In this document: in pieces, positions 1 through 64,000 of the stretch
Layout: each line of letters starts with the position of its first letter
Position numbering within the stretch: the first letter of the stretch is position 1
Assembly (NCBI GenBank): GCA_024734495.1
Contig: JALMQS010000903.1
Span: 62,001 to 126,000 of the forward strand
Length of the DNA stretch: 64,000 nucleotides
Origin: Forficula auricularia
Lineage: Eukaryota; Arthropoda; Insecta; Dermaptera; Forficulidae
Direction of reading: 5' to 3'
Notes under the pieces: model-generated
The model's database searches: none
What the model was told of the DNA's origin: nothing
Seen by the model: the letters and a program-made list of their open reading frames with translations, nothing else
Made by a program: the position numbers and the translations under genes

Positions 1-240
1 CGTTTCGCAACCATAAGTCTCAGAGATACGAAATTCGAAACTTAAGCTTGATATAGAATAGAAGAAGTACATCAAGCTTTTCGTTGAAATCGGAAGACCG
101 GAAGTGGACAGTTACATGAAAGATTTTTTTTTTTTTGATTTTCTCAAAAACGGCTTTAAGGATTTTTTTTTAAATTAGTGTATTTATCAAGTGTCATGAG
201 TTAGTTGTGTCAAATTTTTAATCAGATTGAAATAAAGGAA
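1..240. other. AT-rich flank, nothing assignable
   Basis: No coding potential recognised. A T-run and the sequence gattttctcaaaa near 137-150 resemble sequence beside the terminal repeat at 63860-64000, so this may belong to the same repeat. Confidence 0.4.
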
Positions 241-480
241 GGGGTGTAAAGTAGGAGAGTCGCGGCGCATGTACATACGTAGGTACATACTTACTGACCA
301 ATGTATTTTTGGCCACTTTTTGGCGTTTGGGGGCCATAATTTCCTGTTTATGTCCTAAACCCGATTTCCATCTATTAAGGGCATCGATTCCTTCCACCTA
401 GTGTTACAAAATGAAATTAACTTTCATCTTTGAGATTGACAAGCTCTTAAAGAGTCAGGACCCAGACAGGTCATCGCAAT
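225..480 (+). repeat. Interspersed repeat with GGGCATCGATTCC core, copy 1
   Basis: The core aagggcatcgattccttcca, followed by tgaaattaa, recurs at 17570-17705 (+) and, reversed, at 63925-64000. A second block, gaaataaaggaaggg followed by gtgtaaa, is shared with the reversed copy at the right end of the window. After the core, copies 1 and 2 continue in parallel through caagc-ct-aaa and tca-gaccc to aatactt. No open frame or terminal structure identifies the class. Confidence 0.7.
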
Positions 481-648
481 ACTTCCCCATTATATTCTAT
501 GAATATAAATGTGAATTTAAAAATCATGTCTAAGAAAGACTTCTCCACAAACAAGTAAAAAAAAATGAAAATTTTTCAACGAATATAATAAATTGCCGCC
601 CAGCGAGCATTGATCAAGTTGCTATGCTTTCTGGTTTGTTATATTATA

Positions 649-796
649 ATTGAATGAGACAATAAAGAGTGTGTCTTCTGCTAGAATTATAAATTTTATT
701 TATAACGAGACTATAGTTTCGTTATAAATTAAATTGATAATTCCAGCAGAAGACACACTCTTTTATAAATTATAAAAATTCTGCTACCCTCGGCAC
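649..796. repeat. Foldback copy of hammerhead family A, ribozyme core lost
   Basis: Inverted arms (agagtgtgtcttctgct and its reverse complement) meet almost directly at ctatagtttcgttataaatt. The ribozyme core present between the arms of the copies at 31.9 and 38.4 kb is missing. The right end carries the reverse complement of the family's leading motif GCCGAGRGTAGCAGAATT. Confidence 0.75.
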
Positions 797-819
797 AAAA
801 ATCTTTCAATTTATATTTT

Positions 820-1405
820 ATAATTAATATTATAAAACTTGTCAATATCATCCCTGCTTTAACAATATGCATTTAGAGAGGTAATTTTTAATTTAATTAA
901 TGCCAAAAATTTCACGAATAACTTTATTATGCCGGCAATCACCTATCTAATTAAGTACTAATTAAGTGCTCTCTATGAAAGTTTTTCACTAATAATTATC
1001 ATGTCGATGACGTCAGAATTACATTAAATTTTATTTACTCGTCTAAATTTACTTTTAAGTCCTATTTTCGCTTTGTTTATGAATAATTATGTGTATGACA
1101 GAGAATGCCAATTTATAATAGATCTACTAGCTAGAGATGGATTTAATAAGTGTCATAATAATAAACAGTCACAAGCTGGTTATTATATTATAATTGATCA
1201 TCGAAGAGTGGACTATTTCATTAAAATAGATTCATATTTCCCTGTTAATATTCCTTTATTAAACGTTCTCATCCTCTAAACATTATAACTCTTATTAGCG
1301 TTCTTTTAAACCAAGGAAAATAGCGTAGAAAAAATATCATCCAAAACTTTTTTTATTTTTCGATTTGTTAAAAATTCTTAAATGGGCAATCTGATGTATA
1401 AATTA
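820..1405. other. AT-rich stretch with one unrecognised 68-codon ORF
   Basis: An open frame at 1073-1279 (+) contains a DRECQFIIDLLARDGF segment. I do not recognise it and see no splice or domain support. The rest is low-complexity AT-rich DNA. Confidence 0.3.
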
Positions 1406-1411
1406 ATAAAA

Positions 1412-2762
1412 AAAATAAACTGCAACGGATCGTTGCTAAACTTTATCCAATGTACTTTCTTATTCTAAGGCAAAGTACATTAAAATATAATTTTACAAAA
1501 AAAACTTTATATGATATTTTTTGTGGTCCTCAAGGTACTTAATAACAATTTAAATTTCATCAAAATTGGTACAGTCATTTTGAAAATATTTAGAAAAAAC
1601 TAAAAAAGTACTAATTTTTAAGGATTTAGGTGTCGGTTCTAGGTGAAACATTATAAGTAACTTATGAGGAGAATTTTCTAGGTTAGGTTTCACAAACCTG
1701 AAACCTAACCTAGAAAATTCTCCTCATAAGTTAAAAATACTGAAATGAAGTACTAATGTTTCTGGACTAACATGTTCCAAAACTAATCAGCGGTTTATTT
1801 TGTTAAAGTAATGGTAGGTTTTCAATTTCATTACAATCGGTTGTACGGTGTGGAAAAAGTCGTGGACGAAAAAAGCGATAACATCCATCCATCTGCACAC
1901 ACTTCCTGAAAAAATCGCACTTTTTGGCCTCTCGACGAGATTCCAGGTAATTTTTGGCAAAACCGTCACGTGTTAAAATTCACCCTAAATGAATACTACA
2001 ATTTGTGACTTTAATTGAGACCATGGGTTCCGTAGTCTTTACCTGAGGACCCTTTGAAGTCGCGTTTGCCGCGAGACCGATTACAATACTTTACCCATGC
2101 TTCGCATTGGATAAAGTAAAAAAACAAAAATATTTAAGTATCGAGTATTGAACACGTTTATTTATTTTTACTTTATCCAATGCGAAGCATGCGAAAAGTA
2201 TTGGAATCGCTCTCGCGGCAAGCGCGACTTCAAAGGGTCCTCAGGTAAAGACTACGGAACCCATAGACTCAATTAAGGTCACAAATTGAAGTATTCAATG
2301 AGATTGAATTTTAGCACGTGACGGTTTTGCCAAAAATTACCTGGAATCTCGTCGAGAGGCCAAAAAGTGCCATTTTTTGGAAGTGCGTGGGGATGGATGT
2401 ATGTATGTATGTATGTTATCGTTATTTTCCACGATTTTTTCCACACCTTTCCGCTGATTGAAATGAAATTGAAAACCTACCATTAGTTTAACAAAATGAA
2501 GCGCTGATTAGTTTTTGGTACATATCGGTCCACAAACATTAGTACTTTATTTCAGTACTTTTTTAGTTTTTTCTAAATATCTTGAAAATGACTTAACCAA
2601 TTTTGATGAAATTTAATATCCTAATTAAGTACCTTGGGGACCACAAAAAAGTTTAAATAAAGTTTTTAGTAAAATTATATTTTAAAGTACTTTACTCAAG
2701 AACATGTTAATATTTCAAATGAATTTGGATAAAGTTTATCAACGATCCGTTGCAGTTTATTT
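1412..2762. repeat. Large foldback element, arms about 650 bp
   Basis: The left end reads AATAAACTGCAACGGATCGT. The right end is its reverse complement, at 2741-2762. Similarity between arms continues inward through the block tggtcc(t/c)caaggtact, the block with cctgaggaccctttgaagtc, and the central tccaatgcgaagcatgc. No coding frame. The left arm carries a separate perfect hairpin at 1658-1733. Confidence 0.8.
1658..1733. repeat. Perfect 33-bp hairpin nested in foldback arm
   Basis: 1658-1690 and 1701-1733 are exact reverse complements with a 10-nt loop. It follows the sequence taggtgtcggttctaggtga, which resembles fragments near 47475 and, reversed, near 54455-54480. It looks like a recent small insertion in the older foldback. 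Confidence 0.85.
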
Positions 2763-3076
2763 GTTATGTTTTTAAAATTATTGACAACTCTTTTCTGTAA
2801 AAAAACAACAACTTTTTTTCGTTTCACTGATTCCTGTTTTCAAGTGTGGTCATAGACCCCCCGCAAGAGTGGTCCAGGTGAAGCCGTGGGGCCGGTCGTG
2901 GCATTTTTTTTAATTATTCCACTTCATTAAAACACATACTTATTCCGTCTGAAATTTTATGCGGGGCTATGACTGTGCTTAATCGGAATTAAAAGTCAGA
3001 CAAATTCCATCAGACTTCACTTTTGAGAAAAATCAGGTTGAATTTGAAAAAACGAAAATTTTGAAATAGATTAATT

Positions 3077-3240
3077 CGAGGGATGAACCGACCTAATATC
3101 GTGTACACCTACTTCCACTTCTACTTTCATTTCCAAGTAGAAGACAATAGATGAAGGGGCATTATCTAACGAATTCCAAAATAATTCCACATAATTCCAA
3201 AGACGGTGTACACCTAATTCCAATCGTGGTTCACCCCTCG
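3077..3240. mobile_element. 164-bp MITE, TIR CGAGGGRTGAACCG, 8-bp TSD
   Basis: The left end is cgagggatgaaccg and the right end is the reverse complement of CGAGGGGTGAACCACGA. It is flanked by a perfect 8-bp duplication GATTAATT at 3069-3076 and 3241-3248. Related copies with their own perfect 8-bp duplications lie at 38939, 42940 and 43079. An 8-bp duplication fits hAT or P type transposases, but the TIR does not identify the family. Confidence 0.9.
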
Positions 3241-3458
3241 GATTAATTAATCTGAAAAGATTTCATTTTGCCGAGAGTAGTTGAGTTGTTGATTCATATG
3301 AGACATCAATGAAGTTGTCCTCTGTTTGATGCAAATATATACCTATAAAAGAAAAAAATATTGATTGTTAAATAGTGTAATTAATACGAATAAACGAATT
3401 CGGTTACATCAAAGATCAGTTTGAAAATGAACAGAAGGGATTTTTTAGTGAATACACA

Positions 3459-4470
3459 TCTATACTCGTATATATAAAATTAAGGTTTTGTCTGTACATT
3501 GGTCCAAATCACGCCAAATTTTGGTTTCACACGTTTCAAGAAGAGTTATGAACGAAAACACCCTCAACAAAATTCCTGTCTGTCTGTATGTCTGTATGTT
3601 TCCGTGGTTTCCGCGAAAAGTTGCTCACGATTCACGTAAAATCGGCCAAAGAATTATTATGAAATTTCATATTTGGATCAGATGTCTTCTAACTTACGTT
3701 TATAGCTATATAACGTTTTGATATTTTGACCCCAGAAGGTGTGTTTGGGGGGGGGGGCGCACGAATGAAAATTATCAAATAACTCCTAAACTATTAACCC
3801 TACGGTAAATTTTATTATAAGTAAAGTTGTAGGGGTTGTGATTTCTGAAAACATTTTTTTTTAAATTCCCCCAAAAAACCACCCAAAAAGGGGTGAGGGT
3901 GACAAAATATAAATTCTTGCTCTTGGAGGAAACTCAACCAAATTTCGTATACATAATCTGTGGGCCTCTAGAGAGCTAGAAATACAAAAACTAACCACCT
4001 AAAATGGGGGGGGGGTCAAAAAATGAAAATTCTTCCCCTTGGACCAAACTCAACCAAATTTTGTATACATAATCTGTAGGTCACTAGAAGGCTAGAAATG
4101 CAAAAACTGGGTGCGGAGGGTGGGTCCGGAGGTGGAGTGATGGTGCGGGGGTGGGGCGAGGGAGTGAGGGGGAGTAAGGTGAGGGTGAAGGGGTGGTCCG
4201 GGGGCTAGGCTGGGGGGTGGTGGGTGCGGGGTGGCGGTGCAGGGGTTCAGAGGCGTAGTGGGGTGGGGTTCGGGGGCGGGGTTCTGCGGTGGGGTGGTGG
4301 GGGCGGGGGTTGGGCACGGGTGCATGGTTCGAGGGTTGGGGTGATGGGTGGGTTTCGGGGGTTGTGATGGGTAGGAGTGGGGTGTAAGGGTGGGGTTTGA
4401 GTGTTGGGGGTGCATGGGGGTGTGCACCCTGGCCAGCAAGAGGGCCGCCAAAGGCGGGCCTTGCAGCTAG
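3459..4470 (+). mobile_element. Non-autonomous Helitron, copy 1
   Basis: It starts with TC after an A (tctatactcgtatata then aaattaaggttttgtctg). It ends with a GC hairpin (gggccgcc-aaa-ggcgggcc) followed by ttgcagCTAG and then T, which is the Helitron terminal signature with A/T insertion. There is no Rep/helicase ORF. The body contains a G-run near 3740, two copies of a ~100-bp repeat unit (aactcaaccaaatttt...) and a long G-rich simple-sequence tail at 4110-4440. Confidence 0.85.
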
Positions 4471-4479
4471 TTTGAAATA

Positions 4480-5097
4480 TTATTAAAAATTCTCAAAAAT
4501 AAACTACGTATTCAATAAGTCTTAATTAAACCATCAATTAATAATAAAATCTTTTAATTTAAATTTTTGTGCACACATTACTCTCTATTAATCTATTTTT
4601 TTTTACTAAATATATATATATATTTAATACAGTTGCTTAGGGTTGAAGATTTCTTTAAGTGAATTTCTATAGAATCTAACGCATTCGTTTCCTTCCATCC
4701 GCTTTTTCAAATATAATTTAAAAACTTATATCCCGCAAATCAATCAAGTTATAAAACTTGTTCACCGTGCCTTTCTATCTCACCCAATCCTTTACTTTTG
4801 ACATATTTTTTCTCTTTTGAAATATCGTAAAAATGTTTTGTTTTTACAGCCGTTGCTCCTTTACCCCTCAACTTTTCCCTACCATCTACCACTTACACAA
4901 ACACCTGCTTGCTCAAAACAACAACCAAATGAGAGAAAAAACTTTTTATTAATATACAACTATGTCAACATGGTTTAGAAACTTCTTTTAACTTTGTATG
5001 ATTTCTCTGTTTCTGACTCGATAAATTTAACTTGACATCACAACTTTCATAATAAAATTAATTTTTTATTGTTTACTGTCTTTCCCCAAGCTACACT
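4480..5097. other. AT-rich stretch, nothing recognised
   Basis: Intergenic or intronic AT-rich DNA with a short TA microsatellite near 4610-4625. No conserved coding frame seen. Confidence 0.4.
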
Positions 5098-5105
5098 GCC
5101 TATAC

Positions 5106-5877
5106 CAGTGTTTCTCAACCTTTTGTAGAGCGAGGAACCCTAGAGCACTTATATTTATTTCTGAGGAACCCCCTAGCACTAAAATATGAAACAATACATT
5201 ATCAACATCATACTACTTTTATAGCTTCCAAATATAACATACCGCCGCCGAAGACAGTATTGTCACATTTCAAAAATTTGCTAGATTTTAGTGAAATTGG
5301 GTACAAAAAACGTGCATTTTAAATTACAATACCTAACATTTTTATTTTCATGAATAATATTATTATTATATTTTTTGGTAATGTCATTGGAATACCCATA
5401 TACCCCCCCCCCTTTCGGATCGGACAAGTTTTTTTTTACATGTTCAATGTATACTCATAATTAATATTCTCATCTATTTGAAAAGCAATATTATTTCAAA
5501 TGTCATTAATAACCAAATAATAATAGGTAAAACAATTTAAATGATGTTTTCATTTTGTTACTAATGTAACGTAATCCTTGTATTATAACAAAGTTAAGGA
5601 ATTTTAGAGCAACAAAAATGATATCACTGAGACAATAATAGTGATCTACATCGCATTCTTAAGTATTAATGGTTTTATTTGACTATAAGGTAATACTTAG
5701 ACTCTAAATATAGTATATTTTTCTTTACATGACAAATTTTTTGAGGGATGATACTATTAACTATTGTACTATTTTTGTTTTTCTATTTTTTCTTTTATTG
5801 ACTTCTAGGCGCGGGGAATCCCAAACCTCCCTTTGTGGAACCCTGGGTTTCCGCGGAACCCAGATTGAGAAACACTG
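5106..5877. mobile_element. Non-autonomous hAT element, copy 1
   Basis: The TIR is CAGTGTTTCTCAACCTTTTG at the left, with its approximate reverse complement (ttgagaaacactg) at the right. The 8-bp target duplications are GCCTATAC and GTCTATAC, with 7 of 8 matching. The 772-bp interior has no transposase frame. It shares long stretches with the copy at 7394-8138. Confidence 0.9.
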
Positions 5878-5884
5878 GTCTATA

Positions 5885-6620
5885 CAATAGACAAGTTGTG
5901 CCATTAATTTGTTGGGTAACCGTCTAGGAACTCTAAGCACTGTTAGCATTACATCCGTTCTGAAAATTGTTGTGCTAAATATTCTTGAATGGCTGACGAT
6001 TTACAAAAACTGTCCTGATGACTTTTAATAGCCGTTCAGGAATTTCCTGTACTGTTAGCTCTAGATTGTTGAATGGCCAGAAACAATAATATACACTCTG
6101 CTTGCATGAGCCTTCTTGAAAGTTGTTTTGTTTTTAGTTTTTAGGTATCTTAAAAAACCTCCACTTTTGTCTCACAACAGCCGTACCAAAAGTTCCTCTG
6201 CTGTTAATTCTTAATGGTCAACGGAATCTGAGCTGATGACTTATAATAGTTATTCCCAAATATACCTCGTTCTTAATAATTTACAAAACTGTGCTGATCG
6301 CTTTTAACAGCCGTTTCTAAGTTCTTGTGATGTTACTTTTGCGTTTTTGATTGTATAAGAACACTTATGTGCTCTTCACCTTTAGCAGTCCTCTTGAAAA
6401 TTGTGTTCTATTAGTTTTTGATGGTAGGCTGTCTAGAAAAAACTGATCTTGGCTCATAACAAACCTTCCTGAAATTGCTACTTTGATATTTGCACTCTTT
6501 AGAAAAAGTGTAGATAACTTAAAAAACCTTAAAAGCTACCCCGAAATTTGCTGGTCTGTTAATTCTTGTGGAGTACTGCCTAGAAAATTATACCGTTGGA
6601 TTATATTAGCTATCCGAATT
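5885..6620. repeat. Degenerate tandem array, period about 73 bp
   Basis: Around nine diverged units recur at spacings of roughly 60-80 bp. Recurring words are acagccgt or variants, then gaaa-tt-ct-tgttag-tctt, then a gaatggc-like block, then aaaaactgtgctgatgac. Units are visible near 5955, 6035, 6108, 6180, 6250, 6310, 6390, 6463 and 6530. No open frame is maintained. It looks like an old minisatellite. Confidence 0.65.
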
Positions 6621-6624
6621 CAGA

Positions 6625-7390
6625 CTTGTTTTTTAAAACATACAATTTTTTAAAGTAAGTAATTAGTGTGTGTTATTTACTTGGATTTTTTCTAACTTTT
6701 TTTTTTTTAATTTTCAGCCCCTAGTTCACATACTTGTCAGTTGGACTTTAGTTAGCGCCCTCATAGTTCTATTTTTTTCACTTTCTAATTAAAGCAGAGG
6801 CTGTATGAATCGGTTGTCTGTTCCATTGATCGCATTCTATCTGGCAGGTCCCTACATTCGCATTGTCTTTGGCTTTTCTTTAAACCCAGCTGGGGAGGCT
6901 TAAAGGGATATAGCCTGTTCGGCTTCATTTCTAAAAATCTTCCACGTCACCACCACCCTTTCACTCTTTGTTTCATTTAAGTAAATTTGTTTATTTTGGA
7001 AAATAATAATCTATTTTGTTGACACCATTTTCAGTACAATGTTGTCAATTTTGTATAAAACTAAGGCCTGTTATATTAACTGCGTAAAAAAGAACTAATT
7101 AAACTTAAGCTGAGAAAAATTACAGATTGTGCAGAATGAGATTTTTATCAAGGGCTTAGGGCTATAATAAAGAATCACTGTAATTTTTTGCCGATTAAAT
7201 CTGACCAAAGCCCTGGCCACGGGGTATGTATGTGTAGCTTCAAATTGCTCTAGCAATATTTTGTAAAATATAATAATTATTTGATTAAAACAAAAAAAAT
7301 GAGGCCATTGACGTCAGCAAGTTTTCCCACGACCGACGTAAAATATAATTAAAAACCTGATGGCCAATAAATATTGCAATAATAGTCATA
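6625..7390. other. Unassigned AT-rich stretch
   Basis: No gene or clear repeat recognised. The segment 6780-6960 is slightly richer in GC but has no sustained frame. Confidence 0.35.
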
Positions 7391-7393
7391 AAT

Positions 7394-8138
7394 CAGTGTT
7401 TCTCAACCTTTTGTAGAGCGGGGAACCCTAAAGCATTTATATTTATTTCTGAGGAACCCCCTAGCACTAAAATATGAGATATTTAATTTTTTGTCAAAAT
7501 ACATTATCAACATCATGCTACTTTTATAACTTCCAAATATAACCCATGACGGTGTTGCCACATTTTAAAAATTTGCTAGATTTTGGGGAAATTGGGGACA
7601 AAAAACGTGCATTTTAAATTATAATACCTAACATTTTTATTTTCATGAATAATATTATTATTAAATTTTTTTGGTAATGTCATTGGGATACCCATATGCC
7701 CTTTTCGGATCGGACAGGCTTTTTTACTTATTCAATGTTCCATTATACTCATAAATAATATTCTTATTTATTTGAAAAGCAATATTATTTCAAACGCCAT
7801 TAATAACAAAATAATAATAAAACAATTTAAATGATGTTTTCATTTTGTTACTAATGTAACGTAATCCTTGTATTATAACAAAGTTAAGTTAGATCAACAA
7901 AAATGGTATCACTGACACAATAATAGTGATGTTCACCGCATTCTTAAGTATCAATGGTTTTATTTGACTATAAGGTAATACTTAGATCTAAATTTAGTAT
8001 TTTTTCTTTTCATGACAAATTTTTTGAGGGGTGAAACTACTAACCACTATTTTTGTTTTTCTATTTTTTCTTTTATTGACCCCAAACCTCGCTTTGTGGA
8101 ACCCTGGGGTTCCGCGGAACCCAGGCTGAGAATCACTG
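7394..8138. mobile_element. Non-autonomous hAT element, copy 2
   Basis: Same family and orientation as 5106-5877: it starts cagtgtttctcaacctttt and ends ctgagaatcactg. The flanks TCATAAAT and TCATACTA are a degraded 8-bp duplication. It directly abuts the left arm of the large inverted repeat. Confidence 0.85.
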
Positions 8139-8139
8139 T

Positions 8140-8965
8140 CATACTATATATATTTGTCTAGATTAATTTGTAACAACGTTCAGAGAATGCTGCCGACAGG
8201 GAGCGCTGATGCCGTCGGTATATTTGCGTTAAATTTGAAATATAATTGTAAATGTAATTTGAAATGAAAGACTCCAATTGATTTTAAATTAAGAAACATT
8301 AAATATATTGATCATTATTTCTCCCCCCTCACCACTCAAAAATTAAATATTCAATTCGCTTTTCTTTGCGCACAGAAAAATAAATTAATCACATCTTATT
8401 TGATTTATATTTTATATATTATTTGTTTATTTTTTAATAATTTGCCACTTTTTTATAATTTTTAAAAAATTTTAATTTTGTTATTCTTATTTTTTGATTT
8501 TTATAAAATTGAACGACTTAAGACACGCATGCCCGAGTTTATCATGGCAATACTGGAGGGAGCAGCCTGTCATACAAACAACACCTGATCTCTTTTAAAT
8601 ATTTGGAGCCTTATATCCATTATCGAATTTTAAAAAAATGATATAATATAATTCTCCTCCTCACACGATCCCACTTATTTAAATAAATCTATTTCCACAC
8701 AAAAATATCACAATGCTGTAGATTATAGAGAAAAAATACTTACAGATTCATATCTAGAGCCTCATTTCTGTAGCTGTGTCAGGACGAAAATGAGGCGAAA
8801 CTTTAAGAGACTGTGTATTTTCGGGAGTTTACAGGTATGCATTTGGAGTGTGGTTTTTTAAGAGGAATAACATTTTTGGACCAAGACGCTGCCCGCCAGG
8901 GCACCAGCCCGGAGGGCCGAGCTTCGAGGGCCTGCCGAAGGCACGCACGAAATGCTCGTAAATTA
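8140..8965. repeat. Left arm of a ~5-kb inverted-repeat structure
   Basis: Starts catactatatatatttgtct and runs through to a GC-rich inner block containing gcccgccagggc. The reverse complement of nearly the whole arm is at 12240-13080. Shared landmarks are agactccaattgattttaa, cacacgatcccac, gaggctctagatatgaat (reversed) and the block with gtcaggacgaaaatgaggcg. Substitutions and small indels show that the arms are old. Confidence 0.85.
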
Positions 8966-8999
8966 AATAACTTCCCTATTCTACTCTGAGCTTTGAAGA

Positions 9000-9620
9000 T
9001 TTATTTTATATTTTTATTTAGATATTTCAATATAAAATCAATTTTTTCCCCTATATTCATCTTCCATTGAAGAAACGTTTCTGCGCTTTCTTATTTTATA
9101 GATACTATGACGGCATGTGCTATGAATTAAAATCAATAATTTCCTCCCAAGACATGTATGACGCGTAACACGCCATTTGCTGACTCTCAAAAACCCTTCT
9201 CGATTAAATTGGAGAAGTGTTGAACCACTTCATTACCAAAGGACTTCAAGGGAATGGAATTGTCTCTCGGTCTCTCTCTTTCCTGGCACTTATAATATTC
9301 ACTCCTTCAAAATCCTGGTTCACAGACACCTTCGCTTTATCGCTTTCTCTTCTTCTTTTCGATAATCCAAGCTTTATTCGATAGCTGAAACATCTCATGG
9401 AGATATAGAATTAATAAACACATGTAAAATCAACTAAATCCACCCCTCCATCTTTTGCCAGAAAAATCTAGCAAGCACCTCTGATTTTCTCCATTGCAAG
9501 TACAATTTCTTGGCGCACTCTTTATTGCACTGCATTCGGTTTTAATATTACTGCTCTTTCAATAATTTTTAATAGTTCTTAAAGAGATATCATTGAGGTA
9601 GTTCTCTACTATATATATTA
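9000..9620. other. Interior of inverted repeat, unassigned
   Basis: Pyrimidine-rich and AT-rich sequence. A 62-codon frame at 9177-9365 (+) is not recognised and has no supporting features. Confidence 0.3.
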
Positions 9621-9925
9621 CTAGCTGACGACCGGGCCTTCGGCCCGGCGTCACCTAACCCCTGGCGGGGAGCGTCTCGTTCATACCAATTTAATAATTG
9701 AAATTTAAAATCTTACTGTAAGTATCGAAAGAATGTGCTGAATGAAATTGATTCAAAAATAAGGAAGAATAAGGAAAGATTTATTTAACACATTGCCTAA
9801 GCACGATCACTATCTGACCAATCAGAATCGTTCTAATAATTTAACGCTTTGGCATTGGCTATGCACTGGCCAATCAGATCGTTTCCACATACATATATAT
9901 CCACATACTTTTCTATTTTATATAT

Positions 9926-9930
<5 letters not shown>
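9621..9930 (-). mobile_element. Short non-autonomous Helitron (minus)
   Basis: Read on the minus strand it begins TCTATATATATAAAATAG after A. It ends with hairpin CCGGGCC-gaa-GGCCCGG, then tcgtcagCTAG followed by T. There is no coding frame. The size of 310 bp marks it as a highly deleted derivative. Confidence 0.75.

Positions 9931-9960
<30 letters not shown>
9923..9960. repeat. (TAGA)n microsatellite
   Basis: About eight tandem copies of tagatagatagatagataga-type tetranucleotides lie between the Helitron 5' end and the Tc1-like element. Confidence 0.95.
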
Positions 9961-10142
9961 TATACACTGTGGTGCAAAATAGTGGAACACTTAGAAACAT
10001 TTAGTTTTTTCAAATAATTTTCAGAAAAAACATATTTTAATTAAACTTTTAATACATTCTGGGATTGTACAAATATTGTTAAACATTTTTAGAGTGAAAA
10101 CAATGTATTACTTTAATTTAAACCCTTTAAAATTAAATTTAT

Positions 10143-10678
10143 TTAAGGTAGTTCTTTCACAAATGCAAAAATTCAAGAAGTTTTTGAAACTTGGAATATA
10201 AGTCATTAAAAGCATAATACACATACTGTTAAAATTTGAAGACGATTTACCACACCAAATATGAAATAATTGCAATTAAAAATGACATTTTTAACATAGG
10301 GTAGATAGGGAAAGGGTGGGAATATGATCATTATTTTATTTTTTTTCATTGAAGGATTTTCACCATCTTGATGAAAAACTAATATTTGATAGAATAATAT
10401 GTTCGGAGTAATTTAAAAACAAATTAAAATTATTTATCTCGAAGTTTTGATAAAAAATAAAAAAAACATATTTGGGCGACTATTTTTAGTGGAGGGGATA
10501 TAAGCACAATGGCTTGGAAACGACCGTCAAGTATGTGTGTGTCCGTATAGAGATTTCGTAGTGTGAGTGGACAGTCAAGTAAAAAAAAATACCCTAAAAT
10601 TTTAGTTCCTTTCATATTTATAGAGTGGTTACGAGGCTAAAACTTTTGGCGTGGATTTTCGCGAAAGAACCTCCTTAA
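10143..10678 (+). mobile_element. TTAA-flanked MITE type I, copy 1
   Basis: Bounded by TTAA on both sides, with TIR GGTAGTTCTTTC left and GAAAGAACCTCC right. Conserved inner words are caaaaattcaagaag, ttgcaattaaaaatgacatt, aaagggtgggaa and gatgaaaaactaatat. Sister copies lie at 42380, 45592 and 61285. The TTAA target suggests a piggyBac-type mover, but the TIR does not begin with CCC, so the family is open. Confidence 0.85.
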
Positions 10679-10827
10679 GCTAGCATAAATTTTCAGGTTT
10701 GAAATCTGATCCCTTTATTGAATTGTATTAAATGATTATCGTCTAATATCGAATTAAATTGTATATTTTAATGATTTGAATATCTCATCATTTAATTTAA
10801 TTTAATTTGAAATATTGTCCAAGCATA

Positions 10828-11206
10828 ATGCCTCTAAAGACCGAGGAAGTAGCTCAAGCTGTAGCTCTAATAAATGATGGAAGATCGTATCGGTATGTCG
10901 CTCAACGACTTAAATCATCGGTTGGAAGTATCCACAGAGCTGTAAAATGATATAGAGAAACAAACTCTTATGTCAGGAGACTGGGATCTGGTCGAATTAG
11001 AGCTTCAAATGAGAGAGATGACCTATTCATAATATTGGAGGTATTGAGGGATCGGCATTGTACAGCAGCTCAAATTAAACAGCGCCTTCTACAAACTCAA
11101 GAAGTCAACCTAAGTGTTTGGACTATCAGAAGTCGTCTCCGGGAATTAGGGTTGCTATCAAGGAGACCAGCGACAGGACCTCTTTTAACACCGAATCACC
11201 GAATCA
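10828..11206 (+). pseudogene. Tc1-like transposase N-terminal half (pseudogene)
   Basis: Starts at ATG 10828 (MPLKTEEVAQAVALINDGRS). It shows the two helix-turn-helix units of a Tc1-family paired-like DNA-binding domain: first to about residue 40, second at LRDRHCTAAQIKQRLL through VWTIRSRLRELGL. The linker reads RRPATGPLLTPNHR. An in-frame TGA interrupts the frame after HRAVK. The DD34E catalytic domain is absent: after PNHR the frame runs into the 3' TIR. It cannot make an active transposase. A truncated DNA-binding protein is conceivable only if the stop were bypassed. Confidence 0.85.
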
Positions 11207-11249
11207 ATCTAAGTGTTCCACTATTTTGCATCACAGTATATATAATTAA

Positions 11250-12235
11250 AATTTATTTCTTTGAGTCTATACTATGTAGTCTCGAAGGTTTGAACTTTAT
11301 CTTCAATGTCTTTTTATTTATCTGTTATTTCTCATGAGTTCTAATGCACGGTTGGATTTAGATAAATTCGATTTGTCATTAATAACAAACAGGTCACTGA
11401 ACAAACAACAAATCTTTTCAATTAAAGTTATAAGTTCATTATTAAACCCCCCATACACACTTAAAATTGTTGTCCAACTTGGTTGTGTTGAAGTTCAAGT
11501 TGAACAGTGTATGACCAGATTGAGAGACTAAATCGAAGTTGAACAACCAGGTTGATGAATATCAAAATAGTCTTTATAATTTTGGGCTGAGTCTGGTTGG
11601 ACAACAAGTTGTTCTATGTATGTGGGGCTTTAGTTTGCAATTCGTATTTTTCACAACGTTCTGGGTTTTTTAAAACATGAAACGCGCAGTTCTAACAGCA
11701 ATGACTTTGATTGGATCTAACGATATCATTATTCATCCGTTGATGAATGATTAATTGGAATATGAAACGTGAAATCAACTAGAAAATTTTCTCGAATTAG
11801 CATGGAAAAAATAAATAGTACCTAGGTCATCAATCTGACCACCCAAAGAGTTTTAGTTGTTGTGACAACTAAAGTACCCTCTCCTCGTCAAACTAAACAT
11901 GAAAATTGTAACATAAATTTATTCGCTACTTAATCTCTTACATGAAAAGCTACTTATTCACACACACACTCTTGCACACAACCACCATTTACAATTTAGA
12001 TTATGTTCATTTACTTTAACTACATACAGAGAATTAATGTAAATTATTTTTAAATGTATCTAAACCTATTCTTGTTTTAATTAATAAATGAAAAAATTAT
12101 TAATTTAACAAATTGCATGTCATTTCGAGATTAATTCCGTTGAAAAGTAAAACCTTGTTGTCGACGCAGTCTGTCTGTATTGAATTTGCCCTATCATAGA
12201 TAAGCCCCAAGGCTTCCTCTGCCATATTTGTATGA
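11250..12235. other. Interior of inverted repeat, unassigned
   Basis: AT-rich. Around 11430-11620 runs a series of ttgttgtccaacttggttg / caagttgaacagtgtatgac words with partial dyad symmetry (reversed as gttggacaacaagttg). No gene recognised. Confidence 0.35.
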
Positions 12236-12239
12236 ATAT

Positions 12240-13080
12240 AGAATGAACGAGCTCATCGTGCGTGCCGAGAGCGCCCCTCCAACTCGGCCCTCCGGAGCTG
12301 AGTGCCCTGGCGGGCTGCGTCTCGGTCCAAAAATTTTATTCCTCTTGAAAAACCACACTCCAAATGTATACCTGTAAACTTCTGAAATACATAGCCTCTT
12401 AAAAATTTCGCCTCATTTTCGTCCTGACACAGCTACAGAAATTAGGCTCTAGATATGAATCTGGAAGTATTTTTTTTTCTATAATCTAGAGCATTGTGAT
12501 ATTTTTTTTGTGGAAATATGTAGATTTATTTAAATAAGTGGTATCGTGTGAGGAGGAGAATTATATTATATCATTTTTTTAAATTTGGGATCGATAATCG
12601 ATATAAGGCTCCAAATATTTAAAAGAGATCAGGTGTTGTTTGTATGACAGGCTGCTCCATCCAGTATTGCAATGAGAAACTCATATGAGCATGCGTGTCT
12701 TAAGTCGTTTAATTTTGTAAAAATCAAAAAATAAGAATAACAAAATTTAGATTTTTAAAAAATTATAAAAAAGTGGCAAATTATTAAAAAATAAACAAAT
12801 AATATATAAATTGAATAAGTTGTGATTGATTTCTTTCTCTGTGCTCAAAGAAAAGCGAATCGAATATTTAATTTTTGAGTGGTGAAGGGGGGGGGGTAAT
12901 AATTATCAATATATTTAATGTTTCTTAACTTAAAATCAATTGGAGTCTTTCATTTCGAAATTTGAGTCAAAATTACGATTATATTTCAAATTTGCCGCAA
13001 ATATACCGATGGCGCTCTCTCTCGGCAGCATTACGTCAGCGTTGCGGCAAATTAATCTAGACAAATATATATAGTATATG
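12240..13080. repeat. Right arm of the ~5-kb inverted repeat
   Basis: Reverse complement of 8140-8965. The inner end is GC-rich (gccctccggagctgagtgcc) and the outer end reads tctagacaaatatatatagt. A 12-nt G-run at about 12885 replaces a C-rich patch in the left arm. Confidence 0.85.
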
Positions 13081-13104
13081 AATGCGCATATAATTTATTC
13101 TTTC

Positions 13105-13736
13105 TTAAGGCAGTTGTTTTTGAAATTTATGAACAATATAGTTCCGGAGATATTAAATTCCAAAGATAGAGTTTTTCAGACTCTTATACATTGCACTATA
13201 CGGGATATCGGAAAATTTACATATATATTTAATTCTAATTAAGAAACCCTTCTTACCATTTTTATCAAAAACTAAATCAACATTAAACCATAACCAATAC
13301 AATTTTGATTCATAGTTACAACACAGTTTCTGAGATAATAATGAATAAATAATGAAAAATTTACACTAAAAACAATTTGGCAACAGCGCATTTATTTAAG
13401 CAGCGAAGATCTATAAAGCGCGCATGCGCTAGATTTTTTTCAAAATTATAATTTTCATAAGGTGTAACGTAGGGTTGATTACATTTGTTAAAAAATAACA
13501 AAATGAATTTTATAGAAATAAATCGAACTTTAAAATGTATTTTATCTGTCATTTTAATATAAAAATATTCAATCTCTTACAATGGTGCCAGATTTGTCAA
13601 AGGAGTACTGGATTGACTAGAATCGGTACATAAACAGCAAAAAGTTTTGGGCTTATGAATTATGAATCCTTATTGTCTGTTCTATATACTGTAGCATTAA
13701 CTTTTTGCTAGTATTGTCGCGAAACAATTACCTTAA
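13105..13736. mobile_element. TTAA-flanked MITE type II, copy 1
   Basis: TTAA borders, left TIR GGCAGTTGTTTTTG and right TIR CGCGAAACAATTACC. The interior shares aacaatatagttccggagat, agtttttcagactcttatac and cagcaaaaagttttgggctt with the copy at 28381-29070. Ends resemble type I but the interior is unrelated, so both probably used one transposase. Confidence 0.8.
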
Positions 13737-13739
13737 GTG

Positions 13740-14420
13740 ACTGAAGATTTAATCAAACAATTTCAAATTTATTTACTTTGTATAGAGTTTTAATTTATTA
13801 CTTCATCAATCTGTTCCATAAATTTAATTTAATATTGTTGGGAATATGTAAGTCTTATCAACTCTAGGATAGTAGTTAACTACGATTTTTTTATTCGGAA
13901 GCAATCAACTCGCAATTATAAATTAAATCTGATGACACTTTATAATGCAAATGGAATTTTTAATGGTATCATGATGAAATTAAAAAAAAAGGACATGACA
14001 TTCATTAAAATTTATTTCCAGTTTGTTTGTTTGTTTTTTTATTTATTTTTTTTATTTAATGTTGAGTCAAAATTCAGTAAATAAAAATTAATTAAAAAAA
14101 TATTTACTTGATGAATAATAAATTAATCACGAGACATTTTGACTTTGTAAATTTATATTGAATTTTCAAAACATACCTTTCTCCTTTTGGCGTTCTTTCG
14201 TGTATCCATGTCATTAAAAATAGGCTCTTTACTTATTCATAGTATTTTTGTTACAATATTTGTCTCTTGAGGATACTTATTAATTTATTTCATTCACATA
14301 TTTTTTATTGTCCAAAGAAAAATGGATATAATAAATAGTAGTTCTACTTCTACTCAGATATGAGTGCTTATGATTGAATATTTTAGGTTGTTTTTATCCC
14401 ACTTGTTCCCTTCTCTTATT
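13740..14420. other. AT-rich, nothing recognised
   Basis: Poly-T and poly-A rich sequence with no sustained frame. Confidence 0.4.
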
Positions 14421-14423
14421 CAT

Positions 14424-14870
14424 TATAAAATAAATAAATAAATCTTTATTCCTCGACCTGCTTAGAGGCACAAGTCCTCGGTGGCTAGGTCCTCCAAACA
14501 TCAATCAAATCTAGGTACAATACATTAACAAACATTAATACAAATTAACTACAACAATTTAACAAATAATAAACAAGTATAAAAAAGAAAAAAAAAGAAA
14601 AAAAAGCAAGTGACGCATTAGCCATCCCGGCATTTTCCATAAGTTGTTAAGGAAACCTGGTCAAAACCTTAACAAGGATGGTATGACTCTCTCTATCTCT
14701 AGCTAATCTCTGCTTGTGAGAACTAAATTAAATTTTGTACAACTCTAGGACTTTAAGACTTGACAAACTTTATAATTGATTTAATCATATTATAATCCCA
14801 AGTAATAATAAATAGACTATTCCACAAATTAATGCCAGATCGAAATGAATGCAAACCTTCATATTAATAT
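14424..14870 (-). mobile_element. LINE 3' end fragment (minus)
   Basis: On the minus strand an open stretch reads GLHSFRSGINLWNSLF, resembling the C-terminal LWNSLP-type tail of non-LTR retrotransposon reverse transcriptases. A 3' UTR follows, then a tail of aataaagattt(attt)n. The same 3' UTR is on the + strand at 50880-51750. It is 5'-truncated, as is usual for LINE insertions. Confidence 0.65.
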
Positions 14871-14876
14871 CTGAAC

Positions 14877-15755
14877 GGCAATTCTACGGTAACTTTGACG
14901 CCGCGATCTGACGATGGATTCTTATAGTACTTACCAAAATAAGACGAAATGAAGAATACCATTTTTCGAGATTTCGCTTAGTTTTCGAGATATCCAGTTT
15001 AAAAAATACTGTTTTTTGTATTTATTTTATTTTAGTTTTCAATTGTTTTTTATTGAAACCTTGCAAACCGTAGTATCACGGGTCCCGTGTGGCGCCGCTA
15101 CTGACGACGGATTCTTTTAGAAAATAAATATTATTTAAAAAATTAGTAAATGCCCAAAAAATTCGAATATGTAAAAGTCGTTGCCGGTTAAAAATATATT
15201 CAATTGACGTTAGCCAACCTAATTGCCTAAATGCCAGCCCGAAATGAAGATATACGAGCCGAACCTAGCCAAACTGAATATATCTTAGCCGAACCTTTCA
15301 AAGTTTGATCGGGAACCCATTTTTTTATATAAATGAACCGAGATGATCAATAAAACCGAACCTGCTGAAAAGTTCTAAAAGTGAAAATTGCCAACGCCCA
15401 CTGGCGTTCACTTGAGACAATTTGAGACTTATCACGGTCCATAAACTCAATTTCAGTTCAAATTTGTAGTTTAAAATTTTATTTTTACTTTCCTACTTCT
15501 TTTGTCAGTTCTAAAAGATCAGATAGCGGCGCCATACGGGACCAGTGATACTACGGTTTCCAAGGTTTCAATAAAAAAAATAAATGAAAAATAAAAGAAA
15601 ATAAATACAAAAAATACTATTTTTTAAACTGGATATCTCGAAAACTAAGCGAAATCTCAAAAAATGGTATTCTTCATTTTCGTCTTATTTTGGTGAGTAT
15701 TATAAGAATCCATCGTCAGATCGCGGCGCCACAGTTACCGTAGAATCCCCGAATT
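14877..15755. repeat. Foldback element, arms about 230 bp
   Basis: The left arm begins near attctacggtaactttgac and includes gcgatctgacgatggattc and ccagtttaaaaaatactgtt. The right arm at 15500-15750 is its reverse complement, including ttttaaactggatatctcg and gaatccatcgtcagatcgc. An inner pair (gtagtatcacgggtcccgt / acgggaccagtgatactac) extends the arms. A fragment of the family is at 47395-47480. Confidence 0.85.
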
Positions 15756-15759
15756 AACT

Positions 15760-17100
15760 TGTAGGAACCAGAACTGGTTTCAGCATGTATACTTCTAGTC
15801 CCAACCCTGGATTGACTACCCCTTTCAACCATATTATCAAAAAAAACTATTTTAAAAATAAACAAAATATATATTTTAACAACGAAGAGATTTCCTTATT
15901 CCAGCCTAATTTCAAAACCAACCCTTACTTTTCCTATCTCTAAATGGAAAAAGAGGTTAACCCTCTCCCCAAAAGAGACAAAAAAAGAACTAATAAAAAC
16001 CTACCAAAAAGCTTAAAATTTGTAAGACAGCTTTTTGTTTACCCACCAGACTTCAAAGAAACCTAAAAAAAAGCAGTGGTTTTCTATAGAGTTATTAGAG
16101 AATAGACAGGTCAAATGCAGAGGCTTTTGGGGGAAATTTCTTTCTATTTTTTGAAAATTTTTTGCCCAAATTTTACAATGATTTAAAAATAGGGAAAATT
16201 TTATTTTTTGTTTATCAAAAAAAAAACGAAAAATTTTCTTTAGTTTTTCGATAATATAAGTATACCCATAACATAAAAAAATCTTCAATTTCATTTTTTT
16301 TTTGTTTAACGTAGATAAAATAATAAGGTATGCTCTTGGATAAAATATTAATATATTAAAAAAAAAAGAAGAAAAACGACAACACGACACATTATAGAGT
16401 ATAAACATTCTACTAGTACAAAAAATTTTAATTTTATTTTGGAGGCAATCAGGTTAAAAAGATTAAGAACCTCTTATTTATTTATAGATGTATAAGGGGG
16501 TTCGTGAATGTTATCATTTTTATAAGGAACATTCTCAAATTTTTACCATCGAATCATTGATGCATTAAATATTTATTTCCGAAATTTGAAGTTGATTGTC
16601 TGTCCCATTACCGAGAAATAAATTATTGAAAATTATCCTGTTAACATGGAAGTAATGGGCCGAGCTTTTAAAAGGACTTAACTTCTATTCAAAATTATAC
16701 CATTTTCAACAAATTTACACAGATAGAAATAATTCAACTTTTATGAATCGAATGAAACATTTTTCAATAGATTTGAGCTGTCTGGATTAATTAGTTGTTC
16801 ATAAATGTAAAAATAAAATGTTATTAACAGCCAACAGAACTAACAAATACCACAATGTGTAGAATCCCAACTCAATTGTCTTGAAATCGTATTATCTGTT
16901 AAATAAATGTTTTTATAATGAGAAAAAATTTATCTCAATATTTTTTATTAATATTATCAAAACAAAGATTTTTATTCGAAATTAACATCATTATTATCAA
17001 TTTTATTATTGAAAAAATTAGGCAGAAGTTGTCACTCTGCAGAAATACAAATGATTTTTTCAAACATCAACCAGATAAGATAAGCTCTCCCGAACTCCCT
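15760..17100. other. AT-rich low-complexity stretch
   Basis: A 131-codon minus frame at 16013-16408 is composed almost only of Phe, Lys, Ile, Asn and Leu from A/T runs, and I do not regard it as a gene. Nothing else recognised. Confidence 0.45.
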
Positions 17101-17105
17101 TAAGG

Positions 17106-17420
17106 CTGTGGCGTCGCCAGCTTTTACTTTTCGCTTGAGGGGACTTGCGGCAGAAAAATTTCGATGGCAGGTATAAATGTGCATTATTTCGGATAAATCA
17201 GATTTTTGTATAATTTAGATACGTATTCTTTTAATAGTTTAGGTATAATATAATTATTATATTTTTATTATATAAAAAAGTCTATAATATTCAAAGCGAT
17301 TATTTTTATTTTATCAGCTCGGTTTTTCAATATTTTTTGCTTAAATGCTTAATTTGGAGTTAGGCGAAAACAATTAGGTTAGGAACTCGCTCAACGCGTC
17401 CACCCCTGGCACCGCCAATG
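17106..17420. mobile_element. hAT-like MITE with CAGTGGYGGCGCC ends, diverged copy
   Basis: Ends CTGTGGCGTCGCCAG and cctggcaccgccaatg. The interior (gtgcattatttc, cagatttttgtataatttag, tcggtttttcaatattttttgc) aligns with the better preserved copy at 19581-19880. Confidence 0.7.
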
Positions 17421-17569
17421 CTAATTCGAAAAATAGGAAATGAGCCCATATGGAGAGGCCGTCAAATTTTAAACATTATGAAAAATATTCATTTAACAAG
17501 GACGCCCTGTAGGGTAGGCTAGTACTCCCATAGGCGTCATTTGGTTGCATAGCTACAGGCGGACAGCTT

Positions 17570-17705
17570 TCCTTTATTATAAATCCCGTTTCAAACTTTT
17601 AAGGGCATCGATTCCTTCCATACAGAAGTTGAAAACTGAAATTAAATTTGTTCACCGCGGATATACAAGCCCTCAAATTGTCAAGACCCGGGAGGCGATT
17701 ATAAT
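17570..17705 (+). repeat. Interspersed repeat with GGGCATCGATTCC core, copy 2
   Basis: Contains aagggcatcgattccttcca then gaaattaaatttg, tcaagacccgggag and aatacttac, paralleling 360-480. Confidence 0.75.
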
Positions 17706-17728
17706 ACTTACACATTATATTTTTAAAA

Positions 17729-17840
17729 TATAAAACTAAAGATTTGAGCATCTTCTATTTGAAAATAGTTGGATTGTTTTTCAAAAAATCAGCTCAGGTT
17801 CAGATTAACAAATAAAGATGCTCAAATCTTTAGTTTTATA
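17729..17840. repeat. 26-bp perfect inverted repeat
   Basis: tataaaactaaagatttgag plus catctt at 17729-17754 is exactly reverse-complemented at 17815-17840, with about 60 nt between. It may be a small foldback or MITE. Confidence 0.8.
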
Positions 17841-17899
17841 CTTAATAACAAGTCTTGTATGAAAAACTTTTTTCATTTTGCTAAATGTTTTATTGAGAT

Positions 17900-19164
17900 G
17901 CTTGCAAAGAGTTCGTACGGAGTTTCAATAGATGGAGTTATGAGCGTCGTAACTTGTTGTCATTAATGACTACACCTACCTTATATATCCTTGAAAGGTA
18001 GCGTTTCAGCTTTGCAAAAAAATCATTTGTTTTCATACAAACTGCTTCGATAAATATCACTTTAAAAATGAATATCGATAAAGTGCATTTACGGCATGTT
18101 ATGCTTATAAGTTTCGGAAGGAATAAGCGTTGCATTGCGCAGCCGTGAAAAACATCCAAGATGTTTATCAGGATCAAGCACCAGCTAAAGGAACTGTGGA
18201 AAAATGGTTTGCTAAATTTCGGCGCGGAGAATTTAACCTTGGAAGGCGAGCCACGCTCTGGTCGACCTTCTGACATTGATGACGATGTTTTGCGTACTTT
18301 AGTGCTCAATAACCCGCGAATTTCAACAGAAGAAGTGCTACAGCACTAAACGTTGACAGATCAACCGCTTTTCTGGCGTTTAAAAAGATGGGATTCGATT
18401 TGGACTCGATATATAGGTGCCCCATTTGCTGACCGAGAAGAACAAAATCAAACGTTTCTGCGGCCGTTTCTTTAGTCAGGCAGCTCAATAACGAGTCGTT
18501 TTTGGATCGATTAGTGACGGGCTATGAGAAATGGGTCATCTACAACAATGTTCAGCGTAAACGGACATGGAAACATCCAGGTGAGCATGTTCGCAATGCC
18601 AAAGGCCAGTTTACACCCGATGAAGGTGATGCTCTCAGTTTGGTGAGATTGGAAGGCATAATCTATTTTGAGCTTCTCCTGCTGACGAAACGATTGATTC
18701 GGACAAGTACTGTCGCCAATTAACCAATTTGAATCGAGAAATCAAAGAGAAACGTCCGATTTTGTCAAATCGCAAGGGAGTCATCTTTCATCAGGACAAC
18801 GCCAGACCACACGTTTCGAAAAAGACTTGTGTGCAAGCTGGAGAGCCTGCATGGGATGTCCTAACGCATCCACAGTATTCTCCTGATATCGCACCATCTG
18901 ACTATCACTTGTTCCGGTCATTGCAAAATTATTTAAATGGAAAAAACTTTGACTCTTTAGAGGCCTTGTAAAAACGGCGTGTCTTCGTTCTTCGAATCTA
19001 AACTGCGCAATTTTTATGATCGAGGCATCCGTCTGCTGCCAGAACGTTGGAAAAAGATTATAGAAAACGATGGAGAATATATCATTGATTGAATAAAGAT
19101 TTTTGTTTGCCTAATCGCTGTGTGACTTTTACTCACAACTCCGCACGAACTTTCGCACGCACCC
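17900..19164 (+). mobile_element. mariner element 1, near full length
   Basis: The 5' end gcaaagagttcgtacggagtt is inverted at the 3' end as aactccgcacgaactttcgc, giving a ~1.27-kb element, the usual mariner size. It contains one decayed transposase gene. Terminal match of about 20 bp with three or four differences. Confidence 0.8.
18068..19092 (+). pseudogene. mariner 1 transposase (DD34D), inactivated
   Basis: Starts MNIDKVHLRHVML and ends GEYIID-stop, the two ends of a full mariner transposase, so it spans about 1025 of the usual ~1040 nt. Recognisable blocks are the N-terminal domain with KNIQDVYQD and KWFAKFRRGEFNL, EPRSGRPSDIDDDVLRTLV, RLVTGYEKWV, GVIFHQDNARPHVSKK and HPQYSPDIAPSDYHLFRSLQ, then LPERW near the end. 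The second and third catalytic Asp codons are at 18795 and 18900, exactly 34 residues apart. The first catalytic Asp is Tyr (codon 18523-18525). Several frameshifts and stops separate the blocks. It is dead, of a family distinct from the other three mariners here. Confidence 0.92.
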
Positions 19165-19224
19165 AATAATTTCCGTTTATAATAATGAAGTGAAAAGTTT
19201 CTGTGCTTATATCTTATATTGCGA

Positions 19225-19325
19225 TTCAGAGAAAGGTTTTTTGTCTCGAGGGTGTGAGCTGACTGCCCGGAAAGTTCTCAGGTTCAACTCCTGGGATGAA
19301 TTCCCTCTGATATCACAATTTAATA
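19225..19325 (+). mobile_element. tRNA-like SINE head (tentative)
   Basis: An RNA polymerase III B-box-like ggttcaactcc at 19281-19291 follows gagctgactgcccggaaag, 20-odd bases upstream. The pattern resembles the minus-strand element at 63664-63752 (gcccggagagcg...GGTTCGACTCC). It does not fold as a normal tRNA. Confidence 0.45.
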
Positions 19326-19580
19326 ATATTTCTACCAAAATCTTAGAATTTGTCATAAAAATTAAATTCTTTCTCCATTATATTTTTATTACATTAATGT
19401 AAAGTAAAATAAATGATCCCGGAACTTTAACATTTTCTTTTGAATGAATACTGCTCTTGGATAACATACATTTCGAATTTTAATCGAATCAATAAAATTA
19501 TATAGACTGTTTTTAGCGTTTTTAAAATGGTAGTTTTTATAAGAGGTTAGTTATTTAGCACATTGTGCATATCTAATTAG

Positions 19581-19880
19581 CAGTGGCGGCGCCACGTTTT
19601 TTTCTTTTCGGTTGGCGAAGCCAGGCAAGAAAAAAATTTGGAAGTGGGCACCAAAAATGTGCATTATTTCTGGTAATTCAGATTTTTGTATAGTTTAGAT
19701 ATTCTTTTCTAATTAGGTATAATGTATATTTTAATGTATTTTTATTATATAAAGCAATGCTTTACATGCTTTTAATTTATAAACTCGGGTTTTCAATATT
19801 TTTTGCTTAATTTAGGAGGCTGGGCGAGAACAATTCAGGTTAGCCGCTCGCCTAACGCGTTAACCCTGGCGCCACCACTG
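19581..19880. mobile_element. hAT-like MITE, CAGTGGCGGCGCC ends, 300 bp
   Basis: Starts cagtggcggcgccac and ends with the reverse complement of CAGTGGTGGCGCCAGGG. The flanks ctaattag and aacaagaa do not match, so a target duplication is not demonstrated. No coding frame. Confidence 0.75.
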
Positions 19881-20034
19881 AACAAGAATCATAAGCTATT
19901 GTTTTATAAAAAGTGTGCGCAAATTTATGTTTACATTCTTACATGCAAAAGAACAAAAGAGTAAACACCCGAAGCATATGCATATTTTATAAAAAAAGTT
20001 CTCTGTATCCCTTTTTAAATATAATTCAACAGTA

Positions 20035-20220
20035 CCTGGAGCCGGCGAGCGATGCATGGTAAGCCCTGACCCCCACTACTACACCCCCACTCTGCCCCAC
20101 CCCACCCCAACCGCGCCTCCCACCCCGGATCCCCACATCCACCCCACCCCGCACCCAGTTTTTGCATTTCTAGCTTTCTAGTGGTCCACATATTATGTGT
20201 ATATTTGTTTACTCGTACAC
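20035..20220 (-). mobile_element. Helitron 3' portion fragment (minus)
   Basis: On the minus strand the sequence passes from the body (ccactagaaagctagaaatgcaaaaactgg) into a G-rich tail and ends near gccggctccagg, as in the other Helitron copies. The terminal hairpin is degraded. Confidence 0.6.
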
Positions 20221-20224
20221 CAAT

Positions 20225-21285
20225 TTGCTCACATTCGTTCATATTGATAAACATTATAAAAAATAAATAGGAAAATAATAATAAAAAAATAATCGTATAG
20301 GATCTGAAATAAAAACATAAAATTAAATAAGATTTTGTTTCCAAGTTATATAAAAAAGCCACTTCAACCACTTTATTTGTAAACACACCTGTAATGTTAT
20401 GATTTAGACACCTGTTAATTAAAAACAAACAAAAATTCCTAATTTTAATATAATATATTAATATTTGCTATAACCTATTTAATTGGGTTTTAAAATTAAA
20501 AAAACACATTTAAAAATAAAAGATAATTGAAAAAAAAATGTAAATAAATTTTTTATTGAAATTTTCATCTATTAATAATTACTTTAATTAAAGAAAAGAT
20601 CAATTAAGATTAAATTTGTCGAGGTCCAGCACCTAGCCAGATAGTTTTCTCATCCTCAAAGCTTGTTAATAGATTTTGTTTCATCAAAATCGGTAGAGCC
20701 GTTTTCAAAATAGAACTAAGATACATATATATATATATACAAATAAATAAATATATAAATAAATATTATAAACAATTTTTGCTCGTTTAATAAGAGTAGA
20801 TACAGGTTCAATAAAATCCCCCTTTTGTTAATTTTCATGTTAATTTTCTACCCTTGGCTTTTATTCAAATTAAACGACATTTTTAATAAATATATTACTA
20901 ATATTCAAGTCCCTCTTTTCGCTTGTAATATCGTTCAATGAATTCATCTTTACTTTAAACAAATACAAAATTCAATAGACTTGTTTGAACATGTTCTCTC
21001 TCCGTCTTTTCCTTTTTCATATATTCCTTTCGCCCTTTAGGGTGGGCCATTTCTCTTTTGTTAACTCATCTGCAAATCTACGAACGAATTCAATTTCGAG
21101 AATGGATTTTTATATATTTCAAAAAAAAAAAAAATCGGAATATGAATTACTTTCACTTAGGATAAATAGTGAAATTAATATTATATAACACGAAAAAAAT
21201 AAGATATGTTATGATTGAAATTTTTCTTGAAAGAAAAATTATTTATATTAAACTAACCAGAAAAGAGAAGTTAAAAAAAATGTTA
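20225..21285. other. AT-rich, nothing recognised
   Basis: Includes a short TA tract near 20725. No supported gene. Confidence 0.4.
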
Positions 21286-21288
21286 TCT

Positions 21289-21622
21289 GGAGAGAGACGG
21301 ACTGGTAGAAATTTTAATTGAATGTATGGAAGTAGCCCAGGGGTAGTGAGGAAAGAAAAATTACACACATATCATCGGGTGTAATTTATTGGAATCGCTC
21401 TCTCCTTTCAAACCGACGTTTTGAGGATTTTCCCTCCTTCTCAGGGCTTCAAAGGGTCAATGAATGAAACAATTTTTGACCCTTTGAAACCCTGAAGAGG
21501 AGAAAATCCTCAAGCTGATCGGTTTGAAAGGAAAGGAGAGGATTCCTTGCCTATATTATTTGTGTTAATTTTTTCTTTCCTCCTACCCCTGGGCTGCCTT
21601 TCCATTACATTCAATTAAAAAA
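21289..21622. mobile_element. Hammerhead family B foldback, copy 1
   Basis: Left arm: ggagagagacggactggtag, tggaagtagcccaggggtag, gtaatttattggaatc. The right arm is its reverse complement up to 21622. Each arm carries a damaged hammerhead-like core: minus at 21413-21454 (one T lost in CTGA-GA), plus at 21492-21532 (GAAAC changed to aagct). No coding frame. Confidence 0.8.
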
Positions 21623-21624
21623 AA

Positions 21625-22500
21625 TTTACAAATATGTTTCCGCCGTTTTTAATCAAAAATTGGGCATTTATTGTGAAAGAACTCAACCTTAAGTTTTATC
21701 GAAGTATTGTCCATCGCTTTCCCATCTTTCTGGCAGCATACGAATTCCGCTTCTGAAGAATGCTTCATCTTTTGAGGATATCCACGAATCGACCCAATTT
21801 TTGATATCTTCATATGATGTGAAGTGCTGCTCAGTCAGGCCATGATCCATCGATCGAAACAAGTGGTCATCGGAAAGAGTAATGTCTGGTGAATATAGCG
21901 GGTGGGGTAAAACTTCCCAATTGAGTGTTTCCAAATAGGTAGGTTTTGACCGGTTTTGTGGAAAATCGGCGTTCAATGTTTCTCGGCGTCAGTTTACATG
22001 GAATCCAATTTCCTTGTTTTTGAATCATTCCCAATGATTTCAACCGATGTGAAATTGTTTGTTGAGTCACTCCTAATGTATGTGCAAGTTCTACTAGCGT
22101 TTGTCACGAATCTTAGTCTGATAATAGTTTCAATTCCGCGCCTTCGTACACTTTCGGACTTCCGCTACGTTCTTTTTCTTCGATTTCAAATTCACCCTTC
22201 TTAAATTTTTGAAACCACTCACGGCAACTTCTCTCACTTAAAACAGCCTCACCATATAGCAATCGATGCGCCTCGGCTGCTGCTAAATCAAGTTCCCGCA
22301 ATGACGCTTATCCGGCTCAAAACTCGACATATTCGCACACAAAAAATATAATATACTGATGAAAATTCACTAAGATTTCAAGGTTACGTTGTTGACAAAT
22401 ATACAACCTTACGATATTCAAGTTTTACTTCTGACAATTTTAATAATAATTTACTGGTGGGACTAACTTTATCAAACGGAGGAAACTTATGTGTACACCT
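21625..22500 (-). mobile_element. mariner element 2, internally deleted
   Basis: The ends acataagtttcctccgttt (minus-strand start, near 22490) and aatatgtttccgccgttttt (21631-21650, + strand) are imperfect inverted repeats. The element is about 870 bp instead of ~1.28 kb because the transposase centre is gone. It lies directly beside the family B foldback. Confidence 0.85.
21689..22330 (-). pseudogene. mariner 2 transposase, irritans type, centre deleted
   Basis: From ATG at 22330 (MSSFEPDKRH), frames give AAAEAHRLLYGEAVLSERS, CREWFQKFKKGEFEIEEKE, VTQQTISHRLKSLGM and NWIPCKLTPRNIERRF. The frame then jumps to VKTYL. and LNWEVLPHPLYSPDITLSDD, HLFRSM, KNWVDSWISSKDEAFF, GIRMLPERW, GQYF. The segment that should carry the first two catalytic aspartates is missing. 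The third (SDDHLF) remains. Frameshifts are present. The blocks match the irritans subfamily. Non-functional. Confidence 0.92.
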
Positions 22501-22504
22501 ATTA

Positions 22505-22935
22505 ATAATTTAAAATTATTCTTACATTTTTTGGAGAATGATTTTAAGATCTAAATCTATTTTAGGAAATTAGATATATAAATTAAAACCACCGCTTAAA
22601 AGAGTTTTTATTTTTTGCTGCAGAGTAGCAGGCGGAGTTGTTAATTCATGGGGAGAAGCAACAGAGACAGTCCAACCAAACAATCAACATATATATACAC
22701 AAATAGATATTTTATTTATGTGTGTATGTCTATTTACATCGAAGCAGAGGACAACCTTTTTGTTTCTCTCTATAAAACCCACCCTCTTCGAAAAACTAAT
22801 TAACTAAGTGATTTCAATCCGAAATTTTTCGTTCTATAAACAACTTTTAATGTATACTAATATATGTATAAATATATTATTTTTCCTAGCCTTGATTGGA
22901 TCTCGATAAAAAAGCGAAAATTAAGAATGCAAGTT
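22505..22935. other. AT-rich with GCAGAGTAGCAG motif
   Basis: Near 22618-22650 is gcagagtagcaggcggagttgttaattcatg in two blocks, a variant of the recurrent GCCGAGAGTAGCAGAGTTGTT motif. Otherwise unassigned. Confidence 0.4.
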
Positions 22936-22938
22936 TAT

Positions 22939-23946
22939 TCATCTAAATCTATATTCGCTCCCCTTCAGTGCTTCCTGCGATTTTTCCATTACTTCCTCTC
23001 GACTTTTGCTGAAACGCGTTCCACAGCGCAGTGGTTTTTTAACTCGATTGAACAGAAAGAAAGTGAGAGGGAGCCAAATCAGGTGAGATTTGGTGGCTTG
23101 TTGGATGGTATTTGTTGCATTTTTCGTCAAAAACATTTCGAATAATGATGGCACTGTCACCGTCACGGTGCGTTGCTCGTGGTGCAAAATCCACGAGTTT
23201 TCTGCCCGGGTATTCATGGCGGTCTCTTTCGGCGGGTTGCTTCACGCAAACGTCTCATAACGCCCAAATAGTACTTCTTTGTGTTTACTGTCTGGCTTAC
23301 TGGCAAAAATTCATGATGCACTACACCGTTGTTGCAGCAATCGCTTGAAAACCGCGAAAGCATTGCCGCCTACGCACGACTGAAAACGGCGTGTTTTTTT
23401 TGGTCTCTCGGCTTTCATTTGGTGAACGCCATTCTGCTTGCCCTGCAATGTCTGGATTGCGATGTCTGTCCTCCTGTAAACCCACGTCTCGTCTCCGGCA
23501 TCGTGATCCTTTTGATGAATGTAGGATCGGATTGCAGCCTCCGCAAATCTTGTCTTTTCTGTTCACACGGTCTCTTTTTGCGCATGAAATTGAGGTCTTT
23601 GGCTGGCTTTGCCTTGCTACGGCAAAACCGTCAAGCAAAATATCTTGGACGGATCCATAGGCAATGTTCAACCTCTTATCTGGTTGTTGTTGCGGTTATT
23701 ATTAACATTTCTTTTGCTACATCAATGTTTAAAATCGGTTTTCGGTAATAATTTGTGTCTGCCACTGCGTTCATCATCTTCGGTTGACTCACAGCCGCGC
23801 GCGATTACCGCTCGTGCCACTGGTAATGACCGTTTTCTTTAGAGAATCGTTGCCGAAACACTTTTCAACATTTCCAACATTCGCGCACCATTAAATCCGT
23901 TTTTACGCAACTTAATACAAGTTCGTTGTTGCAAATTCAAATCCAT
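22939..23946 (-). pseudogene. mariner 3 transposase, decayed
   Basis: Minus strand from ATG 23946: MDLNLQQRTCIKLRKNGFNG, then ESTEDDERSG, AKPAKDLNFM, a block near VVHHEFLPVSQTVN, YYLGVMRRLREATRRK, a NSWILHHE block, FFLFNRVKKPLR and SREEVMEKSQEALK. These are in order for a mariner whose central block is GVVHHEFLP-type. Many frameshifts and stops are present. HHDNAPxH has become HHEQRT, so the second catalytic Asp is lost. GC content is visibly higher than in the surroundings. Element ends were not identified. Confidence 0.85.
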
Positions 23947-24109
23947 TTCTAGTGTAAAAATCGCCAACACTACGAAATGAATCATATGTAACACGCGCTT
24001 TTTGCAAATATCAAGCTATGACGCTAAGATTTAGAGAATACCAACAACAACAGATGTACCAACTTAACAACAAAAAAACAGAACTCAATCATATGAAACG
24101 ATGGTAGCG

Positions 24110-24490
24110 CCACACACACGGCACCTTTTGGGGGGGGGGGGTGTCAAGAACGATCTAGAGTAGTAGATAGATGGATTTATTCATTGAATGCTCTGGACCA
24201 AAAAAGATAATACAAAAATTGAATATATGGCTTTGTTGCAAGAGGGATACCAGTTAACTATTAAATCTATTTAGATAAATATATATGTGTACTAGGTGGG
24301 ACAGCTAAGGTCCTATGTGCGTATGCATTGTAAATAAATAAAATAAATAAATATGTACTAAAATTGATTTCAATGTCATATCTGCAAGCTGAGATTAAAT
24401 TGAAAGAAAAAACTGAAAACTTTATTGCATGCATGAATCTCTTAAAAAGAGAAGAATAAGATATATTGTCGGTATATGTTTTGGTTATTC
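24110..24490. other. AT-rich, C/G run, nothing recognised
   Basis: Contains a G-run near 24130. No gene supported. Confidence 0.35.
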
Positions 24491-24491
24491 T

Positions 24492-24698
24492 GAATGAACG
24501 AAAATGCAACAGAAGCTAAATATAAAATATGTAGAGATTAGGGGAAAATTCAGTAAACTTAGTAAGAAGTGCTAGAAGCAGTTACGAGATGGAAATTTTG
24601 ACCTTAATAATGCATTCGAATCTGAACGACCATTGAATGTTGACGATGATCACATCATATGCTTATATCCCGAATACGAAATCAACCCATATAAATAA
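24492..24698 (+). pseudogene. mariner 4 transposase fragment
   Basis: One frame from 24495 gives NENATEAKYKICRD. The next, from 24585, gives RDGNFDLNNAFESERPLNVD, DDHIICLYPEY. Together these match the N-terminal domain and linker of a mariner transposase (FRxGNFDL, PRSGRPxxVDDDxI). Stops and a frameshift lie between, and nothing of the catalytic core follows. Its sequence differs from mariner 1, so it is a fourth lineage. Confidence 0.7.
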
Positions 24699-24974
24699 AT
24701 ATCTTGATGTAGTGATTTTCCACGCTGTTTTCTTGCCGTTTCGAAATTTACATATATACTCCATTTGATACCAGTACGCGTATATTTTGATGTGAAAATG
24801 ATCGTAGAAAACATGATGTATCGGATATGTATATAAAATCAATTTATTCTTTTTCAAATTGAGAGATTTATTTTCACATATTTTAAATTTAAACTTCTCT
24901 CTTATTATGTAGAGGGGTTGAAGGAGTTATTCAACCAAAGCAAGAGATACACCGGATCCAATAAAATTCCTTGA

Positions 24975-25025
24975 ATAAAGAGGTTTCGCCCTGAATTTAT
25001 TGGGCTATCTTCAGTTTATTGGGCT
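24975..25025 (-). ncRNA. Hammerhead-like motif, family E
   Basis: Minus strand: AATAAA, CTGAAGA, TA, stem II GCCC...GGGC, GAAAC, CTC, TTTATT. The flanking AATAAA and TTTATT are fully complementary (stem I). The core obeys CUGANGA...GAAA. Stem III is absent. The two extra bases before stem II are atypical. Activity is not shown. Confidence 0.6.
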
Positions 25026-25251
25026 ACAGAAATATATAAAGCGGTGTTTACATTAGTAGTCATAGTTACCATTATATAAATTTGAATTGTTAATGTTGGT
25101 TTATTGACTTTCAATTATACACATATTACCATAAGTACATGTGATTGTTCCTGGTTTTGTCAACAATAAGAAATTTAACTTCATATATTTAGTGTTGTCC
25201 TGGAGTCCAAGATTCAGAGATTAGTGATCTTATACAAATTCTTTTATTATA

Positions 25252-25684
25252 CAGTGAAACCCCTCAAATCCGAACCCCGGAAATTTGAAATCCCGGAAAA
25301 TCCGTACGCAAAAAAGAGAAACTTATTTAATTAGTCATAAAACAATTATGTATATATTCTACATTATAGTATAGCCTTATTTTACATAATTAGTTGGAAA
25401 ATTTAACAAAGAAGTACAGTTAGCATACCTAACAAAGTGTAAATGTGTCTATATATTTATGTCATCCAGGATTGAAAAACGGTAAAAGTTGGTTATTGAA
25501 ATTCTTTAGGTTAATCTAGTTTCCAAAAACAATTAAATAATAATAGAAACACACAAAATATCACTTAATCTTTCACTTGATATCAGTTATCTTCAATTGT
25601 CGAGTATATTTTTGGCTAATCCGAACAAATTGAAATCCGAACAGGCTACAGCCCCAATTAGTTCGGATTTGAGGGGTTTCACTG
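25252..25684. mobile_element. pogo/Tigger-like MITE 1
   Basis: The TIR CAGTGAAACCCCTCAAATCC is inverted at the right end (ggatttgaggggtttcactg). TA flanks both sides (25250-25251, 25685-25686). CAGTGAAACC ends with TA target are typical of pogo-like elements. The 433-bp body has no ORF. Confidence 0.85.
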
Positions 25685-25968
25685 TATATATATAAAAATA
25701 AATGAATCTTATTAGAGGTAATTTATAATCTCATTATCATTTATTTATATTCAAATAGCCCAAATAAGGTTGAATTACTATACTATCATTATACATTTTC
25801 TTAAATTTTATTTTGCTTTCTGTTTTTACATTTTTAATTATTTACTTTATTTTGTATAGACATTTTTTGATTTTTATGTTTCACTCCCAGCAAAGCATAT
25901 GGTACTTCGATCCCAATCAAGAGAATAATTCACGGCTCAGATCACACAAGATAGATGTATAGATGTTG

Positions 25969-26381
25969 CAGTAAAAGCTCCGTTTTTTAGTAAGAACGGG
26001 TTCTTACTAAATAGTTAAAACGCGTTTCACTGAATATCTATGTGGCAACTAGAGTTTACTGATGTTGGTTGAGTTTGGTTCAAAGGGCTAGAATCTTCAT
26101 TTTTGACCTTCCGCCTCATTATGGGTGTTTATTTCCAAAAAGTTTTAGGCGAAAATGTCAAAAATTACATCCTCTACAACTTTGCTTCTAATTTTTGACA
26201 TTTTAGTTTAAAAATTTTTGAAAATAAACAACCAAAATGAGGTGGAAGGTCAAAAATGAATATTCTAGACCTTTGAACCTAACTCAACCAACATCAGTAA
26301 ACTCTAGTTGCCACAAAGGTATTCAGTGAAACACGTTTTAATTAGTAAAAACCCGTTCTTACTAAAAACGGGGTTTTACTG
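25969..26381. mobile_element. pogo-like MITE 2
   Basis: TIR CAGTAAAAGCTCCGTTTT left, and right the reverse complement of CAGTAAAACCCCGTTTTTAG. The arms continue inward through agtaagaacggg, agtttactgatgttggttga and tgaccttccgcctcat. The flanks are ttg and caa, not a clear TA, so the class is less certain than for MITE 1. Confidence 0.7.
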
Positions 26382-26389
26382 CAACATAA

Positions 26390-28280
26390 ACATTGGACAA
26401 TCCTATGCAATCTCTTTTAAAATTGACCGCCTTGTCTCCTTCAACCCACTACAAATTTATCACAGTCACGATCTCCAAAAACTTATCTTGTTATGTTAAG
26501 AAAATAATGTATTATTACGCAAACCGAATCAGGTAGATGATAATAACTCTTCTGTGTCTAATCAATCAGCTTATTCTAATTAAAAAATGGCTTTACAAAC
26601 ACTTAGTAACGACTCAGGCGTCCTGCATTACTATACAGTCCGATTGTGGTTTTGTTAAAAGTTAACTTCATAGAATATTTGAATATTGACGATAATGAAT
26701 TGAATATTGGATACATTCTGGAGCTAAAATTTCCAAGAATGATACTCTGTATCTCTCGGCACTTTAGGGCAATAAGCACATGAAGATCTTGAGGTAATGT
26801 TTTATACCTACAATACTGCCTTAAATATATTCTAAATTTTCCTCGTGATTACCTTTTTCTGGTACCCTAAAGACTACCGTAAAAATAAATAGGAATGATG
26901 ATGGAAAAATACTACATTTAAAACAATTTAAAAACATGAAATTCTTTTTTCCTATTTAGCCTAGATATTTTAAGTCCTTTTATTTCCTAATAAAGTCTCT
27001 TTATCTACTAATAGAATTTGGCAAATCTCTCAAATAACCCTTCTCGCTTTTTTTCACTTTCTTTTCTTTGGGTGAGGTAAATCAGAAACCAATAACATCT
27101 AATCTGATTCACTTGTGTCAAAGTAGAAATTGAAAGAGTTTCGAGATAACCATCTCTAGTAGCTTTTTTAAGTCTACAGCATCATGCTCACATACCATCG
27201 AGTTAAATGGACGCCTTTAAATAAACTAGCAATTTATTCTAATTGATACTTTCACCCTAGACATTTAATCTTCCCATTCATTTTGTTTCGTTCCATAGTA
27301 CAAGTCATTGTCCTTTTTTGACAATCCATTTGCGAGTAGCGTTGCGAGAACCTTGCTCTCTTTACATACAGTTTTTAGGTCCCATGCCAAAAACGTTAAA
27401 ATTCTGAACCCTTTGGTGTTATGACTCCCTTGTCCGCCCTCCCCTTTTCCTAACAACCTGTAGCTTATAAGCTTATAAGGTATGAAAACTGGGAACTTTG
27501 CCATGTAGTTTAAGTTTCATAATCTATTCGCTCATGTCGAAAAAAATAAAGTACCTACCCTAAAATTGAAAATCGCTAATGAAATTTTTTTGTAAATCTC
27601 ATTGACTGGTATACCCTTAAATTGATCTTATAAAATTATATTAATATTATATTATATTAAACTTATTATCTTATAATTTGTATTATGATACCCCAATCTG
27701 TCCCCATGAGTTTTGTCGAATTACTTCAATATTAGATTAAAGCGTATGGGGATTCGATTTCGAATCCTGCACGAAGAGGTTGACGATGGAAATAATTGCG
27801 TTAATAAATTCGTTTTAATAATTTATATTTATTAACAACTTGACGTATTAAATATATATATATACAACAAAACTTTTCTTATTCCAAATACAAACAAACA
27901 AAAACTCAGCAACAACTCAACTATAACTTGACTTTACTCTATAACAATAACTTAAAAACTAGCTTCTTTGTCGCCAAATCATGCCATCTCATCTTTTGGA
28001 AGTTCAGAGATGCCTACACACACGAGATTGGCTCATCCGAAAACCTACACCAAACTCGAGGTGCGAATTCGGAGATATTCTCTCTTGACAAGTTTACTAA
28101 TTCGCTAGTATTGCAAGTTACCTCCATTCTGTAAATTTTCACCATTTGATATATTATAAAAATACATATATTAAAATTCAATAAAGTAGCCAAAAAGTTC
28201 AAGTACTTTTGATGATAATTATTTGAGTTGTTAACTTGTTATAAAACAGTTAGTTTGACTGACAGATGCAAAACACTACA
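26390..28280. other. Long unassigned stretch
   Basis: No gene recognised. Minus frame 27265-27504 (79 codons) and frames in 27928-28202 are less AT-biased than the surroundings but match nothing I know. Near 27745-27770 ggattcgatttcgaatcctg forms a small dyad that resembles a tRNA-like T arm. Confidence 0.35.
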
Positions 28281-28380
28281 GACCACTTGGAGGCCATTCA
28301 TAAATTATGTAAAGCATTTTTTGTGGCTAGTCCCCCCTGTGTAAGACATCATAAGATTTTGATTCCCCCCCCCCCCTCCC

Positions 28381-29070
28381 TTAAGGTAGTTCTTTCACCA
28401 TTTGGATTTTCTTAGGATTTTTTGAAAGTTAGAGGGATTATTATTTAAATACTTCTGCATCGATTGGTGGCAAAACGAAATTTATGAACAATATAGTTCC
28501 GGAGATATTAAATTCCTAAGATAGAGTTTTTCAGACTCTTATACATTGGACTATAAGGGATATCGGAAAGTTTACATACATTTTTAATTATAATTAAGAA
28601 CCTCTTCTTACCATTGTTATAAAAAACTAAACTAACATTAAACAATAATACATTTTTTAAGAAAAGTTTAATATGAATAAATAATGAAAAATGTATAATC
28701 AAAAATTTACACTAAAAACAAGCTTGGCAACAACGCATTCATTTAACCTAAAAAGTCGGTTAACTTTAGTACTTTTTTTGACGTTTTTTCGATTCAGCCA
28801 TTGTCTCAACAGCTTTCAATCGCTTATTAAAAACTTTTTGTTTTATAAATCTTCCTTCAAAATGTGTACTTTATCTGACATTTCTATGATAAAATATATA
28901 CAAGCTCGGACAGTGTTGCCAGATTTATCAAACGAGGACGGGATTGGCTAATAGTCGTACATAAACAGCAAAAAGTTTTGGGCTTATGAATTATGAATCC
29001 TTATTGTCTGTTCTATATACTCTAGCATTAACTTTTTTGCTAGTATTGTCGCGAAACAACTAGGCCTTAA
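28381..29070. mobile_element. TTAA-flanked MITE type II, copy 2
   Basis: TTAA borders, left TIR GGTAGTTCTTTC, right end cgcgaaacaactaggcc. Interior blocks are shared with 13105-13736. It was inserted beside a run of C (28366-28377). Confidence 0.8.
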
Positions 29071-29389
29071 TAATAAATTTTCGTAAGGAATGAAAAAATT
29101 TACAAAAAATAAACGTCTGTTTAATTAAATATATTGCTATTTCACTACTTTTAATTATATTATGTACATTTTCATTGCTAAAAGTATATAAATATATAAT
29201 GTTTATAACATAAATATAATACAAATGAACGGATTAATGATTTCTTCAGGAGAGTTATGTCCCTGGCTATCACATAAAGTAAAACCCATTATTTTTTATT
29301 ATCTTTAATGCCAAATAGGTTGTTAACTCGTGTTCCATTTAAAAGAATTGTTAACTTGAAATTGACAACTTTTTTATTTTTTGTTTCAG

Positions 29390-29513
29390 AGGCACTAGTG
29401 GCATTGACATCGACTTGAGGCGAGTAGATATTGATCAATGCCCTCTTCCGACTGGCAGTACTCAACTCAATATCTTTGCTGCATCTGACAAATGCAAAAA
29501 GCGGACAACAGAG
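29390..29513 (+). CDS. GPR158-like: GPR158/GPR179-like receptor, exon 1 of those seen
   Basis: Exon with acceptor ttttttgtttcag and donor gag|gtaagc. The first base completes a codon from an unseen exon. The remaining 41 codons begin GTSGIDIDLRRVDIDQCP and end DKCKKRTTE, finishing in phase 0. Known of the family: GPR158-type receptors carry a Cache domain and then a cysteine-rich EGF-like stalk before the membrane. The VDIDQCP...DKC block is the start of that stalk, outside the cell. Base composition is much richer in GC than the flanking introns. The next exon is 14.9 kb downstream and in phase. The upstream exons (signal peptide, Cache domain) were not found in 1-29389. Confidence 0.85.
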
Positions 29514-29947
29514 GTAAGCAAATAAAACACATTATCAGTCTATAACCTGCCGTCTTTTTTCTTTCACTCACTTAAATTTTTATATAAAAACTAACAGAAT
29601 ACCTTCAACTCCAACCCAATTCCTGAAATTCTTTCTTCTTTTCACTATACAAGGGTCCACCGTGGACTACAGGTTCTACTTCTTGTATCAATATCATTAG
29701 AAAAAAATTATATAATTATAAAAATAGATTTAAAACTTTTCATTGAAATTTTCACTTGAAAATTTTTGAGGTTTCTTAAATTTAATAAACCATTTTCGAA
29801 ATTCGTGTTTGTATTTAAACTTTTATATTTATTTACTTAAATTGACCTACGAATTTTGAAGTAATTCAAAAATATTATAAAAATGGATGATTCAGACCAT
29901 CACGCTTACACTACATATTTTTATATACTTATATACTGTAGTATATT

Positions 29948-30784
29948 AGAGTGGCCTTATTTTGAGTATTTTCGAATTTTTATGCTCCCAGAGGCAGTTC
30001 CGTAACTAGGGCGGTGCCAGTGGTGCCCAGGCACAGGGCGCAGAAATGACCAGGCCAAGCTTGGTTTTGTATTTTGGCAAATATTTTCGAATAAACTTTT
30101 TTTTGTACCTAATTTATAAATACTTATTCAAAATTCTAGCAAGTACCTATACATTTTTTTCAAAGGCGCAGTTATATAAGCTCACACCGGGCCCATATAA
30201 GGCTAGTTACGGCTCTGCCCAGAGGCTCTTATTGTTTGAAATGAATAAAAAAATTATCCCCAATTTTCAAGTCTCTATCTCAATTTTAACCTTTGCCAAA
30301 CAGCGATTCAAGTTCCCCTTCTAAATAACATGGGGTTTTTGGCATTAAACGATCAATTTTTTATTTCGGCCAAAGTAATGGATCAACAAATTTGAAAATC
30401 TGTAAACTCTATTCTTTTAATAGTAGCTATCTTTCATAATTTTTACAGATTTTTAGCTATTATAATTTTGGAGTCTATAACTTACAAACGCTAAGATATA
30501 GCAGTATTTTATCTAGATGTATTCCATAATTATAATAGCTTAAAATCTGTAAAAATTCAGAAGGATAGTTAGTATTATGAGGATAATGTCTACAGAGTTT
30601 CATACTTTGGTCAGAATAAAAAATTAATCGTTCAATGCCAAAACCCCATGTTATTTAGATGGAAAACTTACATCGCTGTTCAGCAAAGGTTAAAATTGAG
30701 ATAGAGGAGATTTATTTATTTGAAACCAGATGAGTCTTGAGGAGCATAAAAATTAGAAAATACCCAAAATAAGAGCCACTCTTA
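29948..30784. mobile_element. Foldback MITE (GTGGCCTTATTTTG ends), copy 1
   Basis: Left arm agagtggccttattttgagt with attttcgaatttttatgctcc. The right arm at 30730-30784 is its reverse complement. The inner arms (ccccaatttt..., acatggggtttttggcatt, tgtaaaaat) are also inverted. Its left arm is split by a hAT element at 29995-30217. Sister copy at 54534-55168. Confidence 0.85.
29995..30217. mobile_element. Non-autonomous hAT, perfect 8-bp TSD, nested
   Basis: Ends CAGTTCCGTAACTAGGGCGG and ctagttacggctctg. The flanking 8-bp duplication CCCAGAGG is exact (29987-29994 and 30218-30225). 223 bp with no ORF. It interrupts the left arm of the foldback MITE, so it is the younger insertion. Confidence 0.95.
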
Positions 30785-30789
30785 TATAT

Positions 30790-31880
30790 GATGTACATAC
30801 AAGTATTGAATTTAAGACGTTAATTACTTATATGAGAAAGATATGAGATAAAATAATTTAGATTTAACAAGGAATTTAGTATAACTGTTTGAGTTCTTAA
30901 AGTATTTATTATTTTACAAAAACTTTTTTCTGATATTTAAATTCTTCGTTTTTTGTTTTTTGCTATTAATTTGGAGCATGCAGGTACATATACAAAACGA
31001 TAAAACCTATCAAAAAACATAAAACAACTCACTCACTCATTTAAAAAGACATTTAGCATTCTTTTTTATATCCTTATCTTCAGTTTTGGCCTACTAAACG
31101 TTTTACATTTTTTTCCCAGCTTTGTTGACTCGATTTTGGTCCGAGATAGAGCCCGCATGAGTCGAGATAAATTTCTGCCACTGTGATTTCCTTCTTTATG
31201 AAATTGAAGAGTGATAATTTAATTTATCCTTTGTCCTTTATGCCTTGGTGCTTTATTTGTGATTTTCTGGTGTGTAGCTTGGGTTATTTACTCTGATCCA
31301 GCTAGAACTTATGTTTAGGATTGTTTAGGATTTACATAAAAAGCTTTAGAGACAAACATTGCGCTTTCCAAATGAAATCCTGGAAACAAATAAAACATTG
31401 AAAAGAAGCAAAAAAGAAAAGAAAATATTTTGTTACTTAAATATAGTTCAAAATCAAGCGAAATAATAAATTATTAACATAGGTATTTAGATTTTTTGTA
31501 ATGATATTAATACAAGAAGTTACACCAAAATGATAAAACCTCTGCGATGGACCTTCTATCTTGGAAAGAAGAAGAAATTTCAAGGATTTGGTCGAAGATT
31601 ATTTACTTAATATCTTATTTATAGTATTAAATAATAATTCTTGTATATACATATAAATTAATATAGAATCAGTTTCTCTAAATCGGCTCTAACGATTTCG
31701 ATGAAAATCACGGTGATTTTTGGGTCCAGGAATCGATCTGTCGGGGTCTCATTTTCGGGTAAATTTAATTAAATTTCCTGTGATCAAACACACAAGTAAG
31801 AGAGGGGTAGGTTTCAAGGGGTTCAACCCCTCCCCTCCATGCATATAACACAATTAAAATTTTCATTAAATTTAAAGTTT
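30790..31880. other. Intronic, nothing recognised
   Basis: AT-rich. 31670-31830 (ggctctaacgatttcgatg, gggtctcattttcggg) is less AT-biased but has no sustained frame. Confidence 0.4.
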
Positions 31881-31882
31881 TT

Positions 31883-32030
31883 GCCGAGAGTAGCAGAATT
31901 TTTATATATTGAAGGAGACAATAAAAGAGTGTGTCTTCTGCTGGAATTATAAATTTTATTTATTTATAACGAGATTATAGTTTCGAGGGCTTTGCCCTCT
32001 TCATCAGTCTATTACAATGTATTCACAGGA
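31883..32030 (-). mobile_element. Hammerhead family A terminal repeat, copy 2
   Basis: The + strand order is GCCGAGAGTAGCAGAATT, gaaggagacaataaaagagt, gtgtcttctgctgg, tttataacgaga, then the reverse complement of the ribozyme core. Only one arm is present; no facing partner is seen nearby. Confidence 0.75.
31955..32025 (-). ncRNA. Hammerhead-like ribozyme motif, family A
   Basis: Minus strand: TGTAATAGA, CTGATGA, A, stem II GAGGGC-aaa-GCCCTC, GAAAC, TATA, GTC, then TCGTTATA. C(TATA)G gives a one-pair stem III with GUC as cleavage triplet. Flanks TGTAATAGA and TCGTTATA pair as stem I with one bulged A. All core positions of CUGANGA...GAAA are intact. Only the extra A at the base of stem II is atypical. 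Confidence 0.75.
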
Positions 32031-32479
32031 ATTAATTTATGAATGAAAGTTTAAAATCTTTCATGTGGTTAGGTTAAGAAAATATACAGTGTGGGTAAGT
32101 TCAGAATTGAAATTTGTACTTGTTTTATTATTTTGGCTGTAGGTGGCTTTCGTGAAGTTTATATTTTAGCCTCTATTTTTAAAATAAAGCTTTCGGGAAT
32201 TTCTATTTTTCGATTTAAGAATTTTTTGGTGAATTATTGTATGATTTTAAAATTTCCAACGATTCGAAAATACTAATTTTTAAGGGATCTAATTCTGATC
32301 TAATTAATTTAATATTTGATTCATCTGGAAAACAATGTTTCTCGGAGATTAAATGGTCTGCAAATGCACTATGCCCTGAACTCCCTTTAAAAACCCTTTT
32401 GTGTTCCGAAATGTTTCTCGGAGATTAAATGGTCTGCAAATGCACTATACCCTGAACTCCCTTTAAAAACCCTTTTGTG

Positions 32480-32680
32480 TTCCGAAATGTAATTATTACT
32501 ACTGCTGAGAATGAAATACAATATATTATTGTTACTGCCACTGAAAGAGGAGACAGAGGGAATGCCGCATTGGATTTCCTTCACTGACTTTTCAAAACCC
32601 TGAAGAAGGAGGGAATAGCCTCCGAAACGTCGGTTTTATGAATAAAAAGATAGTGTAAATTATCTTCTTCTTTTTTGGAC
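32480..32680 (+). mobile_element. Hammerhead family B variant, partial copy
   Basis: Contains gctgagaatgaaatac, gttactgccactgaaagagg and a core at 32600-32633: CTGAAGA, A, GGAGG...CCTCC, GAAAC, GTC, with flanks AAACC and GGTTTT pairing as stem I. The same subfamily occurs at 46775-46930. Confidence 0.7.
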
Positions 32681-32861
32681 TGCCTCATCAATATCCACTT
32701 AATTCACTTATCAGTCCGTCTCCAAAAATTACTCCAATCTTATTAAAACACTCCTGAAGATGGCCGTGAGTACACAACTAACTTACAATGAAATCTTACG
32801 TCTATACGGGAAGAAGGCATCAGTGACCTTTAAGAATATCAACAATAATTACATAAAGATT

Positions 32862-33228
32862 TGATATTTTGACCCCAAAAGGGGTTTAGGAGGGGGGCGC
32901 ACGAATGAAAATTATCAAATAACTCCTAAACTATTAACTCCACGGTAAATTTTATTATGAGTAAAGTTGTAGGGGATGTGATTATTGACAACTTTTGTTT
33001 AAAAAAAATTCCCCCGAAAACCCCCAAAAAGGGGGGGTCAAAATATGAAAAAAGCAGGGTGGAGAAGGGGGTTGAGGTGAGGGCCCAGAGACGGGGTGGG
33101 GCGGAGTGGAGGGGTTGGGGCGGGAGTGGAGGCCGCGGGGTTCGTGGTGGTGGTGGTGGTGGTGGTGGTGGGGGGGGGGGGGGGCCCTGGCCAGCAAGAC
33201 GGCCGCCGGGGGTGGGCCTTGCAGCTAG
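32862..33228 (+). mobile_element. Helitron, 5'-truncated, copy with GGT tract
   Basis: Starts within the body (gatattttgaccccaaaagg, gggcgcacgaatgaaaatta). It ends with ggccgccgggggtgggcc, then ttgcagCTAG and T. Includes a (GGT)n tract and a G run at 33140-33183. Confidence 0.75.
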
Positions 33229-33349
33229 TATATATAAAATTAAGGTTTTGTCTGTACATTGGGGTGGTGGGTGGGTTTCGGGGGTGGGGTGTTCGAGGGG
33301 TAGGAGTCCAGGGTTAGCAAGAGGGCCGCCGAAGGCGGCCGCACGCTAG
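33229..33349 (+). mobile_element. Minimal 120-bp Helitron joined head-to-tail
   Basis: Immediately after the preceding CTAG comes tatataaaattaaggttttg (Helitron 5' sequence). It then switches to G-rich tail and a hairpin ggccgcc-gaa-ggcggcc, gcacgCTAG, T. Both ends are present but nearly the whole body is deleted. Confidence 0.7.
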
Positions 33350-33383
33350 TATTACCCTAAAAGACCAATTTTTTTACCAAAAA

Positions 33384-33972
33384 AGCTGATGTGGCCAACC
33401 ACATGACTTTACCATACACCTGGCGCCTCTCTTATATTTAAGACTATTTTAATAGAAATATTAGTTTTCTTCGATTTTTGAACCCCCCCCCCCCCCCCCT
33501 TCTCAGCTCTTAATCTCAGAGCACCAAAACTATATATGTGAAATTTTGATTTGATATTCTTTAGTTTTACCATATAGGGTATGGCCAAGTATTGTAATCG
33601 TACAAAAAAAAAAAGAGTTTTTTTCTTCGTTTTTCCGCTATATCTCAAAAACGTCTGGAAATATTTTGATAAAAAAAAATGAGCGAATCCATGGCATTTT
33701 GGTCTACAAAAAAACCCTTATCTAGTTTTTGAGATAGAGCGAACACAAAATTTAGTAATATAGATTTTGACAAAATAATTAATATCTCGTAAAATATAAT
33801 TTTTTTGATGTCCACTCATAAGGGCTTTTTTATAGACCAAAATGCTATAGTTTCGCTAATTTTTTTTTTCAAAACAGTTTCAGCTGTTTTTGAAAAAACG
33901 AAGCAAAAAAAAAACACTTTTTTTCATGTACAATTACAATACTTGACCAGACTCTGTATGGTAAAGTAAAAA
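33384..33972. mobile_element. MITE with TTTACCATAC ends, copy 1
   Basis: Left end agctgatgtggccaaccaca then tgactttaccatacacctgg; right end actctgtatggtaaagtaaa. The interior includes a C-run at 33481-33498 and inverted word pairs around aaaacgtctggaaatatttt. Related copies at 46928-47215, 48315-48760, 56456-57158 and 59412-60112. Confidence 0.7.
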
Positions 33973-34131
33973 TATTAAGAGTTTCTTTCTTCTTTAGTCC
34001 TTGTTTGCATGATAATTGATAATATATAAAATACAAAGAAATTTATATTACAAAATAAGTGTAAATTATATTATAATTCTTATCAACGCCGATGAAATCA
34101 CCATTATAACATGATATAGGTATTATCTTAA

Positions 34132-35237
34132 TCTTAATATATATAAAGAGAAGGTTATGTTTCATCTATCAAGGTACAGCCTAAACCGCTTGACCTAGAA
34201 AGATTAAATTTGGATTGTATATTCTTTCAACAATTTATGGGTGTGCTAAGGTATTTTTGAAATTCGAACCCTATAGGGGAAAAGGGTCCAAAATGTGTTT
34301 TCACAGTTTTTCAAGATCTCTTAAACCAGAAAAGATATGGGTTTAGTTTAGAAAGGTGACCCATTGAAATACAAAAAACATATTTGAGTATTTTACTCTA
34401 TTTGTCCCTGAAAGAGAGATATAGTCATTTTGGGGTAAATTTTTGAAATTTTTAAATTGGTCTATCTCCTCGAGTTTTTAAGTATTAGCATTCAAATTTG
34501 GTACATAGGTTTATTAATGCTAAATCTCGGAAAGTTTTTTTTTTTTGAAATTTGACCCCAGAACTGAAAAATGGGGGATTTTTGATTTTGTGGACTAAAA
34601 CACAAAAGGCTTTGTATCTTTCTTGCCCTTGGACCAAACTCAACCAAATTTTGTATACATAGCCACTACAAGGCTAGAAATGTATAAACTAACCACCCAA
34701 AATGGAGGGGGGGAGGTCAAAAATGAAAATTCTTGTCTTGGACCAAACTCAACCAAATTTTGTATACATAATCTGTGGGCCACTAGAAGGCTAGAAATGC
34801 AAAAACTAACCACCTAAAATGGGGGATCAGAAAATGAAAATTCTTGCCCTTGGAGCAAACTCAACCAAATTTTGTATACATAATCTGTGGGCAACTAGAA
34901 GGTTAGAAATGTAAAAACTACACATGCAAATGGGGACGGGGAGTCAAAAAATGAAAAATCTTTGCCTTTGCACCAAACTCAACCAAATTTTGTATTCATA
35001 ATCTGTGGGCCTCTAGGGAGCTAGAAATGCAAAAACTGGGTGCGGGGGTGGAATGCAGGGGTGGGGTGTAAGGGGCCCGGGCGGGGGTGGAATGTGTGGG
35101 AAGGGTGCGTATTGGGGTGCAGGGTGGTTGCGAAGGTGGAATGAGGTTGGGGTGTGGGGCTGGGGGTGGGTAATGGGGCGCAGGGTGGGTGCCCACTGGC
35201 TAGCAAGAGGGCCGCCGAAAGCGGGCGTGGCAGCTAG
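34132..35237 (+). mobile_element. Non-autonomous Helitron, copy 3
   Basis: Starts A|TCTTAATATATATAAAGAGA, a different 5' end from the TCTATATATATAAAATTAAGG type. It ends with gggccgcc-gaaa-gcgggc, gtggcagCTAG, T. It carries four tandem copies of the ~100-bp unit and a G-rich tail, but no helicase. Confidence 0.8.
34620..35035. repeat. Tandem ~100-bp minisatellite, four units
   Basis: Units start ttgccc(t)tggaccaaactc, continue aaccaaattttgtatacata, atctgtgggccactagaagg, ctagaaatgcaaaaacta, then accacc(c/t)aaaatgggg and ggtcaaaaatgaaaattc. The same unit occurs singly or in pairs in other elements. Confidence 0.85.
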
Positions 35238-35839
35238 TATACATATATTTAAAATTTTATATTAATCGAGTTGTATATTTTAAATATTTGAAATTCGAAT
35301 TGTTTCCGATCGGCAATGTCCGTACAAGCTCGGGAAAACTCCGAACTCTTCCTTGACATCTTTGAATATTGACATATGAGATTACATATTTGGCAAAATT
35401 TTGTATTTAATGTTTTAATTTAAATTATAATTATATTTGTACCGGTCCATATCTTCATCCATCATTTGAATTTCATTATAATGCAAGGAAAATAATATCG
35501 AATTGTTATATGTTTGCTAACCATAAAGATTCCAGGTAAAGAGACTTAAATTTATGTATTAAATAAGCGTTTTCAACTTTTGCTCATTTTAAAATAATTA
35601 TATGCATATATGTAGCACGATTAAGTAAGATTTTAAGAGCAAATCTGAGAGGATTGATGCCCTGTGCTTGATGCAAATAAATATACACACCTATATACCT
35701 ACTTATATATAAATATATATAAATAAATACATAACCTAAAGAGCCATTATAGGTATATACAGGGCCGTAGAGTGAAATTCTGGACCTAGGCGACCAACTT
35801 AACTTTGTCTATTTTTTAATTTTTAAGCCTTATTTTCAA

Positions 35840-36310
35840 CTAGCTGCTAGGCTACGTCCCCTGGACCCACCTCCAGCACCCGCACCATGCACCCTAGCCC
35901 CACATCACCACCCCGACATTTCACCCCCGCCATGTTCCCTGGACCCCCACCACCCGAAACCCACTCACCCGCGCCCCACACTACCACCCTGACACTGTAT
36001 CCCAACCCCCGCACCCCACCCACCCGCTACGGCTCCTGGACCCCCACCACGTACCACCCCTGCACACCACACCTCACCACGGCCCCTGGACACCCCCGTA
36101 CCACACCCTCTATAACCTCTGTACCCCCCCCCCGACTCCACCAACCCCGCACCCAGTTTTTGCCTTTCTAGCATTCTAGTGGCCCACAGATTATGTGTAC
36201 AACATTTGTTTGAGTTTGCTCCAATAACAAGAATTTACATTTTTCACCCTTCCTCCTTTTTTTTTGGGGGGGGGGGATTTTTTAAACAAAGTTGTCAGCA
36301 ATGACATCCA
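35840..36310 (-). mobile_element. Helitron fragment (minus)
   Basis: Read on the minus strand: body with gcaatgac... and tttgtttaaaaaatcccccc, the repeat unit ccactagaatgctagaaagg, a G-rich tail, and an end at agCTAG followed by T (35840-35843). The GC hairpin is lost and the 5' end is missing. Confidence 0.6.
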
Positions 36311-36314
36311 TCTG

Positions 36315-37605
36315 ATGCAAATTTCTCAGATATATAGTAGAGTGTATCGAGCCTTGAAAAAGTTTTCGTTTTTTCCTTCAACTATATTAATTAAAAATGT
36401 AATATAATTTCTCAAATAAAAATTAATCGAACTAATATTTAATGTCTTATTTTCCAGCCACTATTTATAATGGATCATGGTTCTGTATTTATTATATTGA
36501 GTAATTTTTCAATTTAAAAATTAATTTCTTTTCAAGTTTCATCATCATTGTTTATTCTTTTAATTATGTCATTCATTACTAATTAATTTGAATAATTTAA
36601 CATTTCATTCAAAATCGTTATAAATTTATTTATAAAATATAGACCTATTATTTAAATGGAAATTGAATGGACATTTTTAAAAGCTGTTCAATTCCCAATT
36701 TCTAAAGACTGAAAGCCGTCTGAGTGAATACTGTAAAATCGATTGGCATAACGAAAAGAACAATATGGTTTTTTCTACTTCTTTCGCTGCTGTTTCCATT
36801 GAAAATGCCGACAAAAGAAATAAGTGAATATTTCTACTCCAAATAAATACTACAAACATTTTCAATTTTACACACACTTGATCAAATTTTATCAAAAACT
36901 TTTAATAAATTTAAATGAGAATTTGAATGTAATCCGAACCACTCTGCTTTGAGAAATAAAGGAAAAGTTTTCTCTCAAGTGCTTTAGTGTTTGGGAATTG
37001 AAATTGTTTTCCTGTTTAAGCACTTTATTAAAAATCTGGATAAATCTCAATTGAAATTACGAAATGATTAACTCAAGTAGAAGGGAGGGGACTTCTACCC
37101 AAAGCTAGTAGAACAAACAGGCCGTCTCAGATCACATCAATAATCCAGTTTCATGAAGAGCTCCCGAAAGTGGAGATATTGACACCTTATCTGCCAATAT
37201 ATATATCCCTCTTATTTTTTGAATTGGTCACCCTATGACGTCATTCCTTTTATTGGCAAGAAATGGAACTTATCTACTCCACTAACCTTAGGCCCTTCTT
37301 ACTGTATATATTTAAAAGAATTATATACTTATATATATATGGAAGAGTTTATTTTTACCTCTACGTTTTCGTTCGTTTATTTGTGTTTCTCTTTCCTTAG
37401 GTAAACAAATATATAAGTATTTGTAAAAAAAATATATAAGATCGTTATGTCACAGACATAAGACTCAAAAAATATTTTCTTGCTGTGAGTAGCAGAGTTG
37501 TTAATTTTTAAGAGTAAATCATATTCTTCTTCTGCTTGATACAAGAAGTCGGTTAAAAATATAAATAACTAAGTTTTATATATAAAATGAATATCTTCTT
37601 CTCTT
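36315..37605. other. Intronic, nothing recognised
   Basis: AT-rich. A variant of the GCCGAGAGTAGCAGAGTTGTT motif is at 37482-37510. Short frames at 36677-36895 (-) and 37219-37404 (+) are not supported. Confidence 0.4.
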
Positions 37606-37609
37606 CTTT

Positions 37610-37889
37610 AAGTGCCATATCAGGTCTCCCTGATGTTTTGGCTCCTCTCCACATATACCTTTGCTGAGTGTGTTTAGCTGTTTTTACACAGATATACGGG
37701 ACCTAATTTTTAACGCCGGTTCCGAATGGCTAGTTTGGAGAGGTTACTATGCAAGTATACTCTTGGTAGGTTGCCATTGCTTTCCAAGAGGAGGCGACTG
37801 CAAATATCTGCCGAGACTCGGTCTCGAACCAGCGTATTTCAGGCCAGCGCAGCGGCCCGACACTAATCACTGGCCCATAGTCGCCTCTA
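37610..37889 (-). mobile_element. tRNA-derived SINE (minus)
   Basis: Minus strand begins gcgactatgggccagtgatt. An A-box-like TGGGCCAGTGATTAG (37863-37877) is followed 33 bases later by B box GGTTCGAGACC (37820-37830), an exact match to the consensus. The pol III promoter spacing is tRNA-like but the body does not fold as a tRNA. The 3' part to about 37610 is unique here. Confidence 0.7.
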
Positions 37890-38479
37890 AAATGAATATA
37901 TGAGACGTTAATTTTGAAAGTAATTCAACGATTCAAGTCTATTTTTTGTTATTTCAAGATATACAAATACATATAAATTTATATATATTCTTGTATATTT
38001 CTTTTGGCGAATTCATGAGGATTTTCTGACAATTTTGTTGACTGTGATATTATAAATATGAGAAGAAGATATTTGTGTCTAATTAAAACTGCCATTAACA
38101 AAATTTGACTTGCCTCACTTTCAAAATAAACAGCTCATATATATATAAAGTTTATTTAATTAAAAACCTGGCCGTCATCTTTAATATTTATATATAAAAT
38201 GTCTGACGTATTTATAAGTTTATATATGTGCCTATAATTATGAAAGTGGACTAAGTCAAAGAATTAAAAAATTATTATTTATTCATATTTTATGTTCCAT
38301 CAATTTAAAAAGTACAGTAATAAGATGTCGGTTTTGAAAAATCGCATAAAATTGAACTAAATTGAAAGTATTAGCCTAGGGTAGCAGAATTTTTATATAT
38401 TGAAGGAGACAATAAAAGAGTGTGTCTTCTGCTGGAATTATAAATTTTATTTATAACGAGACTATAGTTTCGAGGGCTT

Positions 38480-38535
38480 TGCCTTAGACTGATGAAAAGG
38501 GCAAAGCCCTCGAAACTATAGTCTCGTTATAAATC
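38480..38535 (+). ncRNA. Hammerhead-like motif, family A, intact core
   Basis: CTGATGA (38489-38495), AA, stem II GGGC-aaa-GCCC, TC, GAAAC, TATA, GTC (38521-38523), TCGTTATA. The core is intact. The upstream side is truncated by the junction at ccttaga, so stem I is short here. Confidence 0.7.
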
Positions 38536-38621
38536 ACATTTATAATTCCAGCAGAAGACACACTCTTTTATTGTCTCCTTCAATATGAATGGAAAGTTAA
38601 TAAAGTACATTAATTCCTGTG

Positions 38622-38685
38622 AATCAATTGTAATAGACTGATAAAGAGAGGAAAGCCCTCGAAACTATAGTCTCGTTATAAATCA
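38622..38685 (+). ncRNA. Hammerhead-like motif, family A, broken core
   Basis: Upstream TGTAATAGA is present, but the core reads CTGATAA: the invariant G of CUGANGA is A, which should abolish cleavage. Stem II is also changed (GAGAGG/GCCCTC). GAAAC-TATA-GTC is retained. Confidence 0.7.
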
Positions 38686-38837
38686 AATTTATAATTCCAG
38701 CAGAAGACACACTCTTTTATTGTCTCCTTCAATAAAATTGAAGTGTTAAGTTGTCTCATTATACAGAATTCGATTCTTGTTTATTTTATAAAAGGAAACT
38801 AACAATCACTGACTTAGACCACTTTCATAATTATGCG

Positions 38838-38838
<1 letters not shown>

Positions 38839-38871
<33 letters not shown>
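38839..38871. repeat. (AT)n microsatellite
   Basis: About 14 uninterrupted AT dinucleotides. Confidence 0.95.
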
Positions 38872-38872
<1 letters not shown>

Positions 38873-38938
38873 TTGCATCAATCAGATAATACCATATTTG
38901 ATTTACTCTTAAAAATCCTAAACTCTATCCACTTAAAT

Positions 38939-39084
38939 CGAGGGGTGAACCGCGATTGGAATTAGATGTACACGGTCTTTGGAATTACTTTGGAATTAAT
39001 TAGAGAATCTATTGTCTTCTACTTGGAAATGAAAGTGGAAGTGGAAATAGGTGTACACGATTTTAGGTCGCGATTCACCCCTCG
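38939..39084. mobile_element. 8-bp-TSD MITE, copy 2
   Basis: CGAGGGGTGAACCGCGA ends with perfect target duplication ACTTAAAT (38931-38938 and 39085-39092). 146 bp. Inner symmetric words are gatgtacac/gtgtacac and tggaatta. Confidence 0.95.
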
Positions 39085-39094
39085 ACTTAAATAT

Positions 39095-39930
39095 TCCCAA
39101 GTATCTTGGTAGTTACTCAGACCCATGCGCCAGGATTTCTAAGGAATATAGTACATAGTTCATAATTGGAGAGCGTTCTTTAATCACGTGATTCCTTTTA
39201 GGTCACTATCCTTGGGGCTATTTAGTGATTTTTCCCAACCACCCTCCATCCTCTGCACAAAATGTATGATGGCGAAAGCTTTAAGGGAAAACCGCGATGT
39301 TTCGAGGAATTATTAAAAGGCCTATAAAAAAAGGATTAAAGACAATAAAAATATATATAAAAAAAAATTTAATCTAAAAAATTGTACCTTAAAATATTCT
39401 TATTTTTAATCATAATTCATGCTTTACTTGTTTTTTATTTTTATTCTTATTACATTTTACTTTTTTTATCAAGAAATGTCTGAATTAATGTCCTAACAGA
39501 TTTATTTAATGAGTGAGATTTTTTTAGATTACATAAGTATACGTAATTATTCTTCATATTCTTAGTATCTTATGATTAATTTTATTATATACATTAAAAA
39601 ACTCTCCCCCTTGAAATTCCTCTTTCCCTTTTTTTTACCTTTTAAATCCATGTATTTATAATATCTAATATTTTAGCATTTTTCTCTCATTTACATACCT
39701 ACACATGAATTGAAGTTCTGGACTGGTTTCTCCGGAAATAAACTTTTGGAAAACTTTTAATTCTACTTGAGAATTGACTATCACCTTTTGACTAGAAATT
39801 AGTCTCTCCTTCGATAAATTTTACATTTATATGGTTCACTTACCTACCAAAACACGCTTTTTATGGTCTTAAGGGCCCAAGAAGAGACTAAAACATCATT
39901 ACTTAAATCCGCTAGAGGTATTCTTTATCA
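39095..39930. other. Intronic, nothing recognised
   Basis: AT-rich without supported frames. Confidence 0.4.
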
Positions 39931-39987
39931 ATTAATAAAGTAAAGGGAGTGTAGTTTCACAGTGAATGAAATAAAACTCAGAGGTTT

Positions 39988-40037
39988 ATACAAACTCAAT
40001 ATATTTCGGATTATTAGTCCATCATCAGGAGTTTACA
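39988..40037 (-). ncRNA. Hammerhead-like ribozyme motif, family D
   Basis: Minus strand: TGTAAACTC, CTGATGA, T, stem II GGA-ctaataa-TCC, GAAA, TATATT, GAGTTTGTA. The flanks give a nine-pair stem I including two G.U pairs. The core is intact; stem III is minimal or absent. Confidence 0.75.
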
Positions 40038-40080
40038 GATTACAAACTCAGTTACCTACCAAATCAAGAAATTTTAGAGC

Positions 40081-40670
40081 AGGCTTGTCCAACCCGCGGT
40101 CCGCATTCGGCCCAAGATGGCTATCAGTATGGCCCTACAAAAAACCGCAAACTTACAAACTTTATGAGATTGAGACTAAAAATCCCAGTGATATTACTAA
40201 AAACACAATATTTTTAACTTGCTATTAATTTATGACCTAAATAATTAATTTTTGAATTTAACACGTTATTTTGCAATGAGATATTCATAAAGTGATTCTT
40301 AAATAATTTTACTTATTCAAGCATCTATTTTCAAGTATGAAACACCCAAAGAATGAAGCTAGATCTAAAATATTTTATGGGCATTTTGAGAATTCACTGA
40401 GAATTCCTTTGAGCAAAATATCGACGGATTAATGTCCCAAAAACAATGACAAACTTTTCAATAAAATTTTATATTGCTGATTTGTCTCTTACTTTTATAA
40501 TAAAAAATTTATAAAGTACAAAGCTTAATTTCTTATGTAATATATCAAGTACATATTCTACGTTTTTTGCTCATCAGCTATTATTAGCGTTAGTGTATTT
40601 TATGTGTGGTCCAAACCAGCTCATATTCTTCCAATGCGGCCTAGGGAAGCTAAAAGGTTGGACATCCCTG
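40081..40670. mobile_element. Non-autonomous hAT with CAGGCTTGTCCAACC ends
   Basis: The left TIR CAGGCTTGTCCAACCCGCGG is a form common among hAT elements. The right end is the reverse complement of CAGGGATGTCCAACCTTTTA. Target duplications TTTTAGAG (40073-40080) and TTTTAGAA (40671-40678) match at 7 of 8 positions. The 590-bp interior has no transposase. A 5'-truncated relative is at 48772-49901. Confidence 0.92.
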
Positions 40671-41084
40671 TTTTAGAAGTACACCAAAGAAAAAACCAAT
40701 GTTTATTTAATATTTATTTATTATTAAAATCAATATAATATGAAAAATTTAGTTGGTTCATGCCATTTTAATAATAAATAATAGATTCACGGGTTTTATT
40801 TATAATATGAAAAAATGTTTAAGGAGAAATATGAGCCTGCTTAAATGAGCACAGGCGATCAAAATCTGGAGAAATCGTTGATAAGGCTGCTCGCATAACT
40901 CTCAGCTATCTGTATTATCTTCACAAAACTTGACATTTTTCCGCGGGACACCAACTAATGACCACCAGTGTGCCACGGCACACACTGGACTAATAATCCG
41001 AAATATATTGAGCTTGTATAAAACTCTTTGAGTTTTATTTCATTCACTGTGAAACTACACTCCCTTTACTTTATTAATTAATAT

Positions 41085-42160
41085 CATGTTTCACCTAAAA
41101 CCTTCACCACTTTTTCCTAAGTAAAAAAAGTATTCTTTACCGGCAAACAAAAACTTTTTTTCATAAGAATATGTTTATTTTTTAATCCCCATTAAAGACT
41201 GCCTCTAGCTGTTGCCAAAAGGTTTCAGGAGATGGTTTTACATTGCATTATTAATTCAAAATATTCTGAATTGATGTTATCACTATCGGGATTTCCACCA
41301 TTATCTTATAGTCGATTTTTAGAATTATTATTTTTTTTAACAGGATCTTTATTACAGTACCTTTTTAGTTTTTCATTTGAGTTTACGCTATGCTCCAAGG
41401 TCTATAAAATAATTTTTGTGTTAAATGAAATAAAATTGATTTTTCTTAGATATTAATTACCATTAAGAAAATTACTCACATGCTTGGAATCATTTTTTTC
41501 TTTGAATTCATTTAAACCTGCTCGAGGAAATCTTAAAAATTTCCTTTTTATTATTGGTAGTTCATTAAATAAATTCTTCATTGTCTCCCGAATTTCTTTT
41601 CCCTTTTGAAATCAATTCGTTTGAGGCTAATTAGAAACAAAATGAAGATAGGACAAAAGAACAAGACCCGGTTAATTAAGGTGCTAAAAATGAATCTGCA
41701 ACCCTTGTAATTTGCATTTTTTTCCTTCTCTTAAATTATTTTGTTTTCTTCTAATTTGTTTTAAAAGGAAAACAAATTGCTTCTTTCTTTTATTTAACTC
41801 CAAATTCGCGAATTGTTAAAAAAAAAATTTTGTGCAAACGAGTTTTACCTTCCCAATTTAATAGCATCAACATAGAAATAAAATAATTAAAAGTATCATT
41901 AAAATATACAAATAATAAAAAATTACAATTTAATTAACAAAAATTATTAAATTATAATTAAAATAGTGATCCCCAGGAAGAGACTAATTCTTGAGACATT
42001 TCTTAAGAGAAAAAAAAATCGAAGTCATCAACTTAAAAAATAATTAATAAAAGACAAGTTCGATAAAATCTGCCCGGGTTACGCCTCAAATTAAATAAAA
42101 TACTTAGTTATACTGAATATTGAAAATATTTCTTAGATACATACATATGAATGTCTTCAG
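41085..42160. other. Intronic, nothing recognised
   Basis: AT-rich. The frame at 41232-41456 is hydrophobic low-complexity and unsupported. Confidence 0.4.
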
Positions 42161-42165
42161 GCATT

Positions 42166-42379
42166 CCCACTACTGTTCGGGCCCTTTCGTCTTCATAGAG
42201 CCACGACCATAAACAATTTATATATAGTATATATGTATATATATAGTTTCACATGACCTAGATTGAGTCTGTTTTTTACAGGTAAAATCGGTATAAACAT
42301 TTTCAATGCTAAAAAACCAAATTTTTCAGCATATTCTCCGTCCACCGAGCGTATTGAGTATTTTTTGTTTCTAATGTTT
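42166..42379 (+). repeat. Direct duplication unit, copy 1
   Basis: ccactactgttcgggccctt, ccacgaccataaacaattta, tttttcagcatattctccgt, gagcgtattgagtattttt. The same order recurs at 43299-43355 plus 44278-44380, where a Helitron lies between the halves. Copy 1 ends at a TTAA-flanked MITE. Confidence 0.85.
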
Positions 42380-42907
42380 TTAAAGTAGTTCTTTCGCAAC
42401 AATCCACACAAAAAGTTTTTGCCTCGTAACCACTCTACACATATGAACGGTGCTAAAATTTTAGGTTATGTTTTTTTAACGTGACTGTACTTTTCACACT
42501 ACTATATCTTCTTTATGAATGGATCTTTTCCAAGCGATTGATCTTATGTCCCCTCCACAAAAAATAATCGTCCAAATATGTTGTTTTTTATTTTTTATCA
42601 AAACTACGAGGTAAAAAAATTAAAATTTTTTTTTTAAGTTACTCCGAATATATTATTCTAACAAATATTAGTTTTTCATCAAGAAGGTGAAAGTCCTTCA
42701 ATGAAAAAAAATAAAATAATGATCATTTTCCCACCCTTTCCCAATCTACCATATGTAAAAAATGTCATTTTTAATTGCAATTATTTCATGTTTGGTGTCG
42801 TAAATCATCTTCAAATTTTAACAGTATGTGTATTATGATTTTAATGACTTATATTCCAAGTTTCAAAGACTTCTTGAATTTTTGCATTTGTGAAAGAACT
42901 ACCTTAA
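42380..42907 (-). mobile_element. TTAA-flanked MITE type I, copy 2 (inverted)
   Basis: TTAA borders, ends aagtagttctttcgc and gaaagaactacc. The interior is reverse-oriented relative to 10143-10678. Confidence 0.85.
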
Positions 42908-42939
42908 AATGTTTCACCAAGAACCCACACGATTTTCCC

Positions 42940-43277
42940 CGAGGGGTGAACCGCGATTGGAATTAAGTGTACAAGTCTTTGGAATTATGTGGAATTATTT
43001 TATGAATTCATTAAATAATGCTCCTTCATCTATTGTCTCTACTTGGAAATGAAAGTGGAAGTGGAAGTAGGTGTACACCGAGGGGTGAACCGCAACCTAA
43101 TATCGTGTACACCTGTTTCCAATTTCATTTCCAAGTACGACAATAGATGAAGGGGCATTATCTAATGAATTCCAAAATAATTCCACATAATTCCAAAGAC
43201 GGTGTACACCTAATTCCAATTACGGTTCACCCCTCGGTGTACACTGTACAGGATATTAGGTCGCGGCTCACTCCTCG
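42940..43277. mobile_element. 8-bp-TSD MITE, copy 3 (host of a nested copy)
   Basis: CGAGGGGTGAACCGCGA start, right end reverse complement of CGAGGAGTGAGCCGCGA. Perfect duplication ATTTTCCC (42932-42939 and 43278-43285). Without the nested insertion it is about 170 bp. Confidence 0.95.
43079..43236. mobile_element. 8-bp-TSD MITE, copy 4, inside copy 3
   Basis: 158 bp with CGAGGGGTGAACCGC ends and perfect duplication GTGTACAC (43071-43078 and 43237-43244). The target GTGTACAC is the family's own inner motif. Confidence 0.95.
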
Positions 43278-43355
43278 ATTTTCCCTTAACAAAATGTCCA
43301 CTACTGTTCGGGCCCTTTCGGCTTAATACGGCCACGACCATAAACAATTTATATA

Positions 43356-44277
43356 TCTATATATATAAAATTAAGGTTTTGTCTGTACATTGCTCCAAAT
43401 CACGCCAAATTTTGGTTGCACACGTTTCAAGCAAAGTTATGAACGAAAACATCCTCAACAAAATTCCTGTCTGTATGTCTGTATGTTTCCGTCGTTTCTG
43501 AAAAGTTGCTCACGATTCACGTCAAAACGGCTGAAGGGATTATTATGAAATTTCATATTTACATCAGATGTCTTCTAACTTACGTTTTTAGCTATATAAT
43601 GTTTTGATATTTTGACCCCAGAAGGGGGTTTGGGGGGGGGGCGCACGAATGAAAATTATCAAATAACTCCTAAACTATTAACTCTACGGCAAATTTTATA
43701 ATGAGCAAAGTTGTAGGGGATTTGATTTCTGACAACATTTGTTTAAAAAAATTCCCCCAAAAAATCACCTAAAAGGGGGGGGGGGGTCAAAATATGAAAA
43801 TTCTTGCTCTTTGACCAAACTTAACCAAATTTTGTATACATAATCTGTGGGTCACTAGAAGGCTAGAAATGAAAAAAAACTGGGTGCGGGGGGTTGGAGG
43901 GCGTGGGGTGGGGTCTGGGGGGTGCATGGTGGAGTGGATGGTTTAGGTAAGGTTCCAGAGGCGTGGTGGGGTGGTGCGGGGTGGGATCCAAGGTGGTGAT
44001 GTGGGGCGGGGTGGAGGGCACGGGGGTGTGGTGGTGCAGTGAGGGTTCAGGTGAGGATCCAGGAGCTTAGTAGGGGGGGAGGGTCCTGAGGATAGGGGGT
44101 GCAGGGTCGAGTGGGTTCAAGTGAAGGTCCAGAGGCGTAGTGGGGTGGTGCGGGGCGGTGGTTGGGAACGGGTGCATGGTGCGGAGGATGGGAGTTGCTG
44201 GGTGGTGTTCGGGGGGTGTGGTGGGTCGGAGTGGGGTATGAGGGTGTGGTTCGTGGGTTGGAGGTCCAGGGGGCTAG
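43356..44277 (+). mobile_element. Non-autonomous Helitron, copy 2
   Basis: A|TCTATATATATAAAATTAAGG start, body like 3459-4470 with G-runs at 43630 and 43777, G-rich tail, end gggggCTAG|T. The usual GC hairpin before CTAG is missing. The flanking duplicated sequence at 42166-42379 gives a proxy empty site. Confidence 0.8.
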
Positions 44278-44446
44278 TAATATATATGTTTCATCGGTAA
44301 AACAAAATTTTTCAGTATATTCTCCGTCCGCCGAGCGTATTGAGTATTTTTTGTTTCTAATGTCTTTAACTGTTCTAATTTGTTTTATAATGAGAATAAT
44401 ATTTGAAATACTGCCAAATGTGTGCTAACGTGTGTGTTGATTTTAG

Positions 44447-44592
44447 TGTGTTCCAGTTCCCGGCCTGGGTTTCCGTCGCGGCAGCTACAAATGCGTGTGT
44501 CGTCGAGGTTTCTACTTCCCGGACACTACGGCTGCCAATCGCTACTACAACGGCACTCAACTCGAGGAGGAATTCGAACAAAGAGCTGGCGC
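44447..44592 (+). CDS. GPR158-like: GPR158/GPR179-like receptor, exon 2 of those seen
   Basis: Acceptor tgttgattttag, donor ggcgc|gtaagt. 48 codons plus two bases: CVPVPGLGFRRGSYKCVCRR, then GFYFPDTTAANRYYNGTQLE and EEFEQRAG. The CxPxPGxGFxRGSYxCxCxxGFYFP block is the most diagnostic piece of the EGF-like stalk in GPR158/GPR179 receptors (family knowledge). Four cysteines would pair within the domain, and YYNGT is a possible N-glycosylation site (NGT). It enters in phase 0, matching exon 1, and leaves with two bases, matching exon 3. GC-rich against AT-rich introns. Confidence 0.93.
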
Positions 44593-44727
44593 GTAAGTGT
44601 CTTCATTCTACGAATACCACAACAGATTCGTTTCTTCTCGTAAGAAATTTGAATTTAACTAACATTGCACACAAAATATTTCTCTATCATTAGAAATTAT
44701 CTTAAGCTATAATATTATATTTTACTT

Positions 44728-45121
44728 GAATGTAATGGAAGGCAGCCCAGGGGAATTGAGGAAAGAAAAAATTAACACCTATCAAATAAGGTGTAATTTA
44801 TTGGAATCCTTCCTCCTTTCCTTATCTAATTAAGAAAAGAGGGGAAAAAATTGTTTTTCTATGCCCTTTTAAAAGAAGAAAAAAGTTTTGAACACTGCTG
44901 TGGAGAGAGGAAGGAAGCATTTTATTTGTTTCCTTCATTGACCCCTTGAAACCCTGAAGAAGGAGGGAAGAATCCTCCGAAACGTCGGTTTTGAAAGGAA
45001 AGGAGGAAGGATTCCAATTTGATATGTGTTAATTCTTTCTCTCCTCACTACCCCTGGGCTGCCTTCCATTACATTCAATTAAAAGTTCTACCAGTCCGAC
45101 TCTCTCCATAGAAAATTTCGT
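44728..45121. mobile_element. Hammerhead family B foldback, copy 2
   Basis: Arms tgtaatggaaggcagcccag / ctgggctgccttccattaca. The plus-strand ribozyme core is in the right half; the left half lost its core. Poly-A/T-rich centre. Confidence 0.85.
44940..45000 (+). ncRNA. Hammerhead-like motif, family B
   Basis: TTGAAACC, CTGAAGA (44954-44960), A, stem II GGAGG...CCTCC, GAAAC, GTC, GGTTTTGAA. Stem I is AAACC with GGTTT, and may extend. The core is intact; stem III is absent. Confidence 0.7.
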
Positions 45122-45234
45122 TTCAAAAAAATTCTATTTTACATTTATTCAAGCAGATTTTATATCGTATTTTTAAAAAATGGAAAATGGAATTCTCTAT
45201 AATTTGAAGAGGTAATAATTTTATTTGTTATTAT

Positions 45235-45390
45235 AAGAAAAGTAAAAATATAATTTTTTTTTTTTGGAAAATTATTATTTACTATGAGCTATTCACTAGG
45301 TCGCTTGTTACACGTGAAACAACTAGTAACTCATAGTACCTAAATAATAATTTTCCAAAAAAAAAAATATTTTTACTTTTATTAAAATAT
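45235..45390. repeat. Hairpin element with ~50-bp arms
   Basis: agtaaaaatataa, poly-T, ggaaaattattattt, actatgag on the left; the reverse complement at 45335-45385 on the right, with about 45 nt between. Confidence 0.8.
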
Positions 45391-45591
45391 GTTTCACCTC
45401 ACACCAACACCAGACTCTAATAATTATTTCATTTGTTTATATAGAATCAGAGGGTTCAGGTAGCCAATATAATAGAATTGAAAAGTTTTTATTTTGCCGA
45501 GAGTAGCAGAGTCAAGAGTATATCAAATGAAAATTCGAATTTAGAAAAGAATTGAATTGATATATCTTGTTTCTTTTTATTTTAAGGTAGT

Positions 45592-46101
45592 TCTTTTATA
45601 AATGCAAAAATTCAAGAAGTCTTCGAAACTTGGAATATAAGTCGTTAAAAGCATAATAAACACACTGTTTGAAGACGATTTACTACACCAAACATGAAAT
45701 AATTGCAATTAAAAATGAAATTTTTTGTATATGATAGAATGGGAAAGGGTGGGAAAATGATCATTATTTTATTTTTTTTTTCATTGAAGGACTTTCCCCA
45801 TCTTGATGAAAAACTAATATATGTTAGAATAATATATTCGGAGTAACTTAAAAAAAATTGAAATTATTTACCTTGTAGTTTTGATAAAAAATAAAAAAAA
45901 AAAACATATTTGGGCGATTAATTTTAGAGAAGGGGATATAAGATCAATGGCTTGGAAACGATCCATTCATAAAGAGGATATAGTAGTGTGAGAAGTACAG
46001 TCACGTTAAAAAACATAACCTAAAATTTTAGCACCGTTCATATGTATAGAGTAGTTTTGAGGCTAAAACTGTTTGTGTGGATTGCCTCTAAAGAACCTTA
46101 A
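45592..46101 (+). mobile_element. TTAA-flanked MITE type I, copy 3
   Basis: TTAA borders, ends ggtagttcttttataaatgc and ctctaaagaacc. Orientation as in the copy at 10143. Confidence 0.85.
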
Positions 46102-46104
46102 ATT

Positions 46105-46700
46105 CACTCAAAAAAAAAAAAAATATTTCCTCATTCTGCTTAAAATTTCTGAAACGTGAAAAAAAAATTTCAGCCATGATTTAAAAAAATTCTTAATTTA
46201 CCTACAATTAGAGAAAAAAATTCCCAAATCTTCATAGCCTTTTTATTTGCCCCCTAAATAATAATAATTAAATACTAAGTTAGACATTCATATATTCTAT
46301 GCATATTCAAAAGTTTGAATTCACAAATGGATGATTTAAATTTCCTGCGAACTTTTTTCCACCTTAGCAAATTTGCTTCTAGAATATTGACAATCCTTTA
46401 GAATGGCCAGGCAATATTTCATATCCATTTAAATCCGGATATGGCTCACATTTCTAGAGGCCAGAGGTGTCACGTTCGATTCAGAAGCCAGGCCAGGTAA
46501 AATCCGATCATTACTCTTTATCCTCTTTCAAATCACCGCAAAAAGGCCCTCTTCTCCATTTCTTTTCTTTGACACTTTATCAAAATCAAACCTCGTTGCA
46601 TACCATAAGAAAAACGATCAATCGATAATTCTCAAGACTGATATTTACTCCAGCTCATCTCAGTTTTCTTTAAATGTATATTCTACAACAAGGGCGTGCC
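46105..46700. other. Intronic, possible tRNA-like fragment
   Basis: At 46440-46500 atggctcacatttctagag followed by gtgtcacgttcgattcag resembles degenerate A and B boxes, weaker than the SINE at 37.7 kb. Otherwise unassigned. Confidence 0.35.
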
Positions 46701-46774
46701 CAAGATTTCACCTAGGGGGGGGGGGGGGGGCAGCTCATATTATTTTCAAGGAAGAGGGGATGGAAAAAAAAGTG

Positions 46775-46930
46775 TACTAAATTCTGCTGAGAATGATATG
46801 CTGTATAATGTTACTGCCACTGAGCGAGGGGAATGTCACATTGTATTGCTTTCACTGACTTCTCAAAACCCTGAAGAAGGAGGGAATAAACCTCCTAAAC
46901 GTCGGCTTTGAATAAAAAAGATAGTTAGCT
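46775..46930 (+). mobile_element. Hammerhead family B variant, partial copy 2
   Basis: Parallels 32480-32680 (gctgagaatgatatg, gttactgccactgagcgag). Core at 46871-46905 is CTGAAGA...CCTCC-TAAAC-GTC; the G of GAAA is T, so it is inactive by rule. A G-run at 46711-46726 lies upstream. Confidence 0.7.
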
Positions 46931-47215
46931 CAAAATCTAGTGTGAAAATAAAACGAAATTTCAAATGTAGTTTAGGTGCATTGAGATTAAGAGCTGATTA
47001 GATTTTGGTTGAAATCGAATCCAAAATTAAGTCGGGGGGGGGGTTAAAAATTAAAACTATAAGATGTTCAAACTAAAATAAATTGACACGTTCTGATGTG
47101 GACATCCACTTGACTTTACCATACTCTTCTGTTTGAGTTTGGCCTTTTAATTTTTTGCCCCCCCCCCTAATTTTGGCGCCAGGAAAAAAATATTTTTGTT
47201 AAGTATATCTTTATT
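46928..47215. repeat. Two fragments of the TTTACCATAC MITE, head to head
   Basis: 46928-47075 (ttgagattaagagctgatta, gattttggtt) follows the orientation of the 56.5-kb copy. 47085-47215 (acgttctgatgtggacatcc, acttgactttaccatac) is the opposite end reversed. Confidence 0.65.
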
Positions 47216-47394
47216 TTATAGTAGGTATATTTCATTTTTCTTCTGTTTTTAGTTTGAATATATTATAATTTCACTGATTATGTAGGTAGGTATACATAAT
47301 TTGGTTGACTTTGGTCCAAGGGCCTAGAATTTTGTATTTTTAAATGATTTTATTAAATATTAAATATAAGGAAGGGGCCAAGCATATGATAACC

Positions 47395-47480
47395 GTAAAA
47401 TCACGCTTTCCGTGGCCCCGCGATCTGACGACGGATTCTTATAGAACTCATCAAAATAAGACGAAAATCAGGAATGGTGT
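47395..47480 (+). repeat. Fragment of the 14.9-kb foldback family
   Basis: cgcgatctgacgacggattc, ttatagaactcatcaaaata, agacgaaaat match the left arm at 14900-14960. Confidence 0.75.
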
Positions 47481-47484
47481 AGGT

Positions 47485-48310
47485 TCTTGGTGAAACATAT
47501 TTAAATAAAGTAAAGAAAATTTCTAATTCTTTTTTAATTTTCTTTAATTCATATATATTTTTACATGTTCTATTTTTTAGTTGCCAACATAATAGACTTT
47601 ATTTCGTCTTCTAAGGGGGGGGGGGGGGGCACCGCCACCTGCCTATATGCTGTGCACGCCCATGTTCTACAATATTTCAAGTCCAATTTATTATACCTAC
47701 TATTACAGATACTTTTTTATTTAGGCCTTTCTTTTAAGAAGACTGAACTCTCATTGATTTTTTAAATATTTAGCTTTTGTCGAAGTTTTTATCTCCGAGC
47801 AAGTTAGCCCTATCGGGCTGGTTCTCGATATCCTCTGATACTAAGCCCTACATTAAAAACGTCTAAAATAAAGTGCTTTTTAAGATTACTGAATGTTAGT
47901 TCTTTGTAATTCTTTAAAGTGAATGTCACAGGTCGATTTCTTTTCTTTTGTCCATTTCATTGAATTGGACTTATACCCCCTTTTTTTATTTGTATTTAAT
48001 TTAAACTGGAAATCTTTATGTTGATTTGTTGCTATTAATATTTATTAAAAAAATGTTTAGAATATATATTAAGTAACATTTTTCTTTTGGAAAATCAACA
48101 AAAATAAATACCAAAATGAACTTTTTTTTAATTTCGATCTTTTCACAAATTTTCTATATTTCCTTGATGTTCATAAATTAAAATTAAAATATACATACCT
48201 ATCGATATTTTTTAACAAATAAAAAAAACACATTTTTTTTTTTCAAAAAATAGAAAACTCCAAAAATAAATAAATGAAAAGAAATATTAATTCATTTATC
48301 AACCTCATTC
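47485..48310. other. Intronic, unassigned
   Basis: AT-rich with a G-run at 47613-47628. No supported frame. Confidence 0.4.
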
Positions 48311-48314
48311 TTCG

Positions 48315-48760
48315 TTTTTACTTTACCATGCTGAGGACATGACTTTTTTGGCTTTGTTTGTTTGTTTATTATTTCAAAATATCTCAAAAATGGGTCAAAC
48401 TGTTTTGATAAAATAATTCTGCGAAATCACGTCTCTGGTTTACCAAAAATCCCTATCGAAAATTGATATTTTAAGAGATATTAGCTTCGTCCGTGATACA
48501 TGTTCCGAACATGTTCAGGAATCTCGAACATTTTCCAAACGTGTACTACGAACTAAGTTATTAATTATTTTGTCAAAATATCGATGAGTGAGTGGTTTAC
48601 CGAATTTCATGTATGGGTCGATTTTAAAAACTAATAAGAGCATCCAAAAGAAATTTCATTTTTATTTTGAAATTATGAACTGATTTGGTTTTGACTGAAA
48701 TCGGACACGAATTCAAAGGAGAGGGTTCTTAAAAAATTTTCAAGCCAAAAAGCTGAAATT
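48315..48760 (+). repeat. TTTACCATAC MITE, diverged fragment
   Basis: Starts tttttactttaccatgctga, continues with aaaatatctcaaaaatggg and gtcaaactgttttgataaaa, parallel to 56456-56900. Confidence 0.55.
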
Positions 48761-48848
48761 TTCTATCAAAGTTGAATTTAACACTTTATTTAGTAATGAG
48801 GTATTCACAAAATGATTCTTAAAATAATTTTATTTATTCAAGTAACTA

Positions 48849-49205
48849 CGGGTGGGCCATTTAACTTTTGGAATTTGAATCGGCTATAAAAAAAAACTAA
48901 TGAATATTTTTTCAAAATTATGAGTTTATTAGAAAGATTGGACATTTTCATTTATGAATGAAACACAAAATCATTATTCGATTTCCAAAAACAGTGCGCA
49001 AAAGATCGATTGTTACGTTGGCTGTGTGGCAAGTGGGGGCCGTCCTGTTGAAACCAAATGTCACCCATGTCCTCCTTTTCAATTTTTGGAAACAAAAATG
49101 TTGTTTTTCATTCTTAAATGAAAATGTCCAAATTCATAATTTTGAAAAAATATTCATTAGTTTTTTTAAAGCCGATTCAAATTCCAAAAGTTAGATGGCC
49201 CACCC
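48849..49205 (-). mobile_element. Tc1/mariner-type element with GGGTGGGCCAT ends
   Basis: The TIR GGGTGGGCCATTTAACTTTT is inverted at the right (aaaagttagatggcccaccc), between TA-like flanks. On the minus strand a transposase remnant reads DMGDIWFQQDG and, after a frameshift, TCHTANVTIDLLRTVFGNRI. This is the second-Asp block (WFQQDGAxxHTA) of a Tc1/mariner-related transposase. The rest of the gene is deleted. Confidence 0.8.
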
Positions 49206-49206
49206 T

Positions 49207-49590
49207 ATATATGTTGGGCCATCTAAAGTTTGGAATTTGAATCGGCTATAAAAAAAAAAACTAATGGATATTTTTTCAAAATTATAAGTTTATTAGAAAG
49301 ATTGGACATTTTTATTTAAGAATGAAACACCATATCATTCAAATGACTGACTGCCACGGGTGGCTTGACAGTACCCCATCCAATCAACCCAATTTTTCAG
49401 TACATTTTCAATTGGGTTGATCGGATGGGTAGCAGTCAAGCCACCCGTGGCAATCACTCATTTGAATGATGTGTTTCATTCTTAAATGAAAATGTCCAAT
49501 CTTTCTAATAAATTTATAATTTTGAAAAAAATTCATTAGTTTTTTTTATAGAACGATTCAAATTCCAAACCTTAGATGGCCCAACATATA
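49207..49590. mobile_element. Almost complete palindrome of the GGGCCATCTAA family
   Basis: Ends tgttgggccatctaaagttt / aaaccttagatggcccaaca. Arms of ~170 bp pair to a short centre near 49395-49410 (inner words tgccacgggtggcttgac and ggatgggtagcagtcaagc). It directly adjoins the previous element. Confidence 0.8.
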
Positions 49591-49904
49591 TTATCAAGTT
49601 GGAAACCCACAAAGAATGAAGCTAGATCCAAAATATTTGATGAGCATCTGAGAGAGCTCACTGAGAATTCTTTTGAACCAAATATCGACGTATTAATGTC
49701 TCAAAAACAATGACAAACATCTAACTAATTTTATATTGCTGACTTATCTTTTACTTTAATAATAAAAAAATCATAAAGTAAAAAGCTTAAATTACTTAAA
49801 TATGTTAACTATATATTTCAAGTTTCTTTGCACATCAGCTATCATTAGCGTTAGTGTATTTTATTTGTGGCCCAGGGAAGCTAAAAGGTTGTACATCCCT
49901 GCCC

Positions 49905-50680
49905 TAGACCCTTTGATCGATTCGGGTGAAATTCGCGTATATGGTACATTGGTACACTCTTTAAAACCTTACTAAAATCATTATTAATGTGCAATTGATC
50001 GTGAATCAAAACAAGGGATAGGGGGCTCCAAAAAATTAAAAATATAAAATCTTCGCCTGGGGGAAAAAAAAATCAATTTGTAATTTATTTAATCTTAATA
50101 TATAAGGAGGGCAGAGTTATGGTAAAATCATATAGATGGCCAGATCACCTTTTATTTTAATTTTTTTAACTATAATATTTCATGTAAAGTAAATAAATAC
50201 ATAATATTCTTCGCATTCATTAGTAAAATTTAATATTTAATTAATAAATAAATTAATCTTCTTAAATTGGACTATAAAATGAGATTTTACATAAAGTAAA
50301 ATTTAATTGCGAACATCAGAGAATAATAAGAAAATGAACCGATGTAATGAAAACCAGAGACAAACTGACGCCCAAAATTAATTTAATTTAAATTTCAAAT
50401 CAAATTTATTCGGAAATAAATATAAAATTTTTAAGTGTACTACCTACCATACTTCTACTGTATGGGCACATATATCAAAGTAATTAATTTTGATAATTAT
50501 TTTGATAAACGAATATAATAGAAATGAATATTTAAAATATATAAAATTTTGAATGATTCAGAAATTTATATTTAGAACTTAAATCAGATGACATACTTAA
50601 TATATATACAATATGGTACATATATATCTGCACTTGGCTATTTCATGGTTCCATTTGCTATTCATTTCTTTCCTAGATTA
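49905..50680. other. Intronic, nothing recognised
   Basis: AT-rich without supported frames. Confidence 0.4.
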
Positions 50681-50689
50681 TATGTATTA

Positions 50690-51760
50690 GTAATAAAGTT
50701 AAAAATTAAACTAGAAGTATTGGTGTTGAAACCAGTGGTGGTTTTTATTATGATGATGATTCAGATGGTTATATAGATTATAAGGATTTAGGGAAGAATG
50801 GTATTAATTTAAATAGGTCTGGTTCCTATATATGGTAAGTTAGTTAATTCAGATATAAATATGTAGGTTTTCATTCATTTGTAGGATCTGCATCTGGCAT
50901 TGATTTGTGGAACAGTCGATTTATTACTACTTGGGATTATAGTCCTCTGTCTCCTATGATTAAATCAATAATAAATTGTGTCAAGTCCTATAGTTGTACA
51001 AAATTTTATTTAGTTCTCACAAGCAGAGATTAGCTGAGTTAGAGAGAGGTCATACCATCATTGTTAAGGTTTTGACCTGACTTCCTTAACAACTTATGAC
51101 AAATGCCGGGTTGGCTAATACGTCGCTTGCATATAGTAATATAGAGTGGAAGGCTACCATATTTAGAAAAAGCGCTCTCTAGCGACTGGACTTAGCAAAC
51201 TCTTAGTTTTTAAGAGCTATCCAATGATCATAGAACATTCAAAGCCTTTGTCATAGATAAAAGATACATACCCTTTATGTTATATATATATATATGTATA
51301 AGCGTATTTTTTTGCTCTTGATAATGTCTTCAAAATTTGCCCCGAAGAGAGCGGTTTCCGCCATTTTATTGCCCAATGGATTTGCCTTTGTCTCGCCAGA
51401 GAGCTCTGTAACTCATATACGCTAAAATACATTGGCTCCTTATGGTGCCTTCCACTCTATATTATGGTACTCTATGGTCGCTTGCTCCTGGTATCGGGTT
51501 ATTGCGCGGGATTTTTAAATTACTTTTTGACTTTTGATGGAAATCTATGGTCATGTTATTTGTTGATGAGCATACATTTCTATTTTTTTTTCTTTTTCTT
51601 TTTTTTATACTTGTTTGTTGAATTGTTGTAGTTAATTTGTATTGATGTTTGTTAATGTATTGTAGCTAGATTGTATTGATGTTTGGAGGACCTAGCCACC
51701 GAGGACTTGTGCCTCTAAGGTCGAGGAATAAAGATTTATTTATTTATTATTTATTTATTT
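50690..51760 (+). mobile_element. LINE 3' end, interrupted
   Basis: Includes GFHSFVGSASGIDLWNSRFI (RT-tail-like LWNS), a 3' UTR matching 14424-14870 reversed, and a tail aataaagattt(attt)n at 51727-51765. The UTR is split at 51129 by a 347-bp element with an 8-bp duplication. The 5' limit is uncertain; the frame upstream at 50715-50838 may belong to it. Confidence 0.65.
51130..51476. mobile_element. 347-bp TIR element with perfect 8-bp TSD
   Basis: Ends CATATAGTAATATAGAGTGG and the reverse complement of CATAGAGTACCATAATATAG followed by agtgg. The target GTCGCTTG is exactly duplicated (51122-51129, 51477-51484) and the interrupted LINE supplies the empty-site sequence at 14.6 kb (gcaagtgacgcat reversed). 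CA...TG ends and 8-bp TSD fit hAT or P types. No ORF. Confidence 0.88.
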
Positions 51761-51852
51761 GTGAAACGACCGTAAAAATTATGGAGACTTGTCAAGTTTT
51801 CAGTCAAAAATAACATCACAATTTTATTTGTTTACATGTTTTTTCTCATCAG

Positions 51853-52039
51853 ATACCACCGTCTGGGATCATTTGAGTGCCTCCAGTGTGCAGAAGGATG
51901 CGATGCGTGTATTGACGATAGACCTTGCATCGCCGCCCTCAATTGGGTTGTTCGAACAGCGCTTCTCGTGCTCAGTTGTTGTGTTATCTGCTGCCTTCCA
52001 GCTGTTGCACTGTTCACCTGGAAATACGGACACGTCAAG
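51853..52039 (+). CDS. GPR158-like: GPR158/GPR179-like receptor, exon 3 (Cys cluster + TM1)
   Basis: Acceptor gttttttctcatcag, donor gtcaag|gtactt. The first base completes an Ala codon with exon 2; 62 codons follow: YHRLGSFECLQCAEGCDACI, DDRPCIAALNWVVRTALLVL, SCCVICCLPAVALFTWKYGH, VK. The CLxCxxGCDxCxDDxPC cluster is the membrane-proximal part of GPR158-type ectodomains. Residues from about 31 form a hydrophobic helix (VVRTALLVLSCCVICCLPAVAL), which I call TM1, ending in a basic KYGHVK loop. The exon ends in phase 0. Expected location is the plasma membrane. Confidence 0.95.
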
Positions 52040-52044
52040 GTACT

Positions 52045-52465
52045 TAACACTAACAATCTGGACCACATCATCTACATAATATTTTGGCGATTTAAGCAAG
52101 GTATAAAATATACTGTTGCAGTTTTCATCTACATACTTCGTTTTATAAAATTTCGAACACTTTTTATTATAAATTTTAAGATGTTATAAATAATTAAATG
52201 TAACAATTTTATTTTACTTTTTTCATCTTTTTCTTTGATTTCACGTCTATCTATCTTTGATTTTATTTTAGTTTAATTTAACTTATTTTGAATCTATCTT
52301 GTACAGACTGAAGTTTCTATTTAATAGATTATTGATTATTTTAATTTCTATCTATTTTTTTTTCTGTTCCACTCTGTACAATATCCAAACTTTATGATTT
52401 TTGAACAATATAATTTGTCATATTATACGTGAACAAAAGAGTTTTTAAAGGGTTGTAGTAGTGTT
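52045..52465. other. Intron 3 start, nothing recognised
   Basis: AT-rich intronic sequence with no element assigned. Confidence 0.5.
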
Positions 52466-52469
52466 TCAC

Positions 52470-52600
52470 AAATAATAAAAAAATTAAATTTTTTAAGTTT
52501 ACAAATTTGTAAATACAACTCCTGATGATGGGCTAAAAACCCGAAATACATATATATAGATTATTCAATAAAACTCCATTAATTAAATTTTTTTTATTTT
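52470..52600 (+). ncRNA. Hammerhead-like motif, family D, copy 2
   Basis: CTGATGA (52522-52528), T, stem II GGG-ctaaaaa-CCC, GAAAT. Downstream ttattcaataaaactccatt resembles the family D arm. Stem I is decayed. Confidence 0.6.
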
Positions 52601-52604
52601 TATT

Positions 52605-53640
52605 TTATTTTTGAAACACCACTACAATTCTTTAAAAACTCCTTTGTTTAATTTGTTTCACTATAAACCAACACCGCTTTCCCTAAATGTTATACGTGAA
52701 CGTTTCCGTTTCTTCTTAGTAATCTATATCAGCATGTTTAATTTATTTTATCGATTAAATACTATCTTGAGGCTCATCACATTTTCAACATAAATACAAT
52801 AATGCAACTCGCTGAATAATGAAAGTTTCTATTTAACTAACCGAAATGTTCACAAAGTATGACACTACACGTACACTAACCAACAAGTTTTTGTATTAAC
52901 ACATTACACTAGTTACGGACATTTTGACTGTCGCATACATTTTATAAATGAAGCCACTAAACTTTCACCAAAAATAGTGTTTTATTGGTTGCATAAGAAT
53001 CGTCCGACCTGCATAATGGGTGAAACCAGGCACTTGAAAGGGGCGGTATATAGCAAAATTATTTGTTTGTTCGATTGATTTTTTTTCTTCTTTTAGATTA
53101 AAGTTTTTCTGTGTATTTTTCTTTTAATTTTAAAGTGTAAAATTTGTTCAAAAAATATTCATATATAATAAATTAACCATTACTTGTTTGTGATATCCCT
53201 CTTGAGGGGCGGCAAAAAATTTCTTGCTTCAGCAGCAAGTTATTCTTGACCCGGTCCTGTTGTCAAGAGACAATGAATGTAAATTACGTCTATGCAATAT
53301 ACCGCCTTTAATTTTTGAAAATCTAAATACTATATATCGTCGGCTTGGAACAAGACTATGACAACTCGAAAAATTACTAATATATTTTCCAGGGGAGTTA
53401 ATTCAAGTTTTGCAAATCTATCTAGTTTAAATATATTTACATTAAGCATAACCACAGGACCCTTCTAGTACATACACATTTCAGAGACATTCAATAAAAT
53501 GTTGTCAATAGCTTTTTTTCGTTTAAGTTGATTACCCCTCTCCACCATCAGATATCATGTCTTGTTTCAAACCGACGGTATTTATCAAAAAAAAGTTTAA
53601 TCTGAAACCAGATAGATTTCACAATTTTAATTAGAAAATC
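52605..53640. other. Intronic, nothing firm
   Basis: AT-rich. 53180-53300 (tcttgaggggcggcaaaaaa, cttgacccggtcctg) is less AT-biased but unrecognised. Confidence 0.4.
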
Positions 53641-53700
53641 TCATCAGAATGCACGTCGTTTCGACGCCTATTTCTAGGCTTGTTTTCAAGTGCTCTGAGA
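53640..53700 (-). ncRNA. Degenerate hammerhead-like motif, family G
   Basis: Minus strand: GAGCAC, TTGAAAA, CAA, stem II GCCTA-gaaa-TAGGC, GTC, GAAAC, GAC, GTGCAT. Stem I GCAC/GTGC pairs, but the CUGANGA box is changed to UUGAAAA, so it would not fit the active consensus. Confidence 0.4.
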
Positions 53701-53961
53701 TATCTCTACTGTTTGAGTGAATTTAGTTCAAACTTTTCTTTCGATAAACAATTCAACCACCAAAACACTAAATCTAATAATCAGTAACTAAAATTTCAAG
53801 GTAGGTTTCACAAAATAAAACAAATATATATTTTTAGTTTTATCTCGATATAATTATAAATTTTAATTAAGAGTAATGGAAGGCAGCCCAGAGGTAGTGA
53901 GGAAAGAAAAAATTAACACATATAAAATTAGGTGTAATTTATTGGAATCCTTCCTCCTTTC

Positions 53962-54015
53962 CTTTCAAACCGACGTTTCAGAGGATTTTTCCCTCCTTCT
54001 TCAGGGGTTTCAAAG
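53962..54015 (-). ncRNA. Hammerhead-like motif, family B, left arm
   Basis: Minus strand: GAAACCC, CTGAAGA, A, GGAGG...CCTCT, GAAAC, GTC, GGTTTGAAA. The closing base of stem II changed C to T. Stem I AAACC/GGTTT intact apart from one inserted C. Confidence 0.65.
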
Positions 54016-54194
54016 GGTCAATGAATGAAACAAATAAAATGTTTCCTTCTTCTCTCCACAGTAGTGTTCAAAAACTTTCTTCATTTTTAACAAAGGCATA
54101 GAAAAATAAATTTTTTTCCCTTCTTTTCTTAATTAGATTAGATTAGTTTTTGAACACTACTGTGGAGAGAAGAAGAAACATTTTATTTGTTTCA

Positions 54195-54250
54195 TTCGTT
54201 GACCCTGAAGAAGGAGGGAAAAATCCTCCGAAACGTCGGTTTGAAAGGAA
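54195..54250 (+). ncRNA. Hammerhead-like motif, family B, right arm
   Basis: GACC, CTGAAGA (54205-54211), A, GGAGG...CCTCC, GAAAC, GTC, GGTTTGAAAG. Core and stem II intact; upstream stem I side shortened to ACC. Confidence 0.7.
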
Positions 54251-54533
54251 AGGAGGAAGGATTCAATAAATTACACCTAATTTTATTTGTGTTAATTTTT
54301 TCTTCCTCACTACCTCGGGCTGCTTCCATACTTTCAATTAAAATTTCTACCAGTCCGTCTCTCTCCCAAAGAAAATTTCGTTGCAAAAAAATTATAAATT
54401 TGTTTTATTTTGTGAAACCTACCTTGAAATTTTACTTACTGATTATTTAAAAATGTTTCACCTTGAACCGACACCTAACTCTTTAAAATTACTAAATTTA
54501 ATATATATTCATATTCATATTCATTATGTATAT

Positions 54534-55168
54534 AAGGGTGGTCCTTATTTCGAGTATTTTCGATTTTTTACGCTGGCAGAGGCTCATATGGTTCTAAATA
54601 AATAAAAAAAATATCCCTCAAGTTTCAAGACCCTATCTCATTTTTAACCTGTTCCTCAGAGCGATGTAAGTTTCCCAACTAAATAACTTGGTGTTTTTGG
54701 CATTGAACGATCAATTTTTTATTCCGGCCAAAGCAATGGTTTAAAAATTTGAAACTCTGTAGATTTTATCCTTATAATAGTAGCTACCCTTCAGAATTCT
54801 TACAGATTTGTAGCTATTATCATTTTGGAGTCTATAACTTACTAACACTAAGTTTATGGCAGTATTTTATCTAGCTGTAACTCCAAAATTATAACAACTA
54901 ATAATCTGAAAAAACTGAAGGATAGCTACTATTATAAAGGTAAAGTTTACAGAGATTCTAATTTTTTGAAATATTTCTTTGGCCGGAATAAAAAATTGAT
55001 CGTTCAATGCCAAAACCCCATGTTATTTAGATGGGCAACTTGCATCGCTCTGAGGCACAGGTTAAAATTGAGATTGGGACTTGAAATTTGGAAGATATTT
55101 TTTTTATTTATTTTGAACCATATGAGCCTCTGCCAAAATTCAAAAATACCCAAAATAAGGACCACCCT
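54534..55168. mobile_element. Foldback MITE (GTGGTCCTTATTT ends), copy 2
   Basis: agggtggtccttatttcgag left, reverse complement right; arms extend through ggcagaggctcatatggttc. Interior parallels 29948-30784 without the hAT insertion. TA-like flanks. Confidence 0.88.
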
Positions 55169-55260
55169 AATATATACGGTATATATTTAGTCAATTTTAA
55201 AAATTTATTTCCCCATAAATTGTAATATTTTATAATAATTGAATTCTGAACTGTTTTCAG

Positions 55261-55329
55261 GTGGTAAGGGCTGCGAGTCCTGTACTACTACGCGTCATTA
55301 CTCTAGGGGCTTTTTTTATGTACTGCACG
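55261..55329 (+). CDS. GPR158-like: GPR158/GPR179-like receptor, exon 4 (TM2)
   Basis: Acceptor gaactgttttcag, donor tgcacg|gtcagt. 23 codons, phase 0 at both ends: VVRAASPVLLRVITLGAFFM, YCT. (V/I)(V/I)(R/K)AASP followed by a hydrophobic helix is the TM2 signature of class C receptors. It follows KYGHVK of exon 3 directly. A 69-nt exon is short but both splice sites are good. Confidence 0.9.
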
Positions 55330-55489
55330 GTCAGTTCATATTTATTATTAATATTATTATGATGAGTATTATTATTTATCCCTGCCAATCATTGGAATTA
55401 AATTTGCATTCCACTTCTAACCTCTCTAATTTCAATTGATTTCTGTTTTTGAAAAGGCAAAATTCCAATGCTTTATTATTGAATTTCAG

Positions 55490-55599
55490 ACCCTCGTTAT
55501 TTATCCACGACCCAATGTCATTACATGTACGCTACGAGTTTGGCTTCGAGAGATTGGCTTCGCACTTACCTATGGCGCTCTCATGCTCAAGACCTGGAG
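55490..55599 (+). CDS. GPR158-like: GPR158/GPR179-like receptor, exon 5 (TM3)
   Basis: Acceptor attattgaatttcag, donor acctggag|gtgata. 36 codons plus two bases: TLVIYPRPNVITCTLRVWLR, EIGFALTYGALMLKTW. The Cys in ITCTLRVW is the class C TM3 cysteine that bonds to extracellular loop 2. LREIGFALTYGALMLKTWR is TM3 leading into intracellular loop 1/2 and matches the family closely. The intron before it is only 160 nt, against 3.2-14.9 kb for the others. Exons for helices 4 to 7 were not found in the remaining 8.4 kb, so they likely lie beyond the window. Confidence 0.95.
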
Positions 55600-56090
55600 G
55601 TGATATGTTCATTCAATCTTTATATTATAAATAAAAGACAAAGCGTCTGAACGACTTCTCAATTTTAACGCCCCTGATAAGTCCTTGTCCAACATTATAT
55701 TTAAATTAAATTAGGGAACGAAGAAAATATTTTTTATTATAGACAAATGGATCAGCCGGTTTGTGGTTGATTGGGAGGCGTTTGAATATAATTATATTTA
55801 AAGATTTCAATTAATTATTACATTAATAGATAGAAAAATTATCATTCGGGTAATGATATTGTCATTTCTATTTTATTACTTCTTTGAAAAATTTAAAAAA
55901 AATCAGTAAAAACAAGTTTATGAAGTCCAGTGTGTTTTCTCCTCACTAGATCTAAACTAACTCTTTTGCATAAATTAATCGTATGTTTCCTATATTTGAT
56001 TCAATCGCGAATCGAATGCAGGTGATTTTTGTCAAATATTAAGTGAAAATAATATCTAAACTTATATATTTCTAACTTGAAATAATGAAG
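55600..56090. other. Intron after exon 5, nothing recognised
   Basis: AT-rich, no supported frames. Confidence 0.5.
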
Positions 56091-56259
56091 TTAAGTAAAT
56101 TTATAATTTTCTCATTAATATATTTAAAGAATAATTAACATATTAACGATAATTATTTTGATCGCGCTATTTAAACAACATATATATCGCGAGACTGCTG
56201 CTGGTTGATGAATTGGAGTGTGCTGAGTCTTAAATCTGGACCAAGAGAGAATGAAAAAG

Positions 56260-56457
56260 ATATGATCCATTTAGTTATAATCCAACGTCATATTGCGTTT
56301 AGCCCGTTTGGATGGGATACCTGCTAACAGATCGGGCGCTCTGGACTGGGAGATTGAATATATAACATCTCAGATTTCAAATTCATTTTGTGATCCATCC
56401 AAGTGTCATACGGGCTAAACGCAATATGACGTTGGATTATAGCTAAATGGATCATAT
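56260..56457. repeat. Palindrome with 48-bp arms, nested
   Basis: 56260-56307 and 56410-56457 are reverse complements with one mismatch (atatgatccatttag, ataatccaacgtcatattgc, gtttagcccgt). The loop is about 100 nt and GC-richer. Confidence 0.9.
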
Positions 56458-57158
56458 TTTTACTTTACCATACAGGGTATGGTCAAGTATTGTAATCGTG
56501 CATGAAAAAAGTGTTTTTTCCTTCTTTTTTTCGAAATATCTAAAAAACGGCTGAAACTATTTTGATTAAAAAAATTGAGCGAAACCATGGCATTTCGGTC
56601 TACAAAAAAGCCCTAATAAGTGAACATCGAAAAAATTATATTTTTCGAGATAATAATTGTTTTGTCAAAATGTCTTTTAGTTAGTCTGTCTGGTTGTCTG
56701 TCTGTTAGTCTGTGCGTTACCAAATTTTTGTGGACGAGCTAGCTCAAAAACTAGTGTGAGTATCGAAACCAAATTTCACACGTAGTTTTGGTCCATTGAG
56801 ATTAAGAGCTGATTAGATTTTGGTGCATATCGACCCAAAATTAAGGGGGTGGAGGGGGGTTAAAAATTAAAAATCTAGGCTCTTGTACCAAACTCAACCA
56901 AATTTTGTATACATAATCAGTGGACCCCAGAAGTCTAAAATGAAAAAACAAACAGCCCAAAATGGGGGAGGGGGTGTAGGGTCAAAAAATGAAAATCTTG
57001 GCCATTTACCAAACTCAACTAAATTTTGTATACATAATCAGTGGGACACCAGAAGTATAAAAATGCAAAAACTAACCCCCTCTACATGATTATAAATAAT
57101 TTTAGGGGCCAGGTTATATGGTAAAGTCAAGTGGATAGCCACATCAGAACACGTCAGC
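56456..57158 (+). mobile_element. MITE with TTTACCATAC ends, copy 2
   Basis: tactttaccatacagggtat left; right atggtaaagtcaagtggata then gccacatcagaacacgtcag. Contains two copies of the aactcaaccaaattttgtat unit. Opposite orientation to 59412-60112. Confidence 0.8.
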
Positions 57159-57644
57159 TTATTTTCATTCTCTCTTGGTCCAGACTTAAGACTCAGCAGA
57201 CTCCAATAGCTTCAACCAGCAGGAGTCTCGCGATATATTATTTCTTGTTTAAATAGCGCGATCAAAATAATTCTCGTTAATATGTTAATTATTCTTTAAT
57301 ATATTAATGAGAAAATCATAAATTTATCTCTTGCATAATCTAAGCCTCTACTGTATAAGTAAGTTAGTGGGGAGAATACTCTCCACAGAAATCGCCAACG
57401 CTCGGAAACGAGTATGGCACTTGAGAAGAACTGTATAAATCATCTATAAATATATTTTGAAGAAATATATAAATACTGTGTAACATTACTTGAAAATAGA
57501 AATTAATTTTGTAACATCAGTATTTTAAGCTTTATCAAGTTGAACTAATATATAATTATTTTGATTAGTTATGTCCATCGATTAAATGATTAAAGTTGGT
57601 ATCGGGAAATAAGGACTATATTTTTTATACAAAAAATTTATATT

Positions 57645-57695
57645 TTATTGCCAACGTTTCATCAACTTAGTTGACTTCTTCAGGGCTCAAATAGT
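57645..57695 (-). ncRNA. Hammerhead-like motif, family C, left arm
   Basis: Minus strand: TTTGAGCC, CTGAAGA, A, stem II GTCAAC-taa-GTTGAT, GAAAC, GTT, GGCAAT. GCC/GGC forms stem I. Core intact. Confidence 0.7.
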
Positions 57696-57735
57696 TATCT
57701 TCCTTGCATATTTGTCATTTTTATAATTCTTTCTT

Positions 57736-57837
57736 AGTAAACATAGCAAGGCAAGTCATTGACATCAATCAGATTGAAAAAGTTTTAAAACATTTTCAAT
57801 CTGATTGATGTCAATGACTTGCCTTGCTATGTTTACT
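57736..57837. repeat. Perfect 45-bp hairpin
   Basis: 57736-57780 and 57793-57837 are exact reverse complements with a 12-nt loop (agttttaaaaca). Arms include acatagcaaggcaagtcatt. Confidence 0.95.
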
Positions 57838-58557
57838 TTAGTTTTATTTATTTTTGTTTTAACATTCATGACTTTTCATTTTTGGGTGGGTTAATTTATT
57901 ATTTTATTCAGTTATTGATTCTAAATTTTTGACTATACTGATGTAATTTGGTTTTTTGAGTTTGTTTTGGTTTTTAATTTTTAATTATTTATGACTATTC
58001 AAATTTAAACTTAACTGACTTAATTTATTTAATTTATTTGGTTTTTAGCTTTTTGACTCATACGATTTAATTTATTTACTTTTTGATTTTAATTTTGGTG
58101 ACTATAGAATTGAACTTTGATTGATTTAACTTTTTGGCTGTTTGAGTCATTTTAGGTTGGGTGAGAGTGAGCCACTGGGGGGGGGTCGGGTGAGCCGGCG
58201 AGCCTTTTGGTTTGTTTGAGAGAGGCTCTGTTCTAAGTTATTATTTTGTTTTTTGTTAATATAAATGTAATTGTACAGTTCCATGCGATTCCTTCTATTG
58301 AGTTTGAAAATGGATAAGAATCATTCAACATGCTAAAATTTGTATTTCTGTCCCTAGATTCCAACTTTGTTTTATACTATATCTCTCAGTGAGAAAATGT
58401 GTAATAAGTCATAGTTTTTTATTTTTTCTGATCTATATTATGTTTGTTTTGTATTGTGTTTTTTTTGAACTATGACTGTTGTTTTCTCCAAAAAAATAAA
58501 TAAATAAATAAAAAAAATAAAGAATTATAAAAATTACAAATATGCTAGGAAGATAAC

Positions 58558-58612
58558 TCTTTGAGCTCCTGAAGAAGTCAACAAAGTTGATGAAACGTTG
58601 GCAATAAAATAT
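58558..58612 (+). ncRNA. Hammerhead-like motif, family C, right arm
   Basis: GAGCTC, CTGAAGA (58569-58575), A, GTCAAC-aaa-GTTGAT, GAAAC, GTT, GGCAAT. Core and stem II intact; one change weakens stem I. Confidence 0.7.
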
Positions 58613-58674
58613 AAATTATTTGGATAAAAAATATAGTCCTTATTTCCCGATACCAACTCTAATATATAATTACT

Positions 58675-59220
58675 TTCCAAATAAATCTGTCTGTTTTTTC
58701 AAGATTCGTGTTACGTTCATAAGGTGCTATGAATCAAACGAAGTGTTTAAGAACATTTAAGAAAATTTAAATATTTATCATCAGTATTATGAAATTCAAA
58801 ATTTATTAACATTATTATATCATAATCAAAAAACGCGTATACACTTTTAACTGGAATTCGAAGATTGGAAGTAAATTTGATAATAATGAAATTATAACAG
58901 CCCTGGTGTTTTTGTCATTAATTTATAAATTGATGACCAAACACCGCCAGGCAAATATACAATTAGAAGACTTCAAAAATCAATTTCCTGAGAGGCCATT
59001 CTACAACTTCACTTTCTTTTATCACAGTTGTTTCATCAACGTAGACAAAAATTCCTTTTATTTTTATTTTTTAAATTCTGATGAACCCAAGCGAAACCAG
59101 TAAACAAAATTGAAATAATTTTTACTTTATTTTATAAAAATTTCCGTGTGTTAGATTTTATAATTGCTTTCACTTAGACGTTTTACTTTATTAATATCAT
59201 TTCCGTCCATAATTGTATTA
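58675..59220. other. Intronic or flank with unrecognised 65-codon ORF
   Basis: 58906-59103 (+) reads KLMTKHRQANIQLEDFKNQF and onward. Not recognised, and not the expected TM4 exon. Confidence 0.3.
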
Positions 59221-59279
59221 ATTTGAAAGTTTATACTAGGAAAATAAGGACAAATTTTTATGTGTGACTTTTTTATTTA

Positions 59280-59325
59280 CTAGGTAACGTTTCGTCGACT
59301 TTGCCGACTTCTCAGGGCTTCAAAT
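59280..59325 (-). ncRNA. Hammerhead-like motif, family C, one base lost
   Basis: Minus strand: GAAGCC, CTGAGA, A, GTCGGC-aaa-GTCGAC, GAAAC, GTTACC. The N7 position of CUGANGA is deleted. Confidence 0.6.
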
Positions 59326-59354
59326 AGTCATGTCACACATTCGTCTAAATGACT

Positions 59355-59405
59355 ATTTGAAGCCCTGAAGAAGTCGGCAAAGTCGACGAAACGTTGGCTG
59401 ATAAA
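59355..59405 (+). ncRNA. Hammerhead-like motif, family C, intact
   Basis: GAAGCC, CTGAAGA (59365-59371), A, stem II GTCGGC-aaa-GTCGAC, GAAAC, GTT, GGCTGA. Stem I is AGCC/GGCT. Core intact; stem III absent. Confidence 0.75.
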
Positions 59406-59411
59406 TAAATA

Positions 59412-60112
59412 AGCTGACGTGTTCTGATGTGGCCGTCCACTTGACTTTACCATACAACCTGGCCCCTAAAATTATTTATAATCATGTAGGGGGTGGGGGG
59501 TTAGTTTTTACATTTTTATACTTCTGGCTTCCCATTGATTATGTATACAAAATTTGGTTGAGTTTGGTAAATGGCAAAGATTTTCATTTTTTGACACTAC
59601 CCCCCTCCCCCCATTTTGGGCGGTTAGTTTTTGCATTTTTAGACTTCTGGGAGTCCACTGATTATGTATACAAAATTTGGTTGAGTTTGCTCAAATGACC
59701 TAGATTTTTCATTTTTAACCCCTCCACCCCCTTAATTTTGGGTCGATATTCACCAAAATCTAATCAGCTCTTAATCTCAATGGACGAAATATACGTGTGA
59801 AATTTGGTTTTGATATTCACACTAGTTTTCGAGTTAGCTCGTCCACAAAAATTTGGTAACGCACAGACTAACAACCAGACAGCCAGACTAGCAGACATTT
59901 TGACAAAACTATTATTATCTCGAAAAATATAATTTTTTCTATGTTCACTTATTAGAGCTTTTTGTAGAGCGAAATGCGATGGTTTCGCTCAATTTTTTTA
60001 ATCAAAATAGTTTTAGCCGTTTTTTAGATATTTTGAAAAAAAGAAGGAAAAAAACCACTTTTTTCATGCACGATTACAATACTTGACCATACCCAGTATG
60101 GTAAAATAAAAA
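59412..60112 (-). mobile_element. MITE with TTTACCATAC ends, copy 3
   Basis: agctgacgtgttctgatgtg, acttgactttaccatacaac left; cagtatggtaaaataaaaag right. Reverse complement of the 56.5-kb copy, inserted in element C2. Confidence 0.8.
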
Positions 60113-60169
60113 GTCACACATAAATACTTGGCCTTATTTTCCTATTATAAACTTTCAAATCAAAAAAAC

Positions 60170-60870
60170 GTTTTAATTTATTTTACTTTTTTTGAGAGAA
60201 ATAATAACAAAAAAAAACATTAAATTAATTCAGTTTCCAAAGCTCAAATTATTATTTATTTACGCTTATTATGTTCAATTGAATGTAAAAAGAAAACTTC
60301 TGAAGATGCTCTCTCTTGAGGCCTTTTCTGAAACCGATTGTTTTAGATGAGTGTCACGACCACCTAAAGACCCATTTCGTATAGGGTATTACACCACTGG
60401 TAAAATGGATAGTGACTATTTTCTTCATTGTAAAAGCGTCACAGATGTTACAACCCGGGACAGTGATCACGTCTCTATTATTCCGCACGGCGCTAAATGG
60501 CTCAGTTGCAGAGCACGGTTGTTGGATAAAAAACAAAATATTATACACCATACACCTATAAAAGGAAATTATACCAAACTCGAATATTTATAAACTTGAT
60601 TCAACTATATAGTAAAACTTATTTTAAAGTCGAAAATTAAATTAAGAAATAAAATAGAGATTACTCACAACAAATGCATATTAAATAATCTCATTTCTGG
60701 TTTTACGAAGATGTTGATATTAAATTTAATAATAAATTTTCAATATTTTTTTATGTTTACTGTAATAGTTTAATATTAAGAAAGTTTCTACTCTCATAAC
60801 AAAGGACTCTCCTTTTATCTGTTTATATCTGCTTAAAAGTTCTTAAACAAGAAGAAAGCTAGTTTTTTGA
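60170..60870. other. Unassigned, with a GC-richer 80-codon ORF
   Basis: 60351-60593 (+) starts MSRPPKDPFRIGYYTTGKMD and contains HVSIIPHGAKWLSCRARLLD. Composition is less AT-biased than its surroundings. Not recognised; not a GPCR helix. Confidence 0.35.
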
Positions 60871-60874
60871 AGAA

Positions 60875-61050
60875 AAAATAAAATAAAATTCATCTCTATG
60901 CGTCTGTCCGTAAGCACGATGTAATCGAAAGCTTGGAGCTTGCTCGTTTTATTCTGGAAAAATTTCTAGTTCGTAAACATTTGGACGCAGTAGCTTCTAA
61001 ATCAGGAAAAATTGAATCCCTATTCCCAGAGCTCTTAAAAAGTGGGAACT
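60875..61050 (+). other. Unrecognised open frame without start codon
   Basis: Between stops, a frame reads IHLYASVRKHDVIESLELAR, FILEKFLVRKHLDAVASKSG, KIESLFPELLKSGNL, ending at TGA. It is mixed in composition and helix-like. It lies just upstream of a degenerate hammerhead-like end, so it could be the tail of a retroelement ORF. No match recalled. Confidence 0.35.
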
Positions 61051-61174
61051 TATGATTCGAAATTTAGATCTAAAGTTAGATATGTAGCTGTTAAATCTTG
61101 TATTTTTGTGATTAAATTTATTAAGAGCTAAATCACACAAAATTTAGTTAACTTTAGCTTGATTAACCTACAAT

Positions 61175-61240
61175 CGGACTGCTTGCTCATACTTAAGAAC
61201 GATCGCAGAATAAACTAATCGAAACGTCGTAGTTTCATTG
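61175..61240 (+). ncRNA. Degenerate hammerhead-like motif, family F
   Basis: CATAC, TTAAGAA, CGATC...AATC, GAAAC, GTC, GTAGTT. TAC/GTA could form stem I and GAT/ATC stem II, but CUGANGA is altered. Weak. Confidence 0.35.
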
Positions 61241-61284
61241 TGTTATTTGTTCGTGTTCAATAAATAATTATAATTATGTGTGAT

Positions 61285-61805
61285 TTAAGATAGTTCTTTC
61301 GCGACAATTCACACAAAAAGTTTTAGTCTCGTAACCACTCTATACATATGAACGGTGCTAAAATTTTAGGCTACGTTTTTTAACGTGACTGTACTTTTCA
61401 CACTACTATATCTTCTTTATGAATGGATCGTTTCCATGATTGATCTTATGTCCGCTCCACTAAAAATAATCGTCCAAATATGTTGTTTTTTATTTTTCAT
61501 CAAAACTACGAGGTAAAAAATTTTGATTTTTTTTTAAGTTACTCCGAATATATTATTCTAACAAATATTAATTTTTCATCAATATGGTGAAAGTCCTTCA
61601 ATGAAAAAATAAAATAATGATAATTTTCCCACCCTTTCCCAATCTACCCTATGTAAAAAATGTCATTTTTAATTGCAATTATTTCATGTTTGGTGTCGTA
61701 AATCATCTTCAAATTTTAACAGTGTGTTTATTATGCTTTTAATGACTTATATTCCAAATTTCAAAGACTTCTTGAATTTTTGCATTTGTGAAAGAACTAC
61801 CTTAA
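61285..61805 (-). mobile_element. TTAA-flanked MITE type I, copy 4 (inverted)
   Basis: TTAA borders, ends agatagttctttcgcgac and gaaagaactacc. Very similar to 42380-42907. Confidence 0.87.
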
Positions 61806-61809
61806 ACAA

Positions 61810-63655
61810 AATTTCAACTCTTAACTCCAAAGTTTATATCTATCAATTTGGAGCAAAGTTTTAGCTAACTTGAACCGTTCGCAGAAAACGATTGATTTTG
61901 TCCCATGCAAGAGCCTATCTTGAAAAATCCTTTATGTTAATATTATTAATATTAATGCGATTTTATACCAAACTTGATATTTTATAACGCAAAATAAGCA
62001 AAGTAGTATTTAATTAGAAGCTTGGCTGATTCTTCTTGATCTTTTAAATTTTTAGAATGTTTGTTTAAAACAATACAAGGGGAAAATTAAGAAATATAAC
62101 TAAAATAAACAAAATATATAGCCTGGAGTGGGCATTACATCGGATCATAACTTTATTTTAAGGATTCTGCAGAATGGCATAATTATAAATTTTAATTTGG
62201 GCACTTTTTAACGCCATTTTTCTTAGGGCAGAACTTAATGTCGATGTTTTCTTTCGTCACATTTTTTCTTTTGTTAGTTAAACTTAATATTTATTAAAAA
62301 AAATTCACTAAAAGATACCTTATATCTTAAAGTGGATAACAATTTATTTTGTAATCGAAAGAAAATAATTAAATTAATTATAACATATAGTGTGAAATTC
62401 CTCACATAGTATCGCAAAAAATCTCCCAGTAGTGGGTCAATTCAATTGATATATTACTACTTATCGGAGATAGAAAGCTGAAATATTCTCATAGTAGTTC
62501 AGTCAACGAATGGGATATAGAAAACATTAAAGAGGAGAGAATTTTTTTCTTATGGAATGTTTTTGGGCTAGAGTTACGAGGTAAAAATACCAAAAGTCCC
62601 CAGTCCTAGCTACCGGGCTTAGGGGTGGAAGGGGGGGGGGGCGTGGAAATATCCTGGTTTTTGGTTTTTTGCTTATATCTCAAAAACGGTGGGTCGTATT
62701 GAAAAAGTTACACTTAGCAAAATAAAAGGTTATAAAATTTACTACAAGAATGCTTCTATTTAATTTTTTTCTATTCCTTATGGTTTTTGAGATATTTGCT
62801 AGCGAATATCGTTTATGTATGAAAAAAAAATTCCTATATTTTTCGTCAAACTTTTGTCTCTATCACCTCAGCCTTTCGTTTTACAGTAAGTCTTCAGAAA
62901 AGAAGTTGTAGAGCATTCAATTTCCTTTAAAATGATATATACATTTACGATTTTATCTTCAAATCGTCTGGAGGTATAGCAATTTAAAAATTTCAGGTCG
63001 ATTTATGTTTCAGCTTACATTAATTGCGGGAAAAGATTTTTTCTAGGATCGTTTGGTATGGTGTGAGTATGCGAAATCTAAGTTTGCGACCTCAAAAATG
63101 TGGTGGGGGTCAACTTTTGGTGGCCGAAAAACCTCGAAATTTTCCGACTTTAACCCAAAAACTCACACTTTTTTCGATTTTTTCTTATTTCGACCATGAT
63201 GGAGCACGTTTTCGACAAAAGACCACTCTATATATTTTTAAACTAGATTAAATTTGCTACAATTTAAACAAAATTTCATCTTAATTGACATTATAATTTT
63301 TCCTGATTCATATCATTGAATTTTTCCAACTCAAACTATATCTTATTTTTATTGAATTATGTTTGGAAATAATTTTTCTTAACATTCCTAAATATGAATA
63401 TGAAAAAAATAGAAATTTGTTCTAGGAATATCATCACTCACTAGAAGTGAAAGTTCGGAAGCTCATTTTAGTTAGTTTGATACTATAACAACATTATTAT
63501 TGATGCAAGGAAGGAGTCTATTTGAGAAAGAAAGTTCGAATTTTTTCTCAAAATCAACTCACAATATTATTATTTTATTATTATTATTATATTTAATCAA
63601 TTTTATTAACGAAAATGAATTTAAGTCAAGTCAAAGATTTTAATAGATATGTTTA
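61810..63655. other. Long unassigned stretch
   Basis: AT-rich. 62560-63240 has a G-run at 62630 and phrases such as tatctcaaaaacggtgggtc and gtttttgagatatttgc typical of the repeats above, so it is probably a further decayed MITE whose ends I could not fix. Confidence 0.35.
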
Positions 63656-63663
63656 TATTGCAT

Positions 63664-63752
63664 GTAGGAGGGTCTTGTCCCCTTGGGAGTCGAACCCAAG
63701 CACTAGCACGCTCTCCGGGCAACTAGTCAGACCCTTGAGACCATCACCTCCA
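63664..63752 (-). mobile_element. tRNA-like SINE head (minus)
   Basis: Minus strand: ggtgatggtctcaagggtct, gactagttgcccggagagcg, tgctagtgcttgGGTTCGACTCC, caaggggacaagaccc. B box GGTTCGACTCC (63686-63696) matches consensus exactly, with CTTGG/CCAAG forming a T-arm. No normal acceptor stem or anticodon arm, so not a tRNA gene. Confidence 0.6.
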
Positions 63753-63859
63753 TACAAGAAACATATTATTATTGATATTCATACTTATATATTCACAATA
63801 AGTGAAAACCAACTGGTGTGTTCACCACACGACTTTCACATTTTCATTTATTTGAAATC

Positions 63860-64000
63860 ATAGCGACACTACTAATTTACACTCCCTTCCTTTATTTCGT
63901 TTTTTTTTTTATTTTCTCAAAAAAAGTTAATTTCATTTTCTAACTACTAGGTGGAAGGAATCGATGCCCTTAATAGTTGGAAACCAGATTTGGGAAATAA
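63860..64000 (-). repeat. Interspersed repeat with GGGCATCGATTCC core, copy 3
   Basis: Minus strand order is core (aagggcatcgattccttcca, cctagt), tgaaattaacttttt, then gaaataaaggaagggagtg. It runs off the window end. Confidence 0.75.

Follow-up and report, generated by a model that had tools for sequence, protein, structure and literature searches.

Putative minimal type I hammerheads with an additional core base in Penelope-like insertions of Forficula auricularia

The hammerhead-like motifs in a 64,000-nucleotide stretch of the Forficula auricularia genome (contig JALMQS010000903.1, positions 62,001 to 126,000; hereafter 'the window') are, judging from sequence, very probably minimal type I hammerheads of the pseudo-LTRs (pLTRs) of several families of GIY-YIG-type Penelope-like elements (PLEs), carried in short noncoding insertions. 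The class itself is already known as small PLE hammerheads, reported as dimer-acting, and variants were reportedly described by Cervera and de la Pena in 2014 and by Lunse, Weinberg and Breaker in 2017; what is peculiar here is one additional core base in nearly every copy. Counted across the whole genome, the pattern CTGANGA-N-GG..CC-GAAA has 55,846 matches against 9 for a reversed control, and a version with a GT..AC stem II has 16,968 against 17. The 72,814 matches to these two stem II patterns amount to a very large natural sample in which stems show compensatory change, an A/U insertion is close to fixation and insertion junctions are legible.

Motif identity and the additional base

The motifs follow the type I order of CUGANGA core, stem II, GAAA, H17 and open-ended stem I, with one nucleotide added at 9.1. 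Between GAA and the predicted cut lies palindromic sequence, namely ACGU without a loop, AU repeats or ACUAUAGU; as DNA, the stretches from GAA to H17 (ACGT, AT repeats or ACTATAGT) are palindromic and below stable-hairpin length, the latter two being able to form a hairpin of 1-2 bp and the ACGU class having no stem III loop. Small PLE hammerheads are described, in passages of the literature, as lacking helix III, lying in pLTRs, being dispersed in thousands and requiring a palindromic stem III for cleavage as dimers (PMC7761336, PMC6466107, PMC6155905), and the motifs here resemble them in minimal type I form, absence of helix III, pLTR location, dispersal in thousands and palindromic stem III. 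Compared with those hammerheads, as the citing passages present them, the additional base is here the rule: genome-wide, the pattern without it has 509 matches against 55,846 with it.

The sequence-only reading had described an extra base at the foot of stem II as common to all families and unusual. The first part is borne out by the dominance of a one-base offset genome-wide and in an unselected survey of the window and 20 evenly spaced 10-kb pieces, where sites with at least 3 pairs in stem I and at least 4 in stem II had an offset of one in 22 cases, two in one and zero in none. Nucleotide 9.1 is A in 39, T in 33 and C in one of 73 distinct motifs, hence A/T in 72 of 73. The word 'unusual' is unsupported unless qualified, because an extra A and insertions of 1-2 nt have already been published: passages on the plus-strand hammerhead of CChMVd describe an A inserted after A9 and before 10.1, with U faster and C or G strongly harmful (PMC3705267), and hammerhead alignments in a 2023 paper, as excerpted, contain insertions of 1-2 nt, none longer, between CUGAnGA and the neighbouring stems (PMC10085705). 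The likeness to CChMVd lies in an extra A at the same place, whereas CChMVd is a viroid and the motifs here belong to many retroelement families. As a separate observation, viral contigs contain 17 stretches combining the extra base with ACGT and 60 with canonical spacing, counts from patterns that differ in the number of letters permitted.

Pairing and covariation of the stems

The search anchors behind the distinct-motif set (n=73) demand the core and GAA, and so only changes in the stems constitute free evidence; the set is also enriched, since loci L001-L008 and L029-L041 were picked by motif, while the offset survey and the mapping of 60 arms described below are unselected. Among the 38 distinct motifs of the ACGU class, the first four stem I positions are paired in 37, 36, 31 and 27, and five stem II positions in 38, 37, 36, 37 and 34, with several pair types. 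The compensatory changes that had been claimed hold for stems I and II of this class and for stem II of family A; among distinct motifs, stem I of the AU-n class falls inside the shuffled range. The family A alignment (10 rows) has a covariation score of 0.233 against 0.150 when shuffled, a value reached by one of 500 shuffles; two of five measures were not above the shuffles (both-side-change pairs, 215/500; further pair types, 500/500). The stem I pairs proposed for families B, C and D occur as described in the better copies. The long stem I proposed for family A, TGTAATAGA/TCGTTATA, shrinks to 2 bp, its positions 1-4 pairing in 8, 8, 0 and 0 of 8 distinct motifs.

An Rfam comparison, suggested earlier as a check, returned no hammerhead in the window at gathering or relaxed thresholds, even with E up to 10, and none in 18 loci with E up to 5; the relaxed lists consisted mostly of microRNA-type matches under their cut-offs. 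The Rfam 15 models, as applied to the window and the 18 loci, miss this hammerhead class; a match to them helps in recognizing a hammerhead but does not define one.

Motifs in the window

The pattern CTGANGAN{4,30}GAAA has 23 matches in the window against 4.09 expected. At least fifteen hammerhead-like sites had been proposed, and about fifteen exist: in ten, core, GAAA and one-base offset all survive, together with a stem II three or more pairs long (32600+, 44954+, 52522+, 54205+, 58569+, 59365+, 57683-, 54004-, 40028- and 32007-), and five are decayed (21492+, 46871+, 38489+, 38638+ and 25014-). Stem I has at least 3 pairs in seven of the 15, 25014- included.

Family B is intact at 32592..32644 (+; AAACC-CTGAAGA-A-GGAGG..CCTCC-GAA-ACGT-C-GGTTT) and at 44946..44998 (+), the latter between, and partly overlapping, imperfect inverted arms at 44720-44823 and 44995-45084. 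A copy with a 4-bp stem I at 54197..54249 (+) is the right partner of a head-to-head pair, the left partner of which, at 53960..54012 (-), has one additional C next to stem I. This family B insertion (53852..54401) is nested within a copy of the family D type and bounded by the 12-bp repeat AATTATAAATTT (53852-53863 and 54390-54401), which we read as its target-site duplication; the same 12-mer occurs six times in the window. The whole inverted repeat, 53776..54447 (81% self-complementary), comprises the nested insertion and the outer D-type arms, and the AC-rich one-sided tail that follows it (TGTTTCACCTTGAACCGACACC..., 54448..54490, +) belongs to the outer element. Two other B copies are degraded: one at 46863..46915 (+) has TAAA in place of GAAA, and a remnant at 21484..21536 (+), within the inverted repeat 21312-21620 (76%), has lost stem II.

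A family C motif at 57639..57691 (-; GCC-CTGAAGA-A-GTCAAC..GTTGAT-GAA-ACGT-T-GGC) stands head to head with one of decayed stem I at 58561..58613 (+), their arms (57589-57684 and 58568-58663) matching at 96% across a separation of 883 bp; an intact copy at 59357..59409 (+) lies within the inverted repeat 59268-59413 (85%). Family D is intact at 39984..40036 (-; AAACTC-CTGATGA-T-GGA..TCC-GAA-ATATAT-T-GAGTTT), and a motif of its type at 52514..52566 (+) is flanked by inverted arms at 52432-52488 and 52592-52648. Family A is represented at 31963..32015 (-; CTGATGA-A-GAGGGC..GCCCTC-GAA-ACTATAAT-C) with a stem I of 2 bp, by a palindrome at 38397..38586 (92%) that contains motif 38489+ with a mismatch at 10.1, by a second same-strand copy with core CTGATAA that follows 149 bp further downstream (38630..38682, +), and by a palindrome at 664..763 (92%) from which a complete ribozyme core is absent. 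The copy at 24970..25022 (-), of the family labelled E in the sequence-only reading, is diverged and has a two-base offset.

Insertion structure and coding elements

Many copies are head-to-head palindromes, a feature that had gone unremarked in the sequence-only reading. Among 100 listed places, 15 of the 17 neighbour pairs within 500 bp are -/+, and at 1000 bp the count is 15 -/+, 4 +/- and 1 -/-; all 13 fetched pairs lie inside palindromes. The flanks share at least 11 bp in 12 of 14 palindromes, against 2 of 182 controls, and by eye 13 of the 14 have a one-sided tail; the centre differs from copy to copy, and the outer ends agree within families. Head-to-head palindromes with target-site duplications are the published form of PLE insertion. 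Passages on Penelope elements of Adineta vaga describe inverted pLTRs, a 31-bp tail and 8-10-bp target-site duplications, head to head being the commonest arrangement (PMC3846280), and the copies here share the inverted pLTRs, the optional tail, the duplications, the head-to-head inverted repeats and the palindromic junctions. The A. vaga elements are present in few copies and those passages mention no hammerhead, whereas here palindromes devoid of coding sequence are many.

The proposed link to Penelope-like retroelements is further strengthened by an intact RT and GIY-YIG element with an upstream motif (L042), alongside the PLE-type structure of tandem or inverted pLTRs, one-sided tail and target-site duplication found here. 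L042 is a tandem with a period of 2909 bp and an open frame of 858 aa (827 aa counted from the first Met), whose product matches RVT_1 (1.5e-16) and GIY-YIG (7.6e-6); its motif, CTGATGATGAAGACCAAGTCTTCGAAACTATAGTC, is of the ACUAUAGU class. Both L042 and L044 encode, in a single ORF, an RT followed by a C-terminal GIY-YIG, a domain with 150 scored matches in the genome, and L045 includes a partial copy in head-to-head position. Among the eight coding loci fetched, the motif is upstream of the ORF in L042 only. It is downstream in L043, L047 and L048, the latter two carrying an ACGU motif beyond ORF fragments 143 and 194 aa long and, being 98.8% alike, representing one lineage; it was not found in L044 or L045, lies about 2 kb upstream of a 397-aa frame in L046, and is broken in L049. 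None of these eight loci ties a coding element to families B or D, and we infer the PLE origin of those families solely from insertion structure. Penelope RT/EN signatures, searched as protein patterns, gave one weak match in 312 kb.

The nearest coding counterpart is PAc, the Poseidon element of Anolis carolinensis, which in the passages of PMC11167929 shares RT and GIY-YIG, a hammerhead near the ORF start, the cutting and extension of both target strands, and a tail bounded by two RT start sites. The PAc ORF begins at stem II, whereas in L042 the core starts 231 nt before the first Met.

Cleavage and insertion

The 60 unselected arms were checked for a clustering of 5' ends at the ribozyme cut and showed none: relative to the predicted cut, 51 begin upstream by more than 5 nt, two downstream, and seven within 5 nt, five of the seven being among the 19 arms of family A. 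One family A copy, L015 (9240-9410), by eye starts at the cut. Most inserted templates were therefore uncut. The collection of copies allows cleavage before insertion to be tested, and in these 60 arms the answer is mostly negative. The uncut templates suit a reading in which the core has been kept as a protein-binding or dimer-forming signal of PLE RNA, its ribozyme activity lost, as do passages reporting that the Anolis PLE hammerhead does not cleave without protein and that catalytic mutants leave insertion unchanged in vitro (PMC11167929). We nevertheless consider this reading unlikely: the same source reports cleavage with the protein present, the core and GAA (both demanded by the anchors) persist while both stems change, and nucleotide 9.1 is A or U, matching hammerhead biochemistry.

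Very improbable is an origin as non-LTR retrozyme-like tandem repeats, spread as circular RNAs from ribozyme cleavage. Type I hammerheads are indeed described from animal retrozymes, whose repeats measure 150-450 bp (PMC7229834), and the same-strand pair 38489/38638, 149 bp apart, and four same-strand B motifs within 0.5 kb (C4:1022593-1023094) recall them, but target-site duplications and scattered 5' ends fit PLE insertion and the ACGU class has no loop on stem III. The short head-to-tail repeats ending at cuts that characterize metazoan non-LTR retrozymes are not what was found: of the 17 close pairs 15 face head to head, and the arm starts within 5 nt of the cut in 7 cases out of 60. Foldback (MITE-like) DNA transposons with terminal repeats resembling hammerheads by chance would likewise produce long palindromes and target-site duplications, but we regard them as extremely improbable given a variable centre between family-constant outer ends, the one-sided tail seen by eye in 13 of the 14 palindromes, the head-to-head arrangement of the coding PLE copy L045 itself, and counts and compensatory changes that exclude chance.

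If the motifs are PLE hammerheads, the active RNA would consist of two of them paired through the palindromic stem III, either in transcripts of tandem elements or with the aid of the PLE protein. That protein would then cut both target strands and copy RNA from both ends, and because copying begins at two nearby sites, two 5'-truncated copies would meet head to head. It is conceivable, if quite doubtful, that the palindromic stem III serves chiefly to dimerize RNA, joining two uncut PLE RNAs as paired templates for a dimeric PLE protein, one per break end. If true, this would jointly explain the palindromic stem III, the head-to-head insertions and the templates that extend past the cut, and cleavage would then come later or under regulation, with the extra A/U tuning it.

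Transcribed, the palindromes may collapse into long hairpins that exclude the ribozyme; as it could not form there, such copies would be dead ends and selection would act in source elements. Preservation in these genomic copies of the selected fold proposed from sequence is unsupported, stem II having a probability of 0.0 in all four palindromes folded. Six isolated motifs gave mixed results (z of -1.51, -0.17, -2.22, -2.50, 1.02 and -5.32); the lowest, from family A, belongs to a competing fold rather than to the hammerhead, and stem II had a probability of 0.06 in the motif of L033 folded in isolation.

Hammerhead motifs in the window and the genome

The sequence-only reading, in which at least fifteen sites were described as hammerhead-like ribozymes with complementary stem I, was largely correct, and the elements are of a known kind. 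The pattern CTGANGAN{4,30}GAAA matches 23 times in the window against 4.09 in shuffles. Of the roughly 15 window sites, 10 retain the core, a one-base offset (the bases between the CTGANGA core and stem II), GAAA and a stem II with 3 or more pairs, and 7 have a stem I with 3 or more pairs. The description given for families B, C and D holds for the better copies in the window; the long stem I proposed for family A stops pairing after 2 bp, and the family E copy at 25014, on the minus strand, is diverged, with a two-base offset.

Across the whole genome (1.06 Gb, 845 contigs, with the window at C820:62001-126000), CTGANGA-N-GG-N{4,14}-CC-GAAA has 28,135 matches on the plus strand and 27,711 on the minus strand, versus 9 in the reversed control; 24,227 matches were obtained with the extra base set to A. 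The corresponding GT..AC stem II pattern with A or T as the extra base gave 16,968 matches (control 17), and the GG..CC pattern without an extra base 509 (control 7). Among 100 listed matches of the latter kind, many resemble point or deletion derivatives of extra-base families, and CTGAAGA-GGGTTGCCACGAACCC-GAAA, with apparently canonical spacing, recurs at 12 of the 100 places (e.g. contig positions C25:490521 and C33:8831668).

Stems, extra base and covariation

In a 103-site sample selected by two core anchors only, pairs 1-3 of stem II form at 90, 93 and 89 sites with an offset of 1, and the first pair at 13 with an offset of 0; motif-based choice of loci L001-L008 and L029-L041 enriches these counts for the motif, as it does those of the 73 distinct motifs with anchors on both sides, of which 39 have A as the extra base, 33 have T and one has C. 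A sample free of such enrichment, made up of the window and 20 pieces of contig C3 (10 kb each, at even spacing), gave 22 sites with offset 1, one with offset 2 and none with offset 0. The A/U preference agrees with effects described in a study of the CChMVd hammerhead, where a base is added after A9 and A is tolerated, U is faster and C or G is harmful (PMC3705267). Insertions at this point in known hammerhead alignments are said never to exceed one or two nucleotides (PMC10085705), a wording which implies that short ones exist. An extra base in hammerheads of Penelope-like retroelements (PLEs) is not stated in the literature listings and text passages covered.

Motifs were classed by the stretch from GAA to the predicted cut position (H17), which is a palindrome: loopless ACGU, AU repeats (AU-n), or ACUAUAGU. 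In the ACGU class (n=38), stem I pairs 1-4 form in 37, 36, 31 and 27 motifs (shuffled means 27.1, 24.9, 22.5 and 21.0), with pair 4 (27/38) inside the shuffled maximum of 28 and pair 5 (25) at chance level; stem II pairs 1-5 form in 38, 37, 36, 37 and 34 of 38, the first being almost always G-C or G-U and thus little informative. The AU-n class (n=27) has a stem II with three good pairs and stem I pairing within the shuffled range. Two stem II pairs of family A show GC to AU changes; its covariation score and number of paired cells lie above 499 of 500 shuffles, and two further covariation measures do not exceed shuffles.

Since ACGU is unable to close a hairpin, stem III pairing would be expected only between two RNAs. 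Such PLE motifs have been reported as dimer-acting (PMC6466107 and PMC7761336); small PLE hammerheads with this reported behaviour are a known kind. Four family B motifs lie on one strand, 111-245 bp apart, at G000:C4:1022593-1023094 of the genome searched, clustered head to tail in a way that might allow cis dimers to form.

Head-to-head insertions and mostly uncut templates

Among 100 listed places of the GG..CC pattern with the extra base, neighbours within 500 bp are oriented -/+ in 15 cases, -/- in 1 and +/- in 1; within 1000 bp the counts are 15, 1 and 4. All 13 pairs examined, out of the 15 -/+ pairs, lie within palindromes of 172 to 592 bp whose outer ends are alike within a family and whose centre differs between copies. 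Together with the window palindrome at 53776-54447 these make 14, of which 13 have a one-sided tail (by eye; locus L036 is unclear) and 12 share a flanking word of at least 11 bp, some such words taking in a few element-end or tail bases, versus 2 of 182 mismatched flank pairs, both of 11 bp. For the palindrome at 53776-54447 the word was 7 bp, which nesting explains after the fact: the D-type copy there contains a B insertion that has a 12-bp repeat of its own, AATTATAAATTT. The palindrome form is common, not general, as at some window sites (e.g. 32600, 46871, 40028 and 32007) an inverted partner was not found.

This signature is the one described in PMC3846280 and PMC11167929, where both target strands are cut and extended and two RT starts bound the tail. 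Copying from both break ends would leave two 5'-truncated copies, head to head; in PMC3846280, self-priming on an antisense template is proposed instead. The 5' ends of 60 arms from families A, B, C and D, taken without selection, were placed relative to the predicted cut by BLAST and are therefore approximate: 51 arms begin upstream by more than 5 nt, 7 begin no more than 5 nt away and 2 begin downstream; templates were thus mostly uncut at the ribozyme. In four folded palindromes (loci L029, L033 and L038, and the window) stem II has a pairing probability of 0.0, the first stem II pair of the same motifs in isolation reaching 1.0, 0.06, 0.99 and 0.58, respectively, which makes ribozyme action in read-through RNA from palindromic copies unlikely, judged purely by equilibrium folding. 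Specialist attention is deserved by the large number of copies, by the A/U insertion, which is nearly fixed, and by the evidence that templates were uncut.

Coding Penelope-like elements

A search for GIY-YIG (PF01541) gave 150 scored matches from 3,423 first-look candidates, several within open frames of 825-864 aa, and eight coding loci were examined. L042 is a tandem of period 2909 bp encoding an 827-aa protein with RVT_1 (1.5e-16) and a C-terminal GIY-YIG (7.6e-6); this protein has at least 250 relatives at E <=0.001 among the 7,992 candidates to which the search was limited, and of the 120 listed, those with species names are from insects and other invertebrates. The upstream region of L042 contains a ACUAUAGU-class hammerhead, and in L043 this motif is found downstream of the ORF. 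L047 and L048, which belong to a single lineage, have an ORF piece followed after 0.6-0.7 kb by an ACGU motif. In L046 a C-like motif precedes the frame by about 2 kb, and L049 has a broken D-like motif. The coding element of L045 has a partial head-to-head copy, with no intact motif within the piece examined, and in L044 the motif was not found. The motifs are very probably minimal type I hammerheads from PLE families, left as short non-coding insertions; our confidence is slightly lowered because, among the eight coding loci, none could be linked to families B or D.

Other repeats

A further palindrome family of ~570-650 bp (window 54529-55174 and 30220-30789; L019 2390-3024) showed no hammerhead core in its window copies. 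A dispersed repeat of ~112-121-bp tandem units (AACCACCCAAAA...GGGGGG...) has eight copies, including window 34662-35037, 3877-4108, 43769-43897 and 56842-57091. Another, in both orientations (window 10142-10423, 42627-42908, 61604-61806 and 45668-45779), appears recent, its copies being up to 97% alike. Finally, a 102-bp inverted repeat at window 57736-57837, 98% self-complementary and with Rfam microRNA-family matches below cut-offs, is most likely a foldback repeat.
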